Source: Alkalihalobacillus sp. CinArs1 (GTDB lineage: Bacteria > Bacillota > Bacilli > Bacillales > Guptibacillaceae). Taken from it: DNA of 64,000 bases. Below, piece after piece: positions 1 through 64,000 of this stretch (positions are counted from its first letter, which is position 1; each line of letters starts with the position of its first letter). Location of the stretch: contig NZ_CANDOB010000001.1 of assembly GCF_947387515.1 (NCBI RefSeq), positions 1,054,001 to 1,118,000 on the forward strand, given 5' to 3'. The notes under the pieces are model-generated. The model was not told the origin of the DNA. It searched no databases and saw only the letters and a program-made list of their open reading frames with translations. The translations under genes and the position numbers were made by a program.

Positions 1-1
1 A

Positions 2-1213
2 GTTGCTTTCATTTGGATTGTAATCGGCTGTATCTTTGCTGGAGCTGTTCATGATTATTTTTCTGGGATGATGTCACTAAGACACAATGGAGAGCAATAC
101 CCTTCTTTAGTAGGAAGGTATTTAGGAAGAGGCGCACAAGGCGCGATCAACATCATTTCGATCGTTCTTATGGTGTTAGTAGCTGCTGCATTTACAGCTG
201 GTCCCGCTCAGTTGATGGCACAGGTTACACCGTTAAGCTTTTTAGCCAGTCTTCTGATCATCTTTGCATATTTTGTTATTGCTGCAGTACTTCCAGTAAA
301 CAAAATCATTGGAAAGATCTATCCAATCTTTGGTGTTATTTTAATCGTAATGGCTGTCTCGATCGGAATCGGACTGTTTTTCATGGATCATGCCGTTCCA
401 AATTTAACACTATCGAATTTACACCCTGATAATTTACCATTATGGCCACTTCTTATGATCACTGTATCCTGCGGAGCAATTTCAGGATTTCATTCTACGC
501 AAAGTCCGATCATCGCGAGGACAATGAAAAAAGAAAGTGAAGGAAGAAAAGTATTTTACGGAGCTATGATCGCAGAAGGTATCATCGCATTGATTTGGGC
601 TGCTGCCGGGATGACTTTCTTTGGCGGCACTGGTGGCTTACAAGAAACACTTGCTGCAGGAGGTCCATCAGGAGTCGTAAACGAAATCAGCTCTTCTCTT
701 CTAGGAACGGTTGGGGGCATCTTGGCCATCCTTGGAGTCATCGTACTACCGATTACTACTGGTGATACGTCACTACGTTCCTCTAGAATGATGCTTGCAG
801 ATCTTTTTACGAAGAAGGAGAACAAAGGTAAACCTTCTGGAAGTGCAAAAACGCTATTGCTCACAGGTATCGTTGCGTTGCCTACCTTCATGCTTACGCA
901 AATGGACTACACGTTTTTATGGAGGTACGTTGGATTTACAAACCAGCTTGTTGCGACAGTGATGCTTTGGGCTGGTGCCATGTATCTCGTTAAAAACAAG
1001 AAGTTCCATTGGATCTGTAGTCTACCTGCACTCTTCATGACGATGACGGTTGCGACGTATTTATTCTTAGCCCCAGAAGGATTTGAGCTTCCTTACACTG
1101 TTTCTATGATTCTTGGTGGGGTCATCACCTTGATCGTCGGACTATGGTTCGGATATCAAGTCTGGAAAGAGCGTAAAAAGCCAAACTTCAGTGTTGAACA
1201 AGTCGCATCATAA
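2..1213 (+). CDS. cstA: CstA-family carbon starvation/peptide or pyruvate transporter (5' end missing)
   Basis: The reading frame is open from the first bases of the window, so the gene begins upstream. The visible part is 403 residues of a polytopic membrane protein with about nine hydrophobic segments. The first residues carry the family signature GAVHDYFSGMMSLRHNG, which I recognise from CstA/BtsT carriers. Such proteins take up peptides or pyruvate when carbon is scarce. The C-terminus ends in a short charged tail. The protein looks like the shorter Gram-positive type rather than the roughly 700-residue enterobacterial form. It converges on the atoE-type gene and shares a hairpin terminator with it. 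Substrate is inferred only from the family. Confidence 0.85.
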   Translation, partial: VAFIWIVIGCIFAGAVHDYFSGMMSLRHNGEQYPSLVGRYLGRGAQGAINIISIVLMVLVAAAFTAGPAQLMAQVTPLSFLASLLIIFAYFVIAAVLPVNKIIGKIYPIFGVILIVMAVSIGIGLFFMDHAVPNLTLSNLHPDNLPLWPLLMITVSCGAISGFHSTQSPIIARTMKKESEGRKVFYGAMIAEGIIALIWAAAGMTFFGGTGGLQETLAAGGPSGVVNEISSSLLGTVGGILAILGVIVLPITTGDTSLRSSRMMLADLFTKKENKGKPSGSAKTLLLTGIVALPTFMLTQMDYTFLWRYVGFTNQLVATVMLWAGAMYLVKNKKFHWICSLPALFMTMTVATYLFLAPEGFELPYTVSMILGGVITLIVGLWFGYQVWKERKKPNFSVEQVAS

Positions 1214-1216
1214 CAT

Positions 1217-1259
1217 AAAAAAGCTGCTCCCCTTTCTAATGAAGGGAAGCAGCTTTTTG
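1217..1259. terminator. Bidirectional intrinsic terminator
   Basis: A GC-containing stem (about AGCTGCT-CCCTT against AAGGG-AGCAGCT) with a short loop is flanked by an A-run on one side and a T-run on the other. It can stop both the cstA-type gene and the convergent atoE-type gene. Confidence 0.8.
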
Positions 1260-1261
1260 TT

Positions 1262-2584
1262 TTATAAGAATACAAGTCCAGCTGAAATCACTACGCCACT
1301 TACAACTAAGACGATGACACAAAAGCCCATGATGTCTTTTGCTTTTAAACCAGCGATTGCAAGTGCTGGTAGCGCCCAGAAAGGTTGGATAAGGTTTGTC
1401 CAGGCATCTCCCCAAGCGACAGCCATGGCTGCCTTTGGAATAGAGACACCAAGCTCTTTCGCTGCATCTAGTACGATCGGTGCCTGCACTGCCCATTGCC
1501 CTCCACCAGAGGGAACGAAAAAGTTTACAATTCCTGCACTTAGAAATGTAAAGAAAGGGAACGTCCACTCATTCGATATGGAAACAAACCCTTGCGACAT
1601 TTGAGCAGCTAGGCCAGAAGCTACCATCATTCCCATGATCCCCGCATAAAAAGGGAACTGAATGATGATGCCACTTGCGCCTTTAACGGCATCTGTAACT
1701 GCTTCTAGAAAACGCTTAGGAGTGCCGTGGAATAAGATTCCTAAAAAAAGAAATCCAAAGTTTACAATGTTTAAATTAAGCTGGAAACCGTTTGTTATAA
1801 AATAATAGAAGAGATAAGATAATCCGACTAACCCCATGATCATAGATAGTACTTTACTGTTCTCGATACGGTCCGCTGGAGTTAGCTCTCCTTCTGCCGT
1901 AGCAGCTTGTAGATCCTCTGTCTCAAGTAAGGAACGATCAACGAATACACGCTCTTCTTCTCTAGGTGACATGAAATAATTAATAACCGGAAGACAAAGA
2001 AACAATGCACCAACAATAAGAAGATTAAATAGGGAAAAGATCGTTTCTCCTGTTGAAATCAACCCGATTTGATCTACTGAAAAATGATCAGGTGTCGCAA
2101 TGGTGAGTGGAATCGATCCTGCTAGTCCACCGTGCCAGACGATAAAACCACTATAAGCACTCGCGATAAGTAAACGATAATCTACTTTATCAACTTTCTT
2201 AGCAAGTTCCTTTGCATAAAGCGCACCGATCACGAGACCAAATCCCCAGTTAATCCAGCTTGCCATTAGTGAAATTATAGTGACATATACGATTGCTTGT
2301 CCTGGTGATTTAGCTAATCCCGCTAGCCACCCTAACCCTCTTTTGAAAATCGGGCTACTTGCAAGAACATAACCAGTCACGAGAACAAGGACCATCTGCA
2401 TGGAAAATGAAAGTAAATTCCAAAACCCTTCTCCCCAGAATTGAACCATTTGGACTGGTGAACTTCCTGTAAAAATCAAACCAAGACCGAACACAACTAA
2501 TGTTAACAAAATAACGAATAAGAACGGGTCGGGTAAGTACCGTTGCATCACCCGATTTGATACGGATATTGCTGCTTTTAACAT
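1262..2584 (-). CDS. atoE: Short-chain fatty acid transporter, AtoE family
   Basis: A 440-residue polytopic membrane protein with about ten hydrophobic segments. The N-terminal RYLPDPFLFVILLT and the conserved WINWGFGLVIGAL and PSGGGQWAVQAPI stretches are typical of the AtoE family, which imports acetoacetate and short-chain fatty acids. A longer open frame exists to 2677. I chose the ATG at 2584 because GGAGGAG lies 8 bases upstream, whereas the longer form has no such site. A perfect cre match lies 74 bp upstream, so CcpA control by glucose is likely. The gene is monocistronic, with terminators on both sides. The exact substrate is not visible. Confidence 0.82.
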   Translation of the reverse strand: MLKAAISVSNRVMQRYLPDPFLFVILLTLVVFGLGLIFTGSSPVQMVQFWGEGFWNLLSFSMQMVLVLVTGYVLASSPIFKRGLGWLAGLAKSPGQAIVYVTIISLMASWINWGFGLVIGALYAKELAKKVDKVDYRLLIASAYSGFIVWHGGLAGSIPLTIATPDHFSVDQIGLISTGETIFSLFNLLIVGALFLCLPVINYFMSPREEERVFVDRSLLETEDLQAATAEGELTPADRIENSKVLSMIMGLVGLSYLFYYFITNGFQLNLNIVNFGFLFLGILFHGTPKRFLEAVTDAVKGASGIIIQFPFYAGIMGMMVASGLAAQMSQGFVSISNEWTFPFFTFLSAGIVNFFVPSGGGQWAVQAPIVLDAAKELGVSIPKAAMAVAWGDAWTNLIQPFWALPALAIAGLKAKDIMGFCVIVLVVSGVVISAGLVFL

Positions 2585-2657
2585 GACTTCAACTCCTCCT
2601 ACAATCCTTCTCACCCTAACCTCATTCGACATTTTTCTAGGTGACTCCTTCCAATTT

Positions 2658-2672
2658 ATGAAAACGATTACA
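2658..2672 (-). promoter_or_regulatory. Candidate cre site (CcpA) upstream of atoE
   Basis: ATGAAAACGATTACA fits the Bacillus cre consensus WTGNAANCGNWNNCW at every fixed position. It lies in the short leader or promoter region of the atoE-type gene, a position that suggests repression in rich carbon. Confidence 0.65.
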
Positions 2673-2713
2673 AACAAAACCTAAATAAGAGGGGAGCTTC
2701 TTTTAACCATAAG

Positions 2714-2738
2714 AAAAACTGTCGAGAAATCTCGACAG
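2714..2738 (-). terminator. Terminator after hpaB-like gene
   Basis: Perfect 8-bp stem CTGTCGAG/CTCGACAG with a 4-base loop, followed on the minus strand by a T-run. It ends the hpaB-like transcript just before the atoE leader. Confidence 0.8.
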
Positions 2739-2741
2739 CCA

Positions 2742-4175
2742 TTATTTTTTACTATTTAAAAAGTCTTGCACCATATCATGGTACGCCTGCTTCGGATAAC
2801 TGTTGTAAAAAGAAGTAGAGAGTCTGATCGGATCTCCAAAGAAAAAACGTTCAAACTGCGTTTGCCTTGATCCAAACGCACTCATCCCGATATCCCATGC
2901 TATTCTAAACAGCTTCACGCGTTCCTTCGCATCGATATTAGCTCCTTGAAGATATTGACCTAAATCACCTTTGATCTTAGACTCAAAGTCATCTTCAGTT
3001 GGTAACGAAATCATGCTGCTCGCACCAAGCAATTGTGTAATTTCGATCAACCTTGGATATGTTTTTGCAAAGTAGTTGTTCGCTGTACGAAGTGGCTTAC
3101 TGTCTGGCACGCGCGTTCCATAGCGGTTTATTTCACTATTTACTTCTGAAGATAGAAGTAACGCCCTCATGATCTCTAGAGAGACGATGATCTCCGTCAT
3201 TTTGAGCTTCACGTGTTCAAATTCACTAATCTGAATGGCATCGCACATCGCCTCACACAAACCGAGCAGAAACTCTAATTTCACAACCTGTCTACAAACA
3301 GCCTGATATTGAAGAAAAGCATACATACCGGTTTCGGCATCCAAATCACTTAAAACCTGAAAATCTTTATAGATTATCACACGATTCCAAGGGACCAACA
3401 CATTGTCAAACACTACAAGTGAATCTCCCTCTTCAAATCTTGCTGCTAGCGGATGGTCAAACGACGATTCACGATATCGGTAGGACTCCCTGCATAAGAA
3501 CCGAAGTCCTTTCGTATTGGAAGGAATCATAAACCCAAAGATGAATGACTCATCTAAGGTCTGTCCGCTTGGCAGAACGAGAAGCTCATCGGTCAATCCT
3601 CCTTGCGTTGCTAGTAGCTTAGCACCATGTATAACAATTCCATCTTTATTTTCTTCAATTACTTTAGCCGCAGTAATCGTAGCATCATCTAAATAGTGTG
3701 AGATAGAACGGTTCACCTGAGGATTGATGAAGGTATGTGTGATCGATAGATCCTTCGATTTCGCTAGCTCATAGAGCGCCTTCATGTTTTCTCCCAATGG
3801 TCGTTCACCTTTTGATAGATGAGGAGATGCTGCTGCCAATGCCATAACTAATGTATTCATATAATCCGGCGGACGACCAACCAGACCACCATTTAATCTA
3901 GCCCAGCTCTGAGTAGCTTTTCTTCTATTTATTAAATCCTCTACAGTTTGAGGTTGATGATACGAGAAGCCATACTTTTCCCCATCATGTGTTGTGTAAC
4001 TAAACAATTCCTGTTGTTCCGAACAACACTGATAATCATAAAGTTCGGCTTTACTGGCAATGATACCTTTGAAAGGTGCTGATTCAGATAATTTATCCTC
4101 ACATCTTTTCCCTTCGATCCATACCTCATTCTGGAGGGCATCGATTCTATCGACGAACTGTTTCCCATTAATCAA
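2742..4175 (-). CDS. hpaB: 4-hydroxyphenylacetate 3-monooxygenase-type flavin hydroxylase (HpaB family)
   Basis: A 477-residue protein of the HpaB / 4-hydroxybutyryl-CoA dehydratase fold, of usual length. Family-like segments include the N-terminal GLVGRPPDYMNTLVMAL and the central DNVLVPWNRVIIYKD. HpaB enzymes use reduced FAD and O2 to hydroxylate phenols and need a separate flavin reductase (HpaC). No reductase gene is visible here, so a reductase encoded elsewhere must serve it. The start is a TTG with GGGGGAG five bases upstream; no better start is seen. The gene stands alone, diverging from the lipoprotein gene. The true phenolic substrate is unknown. Confidence 0.8.
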   Translation of the reverse strand: MINGKQFVDRIDALQNEVWIEGKRCEDKLSESAPFKGIIASKAELYDYQCCSEQQELFSYTTHDGEKYGFSYHQPQTVEDLINRRKATQSWARLNGGLVGRPPDYMNTLVMALAAASPHLSKGERPLGENMKALYELAKSKDLSITHTFINPQVNRSISHYLDDATITAAKVIEENKDGIVIHGAKLLATQGGLTDELLVLPSGQTLDESFIFGFMIPSNTKGLRFLCRESYRYRESSFDHPLAARFEEGDSLVVFDNVLVPWNRVIIYKDFQVLSDLDAETGMYAFLQYQAVCRQVVKLEFLLGLCEAMCDAIQISEFEHVKLKMTEIIVSLEIMRALLLSSEVNSEINRYGTRVPDSKPLRTANNYFAKTYPRLIEITQLLGASSMISLPTEDDFESKIKGDLGQYLQGANIDAKERVKLFRIAWDIGMSAFGSRQTQFERFFFGDPIRLSTSFYNSYPKQAYHDMVQDFLNSKK

Positions 4176-4355
4176 AAATGCTCCCCCTTTCTAGTACTAG
4201 TTTATGCAAATTATGGTGGACATGTGGCAAGGTAGTTACCCATGTTTCTATGTAGTAATAGAATTGTGGAATTTGTCCCATAGTTTACTCATGGGGTTTT
4301 CAAAGTGGAAAATTTGTGGAACAATGGGAACAGCCTTTTGAAAGGAGCATGTGAC

Positions 4356-5093
4356 TTGAAAAAACTAACTTATTTAATGATAACTGGACTTTTACTTGTT
4401 GCGCTTGCAGCTTGTGGAGGAAATGAAGAGAGCAAGGGTAATAGCGAAAACAATACAGAACAAAAATCAGCTGAAGGAAAAGAGGGCTCTGAACAATCAC
4501 AACCCGAAGTTGATAAAGTAGAAGAAGATAAAGTGATTGCAACTGTAAATGGTGAAGAAATTAAAAGTGAAGACTTCAACGCACTCTACACTCAAAACCA
4601 AATGCAGTATCACCAGATGGGCCAAGAGGTTTCTGAAGAACAGCTAACGAAGCTTAAAAAGCAAGTAGCTGAAAGCATGGTAGGCCAAGAATTAATCCTT
4701 CAAGCCGCAAACGAAAAAGGCTATGAAGCATCAGAAAAGCAAGTAGAAGAAGAACTTGCAAGCTTGAAAGAACAGTATGGCGATGAAAAGAAATTTGAAG
4801 CAGCCCTTAAAGAGAGCGGCATGACATTAGATGAACTTAAGAAAGAAATCGCTAAAAACGTTCAATACTCTGCATACGTAGATAAAGAAATTAAAGTCGA
4901 AGAAGTAACAGAAGAAGAAATGAAGCAATATTATGAGCAAGCAAAAGAACAAGGTAACTCAGAAGAAATGCCGAAGTACGAAGAAGTAAAAGACCAGATC
5001 AAAGAAGGTCTTGAAGGCGAGAAAAAGCAAAAGAAACAGCAAGAGCATATCGAGAAGCTTAAAGAAGACGCTGATATTAAAATCAACGTGTAA
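4356..5093 (+). CDS. SurA-N-type chaperone-like lipoprotein
   Basis: A 245-residue exported lipoprotein. The TTG start at 4356 follows AAAGGAG; the open frame runs further upstream without a ribosome site. Residues 1-20 form a lipoprotein signal peptide with lipobox LAAC, so Cys20 should be lipidated and the protein anchored outside the membrane. A Ser/Glu/Asn-rich linker follows. Residues from about 60 resemble the SurA N-terminal chaperone domain (ATVNGEEIKSEDFN). The rest is Lys/Glu-rich helix. No parvulin (PPIase) core is seen, unlike PrsA, which is about 290 residues. The likely role is holding or folding secreted proteins. Confidence 0.75.
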   Translation: MKKLTYLMITGLLLVALAACGGNEESKGNSENNTEQKSAEGKEGSEQSQPEVDKVEEDKVIATVNGEEIKSEDFNALYTQNQMQYHQMGQEVSEEQLTKLKKQVAESMVGQELILQAANEKGYEASEKQVEEELASLKEQYGDEKKFEAALKESGMTLDELKKEIAKNVQYSAYVDKEIKVEEVTEEEMKQYYEQAKEQGNSEEMPKYEEVKDQIKEGLEGEKKQKKQQEHIEKLKEDADIKINV

Positions 5094-5102
5094 GACCTGA
5101 AG

Positions 5103-5132
5103 CCGCCGAGGAATGATCCTCGGCGGTTTTTT
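5103..5132 (+). terminator. Terminator of the SurA-like gene
   Basis: Strong 9-bp stem CCGCCGAGG/CCTCGGCGG, 6-base loop, then TTTTTT. Confidence 0.9.
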
Positions 5133-5314
5133 CATTGAAGGGAACTAAAGTTCTGCAATTAGGTTATCTATTCATGGGTCGGTGATAATACAGTATGTGG
5201 AAACCTATGATACACTTAGATTAGCAAAGTTTAATCTCTAACATTTCTTTTTTTCCACGAACGGAAGGATTAGGGGAGTATGACTGGGAAATTCTTAAAT
5301 AAGGGAAGAATTTT

Positions 5315-5431
5315 ATGCTTTGGCTTATGTTAATAGTAATATTTCTGCCTTTTATAGCAAGACGAATAGAAAAGCATTTTCAACGATTAATAAAAGAAAA
5401 AAATGAAATGAAAGATATCTTCAATGATTGA
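5315..5431 (+). CDS. Small single-pass membrane protein (38 aa)
   Basis: A short frame starting MLWLMLIVIFLPFIARR gives one hydrophobic segment (residues 1-15) followed by a strongly basic and then mixed charged tail. An AAGGGAAG element sits about six bases before the ATG, and the frame is followed by a hairpin with a T-run. This is the layout of a real small gene, with a cytoplasmic charged tail expected. I do not recognise the family. It lies in a 400-bp gap that otherwise holds only terminators. The coding nature is an inference from the ribosome site and the hydrophobic/charged architecture. Confidence 0.45.
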   Translation: MLWLMLIVIFLPFIARRIEKHFQRLIKEKNEMKDIFND

Positions 5432-5445
5432 TCGAAAATGAATAA

Positions 5446-5484
5446 AAAAAAGGAGCTATCACAATACGTGATAGCTCCTTTTTT
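5446..5484. terminator. Bidirectional terminator between the small ORF and katE
   Basis: Long stem AGGAGCTATCAC/GTGATAGCTCCT with a 5-base loop, bordered by an A-run and a T-run. It serves katE on the minus strand and the small gene on the plus strand. Confidence 0.85.
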
Positions 5485-5499
5485 AAGTTGGAATAAACC

Positions 5500-7533
5500 T
5501 TAAACGAGTTCTCGGTCCCAGTGACGGTGTTTTGCAACAGCATTCGCAAATTCCTTTGCAAAGTCTTCTGGATTATCACCCACGACGACTCCCGCACTGC
5601 CTCTCATGTTATTATTTTCTAACCATTTCGCACCTTCATGTGTTCCACCGATCGGTTTGAAATGAGAAAATGCTTCATTAATAAAGTAGTTTGCTTTTTG
5701 ATAAAAGGCTTTGTTTTCATTATCCCCGCCTACTGCATAAATCGCATCAAATAGCACGGATTCACTCGTTAAGAATGTATGATCGATTTCAGCCTCAGCA
5801 CCATCGTTACCTTTCTTCACGCCAAGTTTATCACTGATGAGCTCTGGCATTATGCCTTGTTCCTTCAACTCATCAAGCACAGCGATCAGTTCTTTACCAT
5901 TAAAGCCGTCGTCGACGATCACACCGACTTTACGAGTATCAGGCTCAAACTTTGTATTGATCTGGCTAAGAGCAGGAGAAGCTTTCGTTACATCTGATCC
6001 ACCTTCTCTAGGTGCTTCAGCTCCAATGTTTTGTGCAACTGATGTAGCAAGATCAAGATTCACATTACCGAGCATGTTCACCACTTGCTGCTGAACGGAC
6101 TTGCTTTCAACTTTACCTAACTCAAAGCTAAATGCATTCGTAATGTGCTCTTTCTCAACATCACTCATACTGTTCCAGAACAACGTAGCTTGAGAGAAGT
6201 GATCTTTAAAGCTCTCACTTCGAGCTCGAATCTTATGACCCTCTACTTTTTCTTGGTAGTGTACATACCCGCCTTCTTCTTCAGTTGCCGGCTCCGGTTG
6301 ATTACCAGCAAGAGAGTTCTTATGGTAGCTAACCTGACCTTTATTTATCGTTTGACGCATGAACCCGTCTCTCTGATTATTATGGAATGGGCAAACCGGC
6401 TTATTGATCGGCAGTTCATGATGGTTTGCACTTCCAAATCGGTTGATCTGTGTATCAGTGTAAGAGAACAAACGTCCTTGTAATAGCGGGTCGTTTGAGA
6501 AGTCGATTCCCTTCACGACGTTCCCCGGATGGTATGCAACCTGTTCATTTTCTGCAAAAACATTCTCTACGTTACGGTTTAGCACCATCTTTCCAACAAT
6601 TTTGACAGGGACATCTTCTTCAGGCCAAAGCTTCGTTGGATCGAGCACATCAAAATCAAACTTGAACTCATCTTCTTCTTTGATGATCTGGAGGCCTAGC
6701 TCCCATTCAGGATAGTCCCCGTTATTGATAGCTTCTAGTAAGTCAGCACGATGGAAATCAGCATTTTTACCAGAAAGCTTTTGTGCTTCATCCCAAACGA
6801 GAGAGTGAACGCCTAGCTTTGGCTTCCAATGGAACTTAACGAAGTTTGCTTCTCCTTTTGCATTCACAAGACGGAATGTATGAACGCCGAATCCTTCCAT
6901 CATACGAAAGCTTCTTGGAATCGCACGATCAGACATCGCCCACATCGCCATGTGTGCTGATTCCTGATTATTTGCGATGAAATCCCAGAATGTATCATGC
7001 GCTGAAGCTGCTTGTGGGATACCAGTATGAGGTTCTGGTTTTACAGCATGCACCAAGTCTGGAAACTTAATCGCATCTTGAATGAAGAAAACCGGAATGT
7101 TATTTCCTACTAAATCGAAATTCCCTTCATCTGTATAAAAACGTGTCGCAAATCCTCTTACGTCACGTACCGTTTCAGAAGAACCTTTAGAGCCAGCAAC
7201 GGTAGAAAAACGAACAAATACAGGTGTTTTTCTAGATGGATCTTTTAAGAATTCAGCATCTGTTAACTCTTCTAACGATTCATATACTTGAAATTCACCG
7301 TGAGCTGAAAACCCTCGCGCATGAACAGCTCGTTCAGGAATACGCTCATGGTCGAAATGTGTCATTTTTTCTCTAAAGTGAAAATCCTCCATCAAAGTTG
7401 GCCCACGCTCACCAGCTTTTAGCGAGAATTCATCTTCAGATACCTTTTGCCCTTGATTCGTGGTCATCTTACCTTCGTCGGTCGTGCTATATTTTTCTAA
7501 TTGTTCTTTTTTCTTGTTGTGCTCGTCACTCAT
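5500..7533 (-). CDS. katE: Large-subunit (HPII-type) catalase
   Basis: A 677-residue clade II heme catalase that breaks down hydrogen peroxide in the cytoplasm. Visible active-site residues are distal His71 (RAVHARG), Asn144 (LVGNNIPVFF) and heme-ligand Tyr358 (LFSYTDTQ). From about residue 540 a flavodoxin/PfpI-like domain follows, typical of large catalases (VGVIVDDGFNGKEL). I used the ATG at 7533, preceded by GAGGAGGAG. A longer frame to 7635 is open but has no ribosome site. A candidate sigma-B promoter 52-77 bp upstream suggests general-stress control, as for katE in Bacillus subtilis. It is monocistronic. Confidence 0.95.
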   Translation of the reverse strand: MSDEHNKKKEQLEKYSTTDEGKMTTNQGQKVSEDEFSLKAGERGPTLMEDFHFREKMTHFDHERIPERAVHARGFSAHGEFQVYESLEELTDAEFLKDPSRKTPVFVRFSTVAGSKGSSETVRDVRGFATRFYTDEGNFDLVGNNIPVFFIQDAIKFPDLVHAVKPEPHTGIPQAASAHDTFWDFIANNQESAHMAMWAMSDRAIPRSFRMMEGFGVHTFRLVNAKGEANFVKFHWKPKLGVHSLVWDEAQKLSGKNADFHRADLLEAINNGDYPEWELGLQIIKEEDEFKFDFDVLDPTKLWPEEDVPVKIVGKMVLNRNVENVFAENEQVAYHPGNVVKGIDFSNDPLLQGRLFSYTDTQINRFGSANHHELPINKPVCPFHNNQRDGFMRQTINKGQVSYHKNSLAGNQPEPATEEEGGYVHYQEKVEGHKIRARSESFKDHFSQATLFWNSMSDVEKEHITNAFSFELGKVESKSVQQQVVNMLGNVNLDLATSVAQNIGAEAPREGGSDVTKASPALSQINTKFEPDTRKVGVIVDDGFNGKELIAVLDELKEQGIMPELISDKLGVKKGNDGAEAEIDHTFLTSESVLFDAIYAVGGDNENKAFYQKANYFINEAFSHFKPIGGTHEGAKWLENNNMRGSAGVVVGDNPEDFAKEFANAVAKHRHWDRELV

Positions 7534-7584
7534 TCTTAGTTCTCCTCCTCTAACGAAATATGTAAAAAATCGTCTACATGGTGA

Positions 7585-7610
7585 ATCCCCTCTCTCTCCC
7601 AAAATAAAAC
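7585..7610 (-). promoter_or_regulatory. Candidate sigma-B promoter of katE
   Basis: On the minus strand GTTTTA, a 14-bp spacer and GGGGAT match the sigma-B pattern GTTTAA / GGGWAW at five of six positions each. The start would lie about 45 bp before the katE ATG. Confidence 0.5.
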
Positions 7611-7657
7611 ATTTTTTTAGAAAAATGATCTCCACCTTAAAATTGATAAAAGATTAG

Positions 7658-7669
7658 GAACATACGTTC
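7658..7669. promoter_or_regulatory. LexA (SOS) box-like palindrome
   Basis: GAACATACGTTC fits the Bacillus LexA core GAACRNRYGTTC at all positions. It lies in the divergent region between katE and the VOC gene, about 30 bp upstream of a TATAAT at 7698-7703 that could serve the VOC gene. No good -35 box is seen for that TATAAT. Confidence 0.4.
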
Positions 7670-7746
7670 TAGACTAGGGGATTGAAATGAGCTATACTAT
7701 AATGGTGATGAAAGCATTCTACTAACTAAAAAGGAGCGTGTATTTA

Positions 7747-8166
7747 ATGAAGCAACAAGCAGTTCCATACTTCACATTTGAAGGCACAGCGAAAGAAGCA
7801 TTGAACTATTATAAGGAAGTTTTCGGTGGTGAAATTACAGACCTCCAAACTTTCGGAGATGCAGACTTCGAAACCCCTCCAGGCATGGACGACCGTGTTA
7901 TGCATGCCCGCTTTAGAAGCGATGGCCTTTACTTCATGGTCTCTGATACGTTCGACAACCAGAATGTAGCTGTAGGAAATAACATTTCTTTAGCACTAGA
8001 GCTCGATTCTGAAGAAGAAATCAACGAGATCTATGGACGATTGAAAGAAAGAGGAACTGTCAAAATGGAGCTTCAAGACACGTTTTGGGGAGCAATCTTC
8101 GGAAAAGTTAAGGATGCATACGGAATTACGTGGGATTTGAACTTTGAAAAGGCGAAAGCAAAGTAA
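7747..8166 (+). CDS. VOC-family (PhnB/glyoxalase-like) protein
   Basis: A 139-residue protein of the vicinal oxygen chelate fold, related to PhnB-like proteins. It opens with VPYFTFEGTAKEALNYYKEVFGG, the usual first beta-alpha unit of this family (two names joined by a short break in many homologues), and ends with DAYGITWDLNF, the usual last strand. The ATG at 7747 is preceded by AAAGGAG nine bases upstream; an upstream GTG frame start is less likely. Such proteins range from metalloenzymes to resistance proteins. The typical metal-binding residues are not clear here, so no reaction is assigned. A LexA-like box and a TATAAT lie upstream. Confidence 0.8.
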   Translation: MKQQAVPYFTFEGTAKEALNYYKEVFGGEITDLQTFGDADFETPPGMDDRVMHARFRSDGLYFMVSDTFDNQNVAVGNNISLALELDSEEEINEIYGRLKERGTVKMELQDTFWGAIFGKVKDAYGITWDLNFEKAKAK

Positions 8167-8184
8167 TAATTGAGTGAATGAGAG

Positions 8185-8212
8185 CCTGTCACGGAGAGTG
8201 ACGGGTTTTTTT
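8185..8212 (+). terminator. Terminator of the VOC gene
   Basis: 8-bp stem CCTGTCAC/GTGACGGG (one G-U pair), 5-base loop, followed by seven T. Confidence 0.8.
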
Positions 8213-8271
8213 GTGGGGTTTTTGTGGGGGATGTATTAGTTTGGCGATCAGTCTAAGGCTGAGATGCCGGT

Positions 8272-8385
8272 TATCGGCGAAATACTATGTTTTATCAGCG
8301 ATATCTTGAATATATCGGCGAAATTTACATTATATCGGCGAAAACTGTGTATTTATCAGCGAAATTACTAATATATCAGCGAAAC
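8272..8385. repeat. Tandem array of a TATC(G/A)GCGAAA element with about 20.4-bp period
   Basis: The 9-mer TATCGGCGA or TATCAGCGA starts at 8272, 8293, 8313, 8333, 8354 and 8374, giving steps of 21, 20, 20, 21 and 20 bp. Bases between copies vary while the core is kept; copies are usually followed by AA. A degenerate further copy (GTTTGGCGA) is at 8239. The array fills the gap between the end of the VOC gene and the NERD gene, after the VOC terminator. The frames that run through it are repetitive and look non-coding. The function is unknown. Confidence 0.85.
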
Positions 8386-8394
8386 AGTTCCGTA

Positions 8395-9363
8395 CTAATA
8401 GTTCAGCTTATACTTCCTCGCTTTATTTTCTCCGACATACCCGAGATTCAGCTCTCTCAAAATCCTTTTGGCTGCATCACTAGACTCCATCTTCAAAAAC
8501 CTTCTTATCTCTTGATTCGTAACCCATTCATCCACCAACAAAGCATAATCCCTCAGCGCTTCCAGATGAGCATCCCTCGAAACCTCTCCACAATTCATAC
8601 AACACCACCTCCCATGGAGTCTCTTCATCGGTAAATAGCCACATCGAGGACAGTGAACGCCATCTAAAAGATCAGACCGGGTAAGTGAGAACCTCTTTAA
8701 AACATCGATTTCAAGTGGGGTGTGGTGCTTTACGAGCAGGCGTCCTAATCTTTTCACCTCTTTTATCGATAGCATTTCATTCTGATACTTCCTATCAAAC
8801 TCTTTTATTTTTGTAGGAAGGTAATCACTTTTAATCACTTGAGTAGCTATTTTTTTTACTTCGTTCGTTGCTTTAACAACTGTGCTTTTATTACTTATAA
8901 CGACGAGGGTTTCAATAGGTAGACCGGAAATTCGATGCTGCCTCATAAACGTTAGTAATTGTATCTGCTGTCGCCTAACCTGGGTTAAGGGATCCGGGAA
9001 TGCTTCTTCCACCTCACCATTCCTTGACGTTCTAATAAGTTGGTTAAAAACTGGATCAAATAACAAAGTGCCAGAAATATTTTTAACTTCTATCACTAGT
9101 AAGTAATACTGAGTTACGACCAATGAGTCGATTTGGAAATAAAATGAGCCGTTAGCGATGCGAATATCATGATAAACGGTATGGTCTTTGCTATTCAGAA
9201 AACTAAGCGGAAAATCTAGCGAACGTTCTCCTTGAAAACCAGCTTTATGAATCGCTACTTGTTCTCTGACTTCTTCTATTATTGGCAGGTGTGCAGGGAG
9301 ACGTTTCATAAGAGCAGTTAGTTTGAGGAGATAATGCGGGGTGTTTCGATTTTTGGCTATCAC
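8395..9363 (-). CDS. NERD-domain (nuclease-related) protein with C-terminal zinc ribbon
   Basis: A 322-residue protein. Residues about 40-150 form a NERD domain, a PD-(D/E)XK-like fold. Visible core residues are the early GERSLD, then FQIDSLVV (Asp) and LLVIEVKN (Glu-x-Lys). Near residue 245 a zinc ribbon begins (CPRCGYLP ... CCMNCG), followed by a helical C-terminal region ending KARKYKLNY. NERD proteins are thought to act on DNA, but activity is mostly unproved. The start is a GTG with GAAAGGA 11 bases upstream, a little far; an internal ATG at residue 18 has no ribosome site. It stands alone next to the repeat array. Confidence 0.78.
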   Translation of the reverse strand: MIAKNRNTPHYLLKLTALMKRLPAHLPIIEEVREQVAIHKAGFQGERSLDFPLSFLNSKDHTVYHDIRIANGSFYFQIDSLVVTQYYLLVIEVKNISGTLLFDPVFNQLIRTSRNGEVEEAFPDPLTQVRRQQIQLLTFMRQHRISGLPIETLVVISNKSTVVKATNEVKKIATQVIKSDYLPTKIKEFDRKYQNEMLSIKEVKRLGRLLVKHHTPLEIDVLKRFSLTRSDLLDGVHCPRCGYLPMKRLHGRWCCMNCGEVSRDAHLEALRDYALLVDEWVTNQEIRRFLKMESSDAAKRILRELNLGYVGENKARKYKLNY

Positions 9364-9433
9364 GTTTTCTTCAGTCCTTTCATCTATTCACCTAACTAAC
9401 ATTCTCCTCAACTCCCTCCACTCCTCCTCAATA

Positions 9434-9468
9434 AAAAAAGACCTCCCTCCAAAAGAGGGAAGCCTTCG
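9434..9468 (-). terminator. Terminator of ilvD
   Basis: An imperfect hairpin (AAGGCTTCCCTC against GAGGG-AGGTCTT, two mismatches) is followed by a seven-base T-run on the minus strand. Confidence 0.6.
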
Positions 9469-9470
9469 TG

Positions 9471-11165
9471 CTATTCAATATCCAAATCCGTTACTGCGCC
9501 TTTGGCAGAGGAAGATACTAATCTTGCATATTTTCCTAGAATACCAGTTTTGTAACGTAGTTCTGGTCGGACCCATTCGGCTTTACGTTTTTCAAGTTCG
9601 AGATCTGTTACGTTGAAATTGATTTCTTGCGTATCGCTGTCGATCGTAATTGTGTCGCCTTCTTTTAGCAATCCGATGGGGCCGCCAACGAATGCTTCTG
9701 GAGAAACGTGGCCGATCACGAATCCGTGAGAACCACCAGAAAATCGACCGTCAGTTAGCAGCGCGACTTTTCCGCCGAGACCTCTACCGACGATCATCGC
9801 TGTGATCGAAAGCATCTCAGGCATTCCAGGTCCGCCCTTTGGTCCAACGTTTCGAATAACGAGAACATCGCCTTCTTTGATCTCGTTGTTTTCAATCGCG
9901 GTTGTTGCTTCTGCCTCACTGTCGTAAACACGTGCTGGGCCTTCGAAACGACTGATTTTCTGGCCAGACATTTTGGCAACGGCACCTTCAGGGGCTAGGT
10001 TACCTCGAAGCACGACAAGTGGACCGTTCGGCTTAATCGGATTGTTGAGTGGCTTGATGACGACTTGTCCTTCCGTTAGAGACTCCACTTCAGCTAAATT
10101 TTCAGCGACCGTTTTACCCGTAACAGTGAGACAATCTCCGTGGAGAAGACCATGTTCATGAAGCAACTTCATGACTGCTGGGACCCCGCCGATTTCATAT
10201 AGATCTTGCATGACATATTTACCGCTCGGTTTCATATCAGCAATGTGAGGAACGCGCTCACGTACAGTTTCAAAATCATCGAGAGTAAGGTCAACACCAG
10301 CTGAATGCGCCATTGCAGTTAGATGAAGAAACGCATTTGTCGATCCTCCAAGTGCCATGACAACGGTAATCGCATTTTCAAAAGCTTTCTTTGTCATGAT
10401 GTCGCGTGGGTAAATATCCTTTTCTAACAGATTCACGACTAATTCCCCTGCTTGGCGACATTCTGATTCTTTGTAGTCGTTAACGGCAGGTGTTGAAGAA
10501 GAACCTGGGATACTCATGCCGAGCGCTTCAACAGCAGATGCCATCGTATTCGCCGTGTACATTCCTCCACATGCCCCTGCTCCCGGGCAGGCATTGCATT
10601 CTACTTTGTGTAGTTCTTCTTCATTAATATTTCCTTCTTGATATTGGCCGACTGCTTCGAACGAAGAAACGATGTCGATGTCGTTTCCGTTCAGCTTTCC
10701 GGGCTGAATCGTACCGCCATATACATAAACGGAAGGGATGTTCATTCTTCCGATCGCCATCATACATCCCGGGGTCGTTTTATCACATCCGCCAATCGCT
10801 ACGATACCATCTAAGCGTTCAGCATTTGTAACCGTCTCGATTGAATCAGCGATAATTTCACGGCTAGGAAGAGAATAAAACATGCCTTCATGTCCCATCG
10901 CAATTCCATCTGATACCGTGATCGTATTGAAAATCATAGGGGCTCCACCATTATCTCTAGCCCCACCTTTTGCTTCCCTAGCAAGCTTATCGATATGTAC
11001 GTTACACGGCGTTACTTCGCTCCATGTACTTGCTACGCCGATCATAGGCTTTTTAAAATCCTCATCTGTAAATCCAACCGCTCGAAGCATAGAGCGATTT
11101 GGAACCCTGTTGACACCCTCACTGATCACTTTACTTCGGATGCGTAAATCTTTTTTTTCTGTCAT
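9471..11165 (-). CDS. ilvD: Dihydroxy-acid dehydratase
   Basis: A 564-residue enzyme that dehydrates 2,3-dihydroxy-3-methylvalerate and -isovalerate in the pathway to isoleucine, valine, leucine and pantothenate. The expected iron-sulphur cysteines are seen at Cys54 (VTPCNVH), Cys127 (GGCDKTTPG) and Cys199 ([11 protein letters not shown]). Length is normal. I chose ATG 11165 with AAAGGG eight bases before it; a GTG three codons earlier is possible. The rest of the ilv-leu operon is not in the window, so this is a lone ilvD. A cre-like site (one mismatch) lies in the leader. Confidence 0.96.
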
Positions 11166-11290
11166 TCTTCTCACCCTTTCTCCTTGCGTGAAAATTAATA
11201 ATTTTGTTTATTCAAAATTTATATTCTTTGATAATACTAGTTTTCAGCTCCTTCTGCAAACCATTATCAGAATTTTTACGAAACATTTTA

Positions 11291-11305
11291 TAGTAAGCGT
11301 TTTCT
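11291..11305 (-). promoter_or_regulatory. cre-like site upstream of ilvD
   Basis: TAGTAAGCGTTTTCT differs from WTGNAANCGNWNNCW at one fixed position. It lies about 125 bp before the ilvD ATG. CcpA control of branched-chain synthesis is known in Bacillus. No T-box motif was found in this leader. Confidence 0.35.
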
Positions 11306-11350
11306 AACCAATTATTACCTGAAGAAATGTCTTTTGATTAACGGTATAAC

Positions 11351-11400
11351 ATGTTACTATTAAGTCACATAATAAATGTTACCTTTAAGTCACATTATAA
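11351..11400 (+). repeat. Two adjacent 25-bp direct repeats before the ArsR-SRPBCC gene (candidate operator)
   Basis: Two abutting 25-bp units (11351-11375 and 11376-11400) are identical at 22 of 25 positions. Both share ATGTTAC, then TTAAGTCACAT, then ATAA. They end just before the GGGGTGA ribosome site of the regulator gene. A weak promoter (TTGATT, 18 bp, TATTAA) would overlap the first copy. This is a likely self-regulation site of the ArsR-type protein. Confidence 0.6.
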
Positions 11401-11416
11401 GTTGGGGTGATAAAAT

Positions 11417-12226
11417 TTGACCAATGATGAGGAGTTAACCGCGACCTTTAAAGCACTAACTCATCCTACAAGGAGAGAAATTCTCGACCTATTGAAAGAC
11501 GGCCCAAAAACGACCGGGTATTTAGATGAGCAGTTTGAAGACATTAGTCGTTATGCGGTCATGAAACACCTATCTCAACTAGAAGAAGCGAATTTGGTCC
11601 TTGTACGGCGAGAAGGGCGTTCGAGGATGAATTACTTGAACGCAGTTCCGATTCAACGAATGTATGACCGCTGGATGGACAAGTATCAGGCAATGAACGC
11701 TTCTTCCCTATTATCATTAAAATCTACTCTTGAAAGGGGTACAAACAAAATGGAAACTCAAGGATACAAGCATGACACATTTCAAATCGAGCAAGAAATT
11801 CGTATTCAAGCACCGATCGACCAAGTGTTTAAATCGCTAACAGAAGATATCAATTCTTGGTGGGCATATCGACTTTGCGGGGAAGGATCGACCCTCTCTT
11901 TTGAGCCAGAGGTTGGCGGTCGTTTTATAGAAGTCGGCGCATCGGGTGAGGCAGGCGCGTTATGGGGAACGATTACGTTCATCAACGCACCGTATGAGAT
12001 TCGATTAAATGGCTTATTGGGCATGCAAGGAGCAGTTAATAGTGCATATAGCTATAAGCTTCGTGAAGAAGATGGAGAAACCGTCATTGCGTTATCTCAT
12101 CATGCTTCAGGCTTACTTGATCCTGAATGGCACTCTGCTCATGATGGAGGCTGGAAGGAACTACTCGGTACGTTCTTAAAACAGTATGTAGAAGAAGGTA
12201 TGACATATCGTGAGCTTCAAAAATGA
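11417..12226 (+). CDS. ArsR-type winged-helix regulator fused to an SRPBCC (AHSA1-like) domain
   Basis: A 269-residue two-domain protein. Residues 1-90 are an ArsR-family winged helix (FKALTHPTRREILDLLKDGP). Residues from about 120 form an AHSA1/SRPBCC ligand-binding fold (EIRIQAPIDQVFKSL, then VGGRFIEVG), usually separate in other genomes. The TTG start follows GGGGTGA by six bases. Tandem 25-bp repeats lie right upstream. The next gene, another SRPBCC protein, overlaps by four bases (ATGA), so the two are translationally coupled. The inference is that a small hydrophobic ligand bound by the C-terminal domain controls DNA binding. The ligand is unknown. Confidence 0.85.
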   Translation: MTNDEELTATFKALTHPTRREILDLLKDGPKTTGYLDEQFEDISRYAVMKHLSQLEEANLVLVRREGRSRMNYLNAVPIQRMYDRWMDKYQAMNASSLLSLKSTLERGTNKMETQGYKHDTFQIEQEIRIQAPIDQVFKSLTEDINSWWAYRLCGEGSTLSFEPEVGGRFIEVGASGEAGALWGTITFINAPYEIRLNGLLGMQGAVNSAYSYKLREEDGETVIALSHHASGLLDPEWHSAHDGGWKELLGTFLKQYVEEGMTYRELQK

Positions 12227-12666
12227 TGGTGATTAAAACTGAACGAGTCATCAACCGTGATCCCTCTGTCGTATTCGACTATATCTCGAACTTCGAAAAT
12301 AACCCTGTCTGGCAAGGCGGAATGATTGAAGCAGCTTTCACTTCTGAAGGCCCACTTCAGGAAGGGTCAACTTACGACCAAACCGCAACGTTTCTAGGCA
12401 AACGAATCATCACCTCATTCGTTGTCACTCGTTTTGAACCTAATACGTGTATTCAAATAGAAAGTGTAACGAGCACGTTTCCGATCAAAGTAACGAGGTC
12501 TGTTGAAGCGGCTGAAGAGGGGTGTCTAGTAAGGGCAGTTGTTGAAGGTAATCCTGGCGGGCTTTTCAAGCTCGCAACTCCTCTGTTAAAAAAGATGGTG
12601 CACCGTTCAGTTGATCAAGATTATCAAAACTTAAAAAACATTCTAGAAAAGCCGGTTCTCGAGTAG
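12223..12666 (+). CDS. SRPBCC-family (polyketide cyclase/dehydrase-like) protein
   Basis: A 147-residue single-domain protein of the START/SRPBCC fold, which forms a deep pocket for hydrophobic ligands. It opens with IKTERVINRDPSVVFDYISNFENNPVWQGG, a typical first strand and helix pair in this family, broken here only for reading. It overlaps the upstream fusion regulator by four bases and ends inside its own terminator stem. With the regulator it forms a two-gene unit, perhaps for sensing and binding or modifying the same compound. No catalytic residues can be assigned. Confidence 0.78.
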   Translation: MMVIKTERVINRDPSVVFDYISNFENNPVWQGGMIEAAFTSEGPLQEGSTYDQTATFLGKRIITSFVVTRFEPNTCIQIESVTSTFPIKVTRSVEAAEEGCLVRAVVEGNPGGLFKLATPLLKKMVHRSVDQDYQNLKNILEKPVLE

Positions 12667-12681
12667 AACCGGCTTTGTTTT
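12647..12681 (+). terminator. Terminator of the ArsR-SRPBCC operon (also faces DUF1540)
   Basis: Stem AAAGCCGGTTCT/AGAACCGGCTTT with a short loop containing the stop codon of the SRPBCC gene, then TTTT. An A-run on the other side lets it work weakly on the minus strand. Confidence 0.8.
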
Positions 12682-12687
12682 GGTGTC

Positions 12688-12846
12688 TTATAGAACACCA
12701 GGTTCAAACGTTTTACAATCGGTTTCCTCACTGTTGCTCGCTTTCTTCCCCTTGTGACTCACAACATAGATTTCGTCCGCCTCGCATTTTCTACCATCAC
12801 GGTTATGAACACAGTTTGCAACCTCACATAGTACATCTAATGCCAT
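12688..12846 (-). CDS. DUF1540 small cysteine-rich protein
   Basis: A 52-residue protein with four cysteines, two in the pattern CEVANCVHNRDGRKC and one near the C-terminus (TDCKTF). This matches DUF1540, a short putative metal-binding domain common in Bacilli. The longer open frame to 12936 is rejected because a near-perfect AAGGAGGTGAG lies before the ATG at 12846. The frame between is not conserved-looking. The function is unknown; a structural zinc site is likely. It converges on the SRPBCC gene and diverges from the MFS gene. Confidence 0.75.
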   Translation of the reverse strand: MALDVLCEVANCVHNRDGRKCEADEIYVVSHKGKKASNSEETDCKTFEPGVL

Positions 12847-13006
12847 GTTTCTCACCTCCTTATGGTTAAGATGAGCATAAAGTATTTTTTTCATGCAGGT
12901 GGCACCGTTTATCCTCGCTATCTTCACAATAGACAAATATAACCTGATTTTTTTACGGCGTTACATGATATGATGGTAGAAATATTATGAGATTGAGGGA
13001 ACAGCT

Positions 13007-14206
13007 ATGTGGAGAAATAAAAATGTATGGATTCTCTTAATGGGGGAATTTGTTGCCGGGCTTGGACTATGGCTTGGTATCATCGGTAACCTTGAATTTA
13101 TGCAAGAAAAAGTACCATCAGATTTTATGAAAGCCGTCATTCTAGCAGCGGGACTGTTAGCTGGTGTTGCGATCGGTCCACTTGCCGGACGAATAACGGA
13201 CCAAGTTAAAAAGAAAACCGTCATGCTTATGGCTGGATTTGTACGTTCATTGAGCGTTGTTTTTATGTTGATCGCGATCCAGACCGGATCTGTTCTCTGG
13301 ATGGTTGTTTTCTTAGTAATGGTTCAACTGGCAGCAGCTTTTTATTTTCCTGCACTTCAGGCAGCCATTCCTCTTATCGTGAAAGAAAAAGATTTACTTC
13401 AGATGAACGGAGTCCATATGAACGTCTCTACATTATCACGGATTCTAGGAACAGCAGTTGCAGGGATCTTTCTTGCGATCATGTCTCTCAGTATGATGTA
13501 CACAATGTCGTTAGTCGCTTATTTACTGTTGTTCGTTTTAACCTTTTTCATAAAAATTGATGAAAATAAAGAAACGGGAGCTGCTATTTCTAAAGGTCAG
13601 AGCGGGTTTAAAGACTTGTTCCCTATCGTGAAAGAGCTACCGATCGTCATGATGACGCTTATCATGACGATGGTTCCATTGTTATTCATCGGGGGATTTA
13701 ACCTGTTGGTCATCAACATAAGTGAACTACAAGACAATACATTGATTAAAAGCTGGATCTACACAGCTGAAGGCATCGCATTTATGATCGGAGCATTCAC
13801 TGTAAAACGCTTCGCTCATAACTTATCTCCGTACACCATTTTGTTTGTATTTTCATTTATTATCGGATTGTCACAGCTCTTGTTATTCTTTGCATGGGTT
13901 CCTGTACTTTCTGTAGTTGCATTTGCAATCTTTGGATTTTCAGTCGGATGCTTTTTTCCAACCGCTGCGACGATCTTCCAAACAAGAGTACCAAAAGAAT
14001 ACCACGGAAGGTTCTTTTCGTTCCGAAACATGCTCGACCGAATCATCTTCCAAGTTGTGCTCTTGTTAACAGGTCTTATGTTAGATTTGATCGGCCTGCA
14101 GTTGATGTGCGTTATGTTCGGTATCCTATCGATCACAATTACCGTTACCTTTTTCACAAAATATAAAGCTGGTCAAAAAGCCAATTTAACAATCAAAGTA
14201 AGCTAA
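13007..14206 (+). CDS. MFS transporter, probable drug/metabolite exporter
   Basis: A 399-residue membrane protein with about 12 hydrophobic segments and a central charged loop near residues 190-205, the layout of a two-half major facilitator. The loop between segments 2 and 3 carries GRITDQVKKKTVM, a version of the MFS motif A (G-x-x-x-D-R-x-x-R/K). The protein resembles the MFS_3/enterobactin-exporter-like group. GAGGGA lies before the ATG. The substrate cannot be told. It is followed by 75 bp and then the repeat-protein gene on the same strand. Confidence 0.82.
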   Translation: MWRNKNVWILLMGEFVAGLGLWLGIIGNLEFMQEKVPSDFMKAVILAAGLLAGVAIGPLAGRITDQVKKKTVMLMAGFVRSLSVVFMLIAIQTGSVLWMVVFLVMVQLAAAFYFPALQAAIPLIVKEKDLLQMNGVHMNVSTLSRILGTAVAGIFLAIMSLSMMYTMSLVAYLLLFVLTFFIKIDENKETGAAISKGQSGFKDLFPIVKELPIVMMTLIMTMVPLLFIGGFNLLVINISELQDNTLIKSWIYTAEGIAFMIGAFTVKRFAHNLSPYTILFVFSFIIGLSQLLLFFAWVPVLSVVAFAIFGFSVGCFFPTAATIFQTRVPKEYHGRFFSFRNMLDRIIFQVVLLLTGLMLDLIGLQLMCVMFGILSITITVTFFTKYKAGQKANLTIKVS

Positions 14207-14281
14207 CGACTCAACTTTCGAACCAAACAGAGGGAAATTGTATACACTATGTTAGGACTACTATAGAGTAGGCGATTTTCA

Positions 14282-14818
14282 ATGGACAATCAAACAAAGG
14301 CTGTATTAGGTTCCTGGATCCAAGCGATAGGAACCATTTTGGCTGCAACTGGCAGTACACCATTTAAATCATTGAGTGACGAGCTAAAGAATGCCCTTAA
14401 CCTGATTGGAAACGTCATGCAAGGTACAGGCAATGCTTTGATTGCAGATACCGTTGAAACCTTTAATCTGAATAAAGTAGGAAACCAGATTCAAGCGGTT
14501 GGTAATTCAACAGTTGTCGCTGGCATCCTCATAGACAGTAATTCACGCATCAGTCAGATCCTCAATATTGATGGAAACTGGCTCCAGGCGCTTGGAGGAA
14601 GTGCATCGCTTGGGGATGCTTTCGAACAAACGCCTTCAGAGGAACAACTTTATAATATCTATGGGAACTTACTTCAGGTCATCGGTAACTCACTCCAAGC
14701 TGTATCAGGAGCCCAAGAACTTAAAGGCAAAGAAGCACAGAATCTCAATGTAGTGGGTAGTTGGATCCAAGCAGTTGGATCTGTCATTTCAGCCATCGGC
14801 CAAACTAAATATCCGTAA
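14282..14818 (+). CDS. DUF6944-like repeat protein
   Basis: A 178-residue protein built from a short recurring motif G-[NS]-x-[ILM]-Q-x-[IVLT]-G. Copies are at residues 10-17 (GSWIQAIG), 43-50 (GNVMQGTG), 67-74 (GNQIQAVG), 98-105 (GNWLQALG), 128-135 (GNLLQVIG) and 159-166 (GSWIQAVG), mostly 24-33 residues apart. It has no signal peptide and is not strongly hydrophobic. I recognise the pattern as the repetitive family DUF6944 of Bacillaceae, with no known role. The first and last motifs are almost identical. It may form a regular amphipathic bundle. A strong terminator follows. Confidence 0.7.
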   Translation: MDNQTKAVLGSWIQAIGTILAATGSTPFKSLSDELKNALNLIGNVMQGTGNALIADTVETFNLNKVGNQIQAVGNSTVVAGILIDSNSRISQILNIDGNWLQALGGSASLGDAFEQTPSEEQLYNIYGNLLQVIGNSLQAVSGAQELKGKEAQNLNVVGSWIQAVGSVISAIGQTKYP

Positions 14819-14820
14819 AT

Positions 14821-14853
14821 AAAAAAATCCCTGGTGGAAGCACCAGGGGTTTT
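14821..14853. terminator. Bidirectional terminator between DUF6944 and the PfpI-like gene
   Basis: Stem CCCTGGTG/CACCAGGG with loop GAAG, A-run on the left and T-run on the right. Confidence 0.85.
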
Positions 14854-14857
14854 AGCA

Positions 14858-15409
14858 TTATCGCAGTAGCGTTAAGAATTCCTTCATAAATTGTGGCAAG
14901 TCAGGCCATGCTTGTCCTGACACAAGGTTACGATGCGTGTGGACCTGTTCTTCGCTATATGTAGCTCCACAAGCTGTAACGTCTGGTTTACATGCTGGGT
15001 AAGCTGTATACTCTCTTCCTTCCATCACATCAGACACGACACTCAGCACTTGTGCTGCGTGGCATATCGCTCCTACAGGCTTATTTTCTTCAAAAAAGTG
15101 ACGTAGAATATTCGGCACATGCTCATCAAGTCGGATATACTCTGGTGCACGTCCACCTGGAATGATCAATCCATCAAAATCAGAAGGATCGATTTCTTTA
15201 AATGAAGTATGCGCTTCGATTCCATATGCAGGCTTTTCTACATACGTCTCCATCTCTCCAGTGAAATCGTGACAAACCGTCTGCAATTTCTTCGCTGATG
15301 GGGCAGCAATCGTCACTTCTAACCCTTCCTCTAGACAACGATAATACGGATAGAACACTTCAAGCGCCTCGACAGCATCGCCAGTGATCATCAACACTTT
15401 TTTGCTCAT
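14858..15409 (-). CDS. DJ-1/PfpI-family protein (glutamine amidotransferase-like fold)
   Basis: A 183-residue single-domain protein of the DJ-1/PfpI superfamily. The nucleophile elbow is seen as GAICHAAQVL, with the reactive Cys next to a His, and the first strand is KKVLMITGDAVEALEVFYPY. GLIIPGGRAPEYIR supplies the usual glycine-rich turn. Members act as proteases, chaperones or glyoxalase/deglycase-type detoxifying enzymes; which applies here cannot be read from sequence. It is a single gene with a terminator after it. The upstream 296 bp hold no gene, only the terminator of the SDR gene. Confidence 0.82.
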   Translation of the reverse strand: MSKKVLMITGDAVEALEVFYPYYRCLEEGLEVTIAAPSAKKLQTVCHDFTGEMETYVEKPAYGIEAHTSFKEIDPSDFDGLIIPGGRAPEYIRLDEHVPNILRHFFEENKPVGAICHAAQVLSVVSDVMEGREYTAYPACKPDVTACGATYSEEQVHTHRNLVSGQAWPDLPQFMKEFLTLLR

Positions 15410-15649
15410 TGAAAAGCACCTCCACCTTAGTTATTACGTCAATTCCATACCCTTATTTTGAAATGAACTAACTCAAATAACGTTTTATTTAAAACCGTTT
15501 TTACATTATATAAGGAAATAGTGAGTGCTTATATCAAAACATCCCAAAATTGGGATTAGCAAAAGCGTTCACGGCGAGGAAAAATTCAGCAAGAAAGCGG
15601 CTTCGTTCAATCAGACAATCAAAAAATGAAGCATCTACTTAAAATAGTA

Positions 15650-15677
15650 AGATCCCCTCCTGCATCAGAGGGGATCT
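15650..15677 (-). terminator. Terminator of the SDR gene
   Basis: Perfect 10-bp stem AGATCCCCTC/GAGGGGATCT with an 8-base loop. On the minus strand it is followed by an interrupted T-rich tract. The rest of 15410-15705 shows no gene or clear signal. Confidence 0.65.
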
Positions 15678-15705
15678 GTTTTAATTCATACCTTTATATC
15701 TCAAC

Positions 15706-16404
15706 CTACCAATCAATCTCTTTACGATCTCTATAGAACTTCCCTGTCGTTGTCACATCTCCAAGAGAAAGCCATACCGCAGTATCCGCCCCATCGGTCA
15801 CAGATCTCATTGCACCTTCTCCGCCCATAGCTGTTTTAACCCAGCCTGGACACATAGCATTGACTTTGATCCCTTTATCTCGAAGCGCATCGGCTAATTG
15901 AATCGTAACGATGTTCAATGCGGCTTTAGATAATGAGTAAGCAGGATGTGACTCTCCAATGCTGTTACCAGAACCAAGACCGCTCGATACATTGATAACT
16001 CGACCGTCTTCACTATTCTTAAGTAAAGAAATCAATGCCTGCGTTAAATATAATGGACCGTACGTATTCGTCTCCATCGTTTTTGAAAGAGTTTCACGGT
16101 CAAGTTCCAATACAGTAAAATCTTGATCGATGAAGATTCCTGCATTGTTAATGAGAATATCGAGTTTATGAAAATCTTTGTAAACTTCGCTATACAGATG
16201 CTTTATACTACTATCACTTGTTATGTCTAGTTCATAAAAATGAACGTCGAGGCCCTCATCTTTTAAATCCTTCATCGCTTTTACGCCTTTATCTTTATCT
16301 CTTGCAGTCATGAGAACTGTGACGCCTTGCTTCCCTAACTGCCGTGCGATTTCAAAACCTATCCCTCTATTTGAACCAGTTACAAGTGCAGTTTTCGTAC
16401 CCAA
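15706..16404 (-). CDS. SDR-family oxidoreductase
   Basis: A classical short-chain dehydrogenase of about 232 residues. It has the cofactor motif TGSNRGIG, the structural motif NNAG, the catalytic Ser (INVSSG) and AYSLSK (Tyr-x-x-x-Lys), then CPGWVKTAMGG. An Arg after the first glycine motif suggests NADP(H), like carbonyl reductases that act on small aldehydes and ketones. An earlier TTG at 16413 touches the GAGGAG ribosome site, so I chose TTG 16404, nine bases downstream of it. The substrate is unknown. It is monocistronic. Confidence 0.85.
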   Translation of the reverse strand: MGTKTALVTGSNRGIGFEIARQLGKQGVTVLMTARDKDKGVKAMKDLKDEGLDVHFYELDITSDSSIKHLYSEVYKDFHKLDILINNAGIFIDQDFTVLELDRETLSKTMETNTYGPLYLTQALISLLKNSEDGRVINVSSGLGSGNSIGESHPAYSLSKAALNIVTIQLADALRDKGIKVNAMCPGWVKTAMGGEGAMRSVTDGADTAVWLSLGDVTTTGKFYRDRKEIDW

Positions 16405-16536
16405 TTGCCTCAACTCCTCATGTCCTAAGTAGGTATCTCATATCCTTTCCACAAATCGCTTCGAAAAAAACGTGTTGGACGACGGAAATATATTTTTTAC
16501 AATTCTATCAATAAGTATAGCCCGAGAATCTAAACG

Positions 16537-16562
16537 AAAAAACCACCTTTAGTGGTGGTTTT
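16537..16562 (-). terminator. Terminator of the AraC-DUF1761 unit
   Basis: Stem AAACCACC/GGTGGTTT with a short loop, followed on the minus strand by a T-run. It overlaps the stop codon region of the DUF1761 gene. Confidence 0.7.
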
Positions 16563-16956
16563 AGTTCGTAAACATTCCATGTAACGCGCCAAGTAAAGTA
16601 AAGACAACAAGGTGATCACCTATCGCAATATAGAAAGCTCTTCTACTCATCAATCCAAACTTGTGGTTCTTCAAATATAAAAATGTGATGATCGTACCAA
16701 TTAAGAGCCCTATCCCTAACCCCGATAATATTCCAGTCGTTCCGCTTATCGAAACAAATAACGCTACGATGAATGAAGAGACGAATGCCGTTATCACCGC
16801 AATGACGTATTTCAATGGACCTGCTGAAGCTTGTTGTAAAAATTGTTCATTTCCACTTTTCTTTTTATCGGATAATAACACTGAATAATAAATGCCTCCA
16901 TAAATCATATAAAGTAGTCCACCTGCAATAATACCGATAATACTGATCGACAACAC
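16561..16956 (-). CDS. DUF1761 small membrane protein
   Basis: A 131-residue protein with four hydrophobic segments: residues 3-25, about 50-70, 75-93 and 108-130. The segment order and the RAFYIAIGDHLVVFTLLGAL end match DUF1761, a membrane family of unknown role. It starts 15 bases after the AraC-type gene on the same strand, with an AATAGGGGGAAT ribosome site. The pair looks co-transcribed. A role in response to the ligand of the neighbouring regulator is inference only. Confidence 0.72.
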   Translation of the reverse strand: MLSISIIGIIAGGLLYMIYGGIYYSVLLSDKKKSGNEQFLQQASAGPLKYVIAVITAFVSSFIVALFVSISGTTGILSGLGIGLLIGTIITFLYLKNHKFGLMSRRAFYIAIGDHLVVFTLLGALHGMFTN

Positions 16957-16971
16957 TCTGATTCCCCCTAT

Positions 16972-17916
16972 TCATTTAGGCTCAATCGCTAAACCGATCG
17001 CCTTTATTTTACATTTAACACGTAAAGACCCTTTCTCCTGTTCTAATTGAACAATCTCAATCGGATTACTAAGATACCGATATCCACTCTTCGGTAACCA
17101 GATGCTATATAATTCTGAATAACACTCGATGATTTTACTTCTCTCTTGATAATCGAGGAGTTCATCGAATTCATACAACACATGATTTCCACCATCAAAC
17201 TCTCCAACCACTTCATCACTCGTGCTCATATGCTCTGATTGCTCTAGCCCTATACAGCACTCGTAGAGGCTTTTTTCTGGAGGTGTAATGTATGGGTTGT
17301 TCTTAGGTACTCCAAACATTAACAGTTCATCAGCGGAATAACCTCTAGCATTAGCCCAGTGATAGAGTTCCGCCCACACATCTTGAACTCCCTCCGTATA
17401 AGGACCTTTGCTATAGCGTTTAACAGTTACATAGCTCGATAAGGAAACAGTCTTTACATTGGATAGATCTAAATAACTAAATTCATTATAAGTGCTTGGT
17501 TCAAAGTTCTCTTTCATATTTTTGTTATAAAGTTTAGATTTCTTGCTATCTTGGTATTCTCTAGCAAAACGCTCCAAGTATGCTCCTTCTCGCCACTTTT
17601 TGGGGTTGGTTTGAAAGTAATCGTTAAATGAATAGGTGAAATAGGACAATGAGGAAAAACCACATTGATGAGCAATCGTTGTAATCGACATCGTAGACTC
17701 GTAAATTAGAAAATGAGCAGCTTTTTCTAATCGGAGTCTTTTAATATAACTTGCTGGTGATTCCCCAATTATCTTCGTAAACAATCGCTGAAAGTAATAT
17801 GGAGAATAGGTAGAGATTTCAGCAAGGGTATGTAATGGTAATGATTCTGTTAAATTTGCTTCGATGTATTCTAGTACTTTACTTACATGCTTCGTTTGTT
17901 CTGCATCTGTATTCAC
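16972..17916 (-). CDS. AraC-family regulator with GyrI-like effector domain
   Basis: A 314-residue transcription factor. Residues about 8-110 hold two helix-turn-helix motifs (TLAEISTYSPYYFQRLF and IAHQCGFSSLSYFTYSF) of AraC type. Residues about 150-314 form a GyrI-like/SOUL effector-binding domain, as in Rob and BltR-type proteins that sense hydrophobic drugs. This fits multidrug-type sensing. The neighbour downstream, DUF1761, is likely its target or partner. The start ATG has AAAGGAG about seven bases upstream. No promoter is clear. Confidence 0.85.
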   Translation of the reverse strand: MNTDAEQTKHVSKVLEYIEANLTESLPLHTLAEISTYSPYYFQRLFTKIIGESPASYIKRLRLEKAAHFLIYESTMSITTIAHQCGFSSLSYFTYSFNDYFQTNPKKWREGAYLERFAREYQDSKKSKLYNKNMKENFEPSTYNEFSYLDLSNVKTVSLSSYVTVKRYSKGPYTEGVQDVWAELYHWANARGYSADELLMFGVPKNNPYITPPEKSLYECCIGLEQSEHMSTSDEVVGEFDGGNHVLYEFDELLDYQERSKIIECYSELYSIWLPKSGYRYLSNPIEIVQLEQEKGSLRVKCKIKAIGLAIEPK

Positions 17917-17992
17917 GATAAAACTCCTTTACGTTCAGCCTATAGATAGTATCGGCTAATCAGACATGTTGTCATAAGTTTATCACGATAAA

Positions 17993-18023
17993 AAAACGGA
18001 CTCGAGGTTGTTGAGTCCGTTTT
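17993..18023 (-). terminator. Second terminator behind the glucitol-PTS operon
   Basis: 11-bp stem AAAACGGACTC/GAGTCCGTTTT with a 9-base loop and flanking T-run on the minus strand. It is a back-up to the hairpin at 18063-18093. Confidence 0.75.
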
Positions 18024-18062
18024 GGTGCTCTCTTATTTTCTTTATAAGTACGCTTTAAACGT

Positions 18063-18093
18063 AAAAAAAGCCACTTGAACTCAAATGGCTTTT
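18063..18093 (-). terminator. Terminator of the glucitol-PTS operon
   Basis: Stem AAAAGCCA/TGGCTTTT with further inner pairs (TTGA/TCAA) and a seven-base T-run on the minus strand, 17 bp after the srlB stop. Confidence 0.75.
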
Positions 18094-18109
18094 AATCTAA
18101 AACGTTTTA

Positions 18110-18460
18110 TTACTTTATAGAAATAACAGTTCCCTCAGTTAACTTAGGGAATACATCTGGTCCTACACATATTGCTCCAGGCAAAACATCTAATTCATCT
18201 TTGAAATAAATTGATATGTGCCCTAACTCATTCAGATTCTGATTTGCTTTTGATCCTACAGCTTGAATCGTATAGGATTGGTCGTCGAACGTAATCGTTC
18301 CTCCTACTCGTAAAGGCTGTTCTTCTAAATCTTGAAACTCATGGATGACAGACATTTCTCTTAGCTCATCAGGAGCTTGAGGACCGAACAATATAACTAT
18401 CTTATCTTCCTTAAAAGTCGGGACTAGCGAACCTATTTCTTTTACTACAGTTGTTGACAT
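18110..18460 (-). CDS. srlB: PTS glucitol/sorbitol-type EIIA
   Basis: A 116-residue soluble phosphocarrier of the Gut family. It accepts phosphate from HPr and passes it to the EIIB domain of SrlE. VILFGPQAPDELREMSVIH is a Gut-EIIA signature, with the His in the family's phosphorylation region. It is the last gene of a five-gene operon: oxidoreductase, gutM, srlA, srlE, srlB. AAAGAGG-type sequence (ATAGGAGG) precedes the ATG. The true sugar is open, because the usual sorbitol-6-phosphate dehydrogenase is not present. Confidence 0.9.
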   Translation of the reverse strand: MSTTVVKEIGSLVPTFKEDKIVILFGPQAPDELREMSVIHEFQDLEEQPLRVGGTITFDDQSYTIQAVGSKANQNLNELGHISIYFKDELDVLPGAICVGPDVFPKLTEGTVISIK

Positions 18461-18486
18461 CTAAAAACCTCCTATTATATGTAGTC

Positions 18487-19497
18487 TTAATACATACCAA
18501 AACTAGCAAAGTAAGCAATGACCACTGCTCCGACTCCAGTAATTAAGCGGCTATATAAAACGGCAGGTACTCCATACTGAATCGTTTCAGGTTCTGCTTC
18601 ACCCAAAGAAAGACCAACAGGAACAAAGTCACAACCCACCTGACCATTAATTGCAAATAAAGCTGGTAATGCAAACTGTGGTGGTATGTTACCTAGCGCA
18701 ATTTGACTTCCTATTAAAACTCCGATGACTTGGGCAATAACTGCCCCCGGTCCCAGAACGGGTGACAAGAAAGGCATCGTACAAATGATAACGATTATAA
18801 CTAATCCCCATAATGAGCTAGCGAGTGGTGCCATCGTATTGGCAATAACATCCCCGATACCGGTGTAATTAATGATTCCGATCAACATACTGACAAATGC
18901 CATGAACGGAATAATATTCTTAATCAACATATCTACCGAATCTCGACCTGCTTGATAAAGTGTACTTGTCACTTTACCAATGGAACGTGAGAACCTCATT
19001 AATAAATTCTGGTTTCCAGCAAGCTGTTCCTCTTTTATTTTTTGATAATCTTCCTGGAACTGTTCTTTATTTAGTGGATTTACAGCAGACTCCTCTTTTT
19101 CTTGGGCACTTGCCGATTCAGATGCACTTTCAGCTAATGCTACTTCTTTTTCAGAGACACCAGATACGAAAATATCTTCTGTAATATGCTTTGCAAGAGG
19201 ACCAGATGGAGAAGAACCGAGAATGTCGACTGTCGGTATCCCCTTCATTGGGTAAAGACCAATTCTAGCTGTTCCGCCACAATCGATCACAACACACATC
19301 ATCTCTTCTTCAGAAACAGAGTTTTTAAAACCATCTACCGCTACTCCTCCTGTTAATTCAGCAATCTTACGTGCTACAGGATGAATGCCTCCACCAGTAA
19401 TAGAAGCTACCTTTGTTTTCTTACCTTGTGGTTCAATATATAGGCCCTTTCCCCAGCCACCTGGACCTTTCGATACAAATACGGCTTTATGTGACAA
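18487..19497 (-). CDS. srlE: PTS glucitol/sorbitol-type EIIBC subunit
   Basis: A 336-residue subunit. The N-terminal domain (about 1-115) is EIIB, with the likely phospho-Cys73 in [13 protein letters not shown] Ser/Glu-rich linker follows (about 120-150), then a membrane domain (about 195-336) with four to five hydrophobic segments, ending [20 protein letters not shown], a Gut-family signature. I chose the TTG start at 19497, eight bases after GGAGG. A longer frame to 19527 overlaps srlA and is not needed. It lies one base after the srlA stop, so the two are tightly coupled. Confidence 0.92.
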
Positions 19498-19498
19498 A

Positions 19499-20041
19499 TC
19501 AGTTTCCTCCTTCCAGCACGCTTGCATTATTACGCTTAGCTAAATACTTCGTAATCATTTCAGTAACGACCCCGCGAATTAGGATGATTACAATACCTAC
19601 CAAGAAATAGCGAACCGCAAGCTCAGACATGGAATAACCCGCTTCTTTAATACCGTTAGCGATGCCCAGGTATACAAATAGTTCACCTGCATTCGCATAT
19701 GGAAAAAGAGAAGTAACTGGGTGAACAAAGGAAACTGCCGAATCATAAAAAGCAGGCTTTTGTTTTTCTGGTAGAAACCTTCCGAATGTATATGCCATTG
19801 GGTTTGTAAGGATAAGAACTGCGAGGACAGGCATAACCGTATAACGGAGTATCATATATTTCGAGGCAAACTGAATAGCTCCGTTGACTCTCTCCTCTCC
19901 AATAAACTTCATTAGTGCATAGGTAAATGTTAATAGCACTACAAGTGTTGGAACGATACCTGTGATCAGACCCATGAAGACTTCACCGCCAGCATTGAAC
20001 ATACCAATAAAATGTTCACCGAACCATTTAATCCATTCCAT
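19499..20041 (-). CDS. srlA: PTS glucitol/sorbitol-type EIIC subunit
   Basis: A 180-residue membrane subunit with four hydrophobic segments. Gut-family landmarks include [18 protein letters not shown] and [22 protein letters not shown], then [16 protein letters not shown]. With SrlE it makes the sugar path through the membrane. It starts 19 bases after gutM with GAAAGGGG upstream of the ATG. In polyol PTS systems of this class the substrate is a hexitol, but related systems take other polyols. Confidence 0.93.
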
Positions 20042-20060
20042 TACCTTGAAATCCCCTTTC

Positions 20061-20480
20061 TTAGACCCTTTCTACGTGTTTCTTAGAGATAGATAAAAGA
20101 GCATTTTCAGCCGCCATTCCCAGTGCAGCATGAAGGGCAGATATTTTTTTCTTTTTAACCTGCTTACCTTGATACACTTGATCTAGTAACTCTCCAACAT
20201 GGATGCCGTGAAAATCCGTTTGATTTTTAAACTTCGAAAACACTGACCTTCCGCTTAGTAAATGACAGTCTCTTACAACATAATCTTGATCGACAACGAT
20301 TAGTGCGATAGCACCTGTTTTAAACGTTCTTCTTTCCATCCCAGAAAACAAGTAGTATCCTTCTTTGTCTTTGTAACCGCTAACAATTTTATCCATGCTT
20401 TTCCTATAGTAACGAATTTGAATGAGAGAAAAGATAAACTGTAAAACGAGAACAGCACATAAAATCAGGGTTAATTTCAT
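20061..20480 (-). CDS. gutM: GutM-type glucitol operon activator
   Basis: A 139-residue protein with an N-terminal hydrophobic segment (about residues 2-20, LTLILCAVLVLQFIFSLI) and a soluble rest ending in a basic region (KKKKISALHAALGMAAENAL). This matches GutM/SrlM, the accessory activator of glucitol operons. The hydrophobic start suggests membrane contact. It has a strong AGGAGG ribosome site and starts 22 bases after the oxidoreductase gene. Its mode of action is not well known in any organism. Confidence 0.85.
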   Translation of the reverse strand: MKLTLILCAVLVLQFIFSLIQIRYYRKSMDKIVSGYKDKEGYYLFSGMERRTFKTGAIALIVVDQDYVVRDCHLLSGRSVFSKFKNQTDFHGIHVGELLDQVYQGKQVKKKKISALHAALGMAAENALLSISKKHVERV

Positions 20481-20502
20481 ATGGACCTCCTATTGAATCT
20501 AA

Positions 20503-21780
20503 TCAAAGGGTTAATTTCTCATAAGCTTTAGAAGGATAAAGACGATCTTGAAGAGAACGGAGCTGCCAGACGGTAGTAGATGGATCAAGCTCTACATCAT
20601 CTTCTGAGATGAATTGACCTTCATGAATATCTTGTTTTGCCACAACATTTCCACTAAATAATCCGATTGGAACGTGTCCGTTTTCTTTCATTTCCTGATG
20701 GGATTCCAGTACTCCTCGAACGGAATAACCACCGATTCCATCTAATCTTTCGCCTTGTTTGATCGACCTTTTAGCAACAGCAACCGTTTCAGATATTGGT
20801 CCTCCAAGTGGTGCAATAGATGCTTCGTTTTGTAAAACTGCCTTTGCAATTGTAATCGGGGTTTCAAGACTCGCAAGGTGGTACGGGCGGTAGAAAGTGT
20901 AGTGTGGTCCCTTCCCAACTTTTAGGTAACGGAGTTCTTCATCTACCGGTTCGAGATCGCTCTTCACGATTACGAAAACACCAGGCGCTAATCCATGTAC
21001 ATATTCGACGACTCCGTAATTTGTAAGAACACCACCGTTTTGAATCAAATCTAATTTATCTGCTACTGTTTCAACAGTGGCATCAACTCCGTTCATCCCA
21101 ACTTTATCAGGAAGGAGTCCTGTTGCATTACTTAGAAGGTTCATTTCAGCCATCGTTTTTGTTCCATCTTGAAAAGCTGCTAACATGTGCGCACTCATCT
21201 GTTTTTGTTTTGCCTCATCTGCACACAGGGTGGGATTTGATTCCGGTATAAAGGGATTATTTTTCCCCTTACCTGCTACTAATACTTCCATGCCCATCGT
21301 TTTAGCAAATTCGTATAACTCTAACGTTGCAGCTGGTTCATCGCCAGCTGATCCTGTGTAAACGAGCCCCGCATTTGAAAAGAGTTCATGCATCACTGAT
21401 CCTATCGTAATATCAACTTCTACATTCAAGAGAACCAAGTGCTTTTTAGCTTTTAAAGACTCAAGTGCAATATTTGCTCCTACTTCTGGTATTCCAGTTG
21501 CATCAACTATGACGTCTACATCATGTGACTGGATGACTTTTCGAAGATCGTCTGATACTACGATCGATTCAACAGCTTTGGCTGTCATCCTCGATCTGTA
21601 ATATTCCGCCGCTCGATTAGCCGCATCAATATTTACGTCACAGATTCCCGTAACTGTCATTCCACTTATTTGTGAGATCTGAGCAATCATTCCGAACCCC
21701 ATTTGGCCTGCTCCAATGACTCCTACTTTTATTGGATTATTTTCCTTTTCTCTTTGCTGAAGCTTCTGATAGATCGACAT
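20503..21780 (-). CDS. COG4091-type NAD(P)-dependent oxidoreductase with C-terminal SAF domain
   Basis: A 425-residue protein. The Rossmann motif GAGQMG lies at residues 23-28, after KVGVI. Middle parts resemble predicted homoserine dehydrogenase-like enzymes. Residues from about 360 form an SAF domain (NVVAKQDIHEGQFISEDDVEL). I recognise this as COG4091, whose substrates are largely unproved. It heads the Gut-PTS operon where a sorbitol-6-phosphate dehydrogenase (SrlD, an SDR) is normally found, so it is inferred to oxidise the phosphorylated polyol or a later product. ATG 21780 has GGGAGG six bases upstream. The longer frame to 21849 crosses the operator and is rejected. Confidence 0.8.
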   Translation of the reverse strand: MSIYQKLQQREKENNPIKVGVIGAGQMGFGMIAQISQISGMTVTGICDVNIDAANRAAEYYRSRMTAKAVESIVVSDDLRKVIQSHDVDVIVDATGIPEVGANIALESLKAKKHLVLLNVEVDITIGSVMHELFSNAGLVYTGSAGDEPAATLELYEFAKTMGMEVLVAGKGKNNPFIPESNPTLCADEAKQKQMSAHMLAAFQDGTKTMAEMNLLSNATGLLPDKVGMNGVDATVETVADKLDLIQNGGVLTNYGVVEYVHGLAPGVFVIVKSDLEPVDEELRYLKVGKGPHYTFYRPYHLASLETPITIAKAVLQNEASIAPLGGPISETVAVAKRSIKQGERLDGIGGYSVRGVLESHQEMKENGHVPIGLFSGNVVAKQDIHEGQFISEDDVELDPSTTVWQLRSLQDRLYPSKAYEKLTL

Positions 21781-21834
21781 AATAAACCTCCCTGTTTTGA
21801 ATAACGCGTGACCATCGCTCCTCCAAGACCCTCG

Positions 21835-21865
21835 TAACATATGACACAACTTTGAACAAATGTTA
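21835..21865 (-). promoter_or_regulatory. Paired operator elements of the glucitol-PTS operon
   Basis: TAACATATGACA at 21835-21846 and GAACAAATGTTA at 21854-21865 begin 19 bp apart. Both have inverted arms of TAACA/TGTTA type. They lie just downstream of the -10 box of the operon. The same pair with the same 19-bp step occurs at two other promoters in this island. Confidence 0.6.
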
Positions 21866-21874
21866 TTAACACTT

Positions 21875-21903
21875 AGTTTAATGCAACTTCAGATGTGTGT
21901 CAA
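21875..21903 (-). promoter_or_regulatory. Sigma-A promoter of the oxidoreductase-gutM-srlAEB operon
   Basis: Minus strand TTGACA (21898-21903), 17-bp spacer, TAAACT (21875-21880). A palindrome AATATTGAATATT (21902-21914) overlaps the -35 box and could be a further protein site. The leader is about 88 bases. Confidence 0.7.
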
Positions 21904-21991
21904 TATTGAATATTCAGATTTTTTTAGAGTTTGTATCTCTAATCATTCTTGGAGAAGGTATATGTTGTTTTCCTAACCGAAACGATTCAAT

Positions 21992-22018
21992 AAAAAAGCC
22001 TGGTGTGTTTGCACCAGT
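21992..22018 (-). terminator. Terminator of the first SorC-type gene
   Basis: Stem CTGGTG/CACCAG with a 6-base loop, then a six-base T-run on the minus strand. It separates the regulator gene from the glucitol-PTS operon. Confidence 0.7.
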
Positions 22019-22043
22019 CAGGAGGTAATACGATATGAAGTTT

Positions 22044-22979
22044 TTACGTTAACTGAAGGGCAGTAGCTTCATCAGTGATTAATACATTCACTAAGCCGCC
22101 TTTAAGTGCAGCTCGAATAGCACTGACTTTTTCGTGGCCAGAAGCAACGCCTATCACAATGGGTATGTTCTTTAATTTCTCTAAATCAAGCGACATTACA
22201 CGATCATTCCATGAAGAGTTTGTAGCACGGCCTTCTATGTCAATAAAGTTATAGCAAATGTCCCCTACTACCTCTTTATTACAGAAGAGCTCCTCCCTTT
22301 CTTCATTTAGGTAGGACTTCACCATCGTCGAATGCTCTGGTGTTCCTCCAATCCCTACAAGAGCGATGTGGGATTGCTCAGCCATTGAAAACACTTTCTC
22401 AATCGATGGTTGTCGCATCATAATATCTTTTGCTTCCTTACTATCAACAATCACTGGCACGTGAAGGAGCTCATAGTTGCACCTAAGAACTTCTCCAAAG
22501 CGAGCAACTAGATAATTGGAGTGAATATCGACTCGTTCATTTCCAACACCACCAACCAAAGGAACACATGTGATCGAAGGAAATTCTTGTGAAGTAGAAA
22601 GCACCTTCGACACTTCATTTATCGTCGTTCCAGAGGATATACCAATCACCTGGTCTTCTTTTAAAATTCTCAATAAATATTGGCTAGCAGCTTTCCCTAA
22701 TCTACTTTTAGATGACTCATATTCTACGCTATCTATACAGACTACTTCCCGTAATCCATACTTCCTTTCGATTTTACTCTCTAATTCTCTATACTTTAAG
22801 TTGTCATCGTCATGAATAATGATTTCTACAATACCCTTTTCTCTAGCCTTCGTAAGATATTTTGATATAAGCGAACGGCTAACACCGATTTTCTGTGCAA
22901 TTTGTGACTGTGTTGCACGTTCCTCGTAGTACATATGTGCAATTTTCACCAACAACCTTCTATCTTCTAAGATAGCCAT
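22044..22979 (-). CDS. SorC/DeoR-family transcriptional regulator (copy 1)
   Basis: A 311-residue regulator. The N-terminal helix-turn-helix is TQSQIAQKIGVSRSLISKYL (about residues 21-40). The C-terminal region from about 60 is the sugar-phosphate sensing domain of the SorC family, with GISSGTTINEV and VPLVGGVGNE marking the ligand loop. ATG 22979 has AAAGGAG upstream; the frame to 23024 has no ribosome site. It has its own terminator, so it is separate from the PTS operon downstream. A cre-like site lies in its leader. It is one of two SorC proteins here, likely acting on the shared operators. Confidence 0.88.
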   Translation of the reverse strand: MAILEDRRLLVKIAHMYYEERATQSQIAQKIGVSRSLISKYLTKAREKGIVEIIIHDDDNLKYRELESKIERKYGLREVVCIDSVEYESSKSRLGKAASQYLLRILKEDQVIGISSGTTINEVSKVLSTSQEFPSITCVPLVGGVGNERVDIHSNYLVARFGEVLRCNYELLHVPVIVDSKEAKDIMMRQPSIEKVFSMAEQSHIALVGIGGTPEHSTMVKSYLNEEREELFCNKEVVGDICYNFIDIEGRATNSSWNDRVMSLDLEKLKNIPIVIGVASGHEKVSAIRAALKGGLVNVLITDEATALQLT

Positions 22980-23006
22980 ATAAAAATCTCCTTTACCATC
23001 CTTCAA

Positions 23007-23021
23007 ATTAAAACGCTTACA
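23007..23021 (-). promoter_or_regulatory. cre-like site upstream of sorC copy 1
   Basis: ATTAAAACGCTTACA departs from WTGNAANCGNWNNCW at one fixed base. It lies 28-42 bp before the ATG, a position for CcpA repression. Confidence 0.35.
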
Positions 23022-23087
23022 CATTTTTCAAGTCATATACTAATCTATATACTATCATATCTTTTTTTTCTACACGATAAAGGTAAT

Positions 23088-23122
23088 AAAAAAGGATTAT
23101 ACCTCTTAAAGAGATATAATCC
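23088..23122 (-). terminator. Terminator of sorC copy 2 and the aco-like operon
   Basis: Stem GGATTATA/TATAATCC with an inner CTCTT/AAGAG pairing, then a six-base T-run on the minus strand, a few bases after the stop codon. Confidence 0.8.
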
Positions 23123-23128
23123 AGCACG

Positions 23129-24070
23129 TTATGTTAAAAGAGATGAGGCGGTTTCTTCGTCAATAATCAACACATCAAGAAATCGTCCATTCAATGCCCC
23201 TAGGATACTTTCTGCTTTATGTTTTCCTTCTACAATACCAATGACTTCTTTTATTCCACGTAAGTCCTCTAAAGGAATACCTATTACTTTTTCATTGATG
23301 GAATCTTTAATAGGGGCACCATTTCCATCAAAAAAACGGTACCCAATATCACCGACAGCTCCCATTGCATCAAGGTGTTCAAGATCATGGTCCTTTAAAT
23401 AACCAATCTTCTCAAGAGTTGAATTCTGATGTGGATTCCCGATTCCAATCAAAGCCCTGTCTACTTGCCGTCCTTCCTCAAGGACAGCTTTTATATCTGT
23501 CATCTCTAATAATCGTGCTTTCAATTCTTCTGTTTCTACGATTGCAGGTGCATACAAATAGGAACACTTTCCATTTAATTTCTTCGCAAGTTCGTATGCT
23601 AGTTGATTGGCATGGATTTCTACATATTTCCTTCCCATCCCGCCTTCAAGAGGAACGATTATGATACCCTCATGCCTTTTGAATGGAAACTCGTCTACGA
23701 AATAGGAGAGGGTTGTCCCCCATGATATTCCAAGCTTCTCATGATCACCTAGATTTCTCGATAGATAGTATGCACCAGCTCTCGCAACAGCCCGTTTGCT
23801 TCGTTCATCTGTATACCCATGTGTTGGTACAACCACAACATCTTTCAACTTAAATTTATCTTCCAACTGTTGTTCTAAATCAACTGTGTGTGCATTTTCA
23901 TCTTTAATATAGATTTCCACAATCCCAGCATCTTTTGCTTTTTGAAGGAGCTTCGAAACGATTGGCCTCGATACCCCCATCTTTTTAGCTACCTGACTCT
24001 GAGTCCATCCTTCGAAATAGTAAAGGTTTGCGACTTTTACAAGCTTTCTACGTTCTTCCCAATCCAACAT
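23129..24070 (-). CDS. SorC/DeoR-family transcriptional regulator (copy 2)
   Basis: A 313-residue paralogue of the regulator at 22044-22979. The helix-turn-helix is TQSQVAKKMGVSRPIVSKLL, and the sensor domain has GISWGTTLSYFV and VPLEGGMGRKY. The two recognition helices share GVSR and are similar but not identical. It starts 51 bases after the E3 gene, so it may be the last gene of that operon. An extended -10 element (TGCTATAAT) just upstream may give it a second promoter. Its ribosome site, GGCGGGG, is moderate. Effector sugar phosphate is unknown. Confidence 0.87.
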   Translation of the reverse strand: MLDWEERRKLVKVANLYYFEGWTQSQVAKKMGVSRPIVSKLLQKAKDAGIVEIYIKDENAHTVDLEQQLEDKFKLKDVVVVPTHGYTDERSKRAVARAGAYYLSRNLGDHEKLGISWGTTLSYFVDEFPFKRHEGIIIVPLEGGMGRKYVEIHANQLAYELAKKLNGKCSYLYAPAIVETEELKARLLEMTDIKAVLEEGRQVDRALIGIGNPHQNSTLEKIGYLKDHDLEHLDAMGAVGDIGYRFFDGNGAPIKDSINEKVIGIPLEDLRGIKEVIGIVEGKHKAESILGALNGRFLDVLIIDEETASSLLT

Positions 24071-24103
24071 CGTATCCCCGCCTATCCGTCAATTGCTTGT
24101 TCT

Positions 24104-24112
24104 ATTATAGCA
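24104..24112 (-). promoter_or_regulatory. Extended -10 element before sorC copy 2
   Basis: TGCTATAAT on the minus strand fits an extended -10 box; no good -35 is seen. A TTGTTC half-site like the island operators lies at 24097-24102, near the expected start, which would fit autoregulation. Confidence 0.35.
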
Positions 24113-24121
24113 ATCTAAAAT

Positions 24122-25528
24122 CTAAACGAGAACACCCTGGTTTTTCAGTTTTTGAAATAAGGAGGAAGCATTTTCTTGAAATGCCTCTGAAACGGTTGGA
24201 TGTGGATGAATCATTTTCGCTGCTTCTTCTATCGTTCCTTCTAATGACATAAACGCAGAAGCTTCAGATATTAACTCTGTAACGTGTGCCCCTACAAGCG
24301 TTACACCCAAGATCTCACCATACGTTTCATCACAAATTATTTTAGAGAAGCCGACAGCTTCACCAGCAGACAGAGCTTTTCCATTAGCATGTAGCTCAAA
24401 TCGCTCCGTTCGATAAGAGATTCCGGCATTCACTACTTCTTCTTCTGTCATTCCGACACTGGCAACTTCAGGAAGTGTGTAAATACAACGCGGAATTACT
24501 TTATCATCAAACTGATCATCTACATTCATAGCATTGTTAGCCGCTACAATCCCTTCTGCGCTCGCAACATGAGCAAGTTGATACCCACCGATCACGTCAC
24601 CAATCGCATAAATTCCCTTATTAGTAGTTTCCATCTTTTCATTCACATGAATAAATGGACCATTTTTTTCTAATTCGAGTTTTTCAACCGCTGACGTGTT
24701 GGGTTTTCTTCCAACACTAACAAGTAAGGATTGTGCTTCTAGTGAGTGGGTCTCTCCGTTTCCATCCATCACACTTAAAATGCTATAATTGTTCTCTTTC
24801 GTGACTTTCGTGACTTTCTTGACAGTAGAACCTGTCAATATCGATACTCCTTTATTCTCTAGCTCTTTGGTTAACGTCTTGGAAGCATCAGCATCTTCAT
24901 TAGGTATTATCCGATCTGCCATCTCCACAACGGTAACTTCTGTACCCAGACTCGCAAAGATACAGGCAAACTCCACTCCGATGACACCTCCACCGATGAT
25001 TGCGATTGAAGAAGGGATGTTTTTCATATCAAAAATAGTGTCGCTTGTATCATAGTCTACTTGTTCTAGTCCTTGAATGGATGGGACGACTGGTCTTGAA
25101 CCTGTAGCAACGATGATCTTCTCTGACTCGATAGTATGTACATCGTCTTTTGTCTTTATTGTGATCGAATGGTTTTTTTCAATCGTACCATATCCATAAA
25201 AAACGTCGATTTTTCCTTGCTTCAATAGATAAGAAATACCGTTACGAAGCCGGTGAATGACTTCATCCTTTCTCCTTTTCATTTTATCGATGGAAAGCTT
25301 TATTTCTCCTGTTTCAATTCCCCAATCTCTTGCTTTTTTGATCATTTCAATAATCTCAGCTTGTTTTAAATACGTTTTTGACGGGATACACCCCCAGTTT
25401 AAACATGTGCCTCCAAGATACTTCGCTTCAATCAACGCAACCCGCTTTCCCTGTTCCGCTGCATGTAAAGCCGCTACATATCCCCCTGGTCCGCCTCCAA
25501 TTACAGTAATATCATATGGTGCAGTCAA
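24122..25528 (-). CDS. acoL: Dihydrolipoyl dehydrogenase (E3)
   Basis: A 468-residue flavoprotein that reoxidises the lipoyl groups of the complex with NAD+. FAD-binding GGGPGGYVAA is at residues 11-20. The redox pair is Cys42 and Cys47 (GGTCLNWGCIPS). The NAD motif is GGGVIGVEFA and the C-terminal active site HPHPTVSEAF. I chose TTG 25528, six bases after GGAGGAG. The frame to 25570 overlaps the E2 gene and lacks a ribosome site. It is the fourth gene of the E1alpha-E1beta-E2-E3 set. The symbol follows acetoin dehydrogenase operons and is tentative. Confidence 0.92.
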   Translation of the reverse strand: MTAPYDITVIGGGPGGYVAALHAAEQGKRVALIEAKYLGGTCLNWGCIPSKTYLKQAEIIEMIKKARDWGIETGEIKLSIDKMKRRKDEVIHRLRNGISYLLKQGKIDVFYGYGTIEKNHSITIKTKDDVHTIESEKIIVATGSRPVVPSIQGLEQVDYDTSDTIFDMKNIPSSIAIIGGGVIGVEFACIFASLGTEVTVVEMADRIIPNEDADASKTLTKELENKGVSILTGSTVKKVTKVTKENNYSILSVMDGNGETHSLEAQSLLVSVGRKPNTSAVEKLELEKNGPFIHVNEKMETTNKGIYAIGDVIGGYQLAHVASAEGIVAANNAMNVDDQFDDKVIPRCIYTLPEVASVGMTEEEVVNAGISYRTERFELHANGKALSAGEAVGFSKIICDETYGEILGVTLVGAHVTELISEASAFMSLEGTIEEAAKMIHPHPTVSEAFQENASSLFQKLKNQGVLV

Positions 25529-25541
25529 TTTGCTCTCCTCC

Positions 25542-26885
25542 TCACGCAAGTAGCTCATACGGATTTTCAAGGATTTGCTTTAATTCAGTTAAAAAGGCTG
25601 CAGCTGGTGCACCATCAATAGCTCTGTGATCAAATGATAGACTTACCGCCATAGTCGGTCTTACTTCGATTTCTTGATCAACGACCACTGGTTTTTCTTG
25701 AATTCTCCCAGTTCCAAGAATCGCTGTCTGGGGTAAATTAATGATTGGTGTGAATGCATCGACAGCGTACATTCCTAGGTTACTTACGGTAAAGGTAGCC
25801 CCTTTCAACTGATCTTCCTGAAGTTTTTGATTACGTGCATTCTTCGCAAGTCTCTTCGCGTGATCATTAATTTCTCTTAACCCTTTACTAGGAACATCTT
25901 GTATAACTGGCACAATGAGTCCTTCATCTAAAGAGACCGCCAAACCTACGTTGATACTGTTATTTAATACAATCTCATCATCATTTAAGGATGCATTCAT
26001 AGCTGGGTGTCTAGATAGTGCCTCCCCTGTAGCCTTAATAATAATATCTGTGTAAGAAAGACGGTTTCCTGTATGAGATTCCACGACTTTCATGAGGTTT
26101 TTCCGAAGTTCCTGTACCTTTTTCATATCGATTTCGCTAGTTAATGTAACATGAGGTGCTGTATTCACACTTTCCTGCATCCGATCAGCGATGACTTTCC
26201 TCATTCCTGAAAGTTTTCTCTTCTGACTAGTTTGAATAGAAGGGTCCACCCTTGAGACTCTATCAATGGATTTTGCGACATCGTTTTTCATAACCTTACC
26301 GTTGACGCCTGAACCATTAATACTCTCGAGCGATACCTGATGTGCTTTTGATACTTTCTTTGCGAGCGGTGTTGCTCTAGAATCATTTCTCTGAATTAAA
26401 ACTTGATTAACGTCTTTAACATGAACCCTCCCTTTAGGACCACTTCCAGAAATTTCGTTCAGCAGAATATTATTTGATCTCGCGACTCGTCTCGCAGCCG
26501 GGGTAGCTCTAACATCCTCTGAAGGTTCAACTTTTGATTGTTCTTCAATTCTCACCGAGGTTTCCTCAACAGCCGATTCATTAAGCTCCTTCTCTTCATT
26601 GATCTCATTACCAGATATCCCCGGAGAGGTGTCAGGCACTACTTCATCCTGCTGCCCTACATATGCGATAATTTGGTTAACTGGAATTTCATCGTCGATA
26701 TCATAGTATTTCTTTAATAAGACACCATCATCATATGCTTCTACTTCTATGTTGATCTTGTCTGTCATAATTTCAAACAATGGTTCACCAGTTTCAACAG
26801 AGTCGCCTTCTTCCTTAAACCATTGAAGAAGGGTTCCTGTTTCCATCGTACTACTGAGCTTAGGCATAAACACTTCATTTGCCAC
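25542..26885 (-). CDS. acoC: Dihydrolipoamide acyltransferase (E2) with two E3-binding domains
   Basis: A 447-residue core enzyme of a 2-oxo-acid/acetoin dehydrogenase complex. Residues 1-80 are a lipoyl domain with lipoylated Lys43 (IMTDKINIEVEA). Two peripheral subunit-binding domains follow, at about 125-160 (RATPAARRVARSN) and 169-204 (SRATPLAKKVSKAH), where one is usual. The catalytic domain (about 220-447) ends with DHRAIDG at 419-425. The start is a GTG seven bases after AAAGGAGG. The double binding domain may change how many E1 or E3 units bind. Confidence 0.9.
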   Translation of the reverse strand: MANEVFMPKLSSTMETGTLLQWFKEEGDSVETGEPLFEIMTDKINIEVEAYDDGVLLKKYYDIDDEIPVNQIIAYVGQQDEVVPDTSPGISGNEINEEKELNESAVEETSVRIEEQSKVEPSEDVRATPAARRVARSNNILLNEISGSGPKGRVHVKDVNQVLIQRNDSRATPLAKKVSKAHQVSLESINGSGVNGKVMKNDVAKSIDRVSRVDPSIQTSQKRKLSGMRKVIADRMQESVNTAPHVTLTSEIDMKKVQELRKNLMKVVESHTGNRLSYTDIIIKATGEALSRHPAMNASLNDDEIVLNNSINVGLAVSLDEGLIVPVIQDVPSKGLREINDHAKRLAKNARNQKLQEDQLKGATFTVSNLGMYAVDAFTPIINLPQTAILGTGRIQEKPVVVDQEIEVRPTMAVSLSFDHRAIDGAPAAAFLTELKQILENPYELLA

Positions 26886-26901
26886 TTAAATACCTCCTTT
26901 C

Positions 26902-27885
26902 CTATTTGAACCGAATCGTTTCTTTCACTGCTTCTACAATATCATCGACCTGAGGTACAGTTGCCTTCTCAAGCTTCGGATTGTAAGGAATAGGTACCGG
27001 CAACCCACCAAGACGTTTGATTGGAGAATCTAAGAAATCGAATGCTTCACTCTCTGCAATCATACTTGCAATTTCTCCGCCATAACCTCCACGCTTCACT
27101 GCTTCATGAACTACTACAACTCGCCCTGTCTTTTTGACTGATTCAACGATAGTTTCTTCATCAAGAGGCACTAAAGTACGAGGGTCGATCACCTCAACTT
27201 CGATCCCTTCTTTTACAAGTTTCTCAGCAGCTTCAAGTGCTCGATGCACCATAATAGCAGTTGCAACGATCGTTACGTCGCCTCCACTCCGTTTAATATC
27301 TGCCTTCCCAATTGGAATGGTATAAGGTTCTTCAGGAACTTCACACTTTGTTTTATAGAGGAGCTTATGTTCATAGAAAATTACGGGATTATCATCGTCT
27401 ATAGCCGCTTTTAATAGGCCCTTCGCATCATATGCAGTTGAAGGTTGAACAACCTTTAATCCTGGGATATGTGCGACCCATGCTTCAAGACTCTGCGAAT
27501 GTTGAGCAGCAGCGCCAGTACCAGAACCAGCGGGAGTTCTTAGCACCATAGGAACACTGCCTTTCCCACCATACATATAGCGAAGCTTCGCAGCTTGATT
27601 CGTTAACTGGTCCATGGCAATCGTAATAAAATCAGAGAATTGAAGCTCGAGTATAGGTCTCATACCTGTTAATGCCGCTCCTACTGCACCTCCAGTTATT
27701 GCTGATTCTGAAATTGGGGTATTGCGAATTCGCTCTGGTCCGAATTCTTCAATCATTCCTCTCGTTACTCCAAATGCGCCTCCATATACGCCGATATCTT
27801 CACCTAATAAAAAGACATCGTTATTCTCTCTCATTTCTTGACTCATTGCTTCCCTTACAGCTTCTAGGTAAGTCAATTCGCGCAT
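26902..27885 (-). CDS. acoB: Thiamine-diphosphate dehydrogenase E1 beta subunit
   Basis: A 327-residue transketolase-like beta chain. It has the typical [16 protein letters not shown] start, the [16 protein letters not shown] loop, and [19 protein letters not shown]. With E1 alpha it forms the ThDP enzyme. The first ATG (27891) touches the GGGGGAG ribosome site, so the second ATG at 27885, six bases downstream, is preferred. It starts 14 bases after the E1 alpha stop. Sequence pattern is closest to acetoin dehydrogenase AcoB and to single-operon pyruvate dehydrogenases; it cannot be split between these by eye. Confidence 0.9.
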
Positions 27886-27899
27886 GTTCATCTCCCCCT

Positions 27900-28883
27900 T
27901 TATGCGTATACGTCTTCCAATAATGTGTCTATGGACGGCTCTTTACTATTCTCAGCAAATCTCACCGCATCTTCAATCTCCTGTTTAGCCTCTTGTTGTA
28001 GCTCTTCAGCAAGTTCTTCAGTTAAAACACGTTCTTCAATCAATAATTCTTTGAACCGTTTGATTCCATCTTTACTTCTCCACTCTTGCTCTTCTTCTCT
28101 CGTCCTGTATTTCTTTGCATCACTTTTTGAGTGGCCCTTCCAACGATACGTTTTCACTTCAATTAACGCTGGACCATTTCCATCACGAGCATCTTCTACA
28201 GCGTCGTATACAGTATTAATAATTTCGACCAAGTCATTGCCGTCAACCACTTCCCCTTTGATTCCATAACTCCCAGCACGGTCCGCAATATCTGGGATAT
28301 TGATCATATCTTTCGCAGCACCTGACATTCCATATTGGTTGTTTTCACAAATGAATACAACAGGAAGTCCCCAAATGGAAGCTAAGTTAAGTGACTCATG
28401 AAAACTTCCTTCGTTACTTGCACCGTCTCCAAAGAAACAAAGCACAACATAACCTTCGTTCTTCATTTTAGAAGTTAATGCCGCTCCTACTGCGAGAGGT
28501 ATACCTCCACCTACGATGCCATTTGCTCCTAAATTCCCTTTTTCGAGGTCTGCGATATGCATAGACCCACCTTTTCCTTTGCAATATCCTGTAACACGTC
28601 CAAACAATTCAGCCATCATTTTATCTGTGCGTGCCCCTTTAGCAATACAATGTCCATGCCCTCTATGTGTACTTGTGATCTTATCTATATCCTGAAGAGC
28701 TGCAATTGCTCCAGCAGCTGAGGCTTCCTGCCCAACACACAAATGCGTTGTTCCATGAATTAATCCTTTAGCGAAAAATTGATCGACCTTTTCATCAAAA
28801 TAACGGATCAGCCACATTTGCTTGTAGAGGTCTTTGAGCTTATCAGTTGTGATATGGGACGGTAGATTAAACGTTTTCTCCAT
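27900..28883 (-). CDS. acoA: Thiamine-diphosphate dehydrogenase E1 alpha subunit (AcoA-like)
   Basis: A 327-residue alpha chain. The ThDP/Mg motif runs from GDG at 152-154 to NN at 181-182. [13 protein letters not shown] and [21 protein letters not shown] resemble AcoA of acetoin dehydrogenase more than PdhA. The enzyme would split acetoin or a 2-oxo acid and pass the acyl group to E2. It is first in the operon, with AAAGGGAGG before the ATG. No acoR (sigma-54 activator) or acuABC is near, and a sigma-A promoter with SorC-like operators precedes it, so control and perhaps substrate differ from the classic acetoin operon. Confidence 0.88.
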
Positions 28884-28899
28884 TTTTTATTTCCTCCCT

Positions 28900-28930
28900 T
28901 TACATTTGTTCTTATAAGTAACATTTGTTA
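28900..28930 (-). promoter_or_regulatory. Paired operator elements of the aco-like operon
   Basis: TTACATTTGTTC (28900-28911) and TAACATTTGTTA (28919-28930) begin 19 bp apart. The second is a perfect TAACA/TGTTA inverted repeat over the expected start site. The first lies in the early leader and is identical to an element at 32343-32354. Confidence 0.7.
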
Positions 28931-28932
28931 AC

Positions 28933-28961
28933 ATCATACTTTTTTTAGAATTTTCCGTCAA
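28933..28961 (-). promoter_or_regulatory. Sigma-A promoter of the aco-like operon
   Basis: Minus strand TTGACG (28956-28961), 17-bp spacer, TATGAT (28933-28938). No sigma-54 GG-GC pair is present in this leader. Confidence 0.75.
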
Positions 28962-29008
28962 GTGGTAACAACTGATTATTCTAAGTTTTTGTAAGCAGAT
29001 TAGGTAAT

Positions 29009-29037
29009 AAAAAAATCCTGCCAGTTAAGGCAGGATT
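29009..29037 (-). terminator. Terminator of the zinc-ribbon small gene
   Basis: 9-bp stem AATCCTGCC/GGCAGGATT, 6-base loop, T-run of seven on the minus strand. Confidence 0.85.
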
Positions 29038-29044
29038 CTTTAGT

Positions 29045-29377
29045 CTATTTCTTATTATAATTACTGAACACATCTCTTGTATCTTTTAGATAGCGATATA
29101 CAGAATAAGGTTTTTTTACAATTCGAACTGGTATTGAAGAAATAAATTTACTAAAGTCTTCTTTATATTCTTTCGTCAACCGTTGAGGCTTCCGAGCAAT
29201 CTTTTCATATAACTCTCTTGAAAACTCCTTCATTAAATCTACTTTAAACTCAAGTTCGTGACCACAGTTCGTGCACTTAACCTTCGATATTTCTCCATTT
29301 ATATAAGTGAAATGGTGCTCCTCGTGCTCCTGGCAATGTAAACAAAAGAGTTCAAAGTCCATCTCATTTCTCTTCAA
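29045..29377 (-). CDS. Small zinc-ribbon protein (bh-type hypothetical)
   Basis: A 110-residue protein with a zinc ribbon at the N-terminus: CLHC near residues 12-15 and CTNC near 35-38, separated by HEEHHFTYINGE. The rest is basic and helical. This pattern occurs in small Bacillus proteins with no known role. The start is TTG, six bases after GGGGAGG; an internal ATG at codon 6 lacks spacing. It has its own extended -10 promoter and terminator, so it is independent of the two flanking sugar operons even though it sits between them. Confidence 0.65.
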   Translation of the reverse strand: MKRNEMDFELFCLHCQEHEEHHFTYINGEISKVKCTNCGHELEFKVDLMKEFSRELYEKIARKPQRLTKEYKEDFSKFISSIPVRIVKKPYSVYRYLKDTRDVFSNYNKK

Positions 29378-29487
29378 TGTTATCCTCCCCTTACACCATT
29401 GTTTTCTTCACCTTAGTTACAGAGAGAGTCATACTATCCCGAAATCAAAATATGACATCGGTTACAATGTATAGCAATAGTTCATAA

Positions 29488-29496
29488 ATTATACCA
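29488..29496 (-). promoter_or_regulatory. Extended -10 promoter of the zinc-ribbon gene
   Basis: TGGTATAAT on the minus strand is a full extended -10 box; the -35 region is poor. It lies about 110 bp before the TTG start. Confidence 0.4.
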
Positions 29497-29503
29497 TATT
29501 CTC

Positions 29504-29540
29504 ACAAAAGAAACAGGGAGGCTTTTTAGCATCCCTGTTT
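29504..29540 (-). terminator. Terminator of the galactitol-PTS/aldolase operon
   Basis: Stem AAACAGGGA/TCCCTGTTT with a loop of about 12 bases and T-rich sequence on the minus strand. Confidence 0.7.
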
Positions 29541-29548
29541 TTTAATGA

Positions 29549-30202
29549 CTATTTTTGTCCGTATTCATATTGATAAAATTCAAAAGCTGATTCAACTTGA
29601 TCCTCTGTTAATAATACTGGTTTTCCGATCGCCATAGCCAAGTGAATTGTTTTTGCGACATCTTCTACAACCACTGCTGACTTAAAAGCGGCTTCTGGCG
29701 AACTTCCGACAGTAAACACTCCATGATTTTTCATGAGTATGGCAGTTGAGCGGCCTATATATTGCAATATTGCCTCTCCAATAGCTTTTCCACCAACAGA
29801 TACATATGGCCCAACTGGTACGGGTCCCCCGAAGTAGTTCGCTACAGATGTAATGGCAGGTGGTATTTCCAAGCCAAGTGCAGCAAAGCTAGTTGCATAA
29901 TTTGAATGTGTATGAACAACGCCGTGTATGTCTAACTTATGTTTGTATATTTCTAAATGTGTTTCTGTATCTACAGAAGGCGCACAAGTTCCTTCAAGAA
30001 TATGTCCACACTCCCTCATGACAAGCATATCTTCTGATCTCATCTCTTCATATGGCATTCCGCTTGGTTTCATGATGATCAAACCTGTTGAAGGATCCCT
30101 TCCACTTACATTGCCGCTCGTCAACTTCACTAGCCCCTCAGTTGGTAAACGCCGATTTAGTGCACAAACCCTTTCTTTTAAAGCTTCAAGCACAGATCTC
30201 AC
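29549..30202 (-). CDS. Class II aldolase/epimerase, AraD-like
   Basis: A 217-residue zinc enzyme of the class II aldolase/adducin family. The phosphate-binding loop is SGNVSGRD, followed by KPSG. Metal ligands by position are His97 and His99 (VVHTHS) and His160 (KNHG). Asp78 (PSVDTETH) stands where AraD, the L-ribulose-5-phosphate 4-epimerase, has Asp and fuculose aldolase has Glu. So a 4-epimerase or a related retro-aldol reaction on a ketose phosphate is likely. It starts three bases after the gatC stop and closes the galactitol-type PTS operon. The substrate is not known. Confidence 0.85.
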   Translation of the reverse strand: MRSVLEALKERVCALNRRLPTEGLVKLTSGNVSGRDPSTGLIIMKPSGMPYEEMRSEDMLVMRECGHILEGTCAPSVDTETHLEIYKHKLDIHGVVHTHSNYATSFAALGLEIPPAITSVANYFGGPVPVGPYVSVGGKAIGEAILQYIGRSTAILMKNHGVFTVGSSPEAAFKSAVVVEDVAKTIHLAMAIGKPVLLTEDQVESAFEFYQYEYGQK

Positions 30203-30205
30203 CTC

Positions 30206-31558
30206 TTATGCACTATATTCTTCCTTCCTTTCAGCCTCAAGCTTAGCTGTCTTTTTCTTTTGATAAAAGGCAACTACTAGAAATATTAAGCCTATGCCTA
30301 GTAGGCCAACATAGCCGAGTTTGCTAGCAAAAACCATTATAGCGGTCGTAGGTACAGCTCCGTCTACTAGAGAAGAAATTTGATTTGTACCTTGAGGAAA
30401 TTCAAATCCAGCATTCATAGCAGCGGTTGTAAAAATTGGAGAGATGTACGTTGCGATCAACAACCCTAATCCTATAGCAACACCACCTGTAACAACTGTC
30501 CTGAATACATTCCCTCTAAAAACAGGTACCATTAAACATATAATGAACGGAATCGTTACTAAGTCTGCAAATGGTAATACTCTATTCCCAGGAAGAAATG
30601 CTGCAATACCTAACACGATAGGAATGAGGAGAAGAGTTGAGGCAATAACTGCAGGTTGGCCTACTGCAAGCGCTGAATCCATTCCAATATAAAGATCTCG
30701 ATTTGGAAAGCGTTTTTTGACTAGGTCACCTGCAGCTTCTGAAATCGGCATCAATCCTTCCATTAAAATAGCAGTAACGCGAGGTAATAAGAGCATAACA
30801 GCAGCCATTTGTACTCCAAGAAGAAGAACTTCTTGAACATTCCACCCCGCAAGTACGCCTATAAATGCACCTAGAATAAGTCCAAGTACCATTGGCTCAC
30901 CGAAAACACCCAATCGCTTTTGGATCGTATCTGGATCTGCTTTTATATTTCGTACTCCAGGTATAGCATCAAATAGTTTATTCATAGGGAGAGCAATCAG
31001 ATAATATGGAGTAGATGTTCCATGAGGGAAAGAGATATTTGGATAGCCATAATAATCCTGAACGTGCTTTGCTGTTAAATCTGCAAGTACAAGGATAATA
31101 ATCGTATGAACGAATGCTGTAACGATCCCCATGGCTAAACTTCCTGTAAGAATGGATACGAGAGCACCTGTGAACGCCACATGCCAGAGGTTCCATAAAT
31201 CTACGTTCAATGTTTTGGTAAGGCCAAAGAACAACATCACCATGTTTACAGCAAGTCCAATCGGTATAGCGAGCGCTCCTACAGTAGACCCAAATGAAAT
31301 GGCAGATGTTGCTGGCCACCCTACATCAATGATATTAAGGTCGACTCCAAGATTATTAACCATGTCTTTTGCTGCAGGTCCAAGACTATTCACTAGTAAA
31401 CCAATGACTAGATTGATACCCACAAATCCTATTCCTACGATCAACCCTGAGCGAAACGCAGTACTGGGGGAAGCCTTTACAAGTAAACCGAATAAAAAAA
31501 TAATCACAGGCAGCATGACTGAGGGACCAAGTCCTACAATGTATTCAAGAATCGCCAT
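30206..31558 (-). CDS. gatC: PTS galactitol-type EIIC
   Basis: A 450-residue membrane subunit. It matches GatC along its length: LGPSVMLPVIIFLFGL, the SLGPAAKDMVNNLGVDLNI loop, VDLWNLWHVAFTGAL and PGNRVLPFADLVTIPF. About 11 hydrophobic segments are visible. It ends in a Lys/Glu-rich cytoplasmic tail. Gat-type systems import galactitol and in other bacteria also pentitols such as arabitol. The neighbour is an AraD-like enzyme and not a tagatose-bisphosphate aldolase, so a pentitol or tetritol is as likely as galactitol here. Confidence 0.9.
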   Translation of the reverse strand: MAILEYIVGLGPSVMLPVIIFLFGLLVKASPSTAFRSGLIVGIGFVGINLVIGLLVNSLGPAAKDMVNNLGVDLNIIDVGWPATSAISFGSTVGALAIPIGLAVNMVMLFFGLTKTLNVDLWNLWHVAFTGALVSILTGSLAMGIVTAFVHTIIILVLADLTAKHVQDYYGYPNISFPHGTSTPYYLIALPMNKLFDAIPGVRNIKADPDTIQKRLGVFGEPMVLGLILGAFIGVLAGWNVQEVLLLGVQMAAVMLLLPRVTAILMEGLMPISEAAGDLVKKRFPNRDLYIGMDSALAVGQPAVIASTLLLIPIVLGIAAFLPGNRVLPFADLVTIPFIICLMVPVFRGNVFRTVVTGGVAIGLGLLIATYISPIFTTAAMNAGFEFPQGTNQISSLVDGAVPTTAIMVFASKLGYVGLLGIGLIFLVVAFYQKKKTAKLEAERKEEYSA

Positions 31559-31580
31559 ATGAACCTCCCTTTATCCTGTA

Positions 31581-31862
31581 CTATTCTTTCAGTTCTTCTT
31601 CAATTTCTGCAAATACCTTGTCAGCACCTATGCCAGTAAGTATAGGTACAGCATTGATGGTCTTTGTAGTGACCGAGTTTGGAACATGAGTTGTAGAAAC
31701 GATTAAATCAAAATCTTTATAACTGTTTGCAATCGCGTTAACATTAGATTGAGTCGTCTGGGCATTGATTTCCTTCTCTTTTAGAAATTTTGAAAGCTTG
31801 GACATAATGATTGTCGAAGTCGCTGCTCCTGTGCCACAAATGACCGCTATTTTTTTCGCCAT
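31581..31862 (-). CDS. gatB: PTS galactitol-type EIIB
   Basis: A 93-residue soluble domain that passes phosphate to the sugar. The phosphocysteine is Cys9 in the loop VICGTGAATST. Length and fold order match GatB. It lies between gatA (three bases upstream) and gatC (22 bases downstream), each with a good ribosome site (GGGAGG before gatC). All three Gat subunits are therefore separate proteins in this operon. Confidence 0.9.
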   Translation of the reverse strand: MAKKIAVICGTGAATSTIIMSKLSKFLKEKEINAQTTQSNVNAIANSYKDFDLIVSTTHVPNSVTTKTINAVPILTGIGADKVFAEIEEELKE

Positions 31863-31865
31863 TAC

Positions 31866-32330
31866 TTAATCACTCCCAATTGGTATTATTGTTAAACTAC
31901 TTTTCACTTCATCAAGACTATTACATTCCTTAAGCCTAGATAATAATTCTTCACTTTGTATCAGTTCCATTAATGATTGAAGAAGTTTTACTTGTTCTTT
32001 CGGATCTTTAATGGCAAGCATGAAAACGATCTCAACATGAATACGCTCAGAGGAATTTCCCATCATTTGAAATACAACAGGTTCTTGCAGAACTCCAATA
32101 CTTATCCCTGGTTTATGAATGTGATGTGGATCAGTGTGCGGTATAGCTACACCGATTGAAGCAGGTAAACCAGTCGGGTAAGTTTCCTCTCTCTCAAGAA
32201 CGGACCTTAGAAAACTATCTTTTGCGTAACCGCTTTCAATTAATGAATCAGATAAACGACGTAACACCTTTTCAACAGAAAACTCGCTTAACCGTTTAAA
32301 GTCTACAATGTAATCACTGACTTTTCCCAT
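31866..32330 (-). CDS. gatA: PTS galactitol-type EIIA
   Basis: A 154-residue EIIA of the fructose/mannitol (EIIA-2) fold. The phosphorylated residue is His65 in VAIPHTDPHHI. EIVFMLAIKDPKEQVKLLQ is a common family stretch. It is the first gene of the operon gatA-gatB-gatC-aldolase. AAAGGAGGG precedes the ATG. Its promoter carries the same paired operators as the aco-like operon, at the same distance from the start site. Confidence 0.9.
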   Translation of the reverse strand: MGKVSDYIVDFKRLSEFSVEKVLRRLSDSLIESGYAKDSFLRSVLEREETYPTGLPASIGVAIPHTDPHHIHKPGISIGVLQEPVVFQMMGNSSERIHVEIVFMLAIKDPKEQVKLLQSLMELIQSEELLSRLKECNSLDEVKSSLTIIPIGSD

Positions 32331-32342
32331 ATCAACCCTCCT

Positions 32343-32373
32343 TTACATTTGTTCAATGTACGAACATTTATAA
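32343..32373 (-). promoter_or_regulatory. Paired operator elements of the galactitol-PTS operon
   Basis: TTACATTTGTTC (32343-32354) and GAACATTTATAA (32362-32373) begin 19 bp apart. The first is identical to the element at 28900-28911. Their place relative to the -10 box is the same as at the aco-like promoter. Confidence 0.7.
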
Positions 32374-32375
32374 AC

Positions 32376-32404
32376 ATCTTAAACCTTCAAGAATAGATTT
32401 TCAA
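32376..32404 (-). promoter_or_regulatory. Sigma-A promoter of the galactitol-PTS operon
   Basis: Minus strand TTGAAA (32399-32404), 17-bp spacer, TAAGAT (32376-32381). Confidence 0.7.
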
Positions 32405-32435
32405 CATTTTTCTGAAATATTAGTCTTTTTATAAC

Positions 32436-32465
32436 AAAAAAATAGCTACAGAATAATTCTGTAGC
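32436..32465 (-). terminator. Hairpin with T-run between ssrA and the galactitol-PTS promoter
   Basis: Stem GCTACAGA/TCTGTAGC with loop ATAAT and a T-rich run on the minus strand. It probably insulates the PTS promoter from ssrA read-through. Confidence 0.7.
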
Positions 32466-32523
32466 CTTTTACTAATCGATATGGTGAATATAAGTCTATA
32501 TTGTTAAACATTAATAGGTAATT

Positions 32524-32551
32524 AAAAAACCACCAACATATGTATTGGTGG
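32524..32551 (-). terminator. Intrinsic terminator fused to the ssrA 3' end
   Basis: Stem CCACCAA/TTGGTGG then TTTTTT on the minus strand. The 5' arm of the stem includes the CCA end of tmRNA, so termination and 3' processing share the same bases. Confidence 0.75.
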
Positions 32552-32904
32552 AGACGGTGGGAGTCGAACCCACGTCCAGAAATATCGGCACTTAAGCTTC
32601 TACGAGTGTAGTCGTTATATTAGCGTTTCACTACAATTCGGCCTAACGACAGGCTTCCTTGCAGCTAGTCTGATTGATCTCTTCCAACTTTCCTCAGACG
32701 GTGGATCGTTGGCGTATCCCACTTAAGTTGAGTCCCTTACCCTACCACATGGGCGATGGAGGGAGGAACCGCAAAGCAGTTTATGCTGCTAGTGCGAAGT
32801 TGTTGTTTTCTTTGCCAATTATAGGCGTGGCGTTTTTAACGTAGCTCGCCAACTCGACTCGCGACTTAAGCTCGACCTATCCCTGTCGAATCCGTAACGT
32901 CCCC
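32546..32904 (-). ncRNA. ssrA: Transfer-messenger RNA (tmRNA)
   Basis: About 359 bases. The tRNA-like ends pair as GGGGACG with CGTCTCC, and the 3' side has GGTTCGACTCCCACC-type T-arm sequence and an encoded CCA. The tag frame at 32781-32816 (minus) reads GKENNNFALAA then stop, so with the charged alanine the tag is A-GKENNNFALAA. The ALAA end is the usual ClpXP signal. It rescues stalled ribosomes with SmpB, whose gene lies 97 bp upstream on the same strand. The tag core is shorter and more Asn-rich than the common Bacillus form. Confidence 0.97.
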
Positions 32905-33001
32905 ATGTGAATGAGAACCGAAAACGGGAAGCGCTTATCGCTTATTAACTTGTTTCGGTACTTTTTAGTATAACATATGAGCGTTTGTAATCAACTGGAA
33001 A

Positions 33002-33469
33002 TTATATCTTCTGACGCTCTTTCAGAGCTTTGTCGATCTCACGCTTCATTGTTTTTTGTTTTAGATCTTGACGCTTATCATACTTTTTCTTACCTTTTGC
33101 AAGACCTATTAGAACTTTTGCATATCCGTTCTTTATATAGAGCTTTAAAGGAATAAGCGTATAGCCTTGCTCTTTCGTAAGTCCGATCAGTTTATCGATT
33201 TCTTTACGCTTCATCAGTAGCTTACGAGTACGTGTAGGATCATGGTTATATCTGTTCCCCTGCTCATACTCATTGATGTGCATATTGATCAAGTAAACTT
33301 CGCCCTTACGAATGATCGCATGAGAATCCTTCAGGTTCACGCGTCTTGCTCGGATGGATTTAATTTCAGTTCCTTGTAAAACAAGCCCTGCTTCGTACGT
33401 TTCTTCAACTGAATAATCATGTCTTGCTTTCTTATTTTGAGCAATAAGATTTCCATCACCTTTTGGCAT
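33002..33469 (-). CDS. smpB: SsrA-binding protein SmpB
   Basis: A 155-residue RNA-binding protein that brings tmRNA to stalled ribosomes. Family landmarks are [39 protein letters not shown] and the basic C-terminal tail [23 protein letters not shown] 33469 with GAGGGGG upstream is preferred over the longer frame to 33487. It lies between rnr and ssrA, the usual Bacillus order. Confidence 0.97.
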
Positions 33470-33553
33470 GACCGTTCCCCCTCTCAAGCGTCAAAAACCA
33501 GTATAACAAGATGGTCAGAATAAGTCAAGATGACTCATTCCGACCAGCTGTAG

Positions 33554-35869
33554 TTATCGTTTACCTGGCTTACGTTTTTTCTTTTTGGATTTCTTGGTGC
33601 CTTGACTGTTTTTCGGCGGTGTGAACTTCCGCTTCTTAGCACCAGCATCCGTCGTTTTGTTGGACTTACCACGTTTCTTACGCTTACCACCCTGGATCAC
33701 CTTCGGAATTTCTTTACGGCGACGCTGCTTCGGTGGCTTCATGCCGACGATTTCAAAATCAATCGCGCGTTCATCAACATTAACATTTTGGACACGAATC
33801 GAAATCTCGTCACCGATTCGATAAACATTCCCTGTCCGTTCACCGATCATGGCGTACGCGCCTTCGTCATAGTGGTAATAGTCGTCGGTTAAGTAACTCA
33901 CATGGACGAGGCCTTCGATCGTGTTAGGAAGTTCAACAAACAGGCCGAAGTTCGTAACGCCACTGATCACACCTTCAAACTCTTCCCCAACTTTATCTTC
34001 CATAAACTGCGCTTTCTTCAGATCATCCGTTTCACGCTCGGCATCGACAGCTCTTCTTTCCATTGCTGAAGCATGCTGGGCAATTTCTCCAAGGGCAGCT
34101 TGCCACTTCTCACGTGTTTGGTTGTCTACCTTCTTCTCAAATAGATACGTACGGATCAAACGGTGTACGATCAAGTCAGGATAACGACGGATTGGAGAGG
34201 TAAAGTGAGTATAGAAATCAGTCGAAAGACCAAAGTGCCCCAGGCTTTCAGGGAAATACTTAGCCTGTTGCATCGAACGAAGCATAATCTTACTAATGAC
34301 TGCTTCTTCTGGCTCACCTCTTACTTCCTCTAATAATTCTTGAAGTGCACGAGGGTGTACGGTATTCGCATTACCTCGAATCGCATACCCGAAGTTCGTA
34401 ATGAACTCAAAGAACGTATCTAGCTTTTCAGAGTCGGGATCTTCGTGAATACGATACATAAACGGAACATCCATCCAGTGGAAATGCTGCGCGACCGTTT
34501 CGTTAGCTACGAGCATGAATTCTTCGATAAGGCGCTCAGCTACAGATCGTTCTCTCAAAACGATGTCTTGTGGGCTGCCTTCATCATCTACAAGAACCTT
34601 TGCTTCAGCGAAGTCAAAGTCGATCGCGCCTCGCTCGAAGCGGTTTTTGCGCAGGATTTCAGCAAGTTCACCCATACCATCAAAGAACGGTACGAGCGAT
34701 TTATATCGTTCGATTACCTCATCATCTTCACGATTTAATATTTTCCGCACATCCGTGTATGTCATGCGTTCAGTCGTTTTGATCACACTTGGGAAGATTT
34801 CATGATGAACGACTTCACCACCAGGGGTGATTTCCATCTCACAAGAAATCGTTAAGCGGTCGACCTGTGGATTCAAACTACAGATTCCATTTGATAAACG
34901 GTGTGGAATCATCGGAATGACGCGATCCACGAGGTAAACGCTCGTCCCTCTTTCTAACGCTTCTTGATCAATCGGCGAGTTTTCTTTTACATAATAGGTG
35001 ACATCTGCGATGTGAACGCCAAGCTTGTAATTACCATTCGATAATTTTTCAACGTTAACCGCATCGTCAAGGTCCTTTGCATCTGCACCATCGATCGTTA
35101 CAATCGTTTCGTTTCGAAGATCTCGTCGACCTTCAATTTCTTTCTCATCGATCTGATCGGGCGTGTTTGTCGCTTGTTCCATAGCAGCATCAGGAAATTC
35201 TCCCGGAAGCTCATGTTTGTGGATGATGGAAAGAATATCAACACCAGGATCATTTTTATGACCGAGGATTTCCGTTATCTTTCCTTCCGCACTCATTCTT
35301 CCTTCAGGATATTTTGTAATCTCAACTACTACCTTGTGACCATCAACGGCTCCAGCAGTCGAGCCTTTTGGAATAAAAATATCATGCGGAATTCGTTTGT
35401 CATCCGCTATCACAAAACCAAAGTGCTTACTATCAGAATATGTTCCGACGGTTCGCTTCACACCACGCTCGATGATTCTAATTACGGTTCCTTCAGGACG
35501 TGAGCCGGAAGATTTAGAATGCAAACGCACGATAACACGGTCACCGTTCATCGCTCCGTTCAAATCGCCTTGATTAATGTAAACATCCTTCTCATCCGTT
35601 TCGCCTTCAGCGAGTAGAAACGCAAATCCTTTCGCATGAACCTGAAGTTTACCACGAACGAGGTTCATCTTCTCTGGTAAACCATATCGATTCGTGCGGG
35701 TCCTCACAATCAAACCATCGTCTTCCATCATATTTAACGTTTGAACGAAATCTTTGAATTCACTCGAATCTTGAATACCGAACACTTCTTCAAGTTCTTT
35801 AACCGTTAATGGTTTATATGCCTCGTCTTTCATGTAGCTCAATATTTTTTGTACATGTTCTTCTGCCAT
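33554..35869 (-). CDS. rnr: Ribonuclease R
   Basis: A 771-residue 3'-5' exoribonuclease. An N-terminal winged helix (about 1-70) is followed by cold-shock OB folds (70-235), then the RNB catalytic domain with the acidic cluster [12 protein letters not shown] at about 265-276. An S1 domain (about 635-715, [17 protein letters not shown]) and a Lys/Arg-rich tail follow. It degrades structured RNA and works with tmRNA-SmpB on faulty messages, which fits the gene order. It starts 33 bases after est; likely co-transcribed with est and smpB. Confidence 0.96.
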
Positions 35870-35902
35870 ATCGTTTCACCTTCCTTCAAACAAATTAACG
35901 TA

Positions 35903-36649
35903 TTATTCTTTCCAGTCCAGTCCATTAAGAAACTCGAGCACATCCTTATGAAGGACTTCCTTTTCTTTTCCTAACGTGATGACATGTGTTGAATTCTCAT
36001 ACCATTTTAAGCTTTTCTCATCAGATTCGATATTGTCATGGACGACATTCGCACTATCCGTATTGATCATTTCATCGTTTCTCGCTTGGACGACAAAAGT
36101 GGGTGCATAGATCATATCGATGTTATCTCTTACATCGTAGATCAAATCTCGTAATTCACCTAGTGTATTCATCGGTGTTTCCTTGAACGCTTCCATTTCC
36201 TCTTCAATCTGTTCAGGAGATTTTCGCTCGTATTTTTTATATTCTCTCGCATATGCGAGTACGCCCTCATACATTGTTTCTTCGTCTTTCATATCCATCG
36301 GCGCACACATGGGTACGATTCCCTTCACAGGAACAGTATAGCCGAGCTTTAGGGAAAATACGCCTCCGAGAGATAATCCCACTACTGCAATTTCGTCATG
36401 GCCCATTTCCTTAAGCTTGTTATATCCTTCTTGAACATCTTTCCACCAATCAGACGGACCTGTATGTACTAGTTCTTCAGGCGGCACGCCGTGTCCTTTG
36501 TATTGCGGGGCATGACAAGTGTAGCCCTGCTCCTGTAAATACCTGCCCATCATTCGGACGTCGGCTGAATTTCCTGTAAAACCATGAAGCATCAATACCG
36601 CCCTATTACCTCCTTCGAATGTAAAAGGTTTTGGTGCAACAACTTTCAT
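35903..36649 (-). CDS. est: Carboxylesterase (Est30-like)
   Basis: A 248-residue alpha/beta hydrolase. The catalytic triad is visible as Ser93 (GLSLGG), Asp192 (ARNDEM) and His222 (STHVI). The oxyanion region is LHGFTGNS near residue 21. Positions match the Geobacillus carboxylesterase Est30 within one residue. It hydrolyses short and medium acyl esters; the natural substrate is unknown. The link secG-est-rnr-smpB is conserved in Bacillus. Confidence 0.92.
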
Positions 36650-36824
36650 GATGTGTTTCCTCCTTCAAAAGCTCTACTTCTCTCATGTAGCTTTTCCTTT
36701 GATTAGTTTGATTATAAATTCTATCTGTATTTTACCTTTTCCACCAAGGAGGCTAAAGGAAAGTGCTCCTTTTAATTTTCCTTCCCTGAATGCTTATGTA
36801 AAAAACCATTGAGTTTTAAAAAAT

Positions 36825-36856
36825 AAAAAAGCAGCAAGTGGTTCATCACTTGCTGC
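36825..36856 (-). terminator. Terminator of secG
   Basis: Perfect 10-bp stem GCAGCAAGTG/CACTTGCTGC with a 6-base loop and a six-base T-run on the minus strand. Confidence 0.9.
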
Positions 36857-36864
36857 CTCCTGCG

Positions 36865-37095
36865 TTACACGAGGTACGCAACTAAAATAGAAAGAACAAA
36901 GAATAATACGGCGAGTACGACCGTCACTTTATTTAATACGGCTTCAAAACCGCGAGCTTTTTGCTTTCCGAATAACTGTTCAGCGCCACCAGTAATTGCT
37001 CCTGATAAACCTGCGCTTTTACTTGATTGAAGCAATACGACAGTGATTAGTAAGATCGATACGATGATTAACGCAATAGATGCTGCTAGATGCAT
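36865..37095 (-). CDS. secG: Preprotein translocase subunit SecG
   Basis: A 76-residue membrane protein with two hydrophobic segments (about 3-22 and 54-75) joined by the conserved loop [20 protein letters not shown]. It is part of the SecYEG channel and helps SecA move proteins. GGGAGG lies before the ATG. It has its own terminator, and the enolase terminator is upstream, so it is transcribed alone or by read-through. Confidence 0.95.
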
Positions 37096-37199
37096 GATTC
37101 CACCTCCCGGACATTAACCTTCCAATACTATAAATTTACCACAAAAATTTCAATAAAAGCAATAAATTTCGGAAACCCTCGTTACTTTCAGCCTAACAC

Positions 37200-37229
37200 A
37201 AAAACCCCCTCATGATTAACATGAGGGGG
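37200..37229 (-). terminator. Terminator of the glycolytic operon
   Basis: Perfect 10-bp stem CCCCCTCATG/CATGAGGGGG with a 5-base loop and T-run on the minus strand, just after the eno stop. Confidence 0.92.
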
Positions 37230-37240
37230 AGTGAATGACC

Positions 37241-40847
<3,607 letters not shown>

Positions 40848-40874
40848 TCACCATCCTTTTGGTAGTAATGTAAT

Positions 40875-42059
40875 TTATTTATCGTTGAGTGCAACCACTC
40901 CTGGAAGGTCTTTACCCTCCATGAACTCAAGTGATGCACCGCCGCCAGTAGAAATGTGGCTCATACGATCAGCATAGCCAAACTTCTCAACAGCCGCTGC
41001 GGAGTCTCCGCCCCCGATAACTGAGTAAGTATCGTTTGCTTCAGCAAGTGCTTCAGCTACTGCCTTCGTACCATTCGCATACACATCTAGTTCGAAAACT
41101 CCCATTGGACCATTCCAAATAACGAGTTTGGAATCTTGGATAACGCTTTTGTACGTTTCTCTTGTTTTTGGTCCGATATCAAGAGCTTCCCAATCAGATG
41201 GAATTTCCTCGATGCTTACTGCTTTTGTGTTCGCATCGTTAGAAAAATCATCGCCAATGATAACGTCTTCTGGCATATAGAAATTAACGCCTTTTTCTTT
41301 CGCTTTATCCATGAAGGATTTCGCAAGCTCGATCTTATCTTCTTCAAGAAGTGATTTACCGATCTCGTGGCCGAGTGCTTTTACAAATGTATAAGCAAGA
41401 CCACCACCGATGATCAAGTTGTCCACTTTATCGAGCAAGTGATCGATCACACCGATCTTATCTTTCACCTTCGCACCACCTACGATTGCAGTAAATGGAC
41501 GAGAAGGCTCTGTTAACGCACTACCTAGTACTTCAAGCTCTTTTTCCATTAAGAAACCAGCTACAGCAGGAATGTGATGTGCGATCCCTTCAGTTGAAGC
41601 ATGAGCACGGTGAGCTGCTCCGAATGCGTCGTTCACGAAAAGATCTGCCATTTTAGCAAATTCTTTCGCAAGATCAGCATCGTTCTTCTCTTCACCAGCT
41701 TCAAAACGTACGTTTTCGATCAATAGAAGGTCACCTTCTTCAAGATCACTGATCGCACGGTTTACTTCATCACCATAGACTGCATCTGTTTTTGTGACAG
41801 TCTTGCCAATAAGGTCACTCAAACGATCAGCTACAGGATCAAGACGAAGTTCATCGACAACTTCACCTTTTGGACGCCCAAGATGACTTGCTAAAATCAC
41901 CTTTGCACCTTGCTCAGATAGATACTGAATCGTAGGAAGGGCTGCTTTGATACGCGTTTCATCTGTGACTGTTCCATTTTCCATAGGTACGTTGAAGTCA
42001 ACGCGGCAAAATACCGTTTTTCCTTGCAACGCTACGTCACGAATCGATTTTTTGTTCAT
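40875..42059 (-). CDS. pgk: Phosphoglycerate kinase
   Basis: A 394-residue glycolytic kinase making ATP from 1,3-bisphosphoglycerate. Signatures are [12 protein letters not shown] near the N-terminus, [10 protein letters not shown] and the C-terminal [13 protein letters not shown]. The ATG at 42059 lies nine bases after AAGGAGG. A hairpin between gapA and pgk could reduce read-through, which would give gapA more message than the distal genes. Confidence 0.98.
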
Positions 42060-42160
42060 AGTGGGATTCCTCCTTTGCACGTCTTAATGAAGATAAATGT
42101 CTCACATAAAAAGTGACGTACTACACATTTATCCTAAAATAGAGCTAAAAAAACCAATGG

Positions 42161-42188
42161 AAAAGGAGGAAGGCTCCTGACTTCCTCC
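42161..42188 (-). terminator. Hairpin between gapA and pgk (attenuator or terminator)
   Basis: Stem GGAGGAAG/CTTCCTCC with an 8-base loop, followed on the minus strand by TTTTCC, a short T-run. Partial termination is more likely than full, since pgk has no clear promoter. Confidence 0.65.
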
Positions 42189-42208
42189 CCCATCATTCAC
42201 AATTCTTA

Positions 42209-43258
<1,050 letters not shown>

Positions 43259-43272
43259 TTATGTTTTATTTA

Positions 43273-44301
43273 TTAAAGGGAATTTCCCTCTAGTAACGCT
43301 TTTGCTGCCCCCTCATCAGTGACGAGGATGCTTTGTATTCCAGTCTTCAGATAGGCTTCGATTGCTTTTGCTTTTGAGTGACCGCCTGCGACTGCAATAA
43401 CAAGTTCGCTTCTTTCTAGATCTTCTAGCTGTAATCCAATGGTTTTCACTTTGTGTACAACATCTCCGGATTGGTTGAAATAGTATCCAAACGCTTCCGC
43501 AACAGCATGGTTTTCTTTGATTTTCTCTAAAACTTGACCTGTTGATTTACGTCGCACAGCCATTGTTTTAGCATCTCCAATCCCGTGAACCACAATACTG
43601 GCAGATTTGATAATTTCAAGGATTTCCTTGACGCCAGGTTCTTCGATTAATGATTGGTATGCCTCTTCACTAAGCTGATCTGGAACATGAAGCAAACGAT
43701 AATCTGTATGAGCTTTACGTGCCATCTTCGCGCAGATCGTGTTAGCCTGGTTTTCAACTTGTTCACCAAGACCACCACGAGCCGGTACGAATAATGTTCC
43801 ATCCATGTCAAGAGAAGGAACCATCATATCAGCTACACTCGCGAGCGTGGTGCCGCCCGTCACAGCTACGACTTTACTTTCAAGCTGAAACCTTTTCAAG
43901 CGTCCCACTGCGGCTCTGCCCATTTCTTTCTTTACCCAGGGGGTAACATCGCTGTCACCGGGTACAATAAGTACTTCTGGAATACCAAGTTTATCTTTCA
44001 ACCGTTCTTCCAGATTATCAAGACCAGAAACTTCATTCATAACAGGTTCGAGCTCCATCAATAGCTGCTCACCTTCCTCAGTAAGCTGCATCCCTTGAAT
44101 GGACATATCCAGCAAACCCTGGTCTTTAAGGAAAGTCACTTCACTTCTGAGAACTCTTTCTGTTATATCCAGACTGTTCGCAAGGCTTCTGCGACCAATT
44201 GGTTGCGTGAGCCTCAGTTGCCTGAGAACACGATACCGTTTGTTCATAACCTCTAATAAGTCTGGTAGTAGTTTTTGTTGAAGTGCGAGTAATGAGCGCA
44301 T
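43273..44301 (-). CDS. cggR: Central glycolytic genes regulator CggR
   Basis: A 342-residue SorC-family repressor. The N-terminal winged helix includes GRRSLANSLDITERVLRSEV. The C-terminal sugar-phosphate domain has VAVTGGTTLASVADMMV and VPARGGLGEQVENQ. It represses its own operon unless fructose-1,6-bisphosphate is bound. A clear CggR operator lies 38 bp upstream of the ATG. This is the third SorC-family gene in the window and is distinct from the two island copies, having an extra N-terminal helix region. Confidence 0.97.
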   Translation of the reverse strand: MRSLLALQQKLLPDLLEVMNKRYRVLRQLRLTQPIGRRSLANSLDITERVLRSEVTFLKDQGLLDMSIQGMQLTEEGEQLLMELEPVMNEVSGLDNLEERLKDKLGIPEVLIVPGDSDVTPWVKKEMGRAAVGRLKRFQLESKVVAVTGGTTLASVADMMVPSLDMDGTLFVPARGGLGEQVENQANTICAKMARKAHTDYRLLHVPDQLSEEAYQSLIEEPGVKEILEIIKSASIVVHGIGDAKTMAVRRKSTGQVLEKIKENHAVAEAFGYYFNQSGDVVHKVKTIGLQLEDLERSELVIAVAGGHSKAKAIEAYLKTGIQSILVTDEGAAKALLEGNSL

Positions 44302-44338
44302 TGTTCGTCTCCCCTGCAGGTTCTTTTTTTATTCTCGA

Positions 44339-44374
44339 GACGTATTATGTCCCGGTTAGACATTTTCAGTCCCA
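44339..44374 (-). promoter_or_regulatory. CggR operator
   Basis: On the minus strand the direct repeat reads TGGGAC-N6-TGTC-N4-CGGGAC-N6-CGTC. The known Bacillus operator is CGGGAC-N6-TGTC twice with N4 between; only the first and one late base differ. It lies downstream of the promoter, as in B. subtilis. Confidence 0.9.
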
Positions 44375-44407
44375 CCCGAATCAAAAAAAGAACGTCTTAC
44401 AAATTTC

Positions 44408-44436
44408 ATTGTAGCAGTTGCCAACTACATGGGCAA
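44408..44436 (-). promoter_or_regulatory. Promoter of the cggR-gapA operon
   Basis: Minus strand TTGCCC (44431-44436), 17-bp spacer, TACAAT (44408-44413). The -35 box is only four of six. Confidence 0.6.
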
Positions 44437-44455
44437 CTATGATATACTTAAAAAT

Positions 44456-44692
44456 TTAAAGTAAGCGTTTTCTTACGTTTTTTCTAGAGATTCGGCCATA
44501 ATCAACGATTTCTCCATCCACTTCAACCACCGGAATCATCACCATAAACTTCTCCAGCAGAGCTTCATCTTGATAGATATCAACTGATTCTATCTTAAAA
44601 TCAATTTCGGTTTGAAGATCCTCAAGGATATAATACGCTTCGTCACAAAGAGGACACGTCTCTTTCGTGTATAACATAACCGTTTTACTCAT
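44456..44692 (-). CDS. Glutaredoxin-like thioredoxin-fold protein
   Basis: A 78-residue protein with the redox motif CPLC at residues 13-16 (YTKETCPLCDEAYYIL) and the cis-Pro strand VMIPVVEVDG. It resembles the DUF836/glutaredoxin-like group. It may reduce disulphides in the cytoplasm. It sits between rpoN and cggR on the same strand, a common Bacillus arrangement. The end of the gene lies close to the cggR promoter. Confidence 0.85.
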   Translation of the reverse strand: MSKTVMLYTKETCPLCDEAYYILEDLQTEIDFKIESVDIYQDEALLEKFMVMIPVVEVDGEIVDYGRISRKNVRKRLL

Positions 44693-44743
44693 CCTTTAAA
44701 CCCCTTTCCTATACCATTCTAACCTTATAAGAACATTATTCGC

Positions 44744-44770
44744 AAAAAAACAGCTGCTTCCGCAGCTGTT
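44744..44770 (-). terminator. Terminator of rpoN
   Basis: 9-bp stem AACAGCTGC/GCAGCTGTT with loop TTCC and a seven-base T-run on the minus strand; it overlaps the rpoN stop codon. Confidence 0.9.
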
Positions 44771-46058
44771 ATACAAAACGCTTCCTTCTCGATGAACCGG
44801 GTATCCCCAATTCTTCACGATATTTGGCAATCGTTCGTCTCGATACTTGTATTCCTTTTTGTATATGAAGAGCCTCTACGATCTTTTGATCCGAAAGCGG
44901 CTTCTTTTTATCTTCCTCTTCTACAAACTCTTTAATGAAGATCTTTACACTAGATGAAGAGGTTCCTGTCTCTGTTTCACCAGAAAGTCGAGAAGTAAAT
45001 AGATCCTTCAACGCATATAGGCCTTGAGGCGTCTGCACATATTTATTCTTTATAGCTCGACTTACCGTTGACTCATGCACGCCCGCTTCATTTGCTACTT
45101 CCTTAAGCGTAATTGGTCTTAGCTCACTAAGTCCCGTTTGAAGAAAAGAGGTCTGCTGTCCGATAAAGACGGTCATGATCGATCTTAGAGTATGCTTGCG
45201 TTGTTCGATACTCTTCATCAGCCAGTTTACTTGCTGATACTTCCCTTTAATATAGTGACCGACTTCCCCCTTTTCAAACGACTGATAAGCCGTACTTACC
45301 TTCATCGAAGGAAGTTCATCATCTAATAGTTTGATCGTGTATGTTCCTTCGTTCTCTTTAATGATTATGTCAGGGGCTACATAATAAGGCTTTTCGTTAT
45401 ACCATTTTGAGCCCGGTCTCGGATCAAGAGCAGCTATGACATCTGATGCGAGCTGGATATCCTGAAGTTTCACATGATACTCTTTTGAAAGCTCTCGAAA
45501 TTTCTTTTCTGCTAGCGCTTTCAAATTTTCGTTTACTAATTTGCGAGCAAGGGTGTGTACCTCTGAAGTTGAACGTAACTGTAAACTTAAACACTCTGCT
45601 AGATTTCGTCCACCTATTCCTGGTTCAAGTGATTGTAATACACGTACCGCTTCTTCATACTCTTGATTTGTCAGCTGAAATTGCATGATCACTTCATGAT
45701 CACGTATACGTAAATAGCCAGCTTCATCTATATTGTCTATCAAGTAATGAATCACTTTCGCTTGGTGAGGGCATAAGTTCAAACACCGCACTTGTTCGTG
45801 AAGCTCTTCATTCAAACTCTTGCCTCGTTCAGCAACATAGTCTAAGGAGTCGGCACGCTCTCCTCGGCCAGCGGCTTTCGCACGAATACCCGTATCCCAT
45901 GATGGTGTATGAAGTTCGATAAGAGGATTCTCAAGTGCTTCTTCTTTTATATAATCCAACAGCTCTAAAGTCGAATATTGAAGAATGGATATTGCCTGAC
46001 GCAATTGAGTTGTCATTACGAGTTGCGTTGTCTGCTTCTGTATTAATCCTAGTTCCAT
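44769..46058 (-). CDS. rpoN: RNA polymerase sigma-54 factor
   Basis: A 429-residue sigma factor (SigL in Bacillus). Region I is Gln/Leu-rich at the N-terminus (TTQLRQAISILQYSTLELLDY). The core-binding part follows, then a helix-turn-helix (LKEVANEAGVHESTVSRAI) and the RpoN box near residue 407-420 (SRRTIAKYREELGIP). It directs transcription from -24/-12 promoters with an enhancer-binding activator. None of its target promoters was found in the window, including upstream of the aco-like operon. Confidence 0.97.
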   Translation of the reverse strand: MELGLIQKQTTQLVMTTQLRQAISILQYSTLELLDYIKEEALENPLIELHTPSWDTGIRAKAAGRGERADSLDYVAERGKSLNEELHEQVRCLNLCPHQAKVIHYLIDNIDEAGYLRIRDHEVIMQFQLTNQEYEEAVRVLQSLEPGIGGRNLAECLSLQLRSTSEVHTLARKLVNENLKALAEKKFRELSKEYHVKLQDIQLASDVIAALDPRPGSKWYNEKPYYVAPDIIIKENEGTYTIKLLDDELPSMKVSTAYQSFEKGEVGHYIKGKYQQVNWLMKSIEQRKHTLRSIMTVFIGQQTSFLQTGLSELRPITLKEVANEAGVHESTVSRAIKNKYVQTPQGLYALKDLFTSRLSGETETGTSSSSVKIFIKEFVEEEDKKKPLSDQKIVEALHIQKGIQVSRRTIAKYREELGIPGSSRRKRFV

Positions 46059-46239
46059 CGCAATCCCTCCACCTTTATCATACTATATTGATTCAACATA
46101 TGGTAAGAGGAAAGTGAAAATGACCAGAATTTTCAATCATTTAATACGCCTCGATTTCACAAAAATGAGCAATGCGCCCACTCACTCCCCATCATTCGAC
46201 ATACAGTATAGTACAGAGAGAAAAAAGGAGGCAAAAACC

Positions 46240-46527
46240 ATGGATTTGACTGTATATGGTATTGCTTTGCTTCCAGTCATCATTGGAATCGTCCAACTCT
46301 TCAAGATATTTGGTTTTCCGGCTAGATTTCTACCGTTGCTTTCTATTGGTGTAGGAATCGTCATGAGCTATATTTATATTGATCCGGATATCAAAAAAGC
46401 TTTTTTGATTGGACTTTGGCTAGGATTATGCGCTTCTGGTATGCATTCAGGCTTAAAGCATACGATGAATGGGGCAAGCAAGAAACCAAGTGACCGAGAA
46501 GATGACAAGCCAGGTAAGAAGCAATAA
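46240..46527 (+). CDS. Small holin-like membrane protein
   Basis: A 95-residue protein with three hydrophobic segments (about 2-20, 28-46 and 55-72) and a hydrophilic, charged C-terminus (KKPSDREDDKPGKKQ). This is the layout of phage-type holins and related Bacillus membrane proteins, but no lysin or phage gene is near. ATG 46240 has AAAGGAGG eight bases upstream. The longer frame to 46114 is not used. It diverges from rpoN. The role is unknown. Confidence 0.7.
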   Translation: MDLTVYGIALLPVIIGIVQLFKIFGFPARFLPLLSIGVGIVMSYIYIDPDIKKAFLIGLWLGLCASGMHSGLKHTMNGASKKPSDREDDKPGKKQ

Positions 46528-46538
46528 TCTAACTTTTT

Positions 46539-46565
46539 AAGAGTGGACAAGGTTCACTCTTTTTC
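46539..46565 (+). terminator. Terminator of the holin-like gene
   Basis: Stem AAGAGTG/CACTCTT with a 9-base loop, then T-run. It overlaps the 3' end of the convergent gene at 46554-46871. Confidence 0.7.
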
Positions 46566-46871
46566 TTTGTCTTGATGCTCTTCTCCAAGATCCAACCAGC
46601 TCAGCATCTCTTTAACAACGTTATTTAGCTTTTTGTTCACGATTTGATCTCCGTACACTTTTTTTGCTTTTTCAATCGTTTCTACTACTTGTGGTTCAAA
46701 TTGAATGAGCGGCATATCTTCTTCTGATTCATTGTACAATTCCACAACGTTCTCAAGTCCCTCTGTGATGCGATCGATCGCATCACTTAACGACTTACTT
46801 TCTCCGCTATTTACTTTCAAAGAAATCCCTACCTTCAGCACAGTTATAGCTCTAGTGTTTGTCACTTTCAA
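46554..46871 (-). CDS. Hypothetical acidic protein (about 105 aa)
   Basis: I do not recognise this protein. It is acidic and mostly helical in appearance (ESKSLSDAIDRITEGLENVV) with no membrane segment and no cysteine. A TTG start at 46871 with AAGGTG nine bases upstream is preferred; a GTG at 46883 overlaps that site. The 3' end lies inside the terminator of the convergent holin-like gene. Its promoter region overlaps that of the tRNA-Arg gene on the other strand. Confidence 0.55.
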   Translation of the reverse strand: MKVTNTRAITVLKVGISLKVNSGESKSLSDAIDRITEGLENVVELYNESEEDMPLIQFEPQVVETIEKAKKVYGDQIVNKKLNNVVKEMLSWLDLGEEHQDKEKE

Positions 46872-46884
46872 CCAAAAAATCACC

Positions 46885-46913
46885 TTGCAAAAAAAAACCT
46901 TGTCACGTATAAT
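46885..46913 (+). promoter_or_regulatory. Promoter of tRNA-Arg
   Basis: TTGCAA (46885-46890), 17-bp spacer, TATAAT (46908-46913); start expected near 46920, 14 bases before the tRNA. Confidence 0.75.
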
Positions 46914-46933
46914 TATCCTTGCCCTTAACGTAT

Positions 46934-47012
46934 GCGCCCGTAGCTCAGTAGGATAGAGCGGTGGTTTCCGGTACCACGTCTGTCGGGGGTTCGAATCCCT
47001 CCGGGCGCGCCA
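46934..47012 (+). tRNA. tRNA-Arg (anticodon CCG)
   Basis: Acceptor stem GCGCCCG/CGGGCGC, D-arm GCTC/GAGC, anticodon stem GTGGT/ACCAC with loop TTCCGGT (anticodon CCG, for codon CGG), and T-loop GTTCGAATC. CCA is encoded at 47010-47012. It is a single tRNA with its own promoter and terminator. Confidence 0.97.
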
Positions 47013-47027
47013 ACTACATAATTACAA

Positions 47028-47056
47028 CCCCTTTTCATTCCGAAAAGGGGTTTTTT
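47028..47056 (+). terminator. Terminator of tRNA-Arg
   Basis: 9-bp stem CCCCTTTTC/GAAAAGGGG, 5-base loop, TTTTTT. Confidence 0.9.
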
Positions 47057-47084
47057 GCGTCTTCCCCTTTATAAAATGGGGTTC

Positions 47085-47113
47085 TTGACGTCTCATTCGT
47101 CTCATAGTATTGT
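47085..47113 (+). promoter_or_regulatory. Promoter of the 47150 gene
   Basis: TTGACG (47085-47090), 17-bp spacer, TATTGT (47108-47113). Confidence 0.55.
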
Positions 47114-47119
47114 AAAACC

Positions 47120-47131
47120 AAACATACGTTC
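47120..47131. promoter_or_regulatory. LexA-box-like element at the 47150 gene
   Basis: AAACATACGTTC differs from the LexA core GAACRNRYGTTC at one base and lies over the expected start site. It shares ACATACGTTC with the box at 7658-7669. Confidence 0.35.
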
Positions 47132-47149
47132 TTACAGGCGGTGAAGATC

Positions 47150-47536
47150 ATGTTCCGACTAAGTAAAGAGGAAGCAAGTGCTGTTCGGGATTATTTATTG
47201 CTTCCTTATGTTAAAAAGGTACTGGAGCTCGATGCTGCATGGATTCATCGTTCTAAGATGAAGCTTCCACGCCCTTATTTGGAACTGATCAATCAAGCTT
47301 TCACTCTCGCTTCCACAGATTTAAAAGAAGCAAAATCAGTCCTTCATAAGCAACACATCAAAACTTCAGTTCAGGATACAAAGGAAGATATCGTCATCTA
47401 TACTGTCTATTGTCGTGGATACAACCAAACGTATCGGTACACGTCAGTCCAAATTAGAAACCTTGTTGAAAGAAGAATTGCGGGTTACTTTTTAAGCGAT
47501 CACCGATTTAAAAAAAGACAGATTCGTTCTGTTTAA
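47150..47536 (+). CDS. Hypothetical protein, 128 aa
   Basis: I do not recognise the family. The protein is basic, soluble and mixed alpha/beta in appearance. It has EEASAVRDYLLLPYVKKVLE at the N-terminus and a C-terminal stretch rich in Arg/Tyr (YTVYCRGYNQTYRYTS) that could bind nucleic acid. An ATG at 47150 follows GGCGGTG; a GTG at 47141 is an alternative. It has its own promoter with a LexA-like element. It lies between the tRNA-Arg gene and clpP. A role in DNA-damage response is only a guess from that element. Confidence 0.6.
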   Translation: MFRLSKEEASAVRDYLLLPYVKKVLELDAAWIHRSKMKLPRPYLELINQAFTLASTDLKEAKSVLHKQHIKTSVQDTKEDIVIYTVYCRGYNQTYRYTSVQIRNLVERRIAGYFLSDHRFKKRQIRSV

Positions 47537-47622
47537 AACGGTTGTCAGCGGGGAAAATGGAGATATGTAGAACCATCGATGTGCTGGCGAAAAAATTAAT
47601 AGTCAAAAAGAACAGCACTTTA

Positions 47623-47652
47623 TTTGACCTATATTGACCTTTTCGGTATGAT
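47623..47652 (+). promoter_or_regulatory. clpP promoter with overlapping CtsR box
   Basis: TTGACC (47624-47629), 17-bp spacer, TATGAT (47647-47652). On the minus strand 47623-47639 reads GGTCAAT-ATA-GGTCAAA, a near-perfect tandem heptad of the CtsR operator (RGTCAAA-NAN-RGTCAAA). The box covers the -35 element, so CtsR would block polymerase. Confidence 0.85.
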
Positions 47653-47702
47653 GAACCTACAGCAACTACATATTTGAATGAATAAAAGGGAGGAATTTTA
47701 TT

Positions 47703-48287
47703 ATGGTATTAATTCCAACGGTTATCGAACAAACAAACCGCGGTGAAAGAGCATATGACATCTACTCTCGTCTTCTCAAGGACCGCATTATCATGCTTGG
47801 AACTGCAATCGACGACAACGTATCGAACGCAGTTGTAGCTCAGCTTCTTTTCCTAGCTGCAGAAGATCCAGATAAAGATATCTCTCTTTATATCAATAGT
47901 CCAGGTGGATCAATCACAGCTGGAATGGCAATCTACGATACAATGCAGTTCATTAAACCTAAAGTATCTACAATCTGTATCGGAATGGCTGCTTCAATGG
48001 GAGCGTTCCTACTAGCGGCTGGTGAGCCTGGTAAACGTTATGCACTTCCAAATAGTGAAGTCATGATTCACCAACCACTCGGTGGTACACAAGGTCAGGC
48101 TTCTGATATCGAAATTCATGCGAAGCGTATCATTCAAATGCGCGAAAAGCTCAACAAAATTCTTGCAGAGCGTACTGGTCAGCCTCTCGATACGATCGAA
48201 CGCGATACGGATCGTGACCGTTTCATGGAAGCTCTTGAAGCAAAAGAATATGGTTTGATCGACGAAGTTATGGAGAAAAAAGCATAA
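47703..48287 (+). CDS. clpP: ATP-dependent Clp protease proteolytic subunit
   Basis: A 194-residue serine protease forming the Clp core with ClpC, ClpE or ClpX. The triad is Ser98 (IGMAASMG), His123 ([10 protein letters not shown]) and Asp172. The N-terminal [20 protein letters not shown] is strongly conserved. AAAGGGAGG precedes the ATG. CtsR control of its promoter fits heat-shock induction. ClpP also degrades proteins tagged by the tmRNA of this window. Confidence 0.98.
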
Positions 48288-48290
48288 ATA

Positions 48291-48321
48291 AAAAAAGGTT
48301 GCCGTGATGGCAACCTTTTTT
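48291..48321. terminator. Bidirectional terminator between clpP and crh
   Basis: Stem AGGTTGCC/GGCAACCT extended by A/T pairs, loop GTGAT, T-run on both sides. Confidence 0.92.
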
Positions 48322-48323
48322 AT

Positions 48324-48581
48324 TTAGTCTTCTTTATGAATGAAGTCGACCAGAGATGAAACAGCATCTTCTTCGTCGTTTCCATCTACTGTTAAGACAA
48401 CAGAAGAACCAGAGCCCACTGCAAGGCTCATGATTCCCATGATACTCTTCGCATTTACCTTTTTACCGTCTTTTTCAAGAAAAATATCTGAATTAAATCG
48501 ATTTGCCTCTTGAACAAAGAGTGCTGCAGGTCTTGCTTGTAATCCTGTATCTAACGTTACGACAACTTCTTTTTGAACCAC
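48324..48581 (-). CDS. crh: HPr-like catabolite repression protein Crh
   Basis: An 85-residue HPr-fold protein. Residue 15 is Gln (TLDTGLQARPA) where HPr has the PTS phosphohistidine, so it cannot carry sugar transport phosphate. Ser46 (AKSIMGIMSL) is kept, the site of HPr kinase. Ser-P Crh helps CcpA repress genes with cre sites, such as the atoE-type gene. The start is GTG, nine bases after AGGAGG. It lies downstream of whiA, as in B. subtilis. Confidence 0.96.
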   Translation of the reverse strand: MVQKEVVVTLDTGLQARPAALFVQEANRFNSDIFLEKDGKKVNAKSIMGIMSLAVGSGSSVVLTVDGNDEEDAVSSLVDFIHKED

Positions 48582-48742
48582 TTTTCCATTCCTCCTTTAT
48601 TTATAAGAAAGCGCTATCTTTATTGATGAAAAAAATAAGTATATGTGTTTGTTATTGATTTGCTACGTACTTACCAACAGCATTCCATTTATTAAGACTT
48701 CTAAACGTCCCAACGCTATGTTCTCAAGGCTTAGAATAGTAG

Positions 48743-48772
48743 AAAATCAAGCCCGCACTACTCGCGCAGGCT
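48743..48772 (-). terminator. Weak hairpin after whiA
   Basis: Stem AGCCTGCGC/GTGCGGGCT (with G-U pairs), loop GAGTA, followed on the minus strand by TTGATTTTC. Partial read-through into crh is likely. Confidence 0.5.
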
Positions 48773-48785
48773 GTAATATTTCTGC

Positions 48786-49727
48786 TTATGTTATTGGCTT
48801 TCCTGCACGGAGCTTTTCAGCTAACTGATCGATCTTTCGAAGTCTGTGATTGATCCCTGACTTACTGATCGCACCTCCAGTCAACATCTCTCCAAGTTCC
48901 TTAAGGGTAACATCCTGATGCTTCACTCGAAGTTCAGCAATTTCTCTCAATTTATCAGGTAGGATATCTAATCCAACTTCATTTTGTATAAACCGAATGT
49001 TTTCAACCTGTCGGAATGCAGCACCAACTGTTTTATTTAGATTAGCTGTTTCACAATTTACGATCCGATTAACAGAGTTTCTCATATCTTTCATGATGCG
49101 AACATCCTCAAAATAAAGCAATGCCTTATGGGCTCCTACTACACTTAAAAACTCTGTAATTTTCTCGCCCTCTTTGATATAAACGATGTATCCTTTTTTG
49201 CGCTCGAGCATCTTTGCATTAAGATCGAACTGATTCATAAGCTTACACAATGAATCCGTATGCTCCTCATACATCGAGAATATTTCTAAGTGATAAGAAG
49301 TTTCAGGGTGATTGATCGATCCTCCTGCGAGAAAGGCTCCTTTCAAGTATGCTCGTTTGCAACAAGCCTTTTTCGTAAAATCACTAGAAATGTTTCTTGT
49401 AAACATGAACGCATTGTCCATAATACCTAAATCCTCAAGGAGATCTCTAGCACTCGAGGAAACACGAACAATGTAGACATTATTTTTTTTAAGACGCATC
49501 TTTTTACGTACGAGTAATTCGACATCGTAATTATAAAGACGTTTGATAAGCGTATAGATCCTTCTCGCGATTGCAGCATGTTCAGTAGGTATATCAAGGA
49601 TCAGTTGTCTGTTCCCAAATGATATGGACCCATTCATTCGAATGAGTGCTGCGAGCTCTGATCTAGAGCAGCACGCTTTACTTTCGAGCTGTGTTAATTC
49701 TTTCTTTGTATCGGCAGCAAATGACAT
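48786..49727 (-). CDS. whiA: DNA-binding protein WhiA
   Basis: A 313-residue protein with an N-terminal LAGLIDADG homing-endonuclease-like fold without catalytic acids ([20 protein letters not shown]) and a C-terminal helix-turn-helix ([20 protein letters not shown]). In Bacillus, WhiA affects cell division and chromosome segregation. The ATG follows GGGGGG. It is the fourth gene in the nudix-rapZ-yvcK-whiA run. Confidence 0.95.
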
Positions 49728-49772
49728 CGCTATCCCCCCTTTACCATGCAGGGGCCCATTGACCCATCACCA

Positions 49773-50738
49773 TCACTTTTTATCTTCTAATAATGACAGT
49801 AGAATCGAAGATATCTTGATGGCATCGTGGCGTACATATTTCTCATCATATTGAATAATTTTATCACTGATTACTTCAAAACCAAAGCTCTTCAACCTAT
49901 TTTCGTCATATTGCACAACCTCTGCCTGTTCTTTTGCATAGCGTTTTGCATAATAAGTTGGGATGACCTGTTTGTTAACAATGATCGTTTCAATAAGCTT
50001 GTAATCAATATGATCAATGAGTGCCTGCACATGGTCACTTGCAGTATAATTTTCTGTTTCACCTTGCTGAGTCATGACGTTACACACATACACTTTCCTA
50101 GCATTGGAGTGACTGATTTCATCCGCAATGCCGGGTACAAGTAGGTTTGGTAGTATGCTTGTATAAAGACTCCCAGGACCAAGGACGATTAAGTCAGCGT
50201 TTCGAATCGCTTCCAAAGAATCTGGTAAAGCTTTTATCCCAGGAGGCGAGAGAAATACTTTCTTAATCGTTTTATTCGTTTTAGGAATTTGAGACTCACC
50301 TTTTACGAACGTTCCATCTCGCATTTCAGCATGAAGAACGACACTTTGATTCGAAGCTGGAAGGACTTTACCTCGTACATTCAGTACGCGACACATCTCC
50401 CGAACTCCTTGGACAAAATCTCCTGTAATATCCGTCATAGCGGCTAACATGAGGTTTCCTAGTGAATGACCGGATAATCCGTTACCATTTTTGAATCGAT
50501 GTTGCATCAAGCCTTCTAATAAAGGCTCGACTTCAGCTAGTGCAGTGATGACGTTTCGTACATCACCCGGTGGAGGGATATCAAATTCATCACGTAAGCG
50601 ACCTGAGCTTCCACCATCATCAGCTACTGTTACGATAGCCGTAATATCGACCGGGAATGTCTTAAGTCCACGAAGCAATACCGAAAGGCCGGTCCCTCCA
50701 CCGATTACGACGACCTTCGGAAGTTTTGTGTCTGTCAT
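49773..50738 (-). CDS. yvcK: YvcK/CofD-like protein (gluconeogenesis and wall metabolism factor)
   Basis: A 321-residue protein of the CofD/UPF0052 fold. The nucleotide-binding start is VVVIGGGTGLSVLLRGLK, with VADDGGSSGRLR and PGSLYTSILPNLLV downstream. In B. subtilis it is needed on gluconeogenic carbon and for cell shape, and binds UDP-sugars. ATG 50738 starts one base after the rapZ stop. The longer frame to 50834 overlaps rapZ and is not used. Confidence 0.94.
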   Translation of the reverse strand: MTDTKLPKVVVIGGGTGLSVLLRGLKTFPVDITAIVTVADDGGSSGRLRDEFDIPPPGDVRNVITALAEVEPLLEGLMQHRFKNGNGLSGHSLGNLMLAAMTDITGDFVQGVREMCRVLNVRGKVLPASNQSVVLHAEMRDGTFVKGESQIPKTNKTIKKVFLSPPGIKALPDSLEAIRNADLIVLGPGSLYTSILPNLLVPGIADEISHSNARKVYVCNVMTQQGETENYTASDHVQALIDHIDYKLIETIIVNKQVIPTYYAKRYAKEQAEVVQYDENRLKSFGFEVISDKIIQYDEKYVRHDAIKISSILLSLLEDKK

Positions 50739-50739
50739 A

Positions 50740-51630
50740 TTATTTGCTACCCTTTCCTTTTTCAATATCCCTGTGCGTGATGTTCGTTCGATACTCACTT
50801 TCAAAATGATGGCCGATGTGTTCAGCGAAAGCAACAGATCGATGCTTTCCGCCTGTACACCCTATGCCGATAACGAGCTGACTTTTTCCTTCCCTTTTGT
50901 ATTGCGGAAGCATGTACGCCAGCATATCGATCAATTTATTTAAGAATGTCTGCGTTTCTTTCCACTTAAATACATAGTTCGATACTTCTTCATCTACTCC
51001 TGTTTTAGGACGCAAGTGCTCAACATAATGTGGGTTAGGCAAGAACCGAATATCGAAAACAAGGTCAGCGTCGATCGGAATACCGTATTTAAATCCAAAT
51101 GACATGACGTTCACTCCAAAGTTTTCTTTTTCGTTAGAGGAGAACCGGTCCATAATTTTTTCTCTTAGCTGAACAGGCTTGATATCGCTCGTATCGATGA
51201 TTTGCTGAGAACGTCCTTTCAGTTCCTCGAGCATTTCACGCTCTACTTTTATGCCTTCGAGTGGTAGCCCTTCCGGCGCAAGGGGGTGAGATCGTCTCGT
51301 TTCTTTATATCGTCGAACGAGCGCTGAGTCACTAGAATCAAGGTACAGAATTTCAGCATCTAATTGCTCATTGGTTCTTAGTAAATCAACTGCTTCTAAA
51401 AGATGCTCAAAGAAATCTCCACCTCTTAAGTCCATGACTAGAGCAACTTTATCTAACTTACCTTCGGAGTTTTCGATCATCTCAACAAACTTCGGCAGCA
51501 GTGCAGGTGGTAAATTGTCGATGCAGAAATACCCCATATCTTCAAAACACTGCATCGCTACGGTTTTACCAGCACCACTCATTCCAGTAATAATGACCAT
51601 ATGAATACGCTTATCGATTAGTTCGGCCAT
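50740..51630 (-). CDS. rapZ: RapZ-like nucleotide-binding protein (YvcJ)
   Basis: A 296-residue protein. Walker A GMSGAGKT is at residues 16-23. The C-terminal domain has [20 protein letters not shown], the RNA/GlcN6P-related part in enterobacterial RapZ. In Bacillus it hydrolyses nucleotides and affects competence. GGAGTGGGG precedes ATG 51630. It is coupled with yvcK by one base. Target RNA in this species is unknown. Confidence 0.95.
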
Positions 51631-51681
51631 TTTCCCCACTCCATTTCTCAATTCTCTAATTATGATATGACGATCAACGTA

Positions 51682-52146
51682 TTAAGATGGATCTAGTCGG
51701 TATGATAGTAACTTAAAGTCAGGTGTATACGTAAATGTTCCATATATAATGCCGTGTCCCTTCATCATATAATCAAGAATATGATAGTCTCCAGGAGCCA
51801 TCGGCAGTTCACTCACTTCGTCTGCATCTACCCACGCTACTTTTCCTTCCTCTGACTGCTCAACGGGTTCTCCGTCATACTTTGTTGAGAGGAATGTAAA
51901 CATCATCCATTCAGATTTAATCACGTCATTTTCTTTAATAATAAAGGTAAAGATTCCTTTTAACTTCGGGTCTTTTAAATAAACACCAGTTTCTTCTCGA
52001 AACTCCCTAATGACCGAATCTCGGATCGATTCTTCTGATTCCATCTTTCCACCAGGTGCAACCCACCAACCTCGTCTTGGTTTTTGTAGGAGTAGAACTC
52101 GATTATTAGGTTCGTCGAATAAGATACAGTTTGTTACGCGTTGCAC
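51682..52146 (-). CDS. Nudix hydrolase (MutT/8-oxo-dGTP diphosphatase-like)
   Basis: A 154-residue nudix enzyme. The box runs from Gly33 to Val55, with Glu39, Arg47, Glu48, Glu51, Glu52 and Gly54 at the expected places. It probably cleans modified nucleotides or hydrolyses another nucleoside diphosphate derivative. A GTG at 52146 lies five bases after GAGGTGG and is preferred to GTG 52155, which lies within that site. It is the first gene of the nudix-rapZ-yvcK-whiA operon, which corresponds to yvcI in B. subtilis. Confidence 0.9.
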   Translation of the reverse strand: MQRVTNCILFDEPNNRVLLLQKPRRGWWVAPGGKMESEESIRDSVIREFREETGVYLKDPKLKGIFTFIIKENDVIKSEWMMFTFLSTKYDGEPVEQSEEGKVAWVDADEVSELPMAPGDYHILDYMMKGHGIIYGTFTYTPDFKLLSYRLDPS

Positions 52147-52221
52147 AATTACCACCTCAATTCGGCATCTTCTATTTTGGATTAGGCTTTTATATTTAAA
52201 CGTTCAATAATCTAAATTTCT

Positions 52222-52241
52222 AATCATAGTATACTATGATT
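52222..52241. promoter_or_regulatory. Perfect 20-bp palindrome at the nudix-rapZ operon promoter
   Basis: AATCATAGTA is followed at once by its exact reverse complement TACTATGATT. On the minus strand the centre gives TATACT, 17 bp after TTGTTC, so the palindrome would cover the -10 box and start site. No T-run follows, so it is an operator candidate and not a terminator. Confidence 0.55.
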
Positions 52242-52264
52242 GTTTAGCATGAACAATGTAAGTG

Positions 52265-52299
52265 GATTATAGCCAAAAAAAAGAGCACGGGCTCAATAA
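52265..52299 (-). terminator. Terminator after trxB
   Basis: 8-bp stem GCACGGGC/GCCCGTGC, 9-base loop and an eight-base T-run on the minus strand, about 120 bp after the trxB stop. The gap 52300-52420 shows no gene. Confidence 0.85.
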
Positions 52300-52420
52300 A
52301 TGCCCGTGCAAATGTAAAATATTTTAAAAGGGGGTCAAATCTATTTATATTGTACCCCATCATTGTTTCATAGCTGTTACAGCAGAATTAAAAGCATGTC
52401 ACAGGTACCTTTTGCCGAAC

Positions 52421-53401
<981 letters not shown>

Positions 53402-53477
53402 TTATATTAATTATTAAGAAATAATGTTTCTTATCTAGTATAATAACTGATGATAAAAGGAAAGTCTAGCAGGTTGC

Positions 53478-55067
53478 TTACCCATCTCTTTTTGCTAGTA
53501 GATTCGTAAGTTTCTTTCGATATGCATGTACAGTCGAGCTAGAGATATCGAAGGTTTTTGCTACTTCAATCTGTGATACGTCCATCGCATTTAGCTTCTT
53601 CCACATGTATAGCATCGCCGCTGCAACGCCCTTTGAATTCTGAAAGGAGCTATTGTCACGTTGTAGCTTAACATAACAAGGTAACCATACGGTAGAAATG
53701 AGCTCGTGCAGTTCCGTATCAGTTAAATACGATTGCTCTAACTCCGCAATCACACGCATTCCAGCGGTTACATACGGAGAGAAGTCACTATAGTTCGTTA
53801 TCGTGACTACCTCATCATCAACAATCCTTACTTCTTCTCCTGAAAGAGTCAAAGCTATATAAGCAGATAGCTCTTTAATAAGAAGTGGTTCATCCTTACT
53901 TTTACAGTACGAATGAAGAATTGAAGCTCCAGCAGGATCTCTTTTCGTGTAAAGAAGCATCAGATGTGTCATTTTTCCATAATAATCATGTTTCTTAACT
54001 TTTTCTTCCGTATCGCGCGGCGTGTGCGATCGATAGTTGATTCGATCAGTCGTTAACGTTCCGGCATCTAACGCTTCAATATGAGAAGTTGCGATCTCAT
54101 TCATTGGATCTAACTGCTTGATTCGCTCCCAATATCGTTTTGCGACTTCCGGACGATCAAGGTGAAAAGAAGATACTGCTAACCAATGATAGAAAGGCAC
54201 ATTCCATTCTGGACGCGTCACTTCCACTTTTCTTAACCAATAGAAAGCTAACTCGTGTTCATCAAGAAAACCTAGCGTACTTCCTAGCTTGTACCTATGA
54301 TCAACATGAATTGGATAGACGTTCTTAAGCCTCTCAACCATCACATCACGCTTCACGTGCTGTCCAAGGAAATCGTAAAACAAAGCAAGGTTGCATACTG
54401 CATTTAAATTTCCTTCGTTCTTAGTCAATACGAGATCGAGAACCTTTATCGCTTCTTCATACTGCTCATTATAAAAATAAGCTAGTGCCAGATTATTATA
54501 AGCTGGCCAAAATTCAGTATAAACACTAGTCATATTTTCTAAAAGCTCGATCGCTTCAGGAAATCTTCCTGATTCGATCGCACCTCTAGCTTCCTCATGT
54601 TCCTGAATCAAACTTTCTTCATTTGACTCAAGGACCGTTTCTTCTTGTTCAAACGAGATGAGTTCGACTAGTTCTTCGGCATCTTCAAGAAACTCACCCT
54701 CAGGTTCGTGCACCAGGTAAGTTTTCGCATGCGTTTCTGCTTGTTGAAACAAACCCATATGGGCGTAATTGTTTGCTAGAAAGAAATAGCATTCATATAA
54801 GTCAGGATCAAGATCATCAAGAACAAACGTAAGCCAATTATTCGATGCTTCATATTCGCCTAATTCTGCAAGGACCGCTGCCAATTGACATATATAATCG
54901 ACCTCTCCGGGTTCAAGCTTTACAGCTCTTTCAAGATGCTGTCTTGCTTTATCAAGGTTCCGCTGTTGATAGGCTCTCATCGCCTTATTAAAAAAATAAT
55001 CTCCGTTCTGGATGAACGGAATCAAACGGCCTTTTATTTCCGAAGAAGCATGAAGTTCTTTCCTCAT
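53478..55067 (-). CDS. TPR-repeat protein with C-terminal helix-turn-helix (YvcD-like)
   Basis: A 529-residue cytoplasmic protein. Tetratricopeptide repeats are visible at about 28-60 (AMRAYQQRNLDKARQHLERA), 60-130 and 190-260 (NLALAYFYNEQYEEAIKVLD). An acidic linker lies near 130-160. The C-terminus has a helix-turn-helix-like stretch (VAKTFDISSSTVHAYRKKL). The ATG at 55067, five bases after GGGGG, is preferred over 55079. It resembles YvcD, upstream of trxB in B. subtilis. The function is unknown; the domain pair suggests a scaffold with nucleic-acid or sigma-factor contact. Confidence 0.82.
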   Translation of the reverse strand: MRKELHASSEIKGRLIPFIQNGDYFFNKAMRAYQQRNLDKARQHLERAVKLEPGEVDYICQLAAVLAELGEYEASNNWLTFVLDDLDPDLYECYFFLANNYAHMGLFQQAETHAKTYLVHEPEGEFLEDAEELVELISFEQEETVLESNEESLIQEHEEARGAIESGRFPEAIELLENMTSVYTEFWPAYNNLALAYFYNEQYEEAIKVLDLVLTKNEGNLNAVCNLALFYDFLGQHVKRDVMVERLKNVYPIHVDHRYKLGSTLGFLDEHELAFYWLRKVEVTRPEWNVPFYHWLAVSSFHLDRPEVAKRYWERIKQLDPMNEIATSHIEALDAGTLTTDRINYRSHTPRDTEEKVKKHDYYGKMTHLMLLYTKRDPAGASILHSYCKSKDEPLLIKELSAYIALTLSGEEVRIVDDEVVTITNYSDFSPYVTAGMRVIAELEQSYLTDTELHELISTVWLPCYVKLQRDNSSFQNSKGVAAAMLYMWKKLNAMDVSQIEVAKTFDISSSTVHAYRKKLTNLLAKRDG

Positions 55068-55251
55068 GTTTTCCCCCATTACTTTCTAAAAGTAGTTCTA
55101 TACCAGTCATGTCCGTTCAAAAGTATAACATACATCTGTTTCCAATCGTGTAGGAAAAATCTATGAAAGAGTGAAGAGATTTGGTTGAAATGAGCAGAAA
55201 AAAAAGGGTGCCGAGATAATTCGACAGCCTCGTAAACGTTTATAGTGTGGA

Positions 55252-55389
55252 TTACTTCCACATGTTCTCTTTTCTCTCCATCATCTTCTGTGCGATAAAG
55301 CCCACTCCCATGCCTAATAGAACACCCGGTCCAGGATGTCCAATGAACAGCCCGATTGCAAGTCCGATAAATAAAAAGCCTACGAACAT
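55252..55389 (-). CDS. Small glycine-rich membrane protein (45 aa)
   Basis: The frame gives MFVGFLFIGLAIGLFIGHPG, a second glycine-rich hydrophobic stretch (PGVLLGMGVGFI) and a charged tail (AQKMMERKENMWK). GGAG lies nine bases before the ATG. It is probably a real small membrane protein with one or two helices, of a type common in Bacilli. It lies between hisIE and the TPR gene on the same strand and could be read from the histidine operon, since no terminator is seen after hisIE. The family is not recognised. Confidence 0.6.
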   Translation of the reverse strand: MFVGFLFIGLAIGLFIGHPGPGVLLGMGVGFIAQKMMERKENMWK

Positions 55390-55450
55390 AACCGATCTCT
55401 CCTCTTCATAATCGCCTTTCTTTTACATACGATTCACGATCGAAAAGGTT

Positions 55451-56077
55451 TCACGAACTGTGTCGTTTTTCAAGAACGTTCAATACCTCATCTAGTGGAC
55501 ACTCTTGTTCACGTAATAAGACCATCAAATGGAACAGAAGGTCGGCAGATTCCCACGTCAACTCTTCTTTGTCTCTATTTTTGGCTGCGATGATCACTTC
55601 TGAAGCTTCTTCCCCGACTTTCTTCAGAATCTTATCGACACCTTCCTCAAAGAGGTAAGTGGTATACGCTCCTTCAGGCCGTTCTGCATCGCGCTTAGCT
55701 ATGATGTTTTCAAGTGTATTTAAAATCTCAAAACGAGACTCGACTGGCTTAGTTTCTTCCGCTAAGAGTGAATCGGAAAAGCAAGAGTAATCCCCTTTAT
55801 GGCAAGCAGGACCAGCCGGCTTAACGAGAACTAGCAAAGCGTCTTGATCACAATCGTAGCGAAGATCAACAACTTCCTGGGTATTGCCAGAAGTCTCCCC
55901 TTTATGCCACAGTTCATCACGAGAGCGGCTATAAAACCACGTTTCTTTCGTATCGATGGTTTTCTTTAGCGATTCTTCATTCATATAGGCGAGGGTGAGC
56001 ACTTCTTTACTCATTGCGTCCTGTACGATTGCTGGAACAAGTCCTTTTTCATCAAAATTGATCGTTTCTACATTCAT
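55451..56077 (-). CDS. hisI: Bifunctional phosphoribosyl-AMP cyclohydrolase / phosphoribosyl-ATP pyrophosphatase
   Basis: A 208-residue HisIE fusion. The N-terminal domain (about 1-110) has [27 protein letters not shown] and CHKGDYSCF, with zinc ligands. The C-terminal domain (about 115-208) has [16 protein letters not shown]. It does the second and third steps of histidine synthesis. It overlaps hisF by four bases and is the last his gene. No terminator is seen directly after it. Confidence 0.97.
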
Positions 56078-56832
56078 CGAATCGCCACCCCGTTTTCTTT
56101 AAGAAGTTTTTTTACTTGAGACACGGATGTTTCTTTGTAATGAAAGATCGAAGCGGCAAGTGCTGCATCTGCTTTCGCTTCACGAAACACTTCTAAAAAG
56201 TCATCTGAGGAGCCTGCCCCACCAGAAGCGATGATTGGAATCGTAACAGCTTTACCGATTGCATTCGTAAGTGGTAAATCAAATCCTTCCTTACTACCAT
56301 CCGCATTCATGCTTGTAAGTAGGATTTCTCCAGCCCCCATCTCCTCGGCTTTCTTTGCCCATTCGATCGCATCCCATTCTGTTTGAGTGCGACCACCGTG
56401 CGTATATACACGCCATGTGTTTAAATCAGGCTCCCACTTTGCATCGATTGCCACGACCATACACTGTGTTCCGAAATAATCAGCACCTTCACTAATTAGT
56501 TCAGGCCGCAATACCGCAGCTGTGTTCATCGATACTTTGTCGGCACCTGCACGAAGAACACGTTTCATATCTTCTAGCTTATTGATTCCTCCACCTACAG
56601 TAAATGGGATGGCAAGCTCCGCTGCGACTTGTCGCACTACGTCTACCATCGTTTCTCTTCCTTCGTGAGAAGCAGATATATCTAAGAAGACAAGTTCATC
56701 TGCTCCCTCTTGATCATACACCCTAGCAAGCTCTACGGGATCACCCGCATCACGAAGGCCGACAAACTGTACACCCTTAACAACTCGACCATCTTTTACA
56801 TCAAGGCATGGAATGATCCGTTTCGTTAACAT
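56074..56832 (-). CDS. hisF: Imidazole glycerol phosphate synthase cyclase subunit
   Basis: A 252-residue TIM barrel with the N-terminal [20 protein letters not shown], giving catalytic Asp11, and AIDAKWE supplying the second Asp. [13 protein letters not shown] is the phosphate loop. With HisH it makes the imidazole ring and AICAR. GGAGG lies before the ATG, two bases after the hisA stop. Confidence 0.98.
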
Positions 56833-56834
56833 GT

Positions 56835-57554
56835 TTAAACCTCCAGAGCTTGTTTTAACGTGAATTTCTCCGTATAGAGAGCTTTTCCTACAATCGCACC
56901 GCTTATCGACTCACTTCTGCTTCGTAGGCTCGTTAAATCATCAAGTTTACTAACACCACCAGATGCGATGACTTCTTTTCCAGTAGCTTCTCCAAGTTCA
57001 GCAATCGCCTCTACGTTAGGTCCTGAAAGCGTACCGTCCTTAGAAATATCTGTAAAGATGAAAACTTCTGCGCCGTGGTCAGCCAGTTCCTTACCAAGAT
57101 CCACTGCTTTGATCTCAGATGTTTTTAGCCATCCTTCAACCGCTACATAGCCGTCACGTGCATCGATTCCAATCGCGATCTTCTCTTTATAACGTGAGAG
57201 CATCTTCTTTACAAATTCAGGATGCGAGATCGCACTGCTTCCGAGAATAATTCTGTCCACGCCATTTTCAAGATAATGTGCAACATCTTCCTCCGTACGG
57301 ATTCCTCCCCCAACTTGAACGTTAACACCAAGCTCTTGAGCCACTTTTAATACATGATGATCGTTTACACGTTTCCCTTCTTTCGCGCCGTCCAGGTCCA
57401 CCATGTGAATCCATTTTGATCCGTCATCTGCGAATTTTTTCGCCATGTCATAGGGTGAGTCTCCATAAACCGTTTCCTGATTATAATCTCCCTGTAGAAG
57501 TCGAACACATTTCCCACCACGTATATCGATTGCTGGATAGATCGTAAAGGCCAT
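56835..57554 (-). CDS. hisA: ProFAR isomerase
   Basis: A 239-residue TIM barrel paralogous to HisF. It starts [21 protein letters not shown] in two breaths; Asp at residue 9 and the later [11 protein letters not shown] supply the acid pair. ATG 57554 lies one base after the hisH stop, with AAAGGA about 12 bases upstream. A longer frame to 57587 overlaps hisH and is not used. Confidence 0.97.
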
Positions 57555-57555
57555 T

Positions 57556-58191
57556 CTATACGTCATTCCTTTCCACGTATTCTGCAAAGTTTTTAAGAAT
57601 CGTTAATCCTGCATGACTGCTTTTCTCAGGATGAAATTGTGTACCGAACACGTTTCCTTTCCCAACTACAGCTGGAACCTCTTCGCTGTAATCAGAAGTT
57701 GCGATAAGCACATCACGGTCTTTCGTATCAACATAGTAAGAATGCACAAAGTATACGTGCTCATCAGATACGCCTTGAAGAAGGAAAGAATCAGGCTGTA
57801 GTCTCGTCAATTCGTTCCAGCCCATGTGTGGAATTTTATACTCCTGACCAGCTTCATCTTTATATGGGAACTTTTTCACTTTACCAGGTAAAAATGAAAA
57901 GCCGTTCGTCTCTCCATTTTCTTCACTTCCTTCAAAAAGAAGCTGCATGCCAAGGCAAATACCAAGCAATGGTTTCCCTGCTTCCACTTCTTTTTCGATG
58001 AATGACTTTAAACCCGTTTCAACTAAGATGGCCATCGCATCTCGAAAAGACCCCACCCCTGGAAGTAGTAATCCGCTAGCCTTCGCTAACTCTTCTTCCT
58101 TCTCAGAGACAAAGTAATCAAAACCAAGTCGTTCGAGCGCTTTACTTACACTATATAAATTTCCCATTCCATAGTCGATAATGCCGATCAT
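57556..58191 (-). CDS. hisH: Imidazole glycerol phosphate synthase glutaminase subunit
   Basis: A 211-residue class I glutaminase. The nucleophile Cys is in [15 protein letters not shown], and the His/Glu pair in [14 protein letters not shown]. It feeds ammonia to HisF. Its start overlaps the hisB stop as TGATG; a GTG one codon earlier is equally possible. Coupling along the operon is very tight. Confidence 0.97.
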
Positions 58192-58784
58192 CACAGCATC
58201 CCCTTTGTCGAAGGAACACCTTTCACACGTGGATCTAATAAGGTAGCTTCATCCAACGCACGGCCTAACGCTTTAAAGATCGCCTCGATGATGTGGTGGG
58301 TGTTATGTCCGTAATGTACGATGACATGAAGATTCATGCGCGCTTCAAGAGCAAGCTTCCAGAGGAATTCATGCACTAATTCAGTGTCGAATGTACCCAC
58401 GCGATCTGCAGGTAATTCAACTCGATATTCAAGGTGAGGTCGATTGCTTAAATCGACGACAACTTGCGCAAGAGCATCATCCATCGGTACGAATGCATTT
58501 CCATACCTTCTGATTCCTTCTTTTGATCCTAACGCCTGGCGAATCGTCTCACCAAGACAGATTCCAATATCCTCTGTCGTGTGATGATCATCGATTTCCG
58601 TATCTCCGTTTGCGGTTAGAGAGAGATCAAACTTCCCGTGTTTCGTGAATAAATCCAGCATATGTGTTAAAAAAGGAACTCCTGTCTCTAATTGTGAATT
58701 TCCCTCTCCATCTACAGCAAATGTTAGATTAATAGAGGTTTCAGAAGTTTCTCTTGAAATTGAATAAGTTCTCTCATCAGTCAT
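58191..58784 (-). CDS. hisB: Imidazoleglycerol-phosphate dehydratase
   Basis: A 197-residue manganese enzyme. Duplicated His motifs are seen as DDHHTTEDIGICLGE and HVIVHYGHNTHHIIEA. It is the single-function form with no phosphatase domain, so histidinol-phosphatase (HisK/HisJ type) must be encoded elsewhere. Start and hisD stop overlap as TAATG. Confidence 0.97.
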   Translation of the reverse strand: MTDERTYSISRETSETSINLTFAVDGEGNSQLETGVPFLTHMLDLFTKHGKFDLSLTANGDTEIDDHHTTEDIGICLGETIRQALGSKEGIRRYGNAFVPMDDALAQVVVDLSNRPHLEYRVELPADRVGTFDTELVHEFLWKLALEARMNLHVIVHYGHNTHHIIEAIFKALGRALDEATLLDPRVKGVPSTKGML

Positions 58785-60055
58785 TACATGTCCTCCAATC
58801 GAAGTTCGATCGCTCTCGCGTGAGCATCCAATCCTTCCAACTTAGCAAGGGTTGCAATACTATTTCCGTTTTCCTGTAACGCCTCTTTACTATAAGAAAT
58901 CACACTTGATTTCTTTATAAAATCGTCTACCGAAAGCGGACTCGAAAAACGGGCCGTTCCATTCGTCGGTAAAACGTGGTTAGGACCTGCAAAATAATCA
59001 CCAACAGGTTCTGAACTATAAGGTCCTAAAAAGATGGCTCCCGCATGCCGAATCTTCCCTAGCAACGCCATCGGATTCGTTACGAGTACTTCAAGGTGCT
59101 CAGGTGCTAGTTCGTTTACAGCCTCTACTCCCTGTTCAATGTTTTCTACAACGTAGATGACCCCATAATCTTCGATAGACTTCGAAGCAATTTCCGCTCG
59201 AGGAAGCTGTTCGAGCTGTCTTTTCACTTCTTTTTCAACAGATTCAGCAAGGGACATCGAATCCGTTACGAGTACTGCACTCGCTCGTTCATCGTGCTCA
59301 GCTTGAGACAGCAGATCAGCTGCAACGTATGAAGCCTTTGCACTGTCGTCAGCTAGAACAACAATTTCACTCGGTCCTGCGATCATGTCGATATCAACAA
59401 GCCCAAACACTTCGCGCTTTGCAAGCGCTACGTATATATTTCCTGGACCAACAATCTTATCAACGGGTTGAACCGTTTCAGTTCCATAAGCAAGTGCTGC
59501 GACCGCTTGTGCGCCACCCACTTTGAAGATTTCTGTTACACCCACTTCATTCGCTGCTACCAATACACCTGCCGGAACTTTCCCTTCAGCATCTGGAGGA
59601 GTAACCATCGCAATGCGTTTCACTCCTGCAGCAGATGCAGGTATCACGTTCATTAATACGGATGACGGATAGGCAGCTTTTCCCCCAGGTACATAAACGC
59701 CAACAGAATCTAACGGCGTCACTTTTTGGCCTAACATCGTTCCATCTTCTGAAGTTGTAAACCATGATTGACGTCTTTGCTGTTCGTGAAACGTCCGTAT
59801 ATTCGCAGCCGCTTCTCTAATCACCGATACGACCCCATCTGATACATCACTATACGCTTCATGAATTTCATCGGCAGAAACACGGTAATCGTTGAGGTCT
59901 GCTCCATCAAACGTCTTTGTAAACGTTGAAACAGCTTCATCACCGTTTCTTTTCACCTGATCAAGAATCGACAAAACAGCTTGTCGCTGCTCTTCCGTCC
60001 CTTCTTCTATCGAACGTTTTATCGAAATGCCCTGATTCATGTTAACGATTCTCAT
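58784..60055 (-). CDS. hisD: Histidinol dehydrogenase
   Basis: A 423-residue zinc enzyme that makes histidine from histidinol in two NAD-dependent steps. Landmarks are [29 protein letters not shown], the zinc motif [10 protein letters not shown] and [15 protein letters not shown] 60055 is nine bases after GGAG; another ATG two codons earlier is possible. It overlaps hisG by 14 bases. Confidence 0.97.
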
Positions 60056-60683
60056 AGTCATCTACTCCTTCAACAACAGCTGCCAAACGTTCTACCATAT
60101 CATCGATCACACGATCTTTTGTACGATAACTGACTGGGTTCACAATAAAGCGAGATGTGATCGACTCGATAAATGCCGTTTCCATCAAGCCGTTCTCTTT
60201 TAACGTTCGCCCTGTTGAAACAATGTCGACGATGCGATCAGCCAATCCTATTAGAGGCGCAAGCTCAATCGATCCGTTTAGCTTTATGATTTCTACTTGT
60301 TCGCCTTGCTGTCTAAAATAATTGGATGCGACATTTGGATATTTTGTAGCGATTTTAGGTGCTACACCTGCAACTGGCTTGTCCGTTATTCCCGCAACAG
60401 CAAGGTAACAGTCACTGATTTTAAGGTCCAACACTTCATAAACGTTCCGTTCTTCTTCGAGCATCACGTCTTTACCAGCGATTCCAACGTCAGCTACACC
60501 ATGTTCTACGTAAGTCGGCACGTCCATTGGTTTCGCAAGGATAAAGCGGAGATTTTCCTCTTCTATTTCTAGAATCAATTTTCTAGAGTCGTCAAATTCC
60601 GGAGGCAACTTATATCCTGCTCTACGAAGCAAGCCAACTGCTTCTTCGAAGATCCGTCCTTTTGGCATCGCCATCGTAAGCAT
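60042..60683 (-). CDS. hisG: ATP phosphoribosyltransferase catalytic subunit (short form)
   Basis: A 213-residue short-form HisG, lacking the C-terminal regulatory domain. It needs HisZ for activity and feedback by histidine. [19 protein letters not shown] starts the substrate fold, and [14 protein letters not shown] is the PRPP loop. Its start overlaps the hisZ stop (TAATG), with AAAGGGG eight bases upstream. It performs the first step of the pathway. Confidence 0.97.
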
Positions 60684-61864
60684 TACATCGTCCCCTTTCC
60701 GTTCTTACCGATTAAATAAACTACGTCGTCAAACCTTTCGGAGAACGCATCTAGATCTGCTACCCCGCTTAATTCCTGCATGACGACTCTCTCTCCTATA
60801 GCTCGTCTATCCGTTACTTGCTCAATGGCTTCTTGCTTTCGTTCAGGGCTAAAAATAATAGCAGATGGAAGCGTTTCTTCTCGATTTGGATTCAATGCTT
60901 CCGCAAGATGATCTAGTCTTATTCCAAATCCAGTTGCTTGAGCTGGACGATTGAATCGGCTTAGCAATTCATCATAGCGGCCTCCGTTACTAAGAGGTAC
61001 ACCTAGGTTATTTGCATATCCTTCGAAAACAACGCCTGTATAGTAGCTCATATGGCTAACGAGCGTGAAATCGAATTTAACGCGATGAGCTACACCGTAT
61101 GCTTCTAGTGTATCTAAAAGGGTCCGTAGGTCACGAAGCACGTTTTCCCCTTTTTCAGTTGGAAGGAGCTCAAATGCATCTCCAAGTTTCGATCCATCTC
61201 CTCTTAATGTTAAGAGATCCATCAAACGCTTTTGATCGATGCTTGAGAGCGCCATTTCCCTTACATGCTGACGGTACCCGACATAATTCTTCTCATATAA
61301 AAAGCGTCTTAACGTAGCTGCGCGCTCTTCGTTTCCTACGATCGACAAGAATAGTTCCTGAATATATCCTACGTGACCGATGGCGATTTGGTATTCTTCA
61401 AGACCTGCTTTATTCAACACCTCTGCCATCAGAGCGATGACCTCTGCATCAGCACTCGCTGTGCCATCACCGATCAGTTCTACCCCGATCTGTTCAAATT
61501 CAGCAGGCTTTCCTCCTTCATCTTCCTGAGCCCGGAAGACATTGGAATCATATGCGAGCCTTAGTGGAAACGGCTCATGTTTTAAACTAGATGCAGCGAC
61601 CCTTGCGATCGGCGCCGTCATATCTGGTCGTAACACAAGCGTTTTGCCACGTTGATCAAGAAGCTTGAATAATTGCTGATCGAGAATAGCTGAGGCATCT
61701 CCAACGGTTTCATAATACTCAAGCGTTGGAGTATTCATAAAACGATATCCCCATGTTTCTGTAACCCCTTGAATCTTTTGCCTAATGTTTGTTTTAAGAT
61801 CATATAATACCGGCAGCGTATCACGCATACCGAGTGGCTTTTCAAAAACAAATGGTACTGTCAT
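60683..61864 (-). CDS. hisZ: ATP phosphoribosyltransferase regulatory subunit
   Basis: A 393-residue histidyl-tRNA-synthetase paralogue. Class II landmarks are GMRDTLP near the start, [14 protein letters not shown] and the [10 protein letters not shown] stretch with NGGRYDELL. It lacks the C-terminal anticodon-binding domain and pairs with short HisG. ATG 61864 is eight bases after GGGG and is preferred over GTG 61873. It is the first gene of the his operon. Confidence 0.95.
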
Positions 61865-61896
61865 CAATTGCACCCCGCTTATTATACTTTAGTTCG

Positions 61897-61950
61897 CTAA
61901 CATACTAACAAGATGAAGTTATCTGTAGTTTACATCTCTGACATACTAAC
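61897..61950 (-). promoter_or_regulatory. Two near-identical 13-bp elements at the his promoter (candidate operator)
   Basis: CTAACATACTAAC (61897-61909) and CTGACATACTAAC (61938-61950) differ at one base and begin 41 bp apart, about four helical turns. One lies in the promoter spacer, the other in the early leader. Confidence 0.6.
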
Positions 61951-61955
61951 GTCAA
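61927..61955 (-). promoter_or_regulatory. Sigma-A promoter of the his operon
   Basis: Minus strand TTGACG (61950-61955), 17-bp spacer, TAAACT (61927-61932). The remaining upstream stretch to 62189 shows no T-box motif and no gene; it also holds the leader of the plus-strand map gene, without a clear promoter. Confidence 0.7.
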
Positions 61956-62189
61956 CATATATGAAAATAATTCCCTATAACGATTTCCTCTAATCCGAAC
62001 TTTACACCGATGAATCTATTCAATCTCCTTTTTTGAATAAAAGGTATAGGTGCAATTGGATAATATAAAGGAAAGTAGGTGTATTTCGTTTGGTTTAGGC
62101 GAAAATCCTGCAATGTGCGGTCTTTTTTGTTACAGTAACGGAGGGCGACACATATCGTAGTAAGAATACCGCAGAAAGTAGGCGAAAAC

Positions 62190-62945
62190 ATGATACAACG
62201 GAAAACGAAACGAGAAATTCAGCTCATGAAAGAAGCCGGTGAACTTCTTGCGGCCTGTCATAAAGAGCTTCGAGCACTGATCAAGCCAGGTGTGACAACC
62301 TTACAACTTGATTCTTTCGTAGAAGACTTTCTGGAGGAGCACGGAGCGACACCGGAACAAAAAGGGTATCAAGATTACCCATTTGCTACATGCGCATCAG
62401 TGAATGATGTGATCTGTCACGGCTTCCCGAACACTAAAAAACTTGAAGAAGGTGACATCGTTACGATCGACATGGTCGTTAATCTAAACGGCGCTTTAGC
62501 TGACTCAGCTTGGTCGTATGCGGTTGGGGAAATTTCTGAAGAAAAACAAAAGCTGCTTGATACAACGAAAAAGTCTCTCTATGTAGGAATCGAGCAGGCA
62601 GTCATCGGAAATCGTATCGGTGACATCGGGCATGCCATCCAACAGTATGCTGAAGGTGAAGGGTTCGGGGTCGTCCGTGACTTTACAGGACATGGAATCG
62701 GACCGACACTTCACGAAGAACCGATGATTCCTCATTTCGGTCAGCCTGGAACTGGAATGCGTCTAAAAGAAGGCATGGTCATCACGATTGAACCGATGCT
62801 CAATACAGGCGTACCTTACAGTCAGATCGATGAAGATGGATGGACTGCGCGTACCTTAGATGGCTCTCTTTCTGCTCAATACGAGCATACCATTGCGATT
62901 ACATCAGAAGGACCGGTTATTTTAACAATGCAAGAAGATGAGTAA
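62190..62945 (+). CDS. map: Methionine aminopeptidase, type I
   Basis: A 251-residue metalloenzyme that removes the first methionine from new proteins. All five metal ligands are present: Asp94, Asp105, His168 (TGHGIG), Glu201 (IEPML) and Glu232 (YEHT). It is the second-type Bacillus copy (like MapB/YflG) and not in the ribosomal cluster. AAAGTAGG lies before the ATG. It is divergent from the his operon and converges on cblS. Confidence 0.95.
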   Translation: MIQRKTKREIQLMKEAGELLAACHKELRALIKPGVTTLQLDSFVEDFLEEHGATPEQKGYQDYPFATCASVNDVICHGFPNTKKLEEGDIVTIDMVVNLNGALADSAWSYAVGEISEEKQKLLDTTKKSLYVGIEQAVIGNRIGDIGHAIQQYAEGEGFGVVRDFTGHGIGPTLHEEPMIPHFGQPGTGMRLKEGMVITIEPMLNTGVPYSQIDEDGWTARTLDGSLSAQYEHTIAITSEGPVILTMQEDE

Positions 62946-62947
62946 CG

Positions 62948-62982
62948 AACAAGAGGGACGTACGTCGTACGTCCCTCTTGTT
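62948..62982. terminator. Bidirectional terminator between map and cblS
   Basis: A perfect stem of 16 bp (AACAAGAGGGACGTAC and its reverse complement) with a 3-base loop. Confidence 0.85.
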
Positions 62983-62995
62983 TATGTTCATCCAA

Positions 62996-63697
62996 TTACT
63001 TTACATCAATAGTGTAAAAATGCTCTTCAGCCTTTAAGCGTATCACTTCATGAAGAGATTCCTCATATGCAACGATAAAACACGTCGAGGGACCAGCCGA
63101 CTTTTGCATATCTACTCCCACTCGAACTTTATCTTCTTGTATATCATAGCCTAGTAACTGTCGAAGCTCATATAGAATACCTTTGGAGCCTACAGGTATG
63201 ACGCCGACTACTTTTTCCTGCTTACAGATCCATTGAAACAATGGAAGCGGTGCGACCTTCTCTTTATGATGCATCACTTCTTCGCCAACAAGTGGTTCTC
63301 CGATTACAGCAAATCTTAATCCAGGCTCAATTAAAGGTGACGTATGCACTCGTTTCTTACCGAGTACAGCGATCCCAACCGCAGACTGAACTAATGGAAT
63401 ATTCGTTTCAGAGCTACCTGTTATTGTAAGATCAAGCTCTAGCTCGAGCATTCCTTTTTCTACTCCATGAACTAATTCTTCCCATTCCTCATCACCGCAG
63501 AAGTTATTAACGATGACAGAAATAGGTGTAGCACCTAATGAAAGACACTCCATCACGGCAACTCTAAACGCATGGTATGAGACCGTATCGTATGGAACTT
63601 GCACAACATCTTGTTCCTTACTTCCGATTCCACCGCTATTATCGTTTGTGATGACGAGAAACTGGTCTTCAAACGGAATGACAATGCCATCTCTCAT
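62996..63697 (-). CDS. cblS: Alpha-ribazole kinase CblS (predicted)
   Basis: A 233-residue protein of the AIR-synthase/PurM fold. Landmarks are ITNDNSGGIGSKEQDVV at the start, AVMECLSLGATPISVIVNN, and ITGSSETNIPLVQSAVGI. In Listeria and Geobacillus, CblS phosphorylates alpha-ribazole so that the lower ligand of vitamin B12 can be recycled. It starts in the four-base overlap ATGA with the membrane gene upstream, which looks like CblT. This pairing is the main support. ThiL- or HypE-like roles are less likely because no such genes are near. Confidence 0.75.
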   Translation of the reverse strand: MRDGIVIPFEDQFLVITNDNSGGIGSKEQDVVQVPYDTVSYHAFRVAVMECLSLGATPISVIVNNFCGDEEWEELVHGVEKGMLELELDLTITGSSETNIPLVQSAVGIAVLGKKRVHTSPLIEPGLRFAVIGEPLVGEEVMHHKEKVAPLPLFQWICKQEKVVGVIPVGSKGILYELRQLLGYDIQEDKVRVGVDMQKSAGPSTCFIVAYEESLHEVIRLKAEEHFYTIDVK

Positions 63698-64000
63698 GGG
63701 TGTACTACCCCTTTTTTCTCAAAGATCGCCCCCACCCTCGGTATAAGAACGCTTGCTAAAACGAGGTTAAAAAGAGAACCTATAAAGAGAGCAGGAATAA
63801 GTGCAACGTAAAAACCGCTACCTAGTATAAAGAGGAAAGGCAATGGGGCAACGACCGCATTGCCAAGTATAAAAAGTACCATTGCCCACGTCTTGTTCGT
63901 TGAACGATACAACTTACCAAATAAATAAACGAGAGCTGCCATTTCAAAAGCGATCAAGAGGTGAAGAGGTCCAAGCGGCAATCCAACGATTAAAGCCGAT
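63694..64000 (-). CDS. cblT: Alpha-ribazole transporter CblT (predicted, N-terminus cut by window)
   Basis: The frame is open to the right edge, so the gene starts beyond the window. About 101 visible residues hold three to four hydrophobic segments (GPLHLLIAFEMAALVYLFG, MVLFILGNAVVAPLPFLFIL, FYVALIPALFIGSLFNLVLA), the style of small ECF-type S components. It overlaps cblS by four bases. With cblS it would take up and activate alpha-ribazole for cobamide rebuilding. The assignment depends on the pairing. Confidence 0.65.
   Translation of the reverse strand, partial: SALIVGLPLGPLHLLIAFEMAALVYLFGKLYRSTNKTWAMVLFILGNAVVAPLPFLFILGSGFYVALIPALFIGSLFNLVLASVLIPRVGAIFEKKGVVHP

Follow-up and report, generated by a model that had tools for sequence, protein, structure and literature searches.

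Background

Operons for sorbitol utilisation include a sorbitol-6-phosphate dehydrogenase. Acetoin dehydrogenase complexes, which have an AcoR-type sigma-54 activator alongside, are known for cleaving an acyloin in a thiamine-dependent reaction, and regulators of the SorC/DeoR family are associated with GAACA-type inverted repeats and phosphosugar effectors. In the papers cited here, DXR-II, the DXR-like enzyme also called DRL, is treated as an isoprenoid enzyme. A survey of 2013 raised the question of how this enzyme could have arisen alongside DXR-I (PMC3847144) and a review of February 2026 described a distribution with no defining pattern except over-representation among certain pathogens (PMC13001223).

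The present study concerns three operons of Alkalihalobacillus sp. CinArs1, located in a stretch of 64,000 nucleotides that was analysed as a whole and is referred to as the window. These operons resemble the above systems in part, and probably make up a regulon, under SorC control, for the catabolism of 2-C-methyl-D-erythritol or a closely related 2-C-methyltetritol.

A DXR-II enzyme within a glucitol-type PTS operon

The DRL/srl operon comprises the following features:

20503..21780, minus strand: DXR-II (DRL) reductoisomerase, 425 aa (ATG at 21780; Pfam DRL_cat, 2.5e-60)
20061..20480, minus strand: GutM-like protein (PF06923)
19499..20041, minus strand: glucitol-type PTS IIC, SrlA-like (PF03608)
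18487..19527, minus strand: glucitol-type PTS IIBC, SrlE-like (family searches)
18110..18460, minus strand: glucitol-type PTS IIA, SrlB-like (PF03829)
18066..18093, minus strand: terminator-like hairpin after the operon

The IIC, IIBC, IIA and GutM genes are shared with glucitol (srl/gut) operons, but DRL stands where sorbitol-6-phosphate dehydrogenase would be expected. Neither this enzyme nor a galactitol-phosphate dehydrogenase was found by family searches across the three operons.

Judged by its domains, identities and residues, the product of 20503-21780 is a DXR-II/DRL reductoisomerase. It displays the NAD-binding, DRL catalytic and SAF domains of DXR-II, and its best solved relative is the Brucella abortus enzyme (PDB 3upl, E 1e-91, full-length; see also 3upy). 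Both share the fosmidomycin anchors K191, K193 and T229 and the dimer residue R320, and the equivalent of Y322 is kept as well; T229 and R320 were named as diverged in DLO families (PMC3847144). The position of His250, reported for all but four DXR-IIs (PMC3847144), is occupied by Asn in the window and also differs in 20 other alignment rows, so this residue is not defining. K191, K193, T229 and R320 are all kept in 79 of the 84 aligned DRLs (window included); the stretches of the five others (L120, L122 and L199-L201) contained neither PTS nor E1. A longer TTG reading frame for DRL would overlap operator pair O1 (see below). In contrast to Brucella DRL, the window enzyme lies in a PTS operon, has operators in common with an acyl-CoA-forming complex, coexists with a DXR-I match elsewhere in its genome and is proposed to run in reverse.

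This DXR-I match also speaks against a reading in which the locus would supply isoprenoid synthesis or signalling, the PTS salvaging methylerythritol to MEP or DRL making extra MEP, with E1-E3 unrelated. Such a role would agree with the complementation of a DXR-defective mutant by 11 DXR-IIs and with the reliance on DXR-II assumed for genomes devoid of DXR-I (PMC3847144). Yet Finegoldia and Anaerococcus were reported to encode DXR-II while lacking MVA genes and any further MEP genes (PMC3847144), and shared operators with a complex that consumes DXP would counter supply. We therefore regard this role as highly improbable.

The E1-E2-E3 complex, its SorC regulators and the gat-type operon

The second operon and the regulator genes are organized as follows:

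27900..28883, minus strand: E1 alpha subunit, loop GHSKSD with Lys253 (PF00676)
26902..27891, minus strand: E1 beta subunit (PF02779/PF02780)
25542..26885, minus strand: E2 acyltransferase, lipoyl and E3-binding domains (PF00198, PF02817, PF00364; mechanical ORF bounds)
24122..25570, minus strand: E3 dihydrolipoyl dehydrogenase (TIGR01350 above cut-off; mechanical ORF bounds)
23129..24070, minus strand: SorC2, sugar-binding transcriptional regulator, downstream of E3 (PF04198; HTH segment SRPIVSKLL)
23094..23122, minus strand: terminator-like hairpin between SorC2 and SorC1
22044..23024, minus strand: SorC1, sugar-binding transcriptional regulator (PF04198; HTH segment SRSLISKYL)
22017-22000: hairpin after SorC1

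The E1 alpha-beta, E2 and E3 genes occur together, as in the acetoin dehydrogenase complex (AcoABCL) and heterotetrameric pyruvate dehydrogenase (PDH). Unlike these, the window E1 belongs to a group tied to DRL in which one residue of the active-site loop is basic, and the local regulators are two SorC proteins, with no AcoR. The loop, GHS(K/R)SD, was basic in 58/58 E1 alpha of this group and in 12/12 plasmid E1 alpha, whereas Lys occurred in at most 2 of 18 others; the group is not strictly monophyletic, since 3 of these 18 fall inside it in the tree (supports 0.77 and 0.66). E1 alpha remained below the PDH equivalog cut-offs, closely for TIGR03182 (388.3 versus 393.85) and clearly for TIGR03181 (265.3 versus 411.35), E1 beta passed the PDH-beta subfamily model NF006667 (403.9 versus 321), and E2 was below the cut-off of the acetoin-E2 model NF011457 (87.6 bits versus 307).

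Both SorC proteins display the HTH and PF04198 sugar-binding domain that characterize the family, the latter being common to B. subtilis DeoR, LsrR and CggR. Neither reached the DeoR or LsrR equivalog cut-offs and, in contrast to those systems, the window operators are pairs 19 bp apart.

The third operon and its neighbour are:

31866..32330, minus strand: PTS EIIA-2, GatA-like (PF00359)
31581..31862, minus strand: PTS IIB, GatB-like (PF02302)
30206..31558, minus strand: galactitol-type PTS IIC (PF03611; TIGR00827 below cut-off)
29549..30202, minus strand: class II aldolase / ribulose-phosphate epimerase family protein (PF00596; NF005123 above cut-off)
29045..29377, minus strand: znr110, uncharacterised 110-aa four-Cys zinc-ribbon-like protein (no Pfam match)

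By co-occurrence, znr110 is a recurrent partner of the module. Its alignment (47 rows) revealed two CxxC pairs together with KPxR/KPyR motifs; its best PDB match had an E of 0.39, and no NCBIfam cut-off was reached.

Operator pairs at the three promoters

21875..21903, minus strand: sigma-A-type promoter of the DRL/srl operon, TTGACA-17-TAAACT
21835..21865, minus strand: O1, putative operator pair, TAACATATGACA-N7-GAACAAATGTTA on the plus strand
28933..28961, minus strand: sigma-A-type promoter of the E1-E2-E3 operon, TTGACG-17-TATGAT
28900..28930, minus strand: O2, putative operator pair, TTACATTTGTTC-N7-TAACATTTGTTA
32376..32404, minus strand: sigma-A-type promoter of the gat-type operon, TTGAAA-17-TAAGAT
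32343..32373, minus strand: O3, putative operator pair, TTACATTTGTTC-N7-GAACATTTATAA

The sequence-only reading had proposed these three promoters, each with a 17-bp spacer, and they were recovered, all on the minus strand; promoter-like matches as such were not enriched in the region (31 versus a mean of 35.9 in shuffles). Its element pairs (21835/21854, 28900/28919 and 32343/32362) were all found as well, each promoter being followed by two 12-bp palindromes of 5-2-5 organization with a 19-bp step. One element (TTACATTTGTTC) is indeed identical at two operons (28900-28911 and 32343-32354) and lies equally far from the -10 box in each, its end coordinate differing by 22 from the nearer edge of the hexamer (28933-28911 and 32376-32354). 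O1 lies 9 nt downstream of its -10 box and has mostly SorC1-type half-sites, O2 combines SorC2-type with SorC1-type elements and lies 2 nt downstream, and O3, at the same 2 nt, is of SorC2-type.

A chance origin of the pairs was rejected on three grounds. Firstly, the 31-bp pair pattern matched without mismatch at these three places only in 4,026,031 bases of genome (4.03 Mb), which disposes of the concern that it might occur at many unrelated promoters. Secondly, relatives displayed 81 element pairs at exactly 19 bp and at most five at any other distance up to 60, compared with three pairs at 19 bp in five shuffles together. Thirdly, the three pairs scored 31.8, 28.7 and 26.7 bits with a matrix built from these same pairs, while the next best 19-bp pair in the window reached 15.2 bits. 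The latter (29453-29483, upstream of znr110) overlaps a CcpA cre-like match and is not claimed as a fourth operator. Nor were convincing additional regulon members found in the genome: one or two mismatches gave two further places (C3:108161, which overlaps the 3' end of an ORF, and C1:442488), and a reversed control pattern gave similarly few matches (two forward and two reverse).

Relatives with the same genes often have the pair as well. Scanning 739 upstream regions from 97 loci of other genomes with a matrix of the six window sites, at a score threshold of our choice, detected it before E1 alpha in 35/61 cases (31/44 in the class and relatives sets, 4/17 in genomes flagged as same phylum) and before gutM in 21/42, denominators that include low-identity matches such as the E1 alpha match of L131. 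It preceded DRL, which is often internal to an operon, in 10/83 and was found in 0/314 regions before srlA, srlE, E1 beta, E2, E3, gatC or aldII.

Operator half-sites co-varied with the SorC present, on either operon and with one exception (regulators counted at 45% identity or more; for nine operators the genome had none at this level). Where SorC2 was the only paralogue seen in a genome, both modules displayed its operator type; in L021, from a two-SorC genome, one gat operator had TAA half-sites instead of the expected SorC2 type. Because of this co-variation the SorC proteins are the likely binders of the pairs, and the comparison supports a slight difference in half-site preference between the two paralogues, the operator type mostly following the SorC present. 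The assignment of all three operons to one regulon thus stands as regards shared control but, as the window encodes both SorC1 and SorC2, is more aptly described as two specificities that overlap. The DXR-II enzyme had been missed by the sequence-only reading, which consequently left the pathway unnamed.

Distribution of DRL and E1

Among 398 Bacilli-class genomes, DRL occurred in 38, the E1 alpha clade in 38 and both in 35 (Fisher 3e-43, kinship ignored, so that independence of these related genomes is overstated). The clade was cut at 63% identity or more, at a gap reaching down to 55%, and a 72% fragment from G414 was counted in as well. Of the three genomes with DRL alone, two (G278 and G393) correspond to loci L120 and L122, which lack the DXR-II residues; G212, G218 and G298 possess the clade without DRL.

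At the locus level, 60 of 69 DRL loci contained glucitol PTS IIC or IIBC, 46 E1 alpha and E1 beta, 45 E2, 55 SorC and 43 all of them (L017, duplicating L015, was left out; L019 and L021 were counted together with L018 and L020). E1 alpha and beta were missing within about 10 kb in 23/69; some of these genomes have the clade elsewhere, but G317 has not. Fourteen further loci, several cut by contig ends, added four with srl and one with E1 alpha and beta. G056 and G452 carry the two modules about 235-240 kb apart, each module with an operator pair and a SorC of its own. DXR-II residues were kept with neither glucitol PTS nor E1 in the stretch in L133, L145 and L196-L198, and Listeria (L231) and Enterococcus raffinosus (L241) displayed DRL, PTS and SorC with no E1 in the stretch. 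A scan of genome contigs with a single protein gave two loci only.

A plasmid sample, partly chosen for diversity, consisted of 20 loci out of 86 records with DRL matches (16 at 38% identity or more, four at 35% or less). E1 alpha-E1 beta adjoined DRL in 11 of the 12 alphaproteobacterial plasmid loci fetched at 38% or more, Phyllobacterium (L250) having DRL without E1. The stretches of L235, L240 and L247 carry annotations for an ABC transporter and a sugar kinase, and a PTS was not found in them; lipA adjoined in two loci and thiamine genes in one. The four homologues at 35% or less displayed neither K193 nor T229, and no E1 or PTS nearby. In Ligilactobacillus salivarius, fsa and tkt occur in place of E1; fructose-6-phosphate aldolase was discarded as a general cleavage step, being annotated in 1/17 annotated plasmid loci.

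These distributions weigh against an ordinary polyol regulon, in which sorbitol- and galactitol-type PTS would be co-controlled with a pyruvate or acetoin dehydrogenase to burn fermentation product or pyruvate. The PTS parts do match glucitol and galactitol families, the E1/E2/E3 parts match PDH-type models, and the Listeria version was described as a sorbitol operon (PMC11176438). However, DRL replaces the polyol-phosphate dehydrogenases, the E1 clade accompanies it in 35/38 genomes, a separate E1 at 50-52% identity is also present in G056, G312, G341, G258 and G153, and on plasmids the transporter changes while DRL and E1 stay in 11/12 loci, which makes this explanation very doubtful.

Another substrate handled by the same logic (2-C-methyl-threitol, a hydroxymethyl-tetritol such as apiitol, or a 1-deoxypentitol) appears unlikely. 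In its favour, the gat/E1 genes have ADH and SDR neighbours in G056 and SDR neighbours in G117, and G218 has a gat-E1-SorC-znr110 set without DRL, observations that point to more than one entry substrate. On the other hand, an acetyl-CoA-type complex would suit a methyl ketose, and a hydroxymethyl tetritol would yield xylulose 5-phosphate, for which no such complex would be needed.

A proposed route for methylerythritol breakdown

Returning to 2-C-methyl-D-erythritol, we infer every reaction, substrate, binding event and effector of the following pathway from gene identities, operator pairs, their conservation and co-occurrence. The PTS would convert 2-C-methyl-D-erythritol to MEP and DRL, run in reverse, would convert MEP to DXP; the first steps of isoprenoid (terpene) synthesis would run backwards to burn a plant sugar alcohol. 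DXP, an acyloin like acetoin, would be cleaved on thiamine diphosphate by E1-E2-E3 with release of glyceraldehyde 3-phosphate, its two-carbon fragment being oxidised and passed on as acetyl-CoA, and this cleavage would pull the reverse DRL step. The gat-type operon may bring a second substrate into DXP, e.g. a 1-deoxyketose or 1-deoxypentitol. SorC1 and SorC2, on 19-bp-spaced pairs just downstream of the -10 boxes, would block transcription until released by a phosphorylated intermediate (MEP or DXP). It is reasonably, though not strongly, likely that DXP dehydrogenase (DXP + CoA + NAD+ -> acetyl-CoA + GAP + NADH) is a new lipoyl-complex activity with its own phosphate-binding loop, that the SorC proteins sense MEP/DXP and that znr110 is a new small zinc-ribbon family belonging to this system.

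According to PMC3424233, purified PDH produces 1-deoxyxylulose when given pyruvate and glyceraldehyde, and the paper also cites PDH and acetoin dehydrogenase as forming 1-deoxyketoses. Methylerythritol and its glucosides accumulate in plants (PMC11192765). For DXR in Z. mobilis, ΔG was estimated below -29 kJ/mol in the biosynthetic direction (PMC10134818), so the reverse reaction would be strongly uphill and depend on abundant MEP, a high NADP+/NADPH ratio and a strong pull.

Conclusions

No description of methylerythritol breakdown appeared among the titles and abstracts listed by a search that left out most subscription journals and bioRxiv preprints, and its import and breakdown look like a previously unrecognised bacterial route. 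If true, plant methylerythritol and its glucosides would be a new bacterial carbon source; 2-methyltetrols are isoprene-aerosol products as well. The pyruvate dehydrogenase superfamily would gain a new reaction, and records reading 'glucitol/sorbitol PTS', 'homoserine dehydrogenase' or 'pyruvate dehydrogenase' for these genes would be corrected. A catabolic role would supply DXR-II with a distribution pattern, namely its neighbours, and would explain the scatter of this 'redundant' enzyme among bacteria with DXR-I or without the MEP pathway.

Operator pairs in the window

The three operons of the cluster were each preceded by a minus-strand promoter with a 17-bp spacer, downstream of which lay two 12-bp palindromes (5-2-5) starting 19 bp apart. 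The main features are:

20503-21780, DXR-II-type reductoisomerase (DRL), operon 1
21865-21835, minus strand, operator pair O1 of operon 1
21903-21875, minus strand, promoter of operon 1
22044-23024, regulator SorC1, operon 2
23122-23094, hairpin between SorC2 and SorC1
23129-24070, regulator SorC2, operon 2
28930-28900, minus strand, operator pair O2 of operon 2
28961-28933, minus strand, promoter of operon 2
29045-29377, znr110, uncharacterised zinc-ribbon-like protein of 110 aa
32373-32343, minus strand, operator pair O3 of operon 3
32404-32376, minus strand, promoter of operon 3

The sequence-only reading had placed all promoters and pairs correctly, and the pairs it proposed are real: without mismatches, the 31-bp pair occurred at exactly three places in the 4.03-Mb genome, all in this region. 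The first palindrome followed the -10 hexamer after 9, 2 and 2 nt, respectively. Promoter-like matches in the region were no more common than in shuffles, so that the three promoters rest on their position and not on their score.

Gene content of the three operons

Operon 1 contained DRL, gutM and a glucitol-type PTS (srl genes). Operon 2 coded for E1α, E1β, E2, E3 and SorC2, followed by the hairpin and SorC1, and operon 3 for a galactitol-type (gat) PTS and a class II aldolase. The key to the system is DRL, which matched the Brucella alternative DXP reductoisomerase (E 1e-91) and retained residues to which PMC3847144 assigns substrate binding and dimer contact. A DXR-I match above cut-off was also present in the genome. 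CcpA cre-like matches numbered six in the window (0.85 expected); those inside the cluster (20371-20385, 29453-29467 and 32020-32034) suggest carbon catabolite control.

In a 47-row alignment the znr110 protein showed two CxxC pairs, made up of its four cysteines, together with basic KPxR motifs; Pfam, PDB and NCBIfam comparisons reached no known family. It occurred in 32 of 398 genomes; DRL was present in 25 of these and the E1 clade (the E1α group of this complex, at least 63% identity) in 26. It accompanied DRL/E1 loci repeatedly, within the class as well as elsewhere in the phylum.

Conservation of the 19-bp pair

The six elements of the window gave a matrix, with which 739 upstream regions were scanned in 97 loci of other genomes. 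Spacing between elements peaked at 19 bp (81 pairs), any other spacing up to 60 giving at most five pairs and five summed shuffles only three at 19 bp. The pair was most frequent upstream of the E1α gene (35/61): there, 31 of 44 loci of the relatives and class sets had it, against only 4 of 17 from genomes flagged as same phylum. It also preceded gutM, which leads the srl genes in many genomes (21/42), DRL (10/83), SorC2 (10/47), SorC1 (6/23) and gatA (6/34). It was rare upstream of srlB (2/67), znr110 (2/46) and gatB (1/22), and absent upstream of srlA, srlE, gatC, E1β, E2, E3 and the class II aldolase gene (0/314 together). Pairs were also present in loci of Listeria, L. salivarius, Priestia and Enterococcus (best scores 24.2, 24.0, 26.5 and 28.2, respectively).

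The two SorC proteins differed in their HTH segments, SRSLISKYL in SorC1 and SRPIVSKLL in SorC2, which are probably the recognition helices. Regulators were counted at 45% identity or above. In the five genomes with both types, DRL/srl operators had TAA half-sites in 19 of 28 cases and those of E1 had TTA or GAA in 16 of 16; one gat operator was of the opposite type (TAA 2/4). The 27 genomes with SorC2 only displayed TTA/GAA on both the srl (39/48) and E1 (79/88) sides, and the nine with SorC1 only, which offered few operators, TAA in 7/16 and 4/8, respectively. By these counts, operator type mostly tracks which regulator is present and not which operon it precedes. Of the pairs in the window, O1 was mostly SorC1-like, O3 SorC2-like and O2 mixed. 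The earlier proposal that one or both SorC proteins control the three operons as one system holds as a regulatory reading, with the refinement that operator type mostly goes with the SorC present.

Co-occurrence of DRL and the E1 complex

Among 69 DRL loci examined, 60 contained the glucitol PTS, 46 E1α and E1β, and 55 SorC; srl genes, E1α, E1β, E2 and SorC were all together in 43. Another 14 loci, several of which were truncated at contig ends, contributed four cases of srl genes and a single case of E1α and E1β. Over 398 genomes of the class, DRL and the E1 clade were each found in 38, and both in 35. In two genomes (G056, G452) a DRL/srl/SorC1 set and an E1/SorC2/znr110 set were separated by about 235-240 kb and each had an operator pair of its own, so that the DRL-E1 link holds without proximity.

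DRL occurred without the E1 clade in G278, G317 and G393, and the DRLs of G278 and G393 lacked K193 and R320. Five loci (L133, L145, L196, L197 and L198) kept the DXR-II residues, with neither glucitol PTS nor E1 seen. Conversely, G212, G218 and G298 had the E1 clade without DRL. In G298 an AcoR-like activator, an MFS transporter and SDRs stood in its place, and the layout of G212 was similar, as judged by ORF sizes only. The G218 locus (L186), from a genome with no DRL match, combined a gat PTS with E1-E2-E3, SorC2 and znr110, hinting that the gat PTS substrate may reach the E1 complex without the reductoisomerase.

DRL loci on plasmids and in other phyla

DRL matches were found in 86 plasmid records, from which 20 loci were fetched. 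Among 12 alphaproteobacterial loci with a DRL match of at least 38% identity, E1α and E1β adjoined DRL in 11, including Sinorhizobium fredii NGR234, whose DXR-II is an entry in the published family table; the exception was Phyllobacterium (L250). Five of the 12 stretches contained glucitol PTS genes (L234, L236, L237, L238 and L242) and three others an annotated ABC sugar transporter and sugar kinase (L235, L240 and L247). In two loci lipA adjoined, and in one the neighbours were thiC, thiS and thiazole synthase genes. Four homologues of at most 35% identity lacked K193 and T229, and their stretches contained neither E1 nor PTS. Since three of them (L243, L244 and L245) sat in rfb-type/CDP-sugar clusters, production of branched sugars for polysaccharides may be a further role of the family.

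The collection included four Firmicute loci, of which the Priestia one had the E1-E3 set. In locus L233 a version of the module, accompanied by an additional FGGY kinase and MFS transporter, lay on a Priestia aryabhattai plasmid that is mobilizable. Listeria and Enterococcus plasmid loci displayed DRL, PTS and SorC, with no E1 seen in the stretch. In Ligilactobacillus salivarius (L232, 13913-16572), fsa (fructose-6-phosphate aldolase) and tkt (transketolase) followed the DRL/PTS/regulator genes, and the stretch contained no E1-E2-E3. PMC11176438 reports lowered expression of the SAF-domain protein, gutM, srlB, srlE and regulator genes in a Listeria ccpC mutant, and its authors name the locus a sorbitol operon.

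Proposed pathway

DXP is naturally formed from hydroxyethyl-thiamine-diphosphate and glyceraldehyde 3-phosphate. We infer all reactions of the pathway: a pyruvate/acetoin-type E1 would run from the other side, splitting DXP into these two, and E2-E3 would convert the hydroxyethyl piece to acetyl-CoA. The E1α loop GHS[K/R]SD carried Lys or Arg in 58 of 58 members of the group, and Lys in at most 2 of 18 others. This basic residue (Lys253 in the window protein), which may bind phosphate, comes after the serine aligned to the first Ser of human E1α GHSMSD, the regulatory phosphorylation site. According to PMC3424233, purified PDH formed 1-deoxyxylulose from pyruvate and glyceraldehyde and mutant PDH E1 gave DXP in vivo; the paper also cites studies in which PDH and acetoin dehydrogenase produced 1-deoxyketoses. 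The weak point of the proposal is reverse DXR: the forward reaction was estimated as strongly favourable in one organism (PMC10134818), so that the complex would need to pull strongly. Among the open-access papers listed, none described such a breakdown system. From gene content, operators and co-occurrence, we predict breakdown of a methyl-branched tetritol via MEP and DXP as the most likely function of the system.
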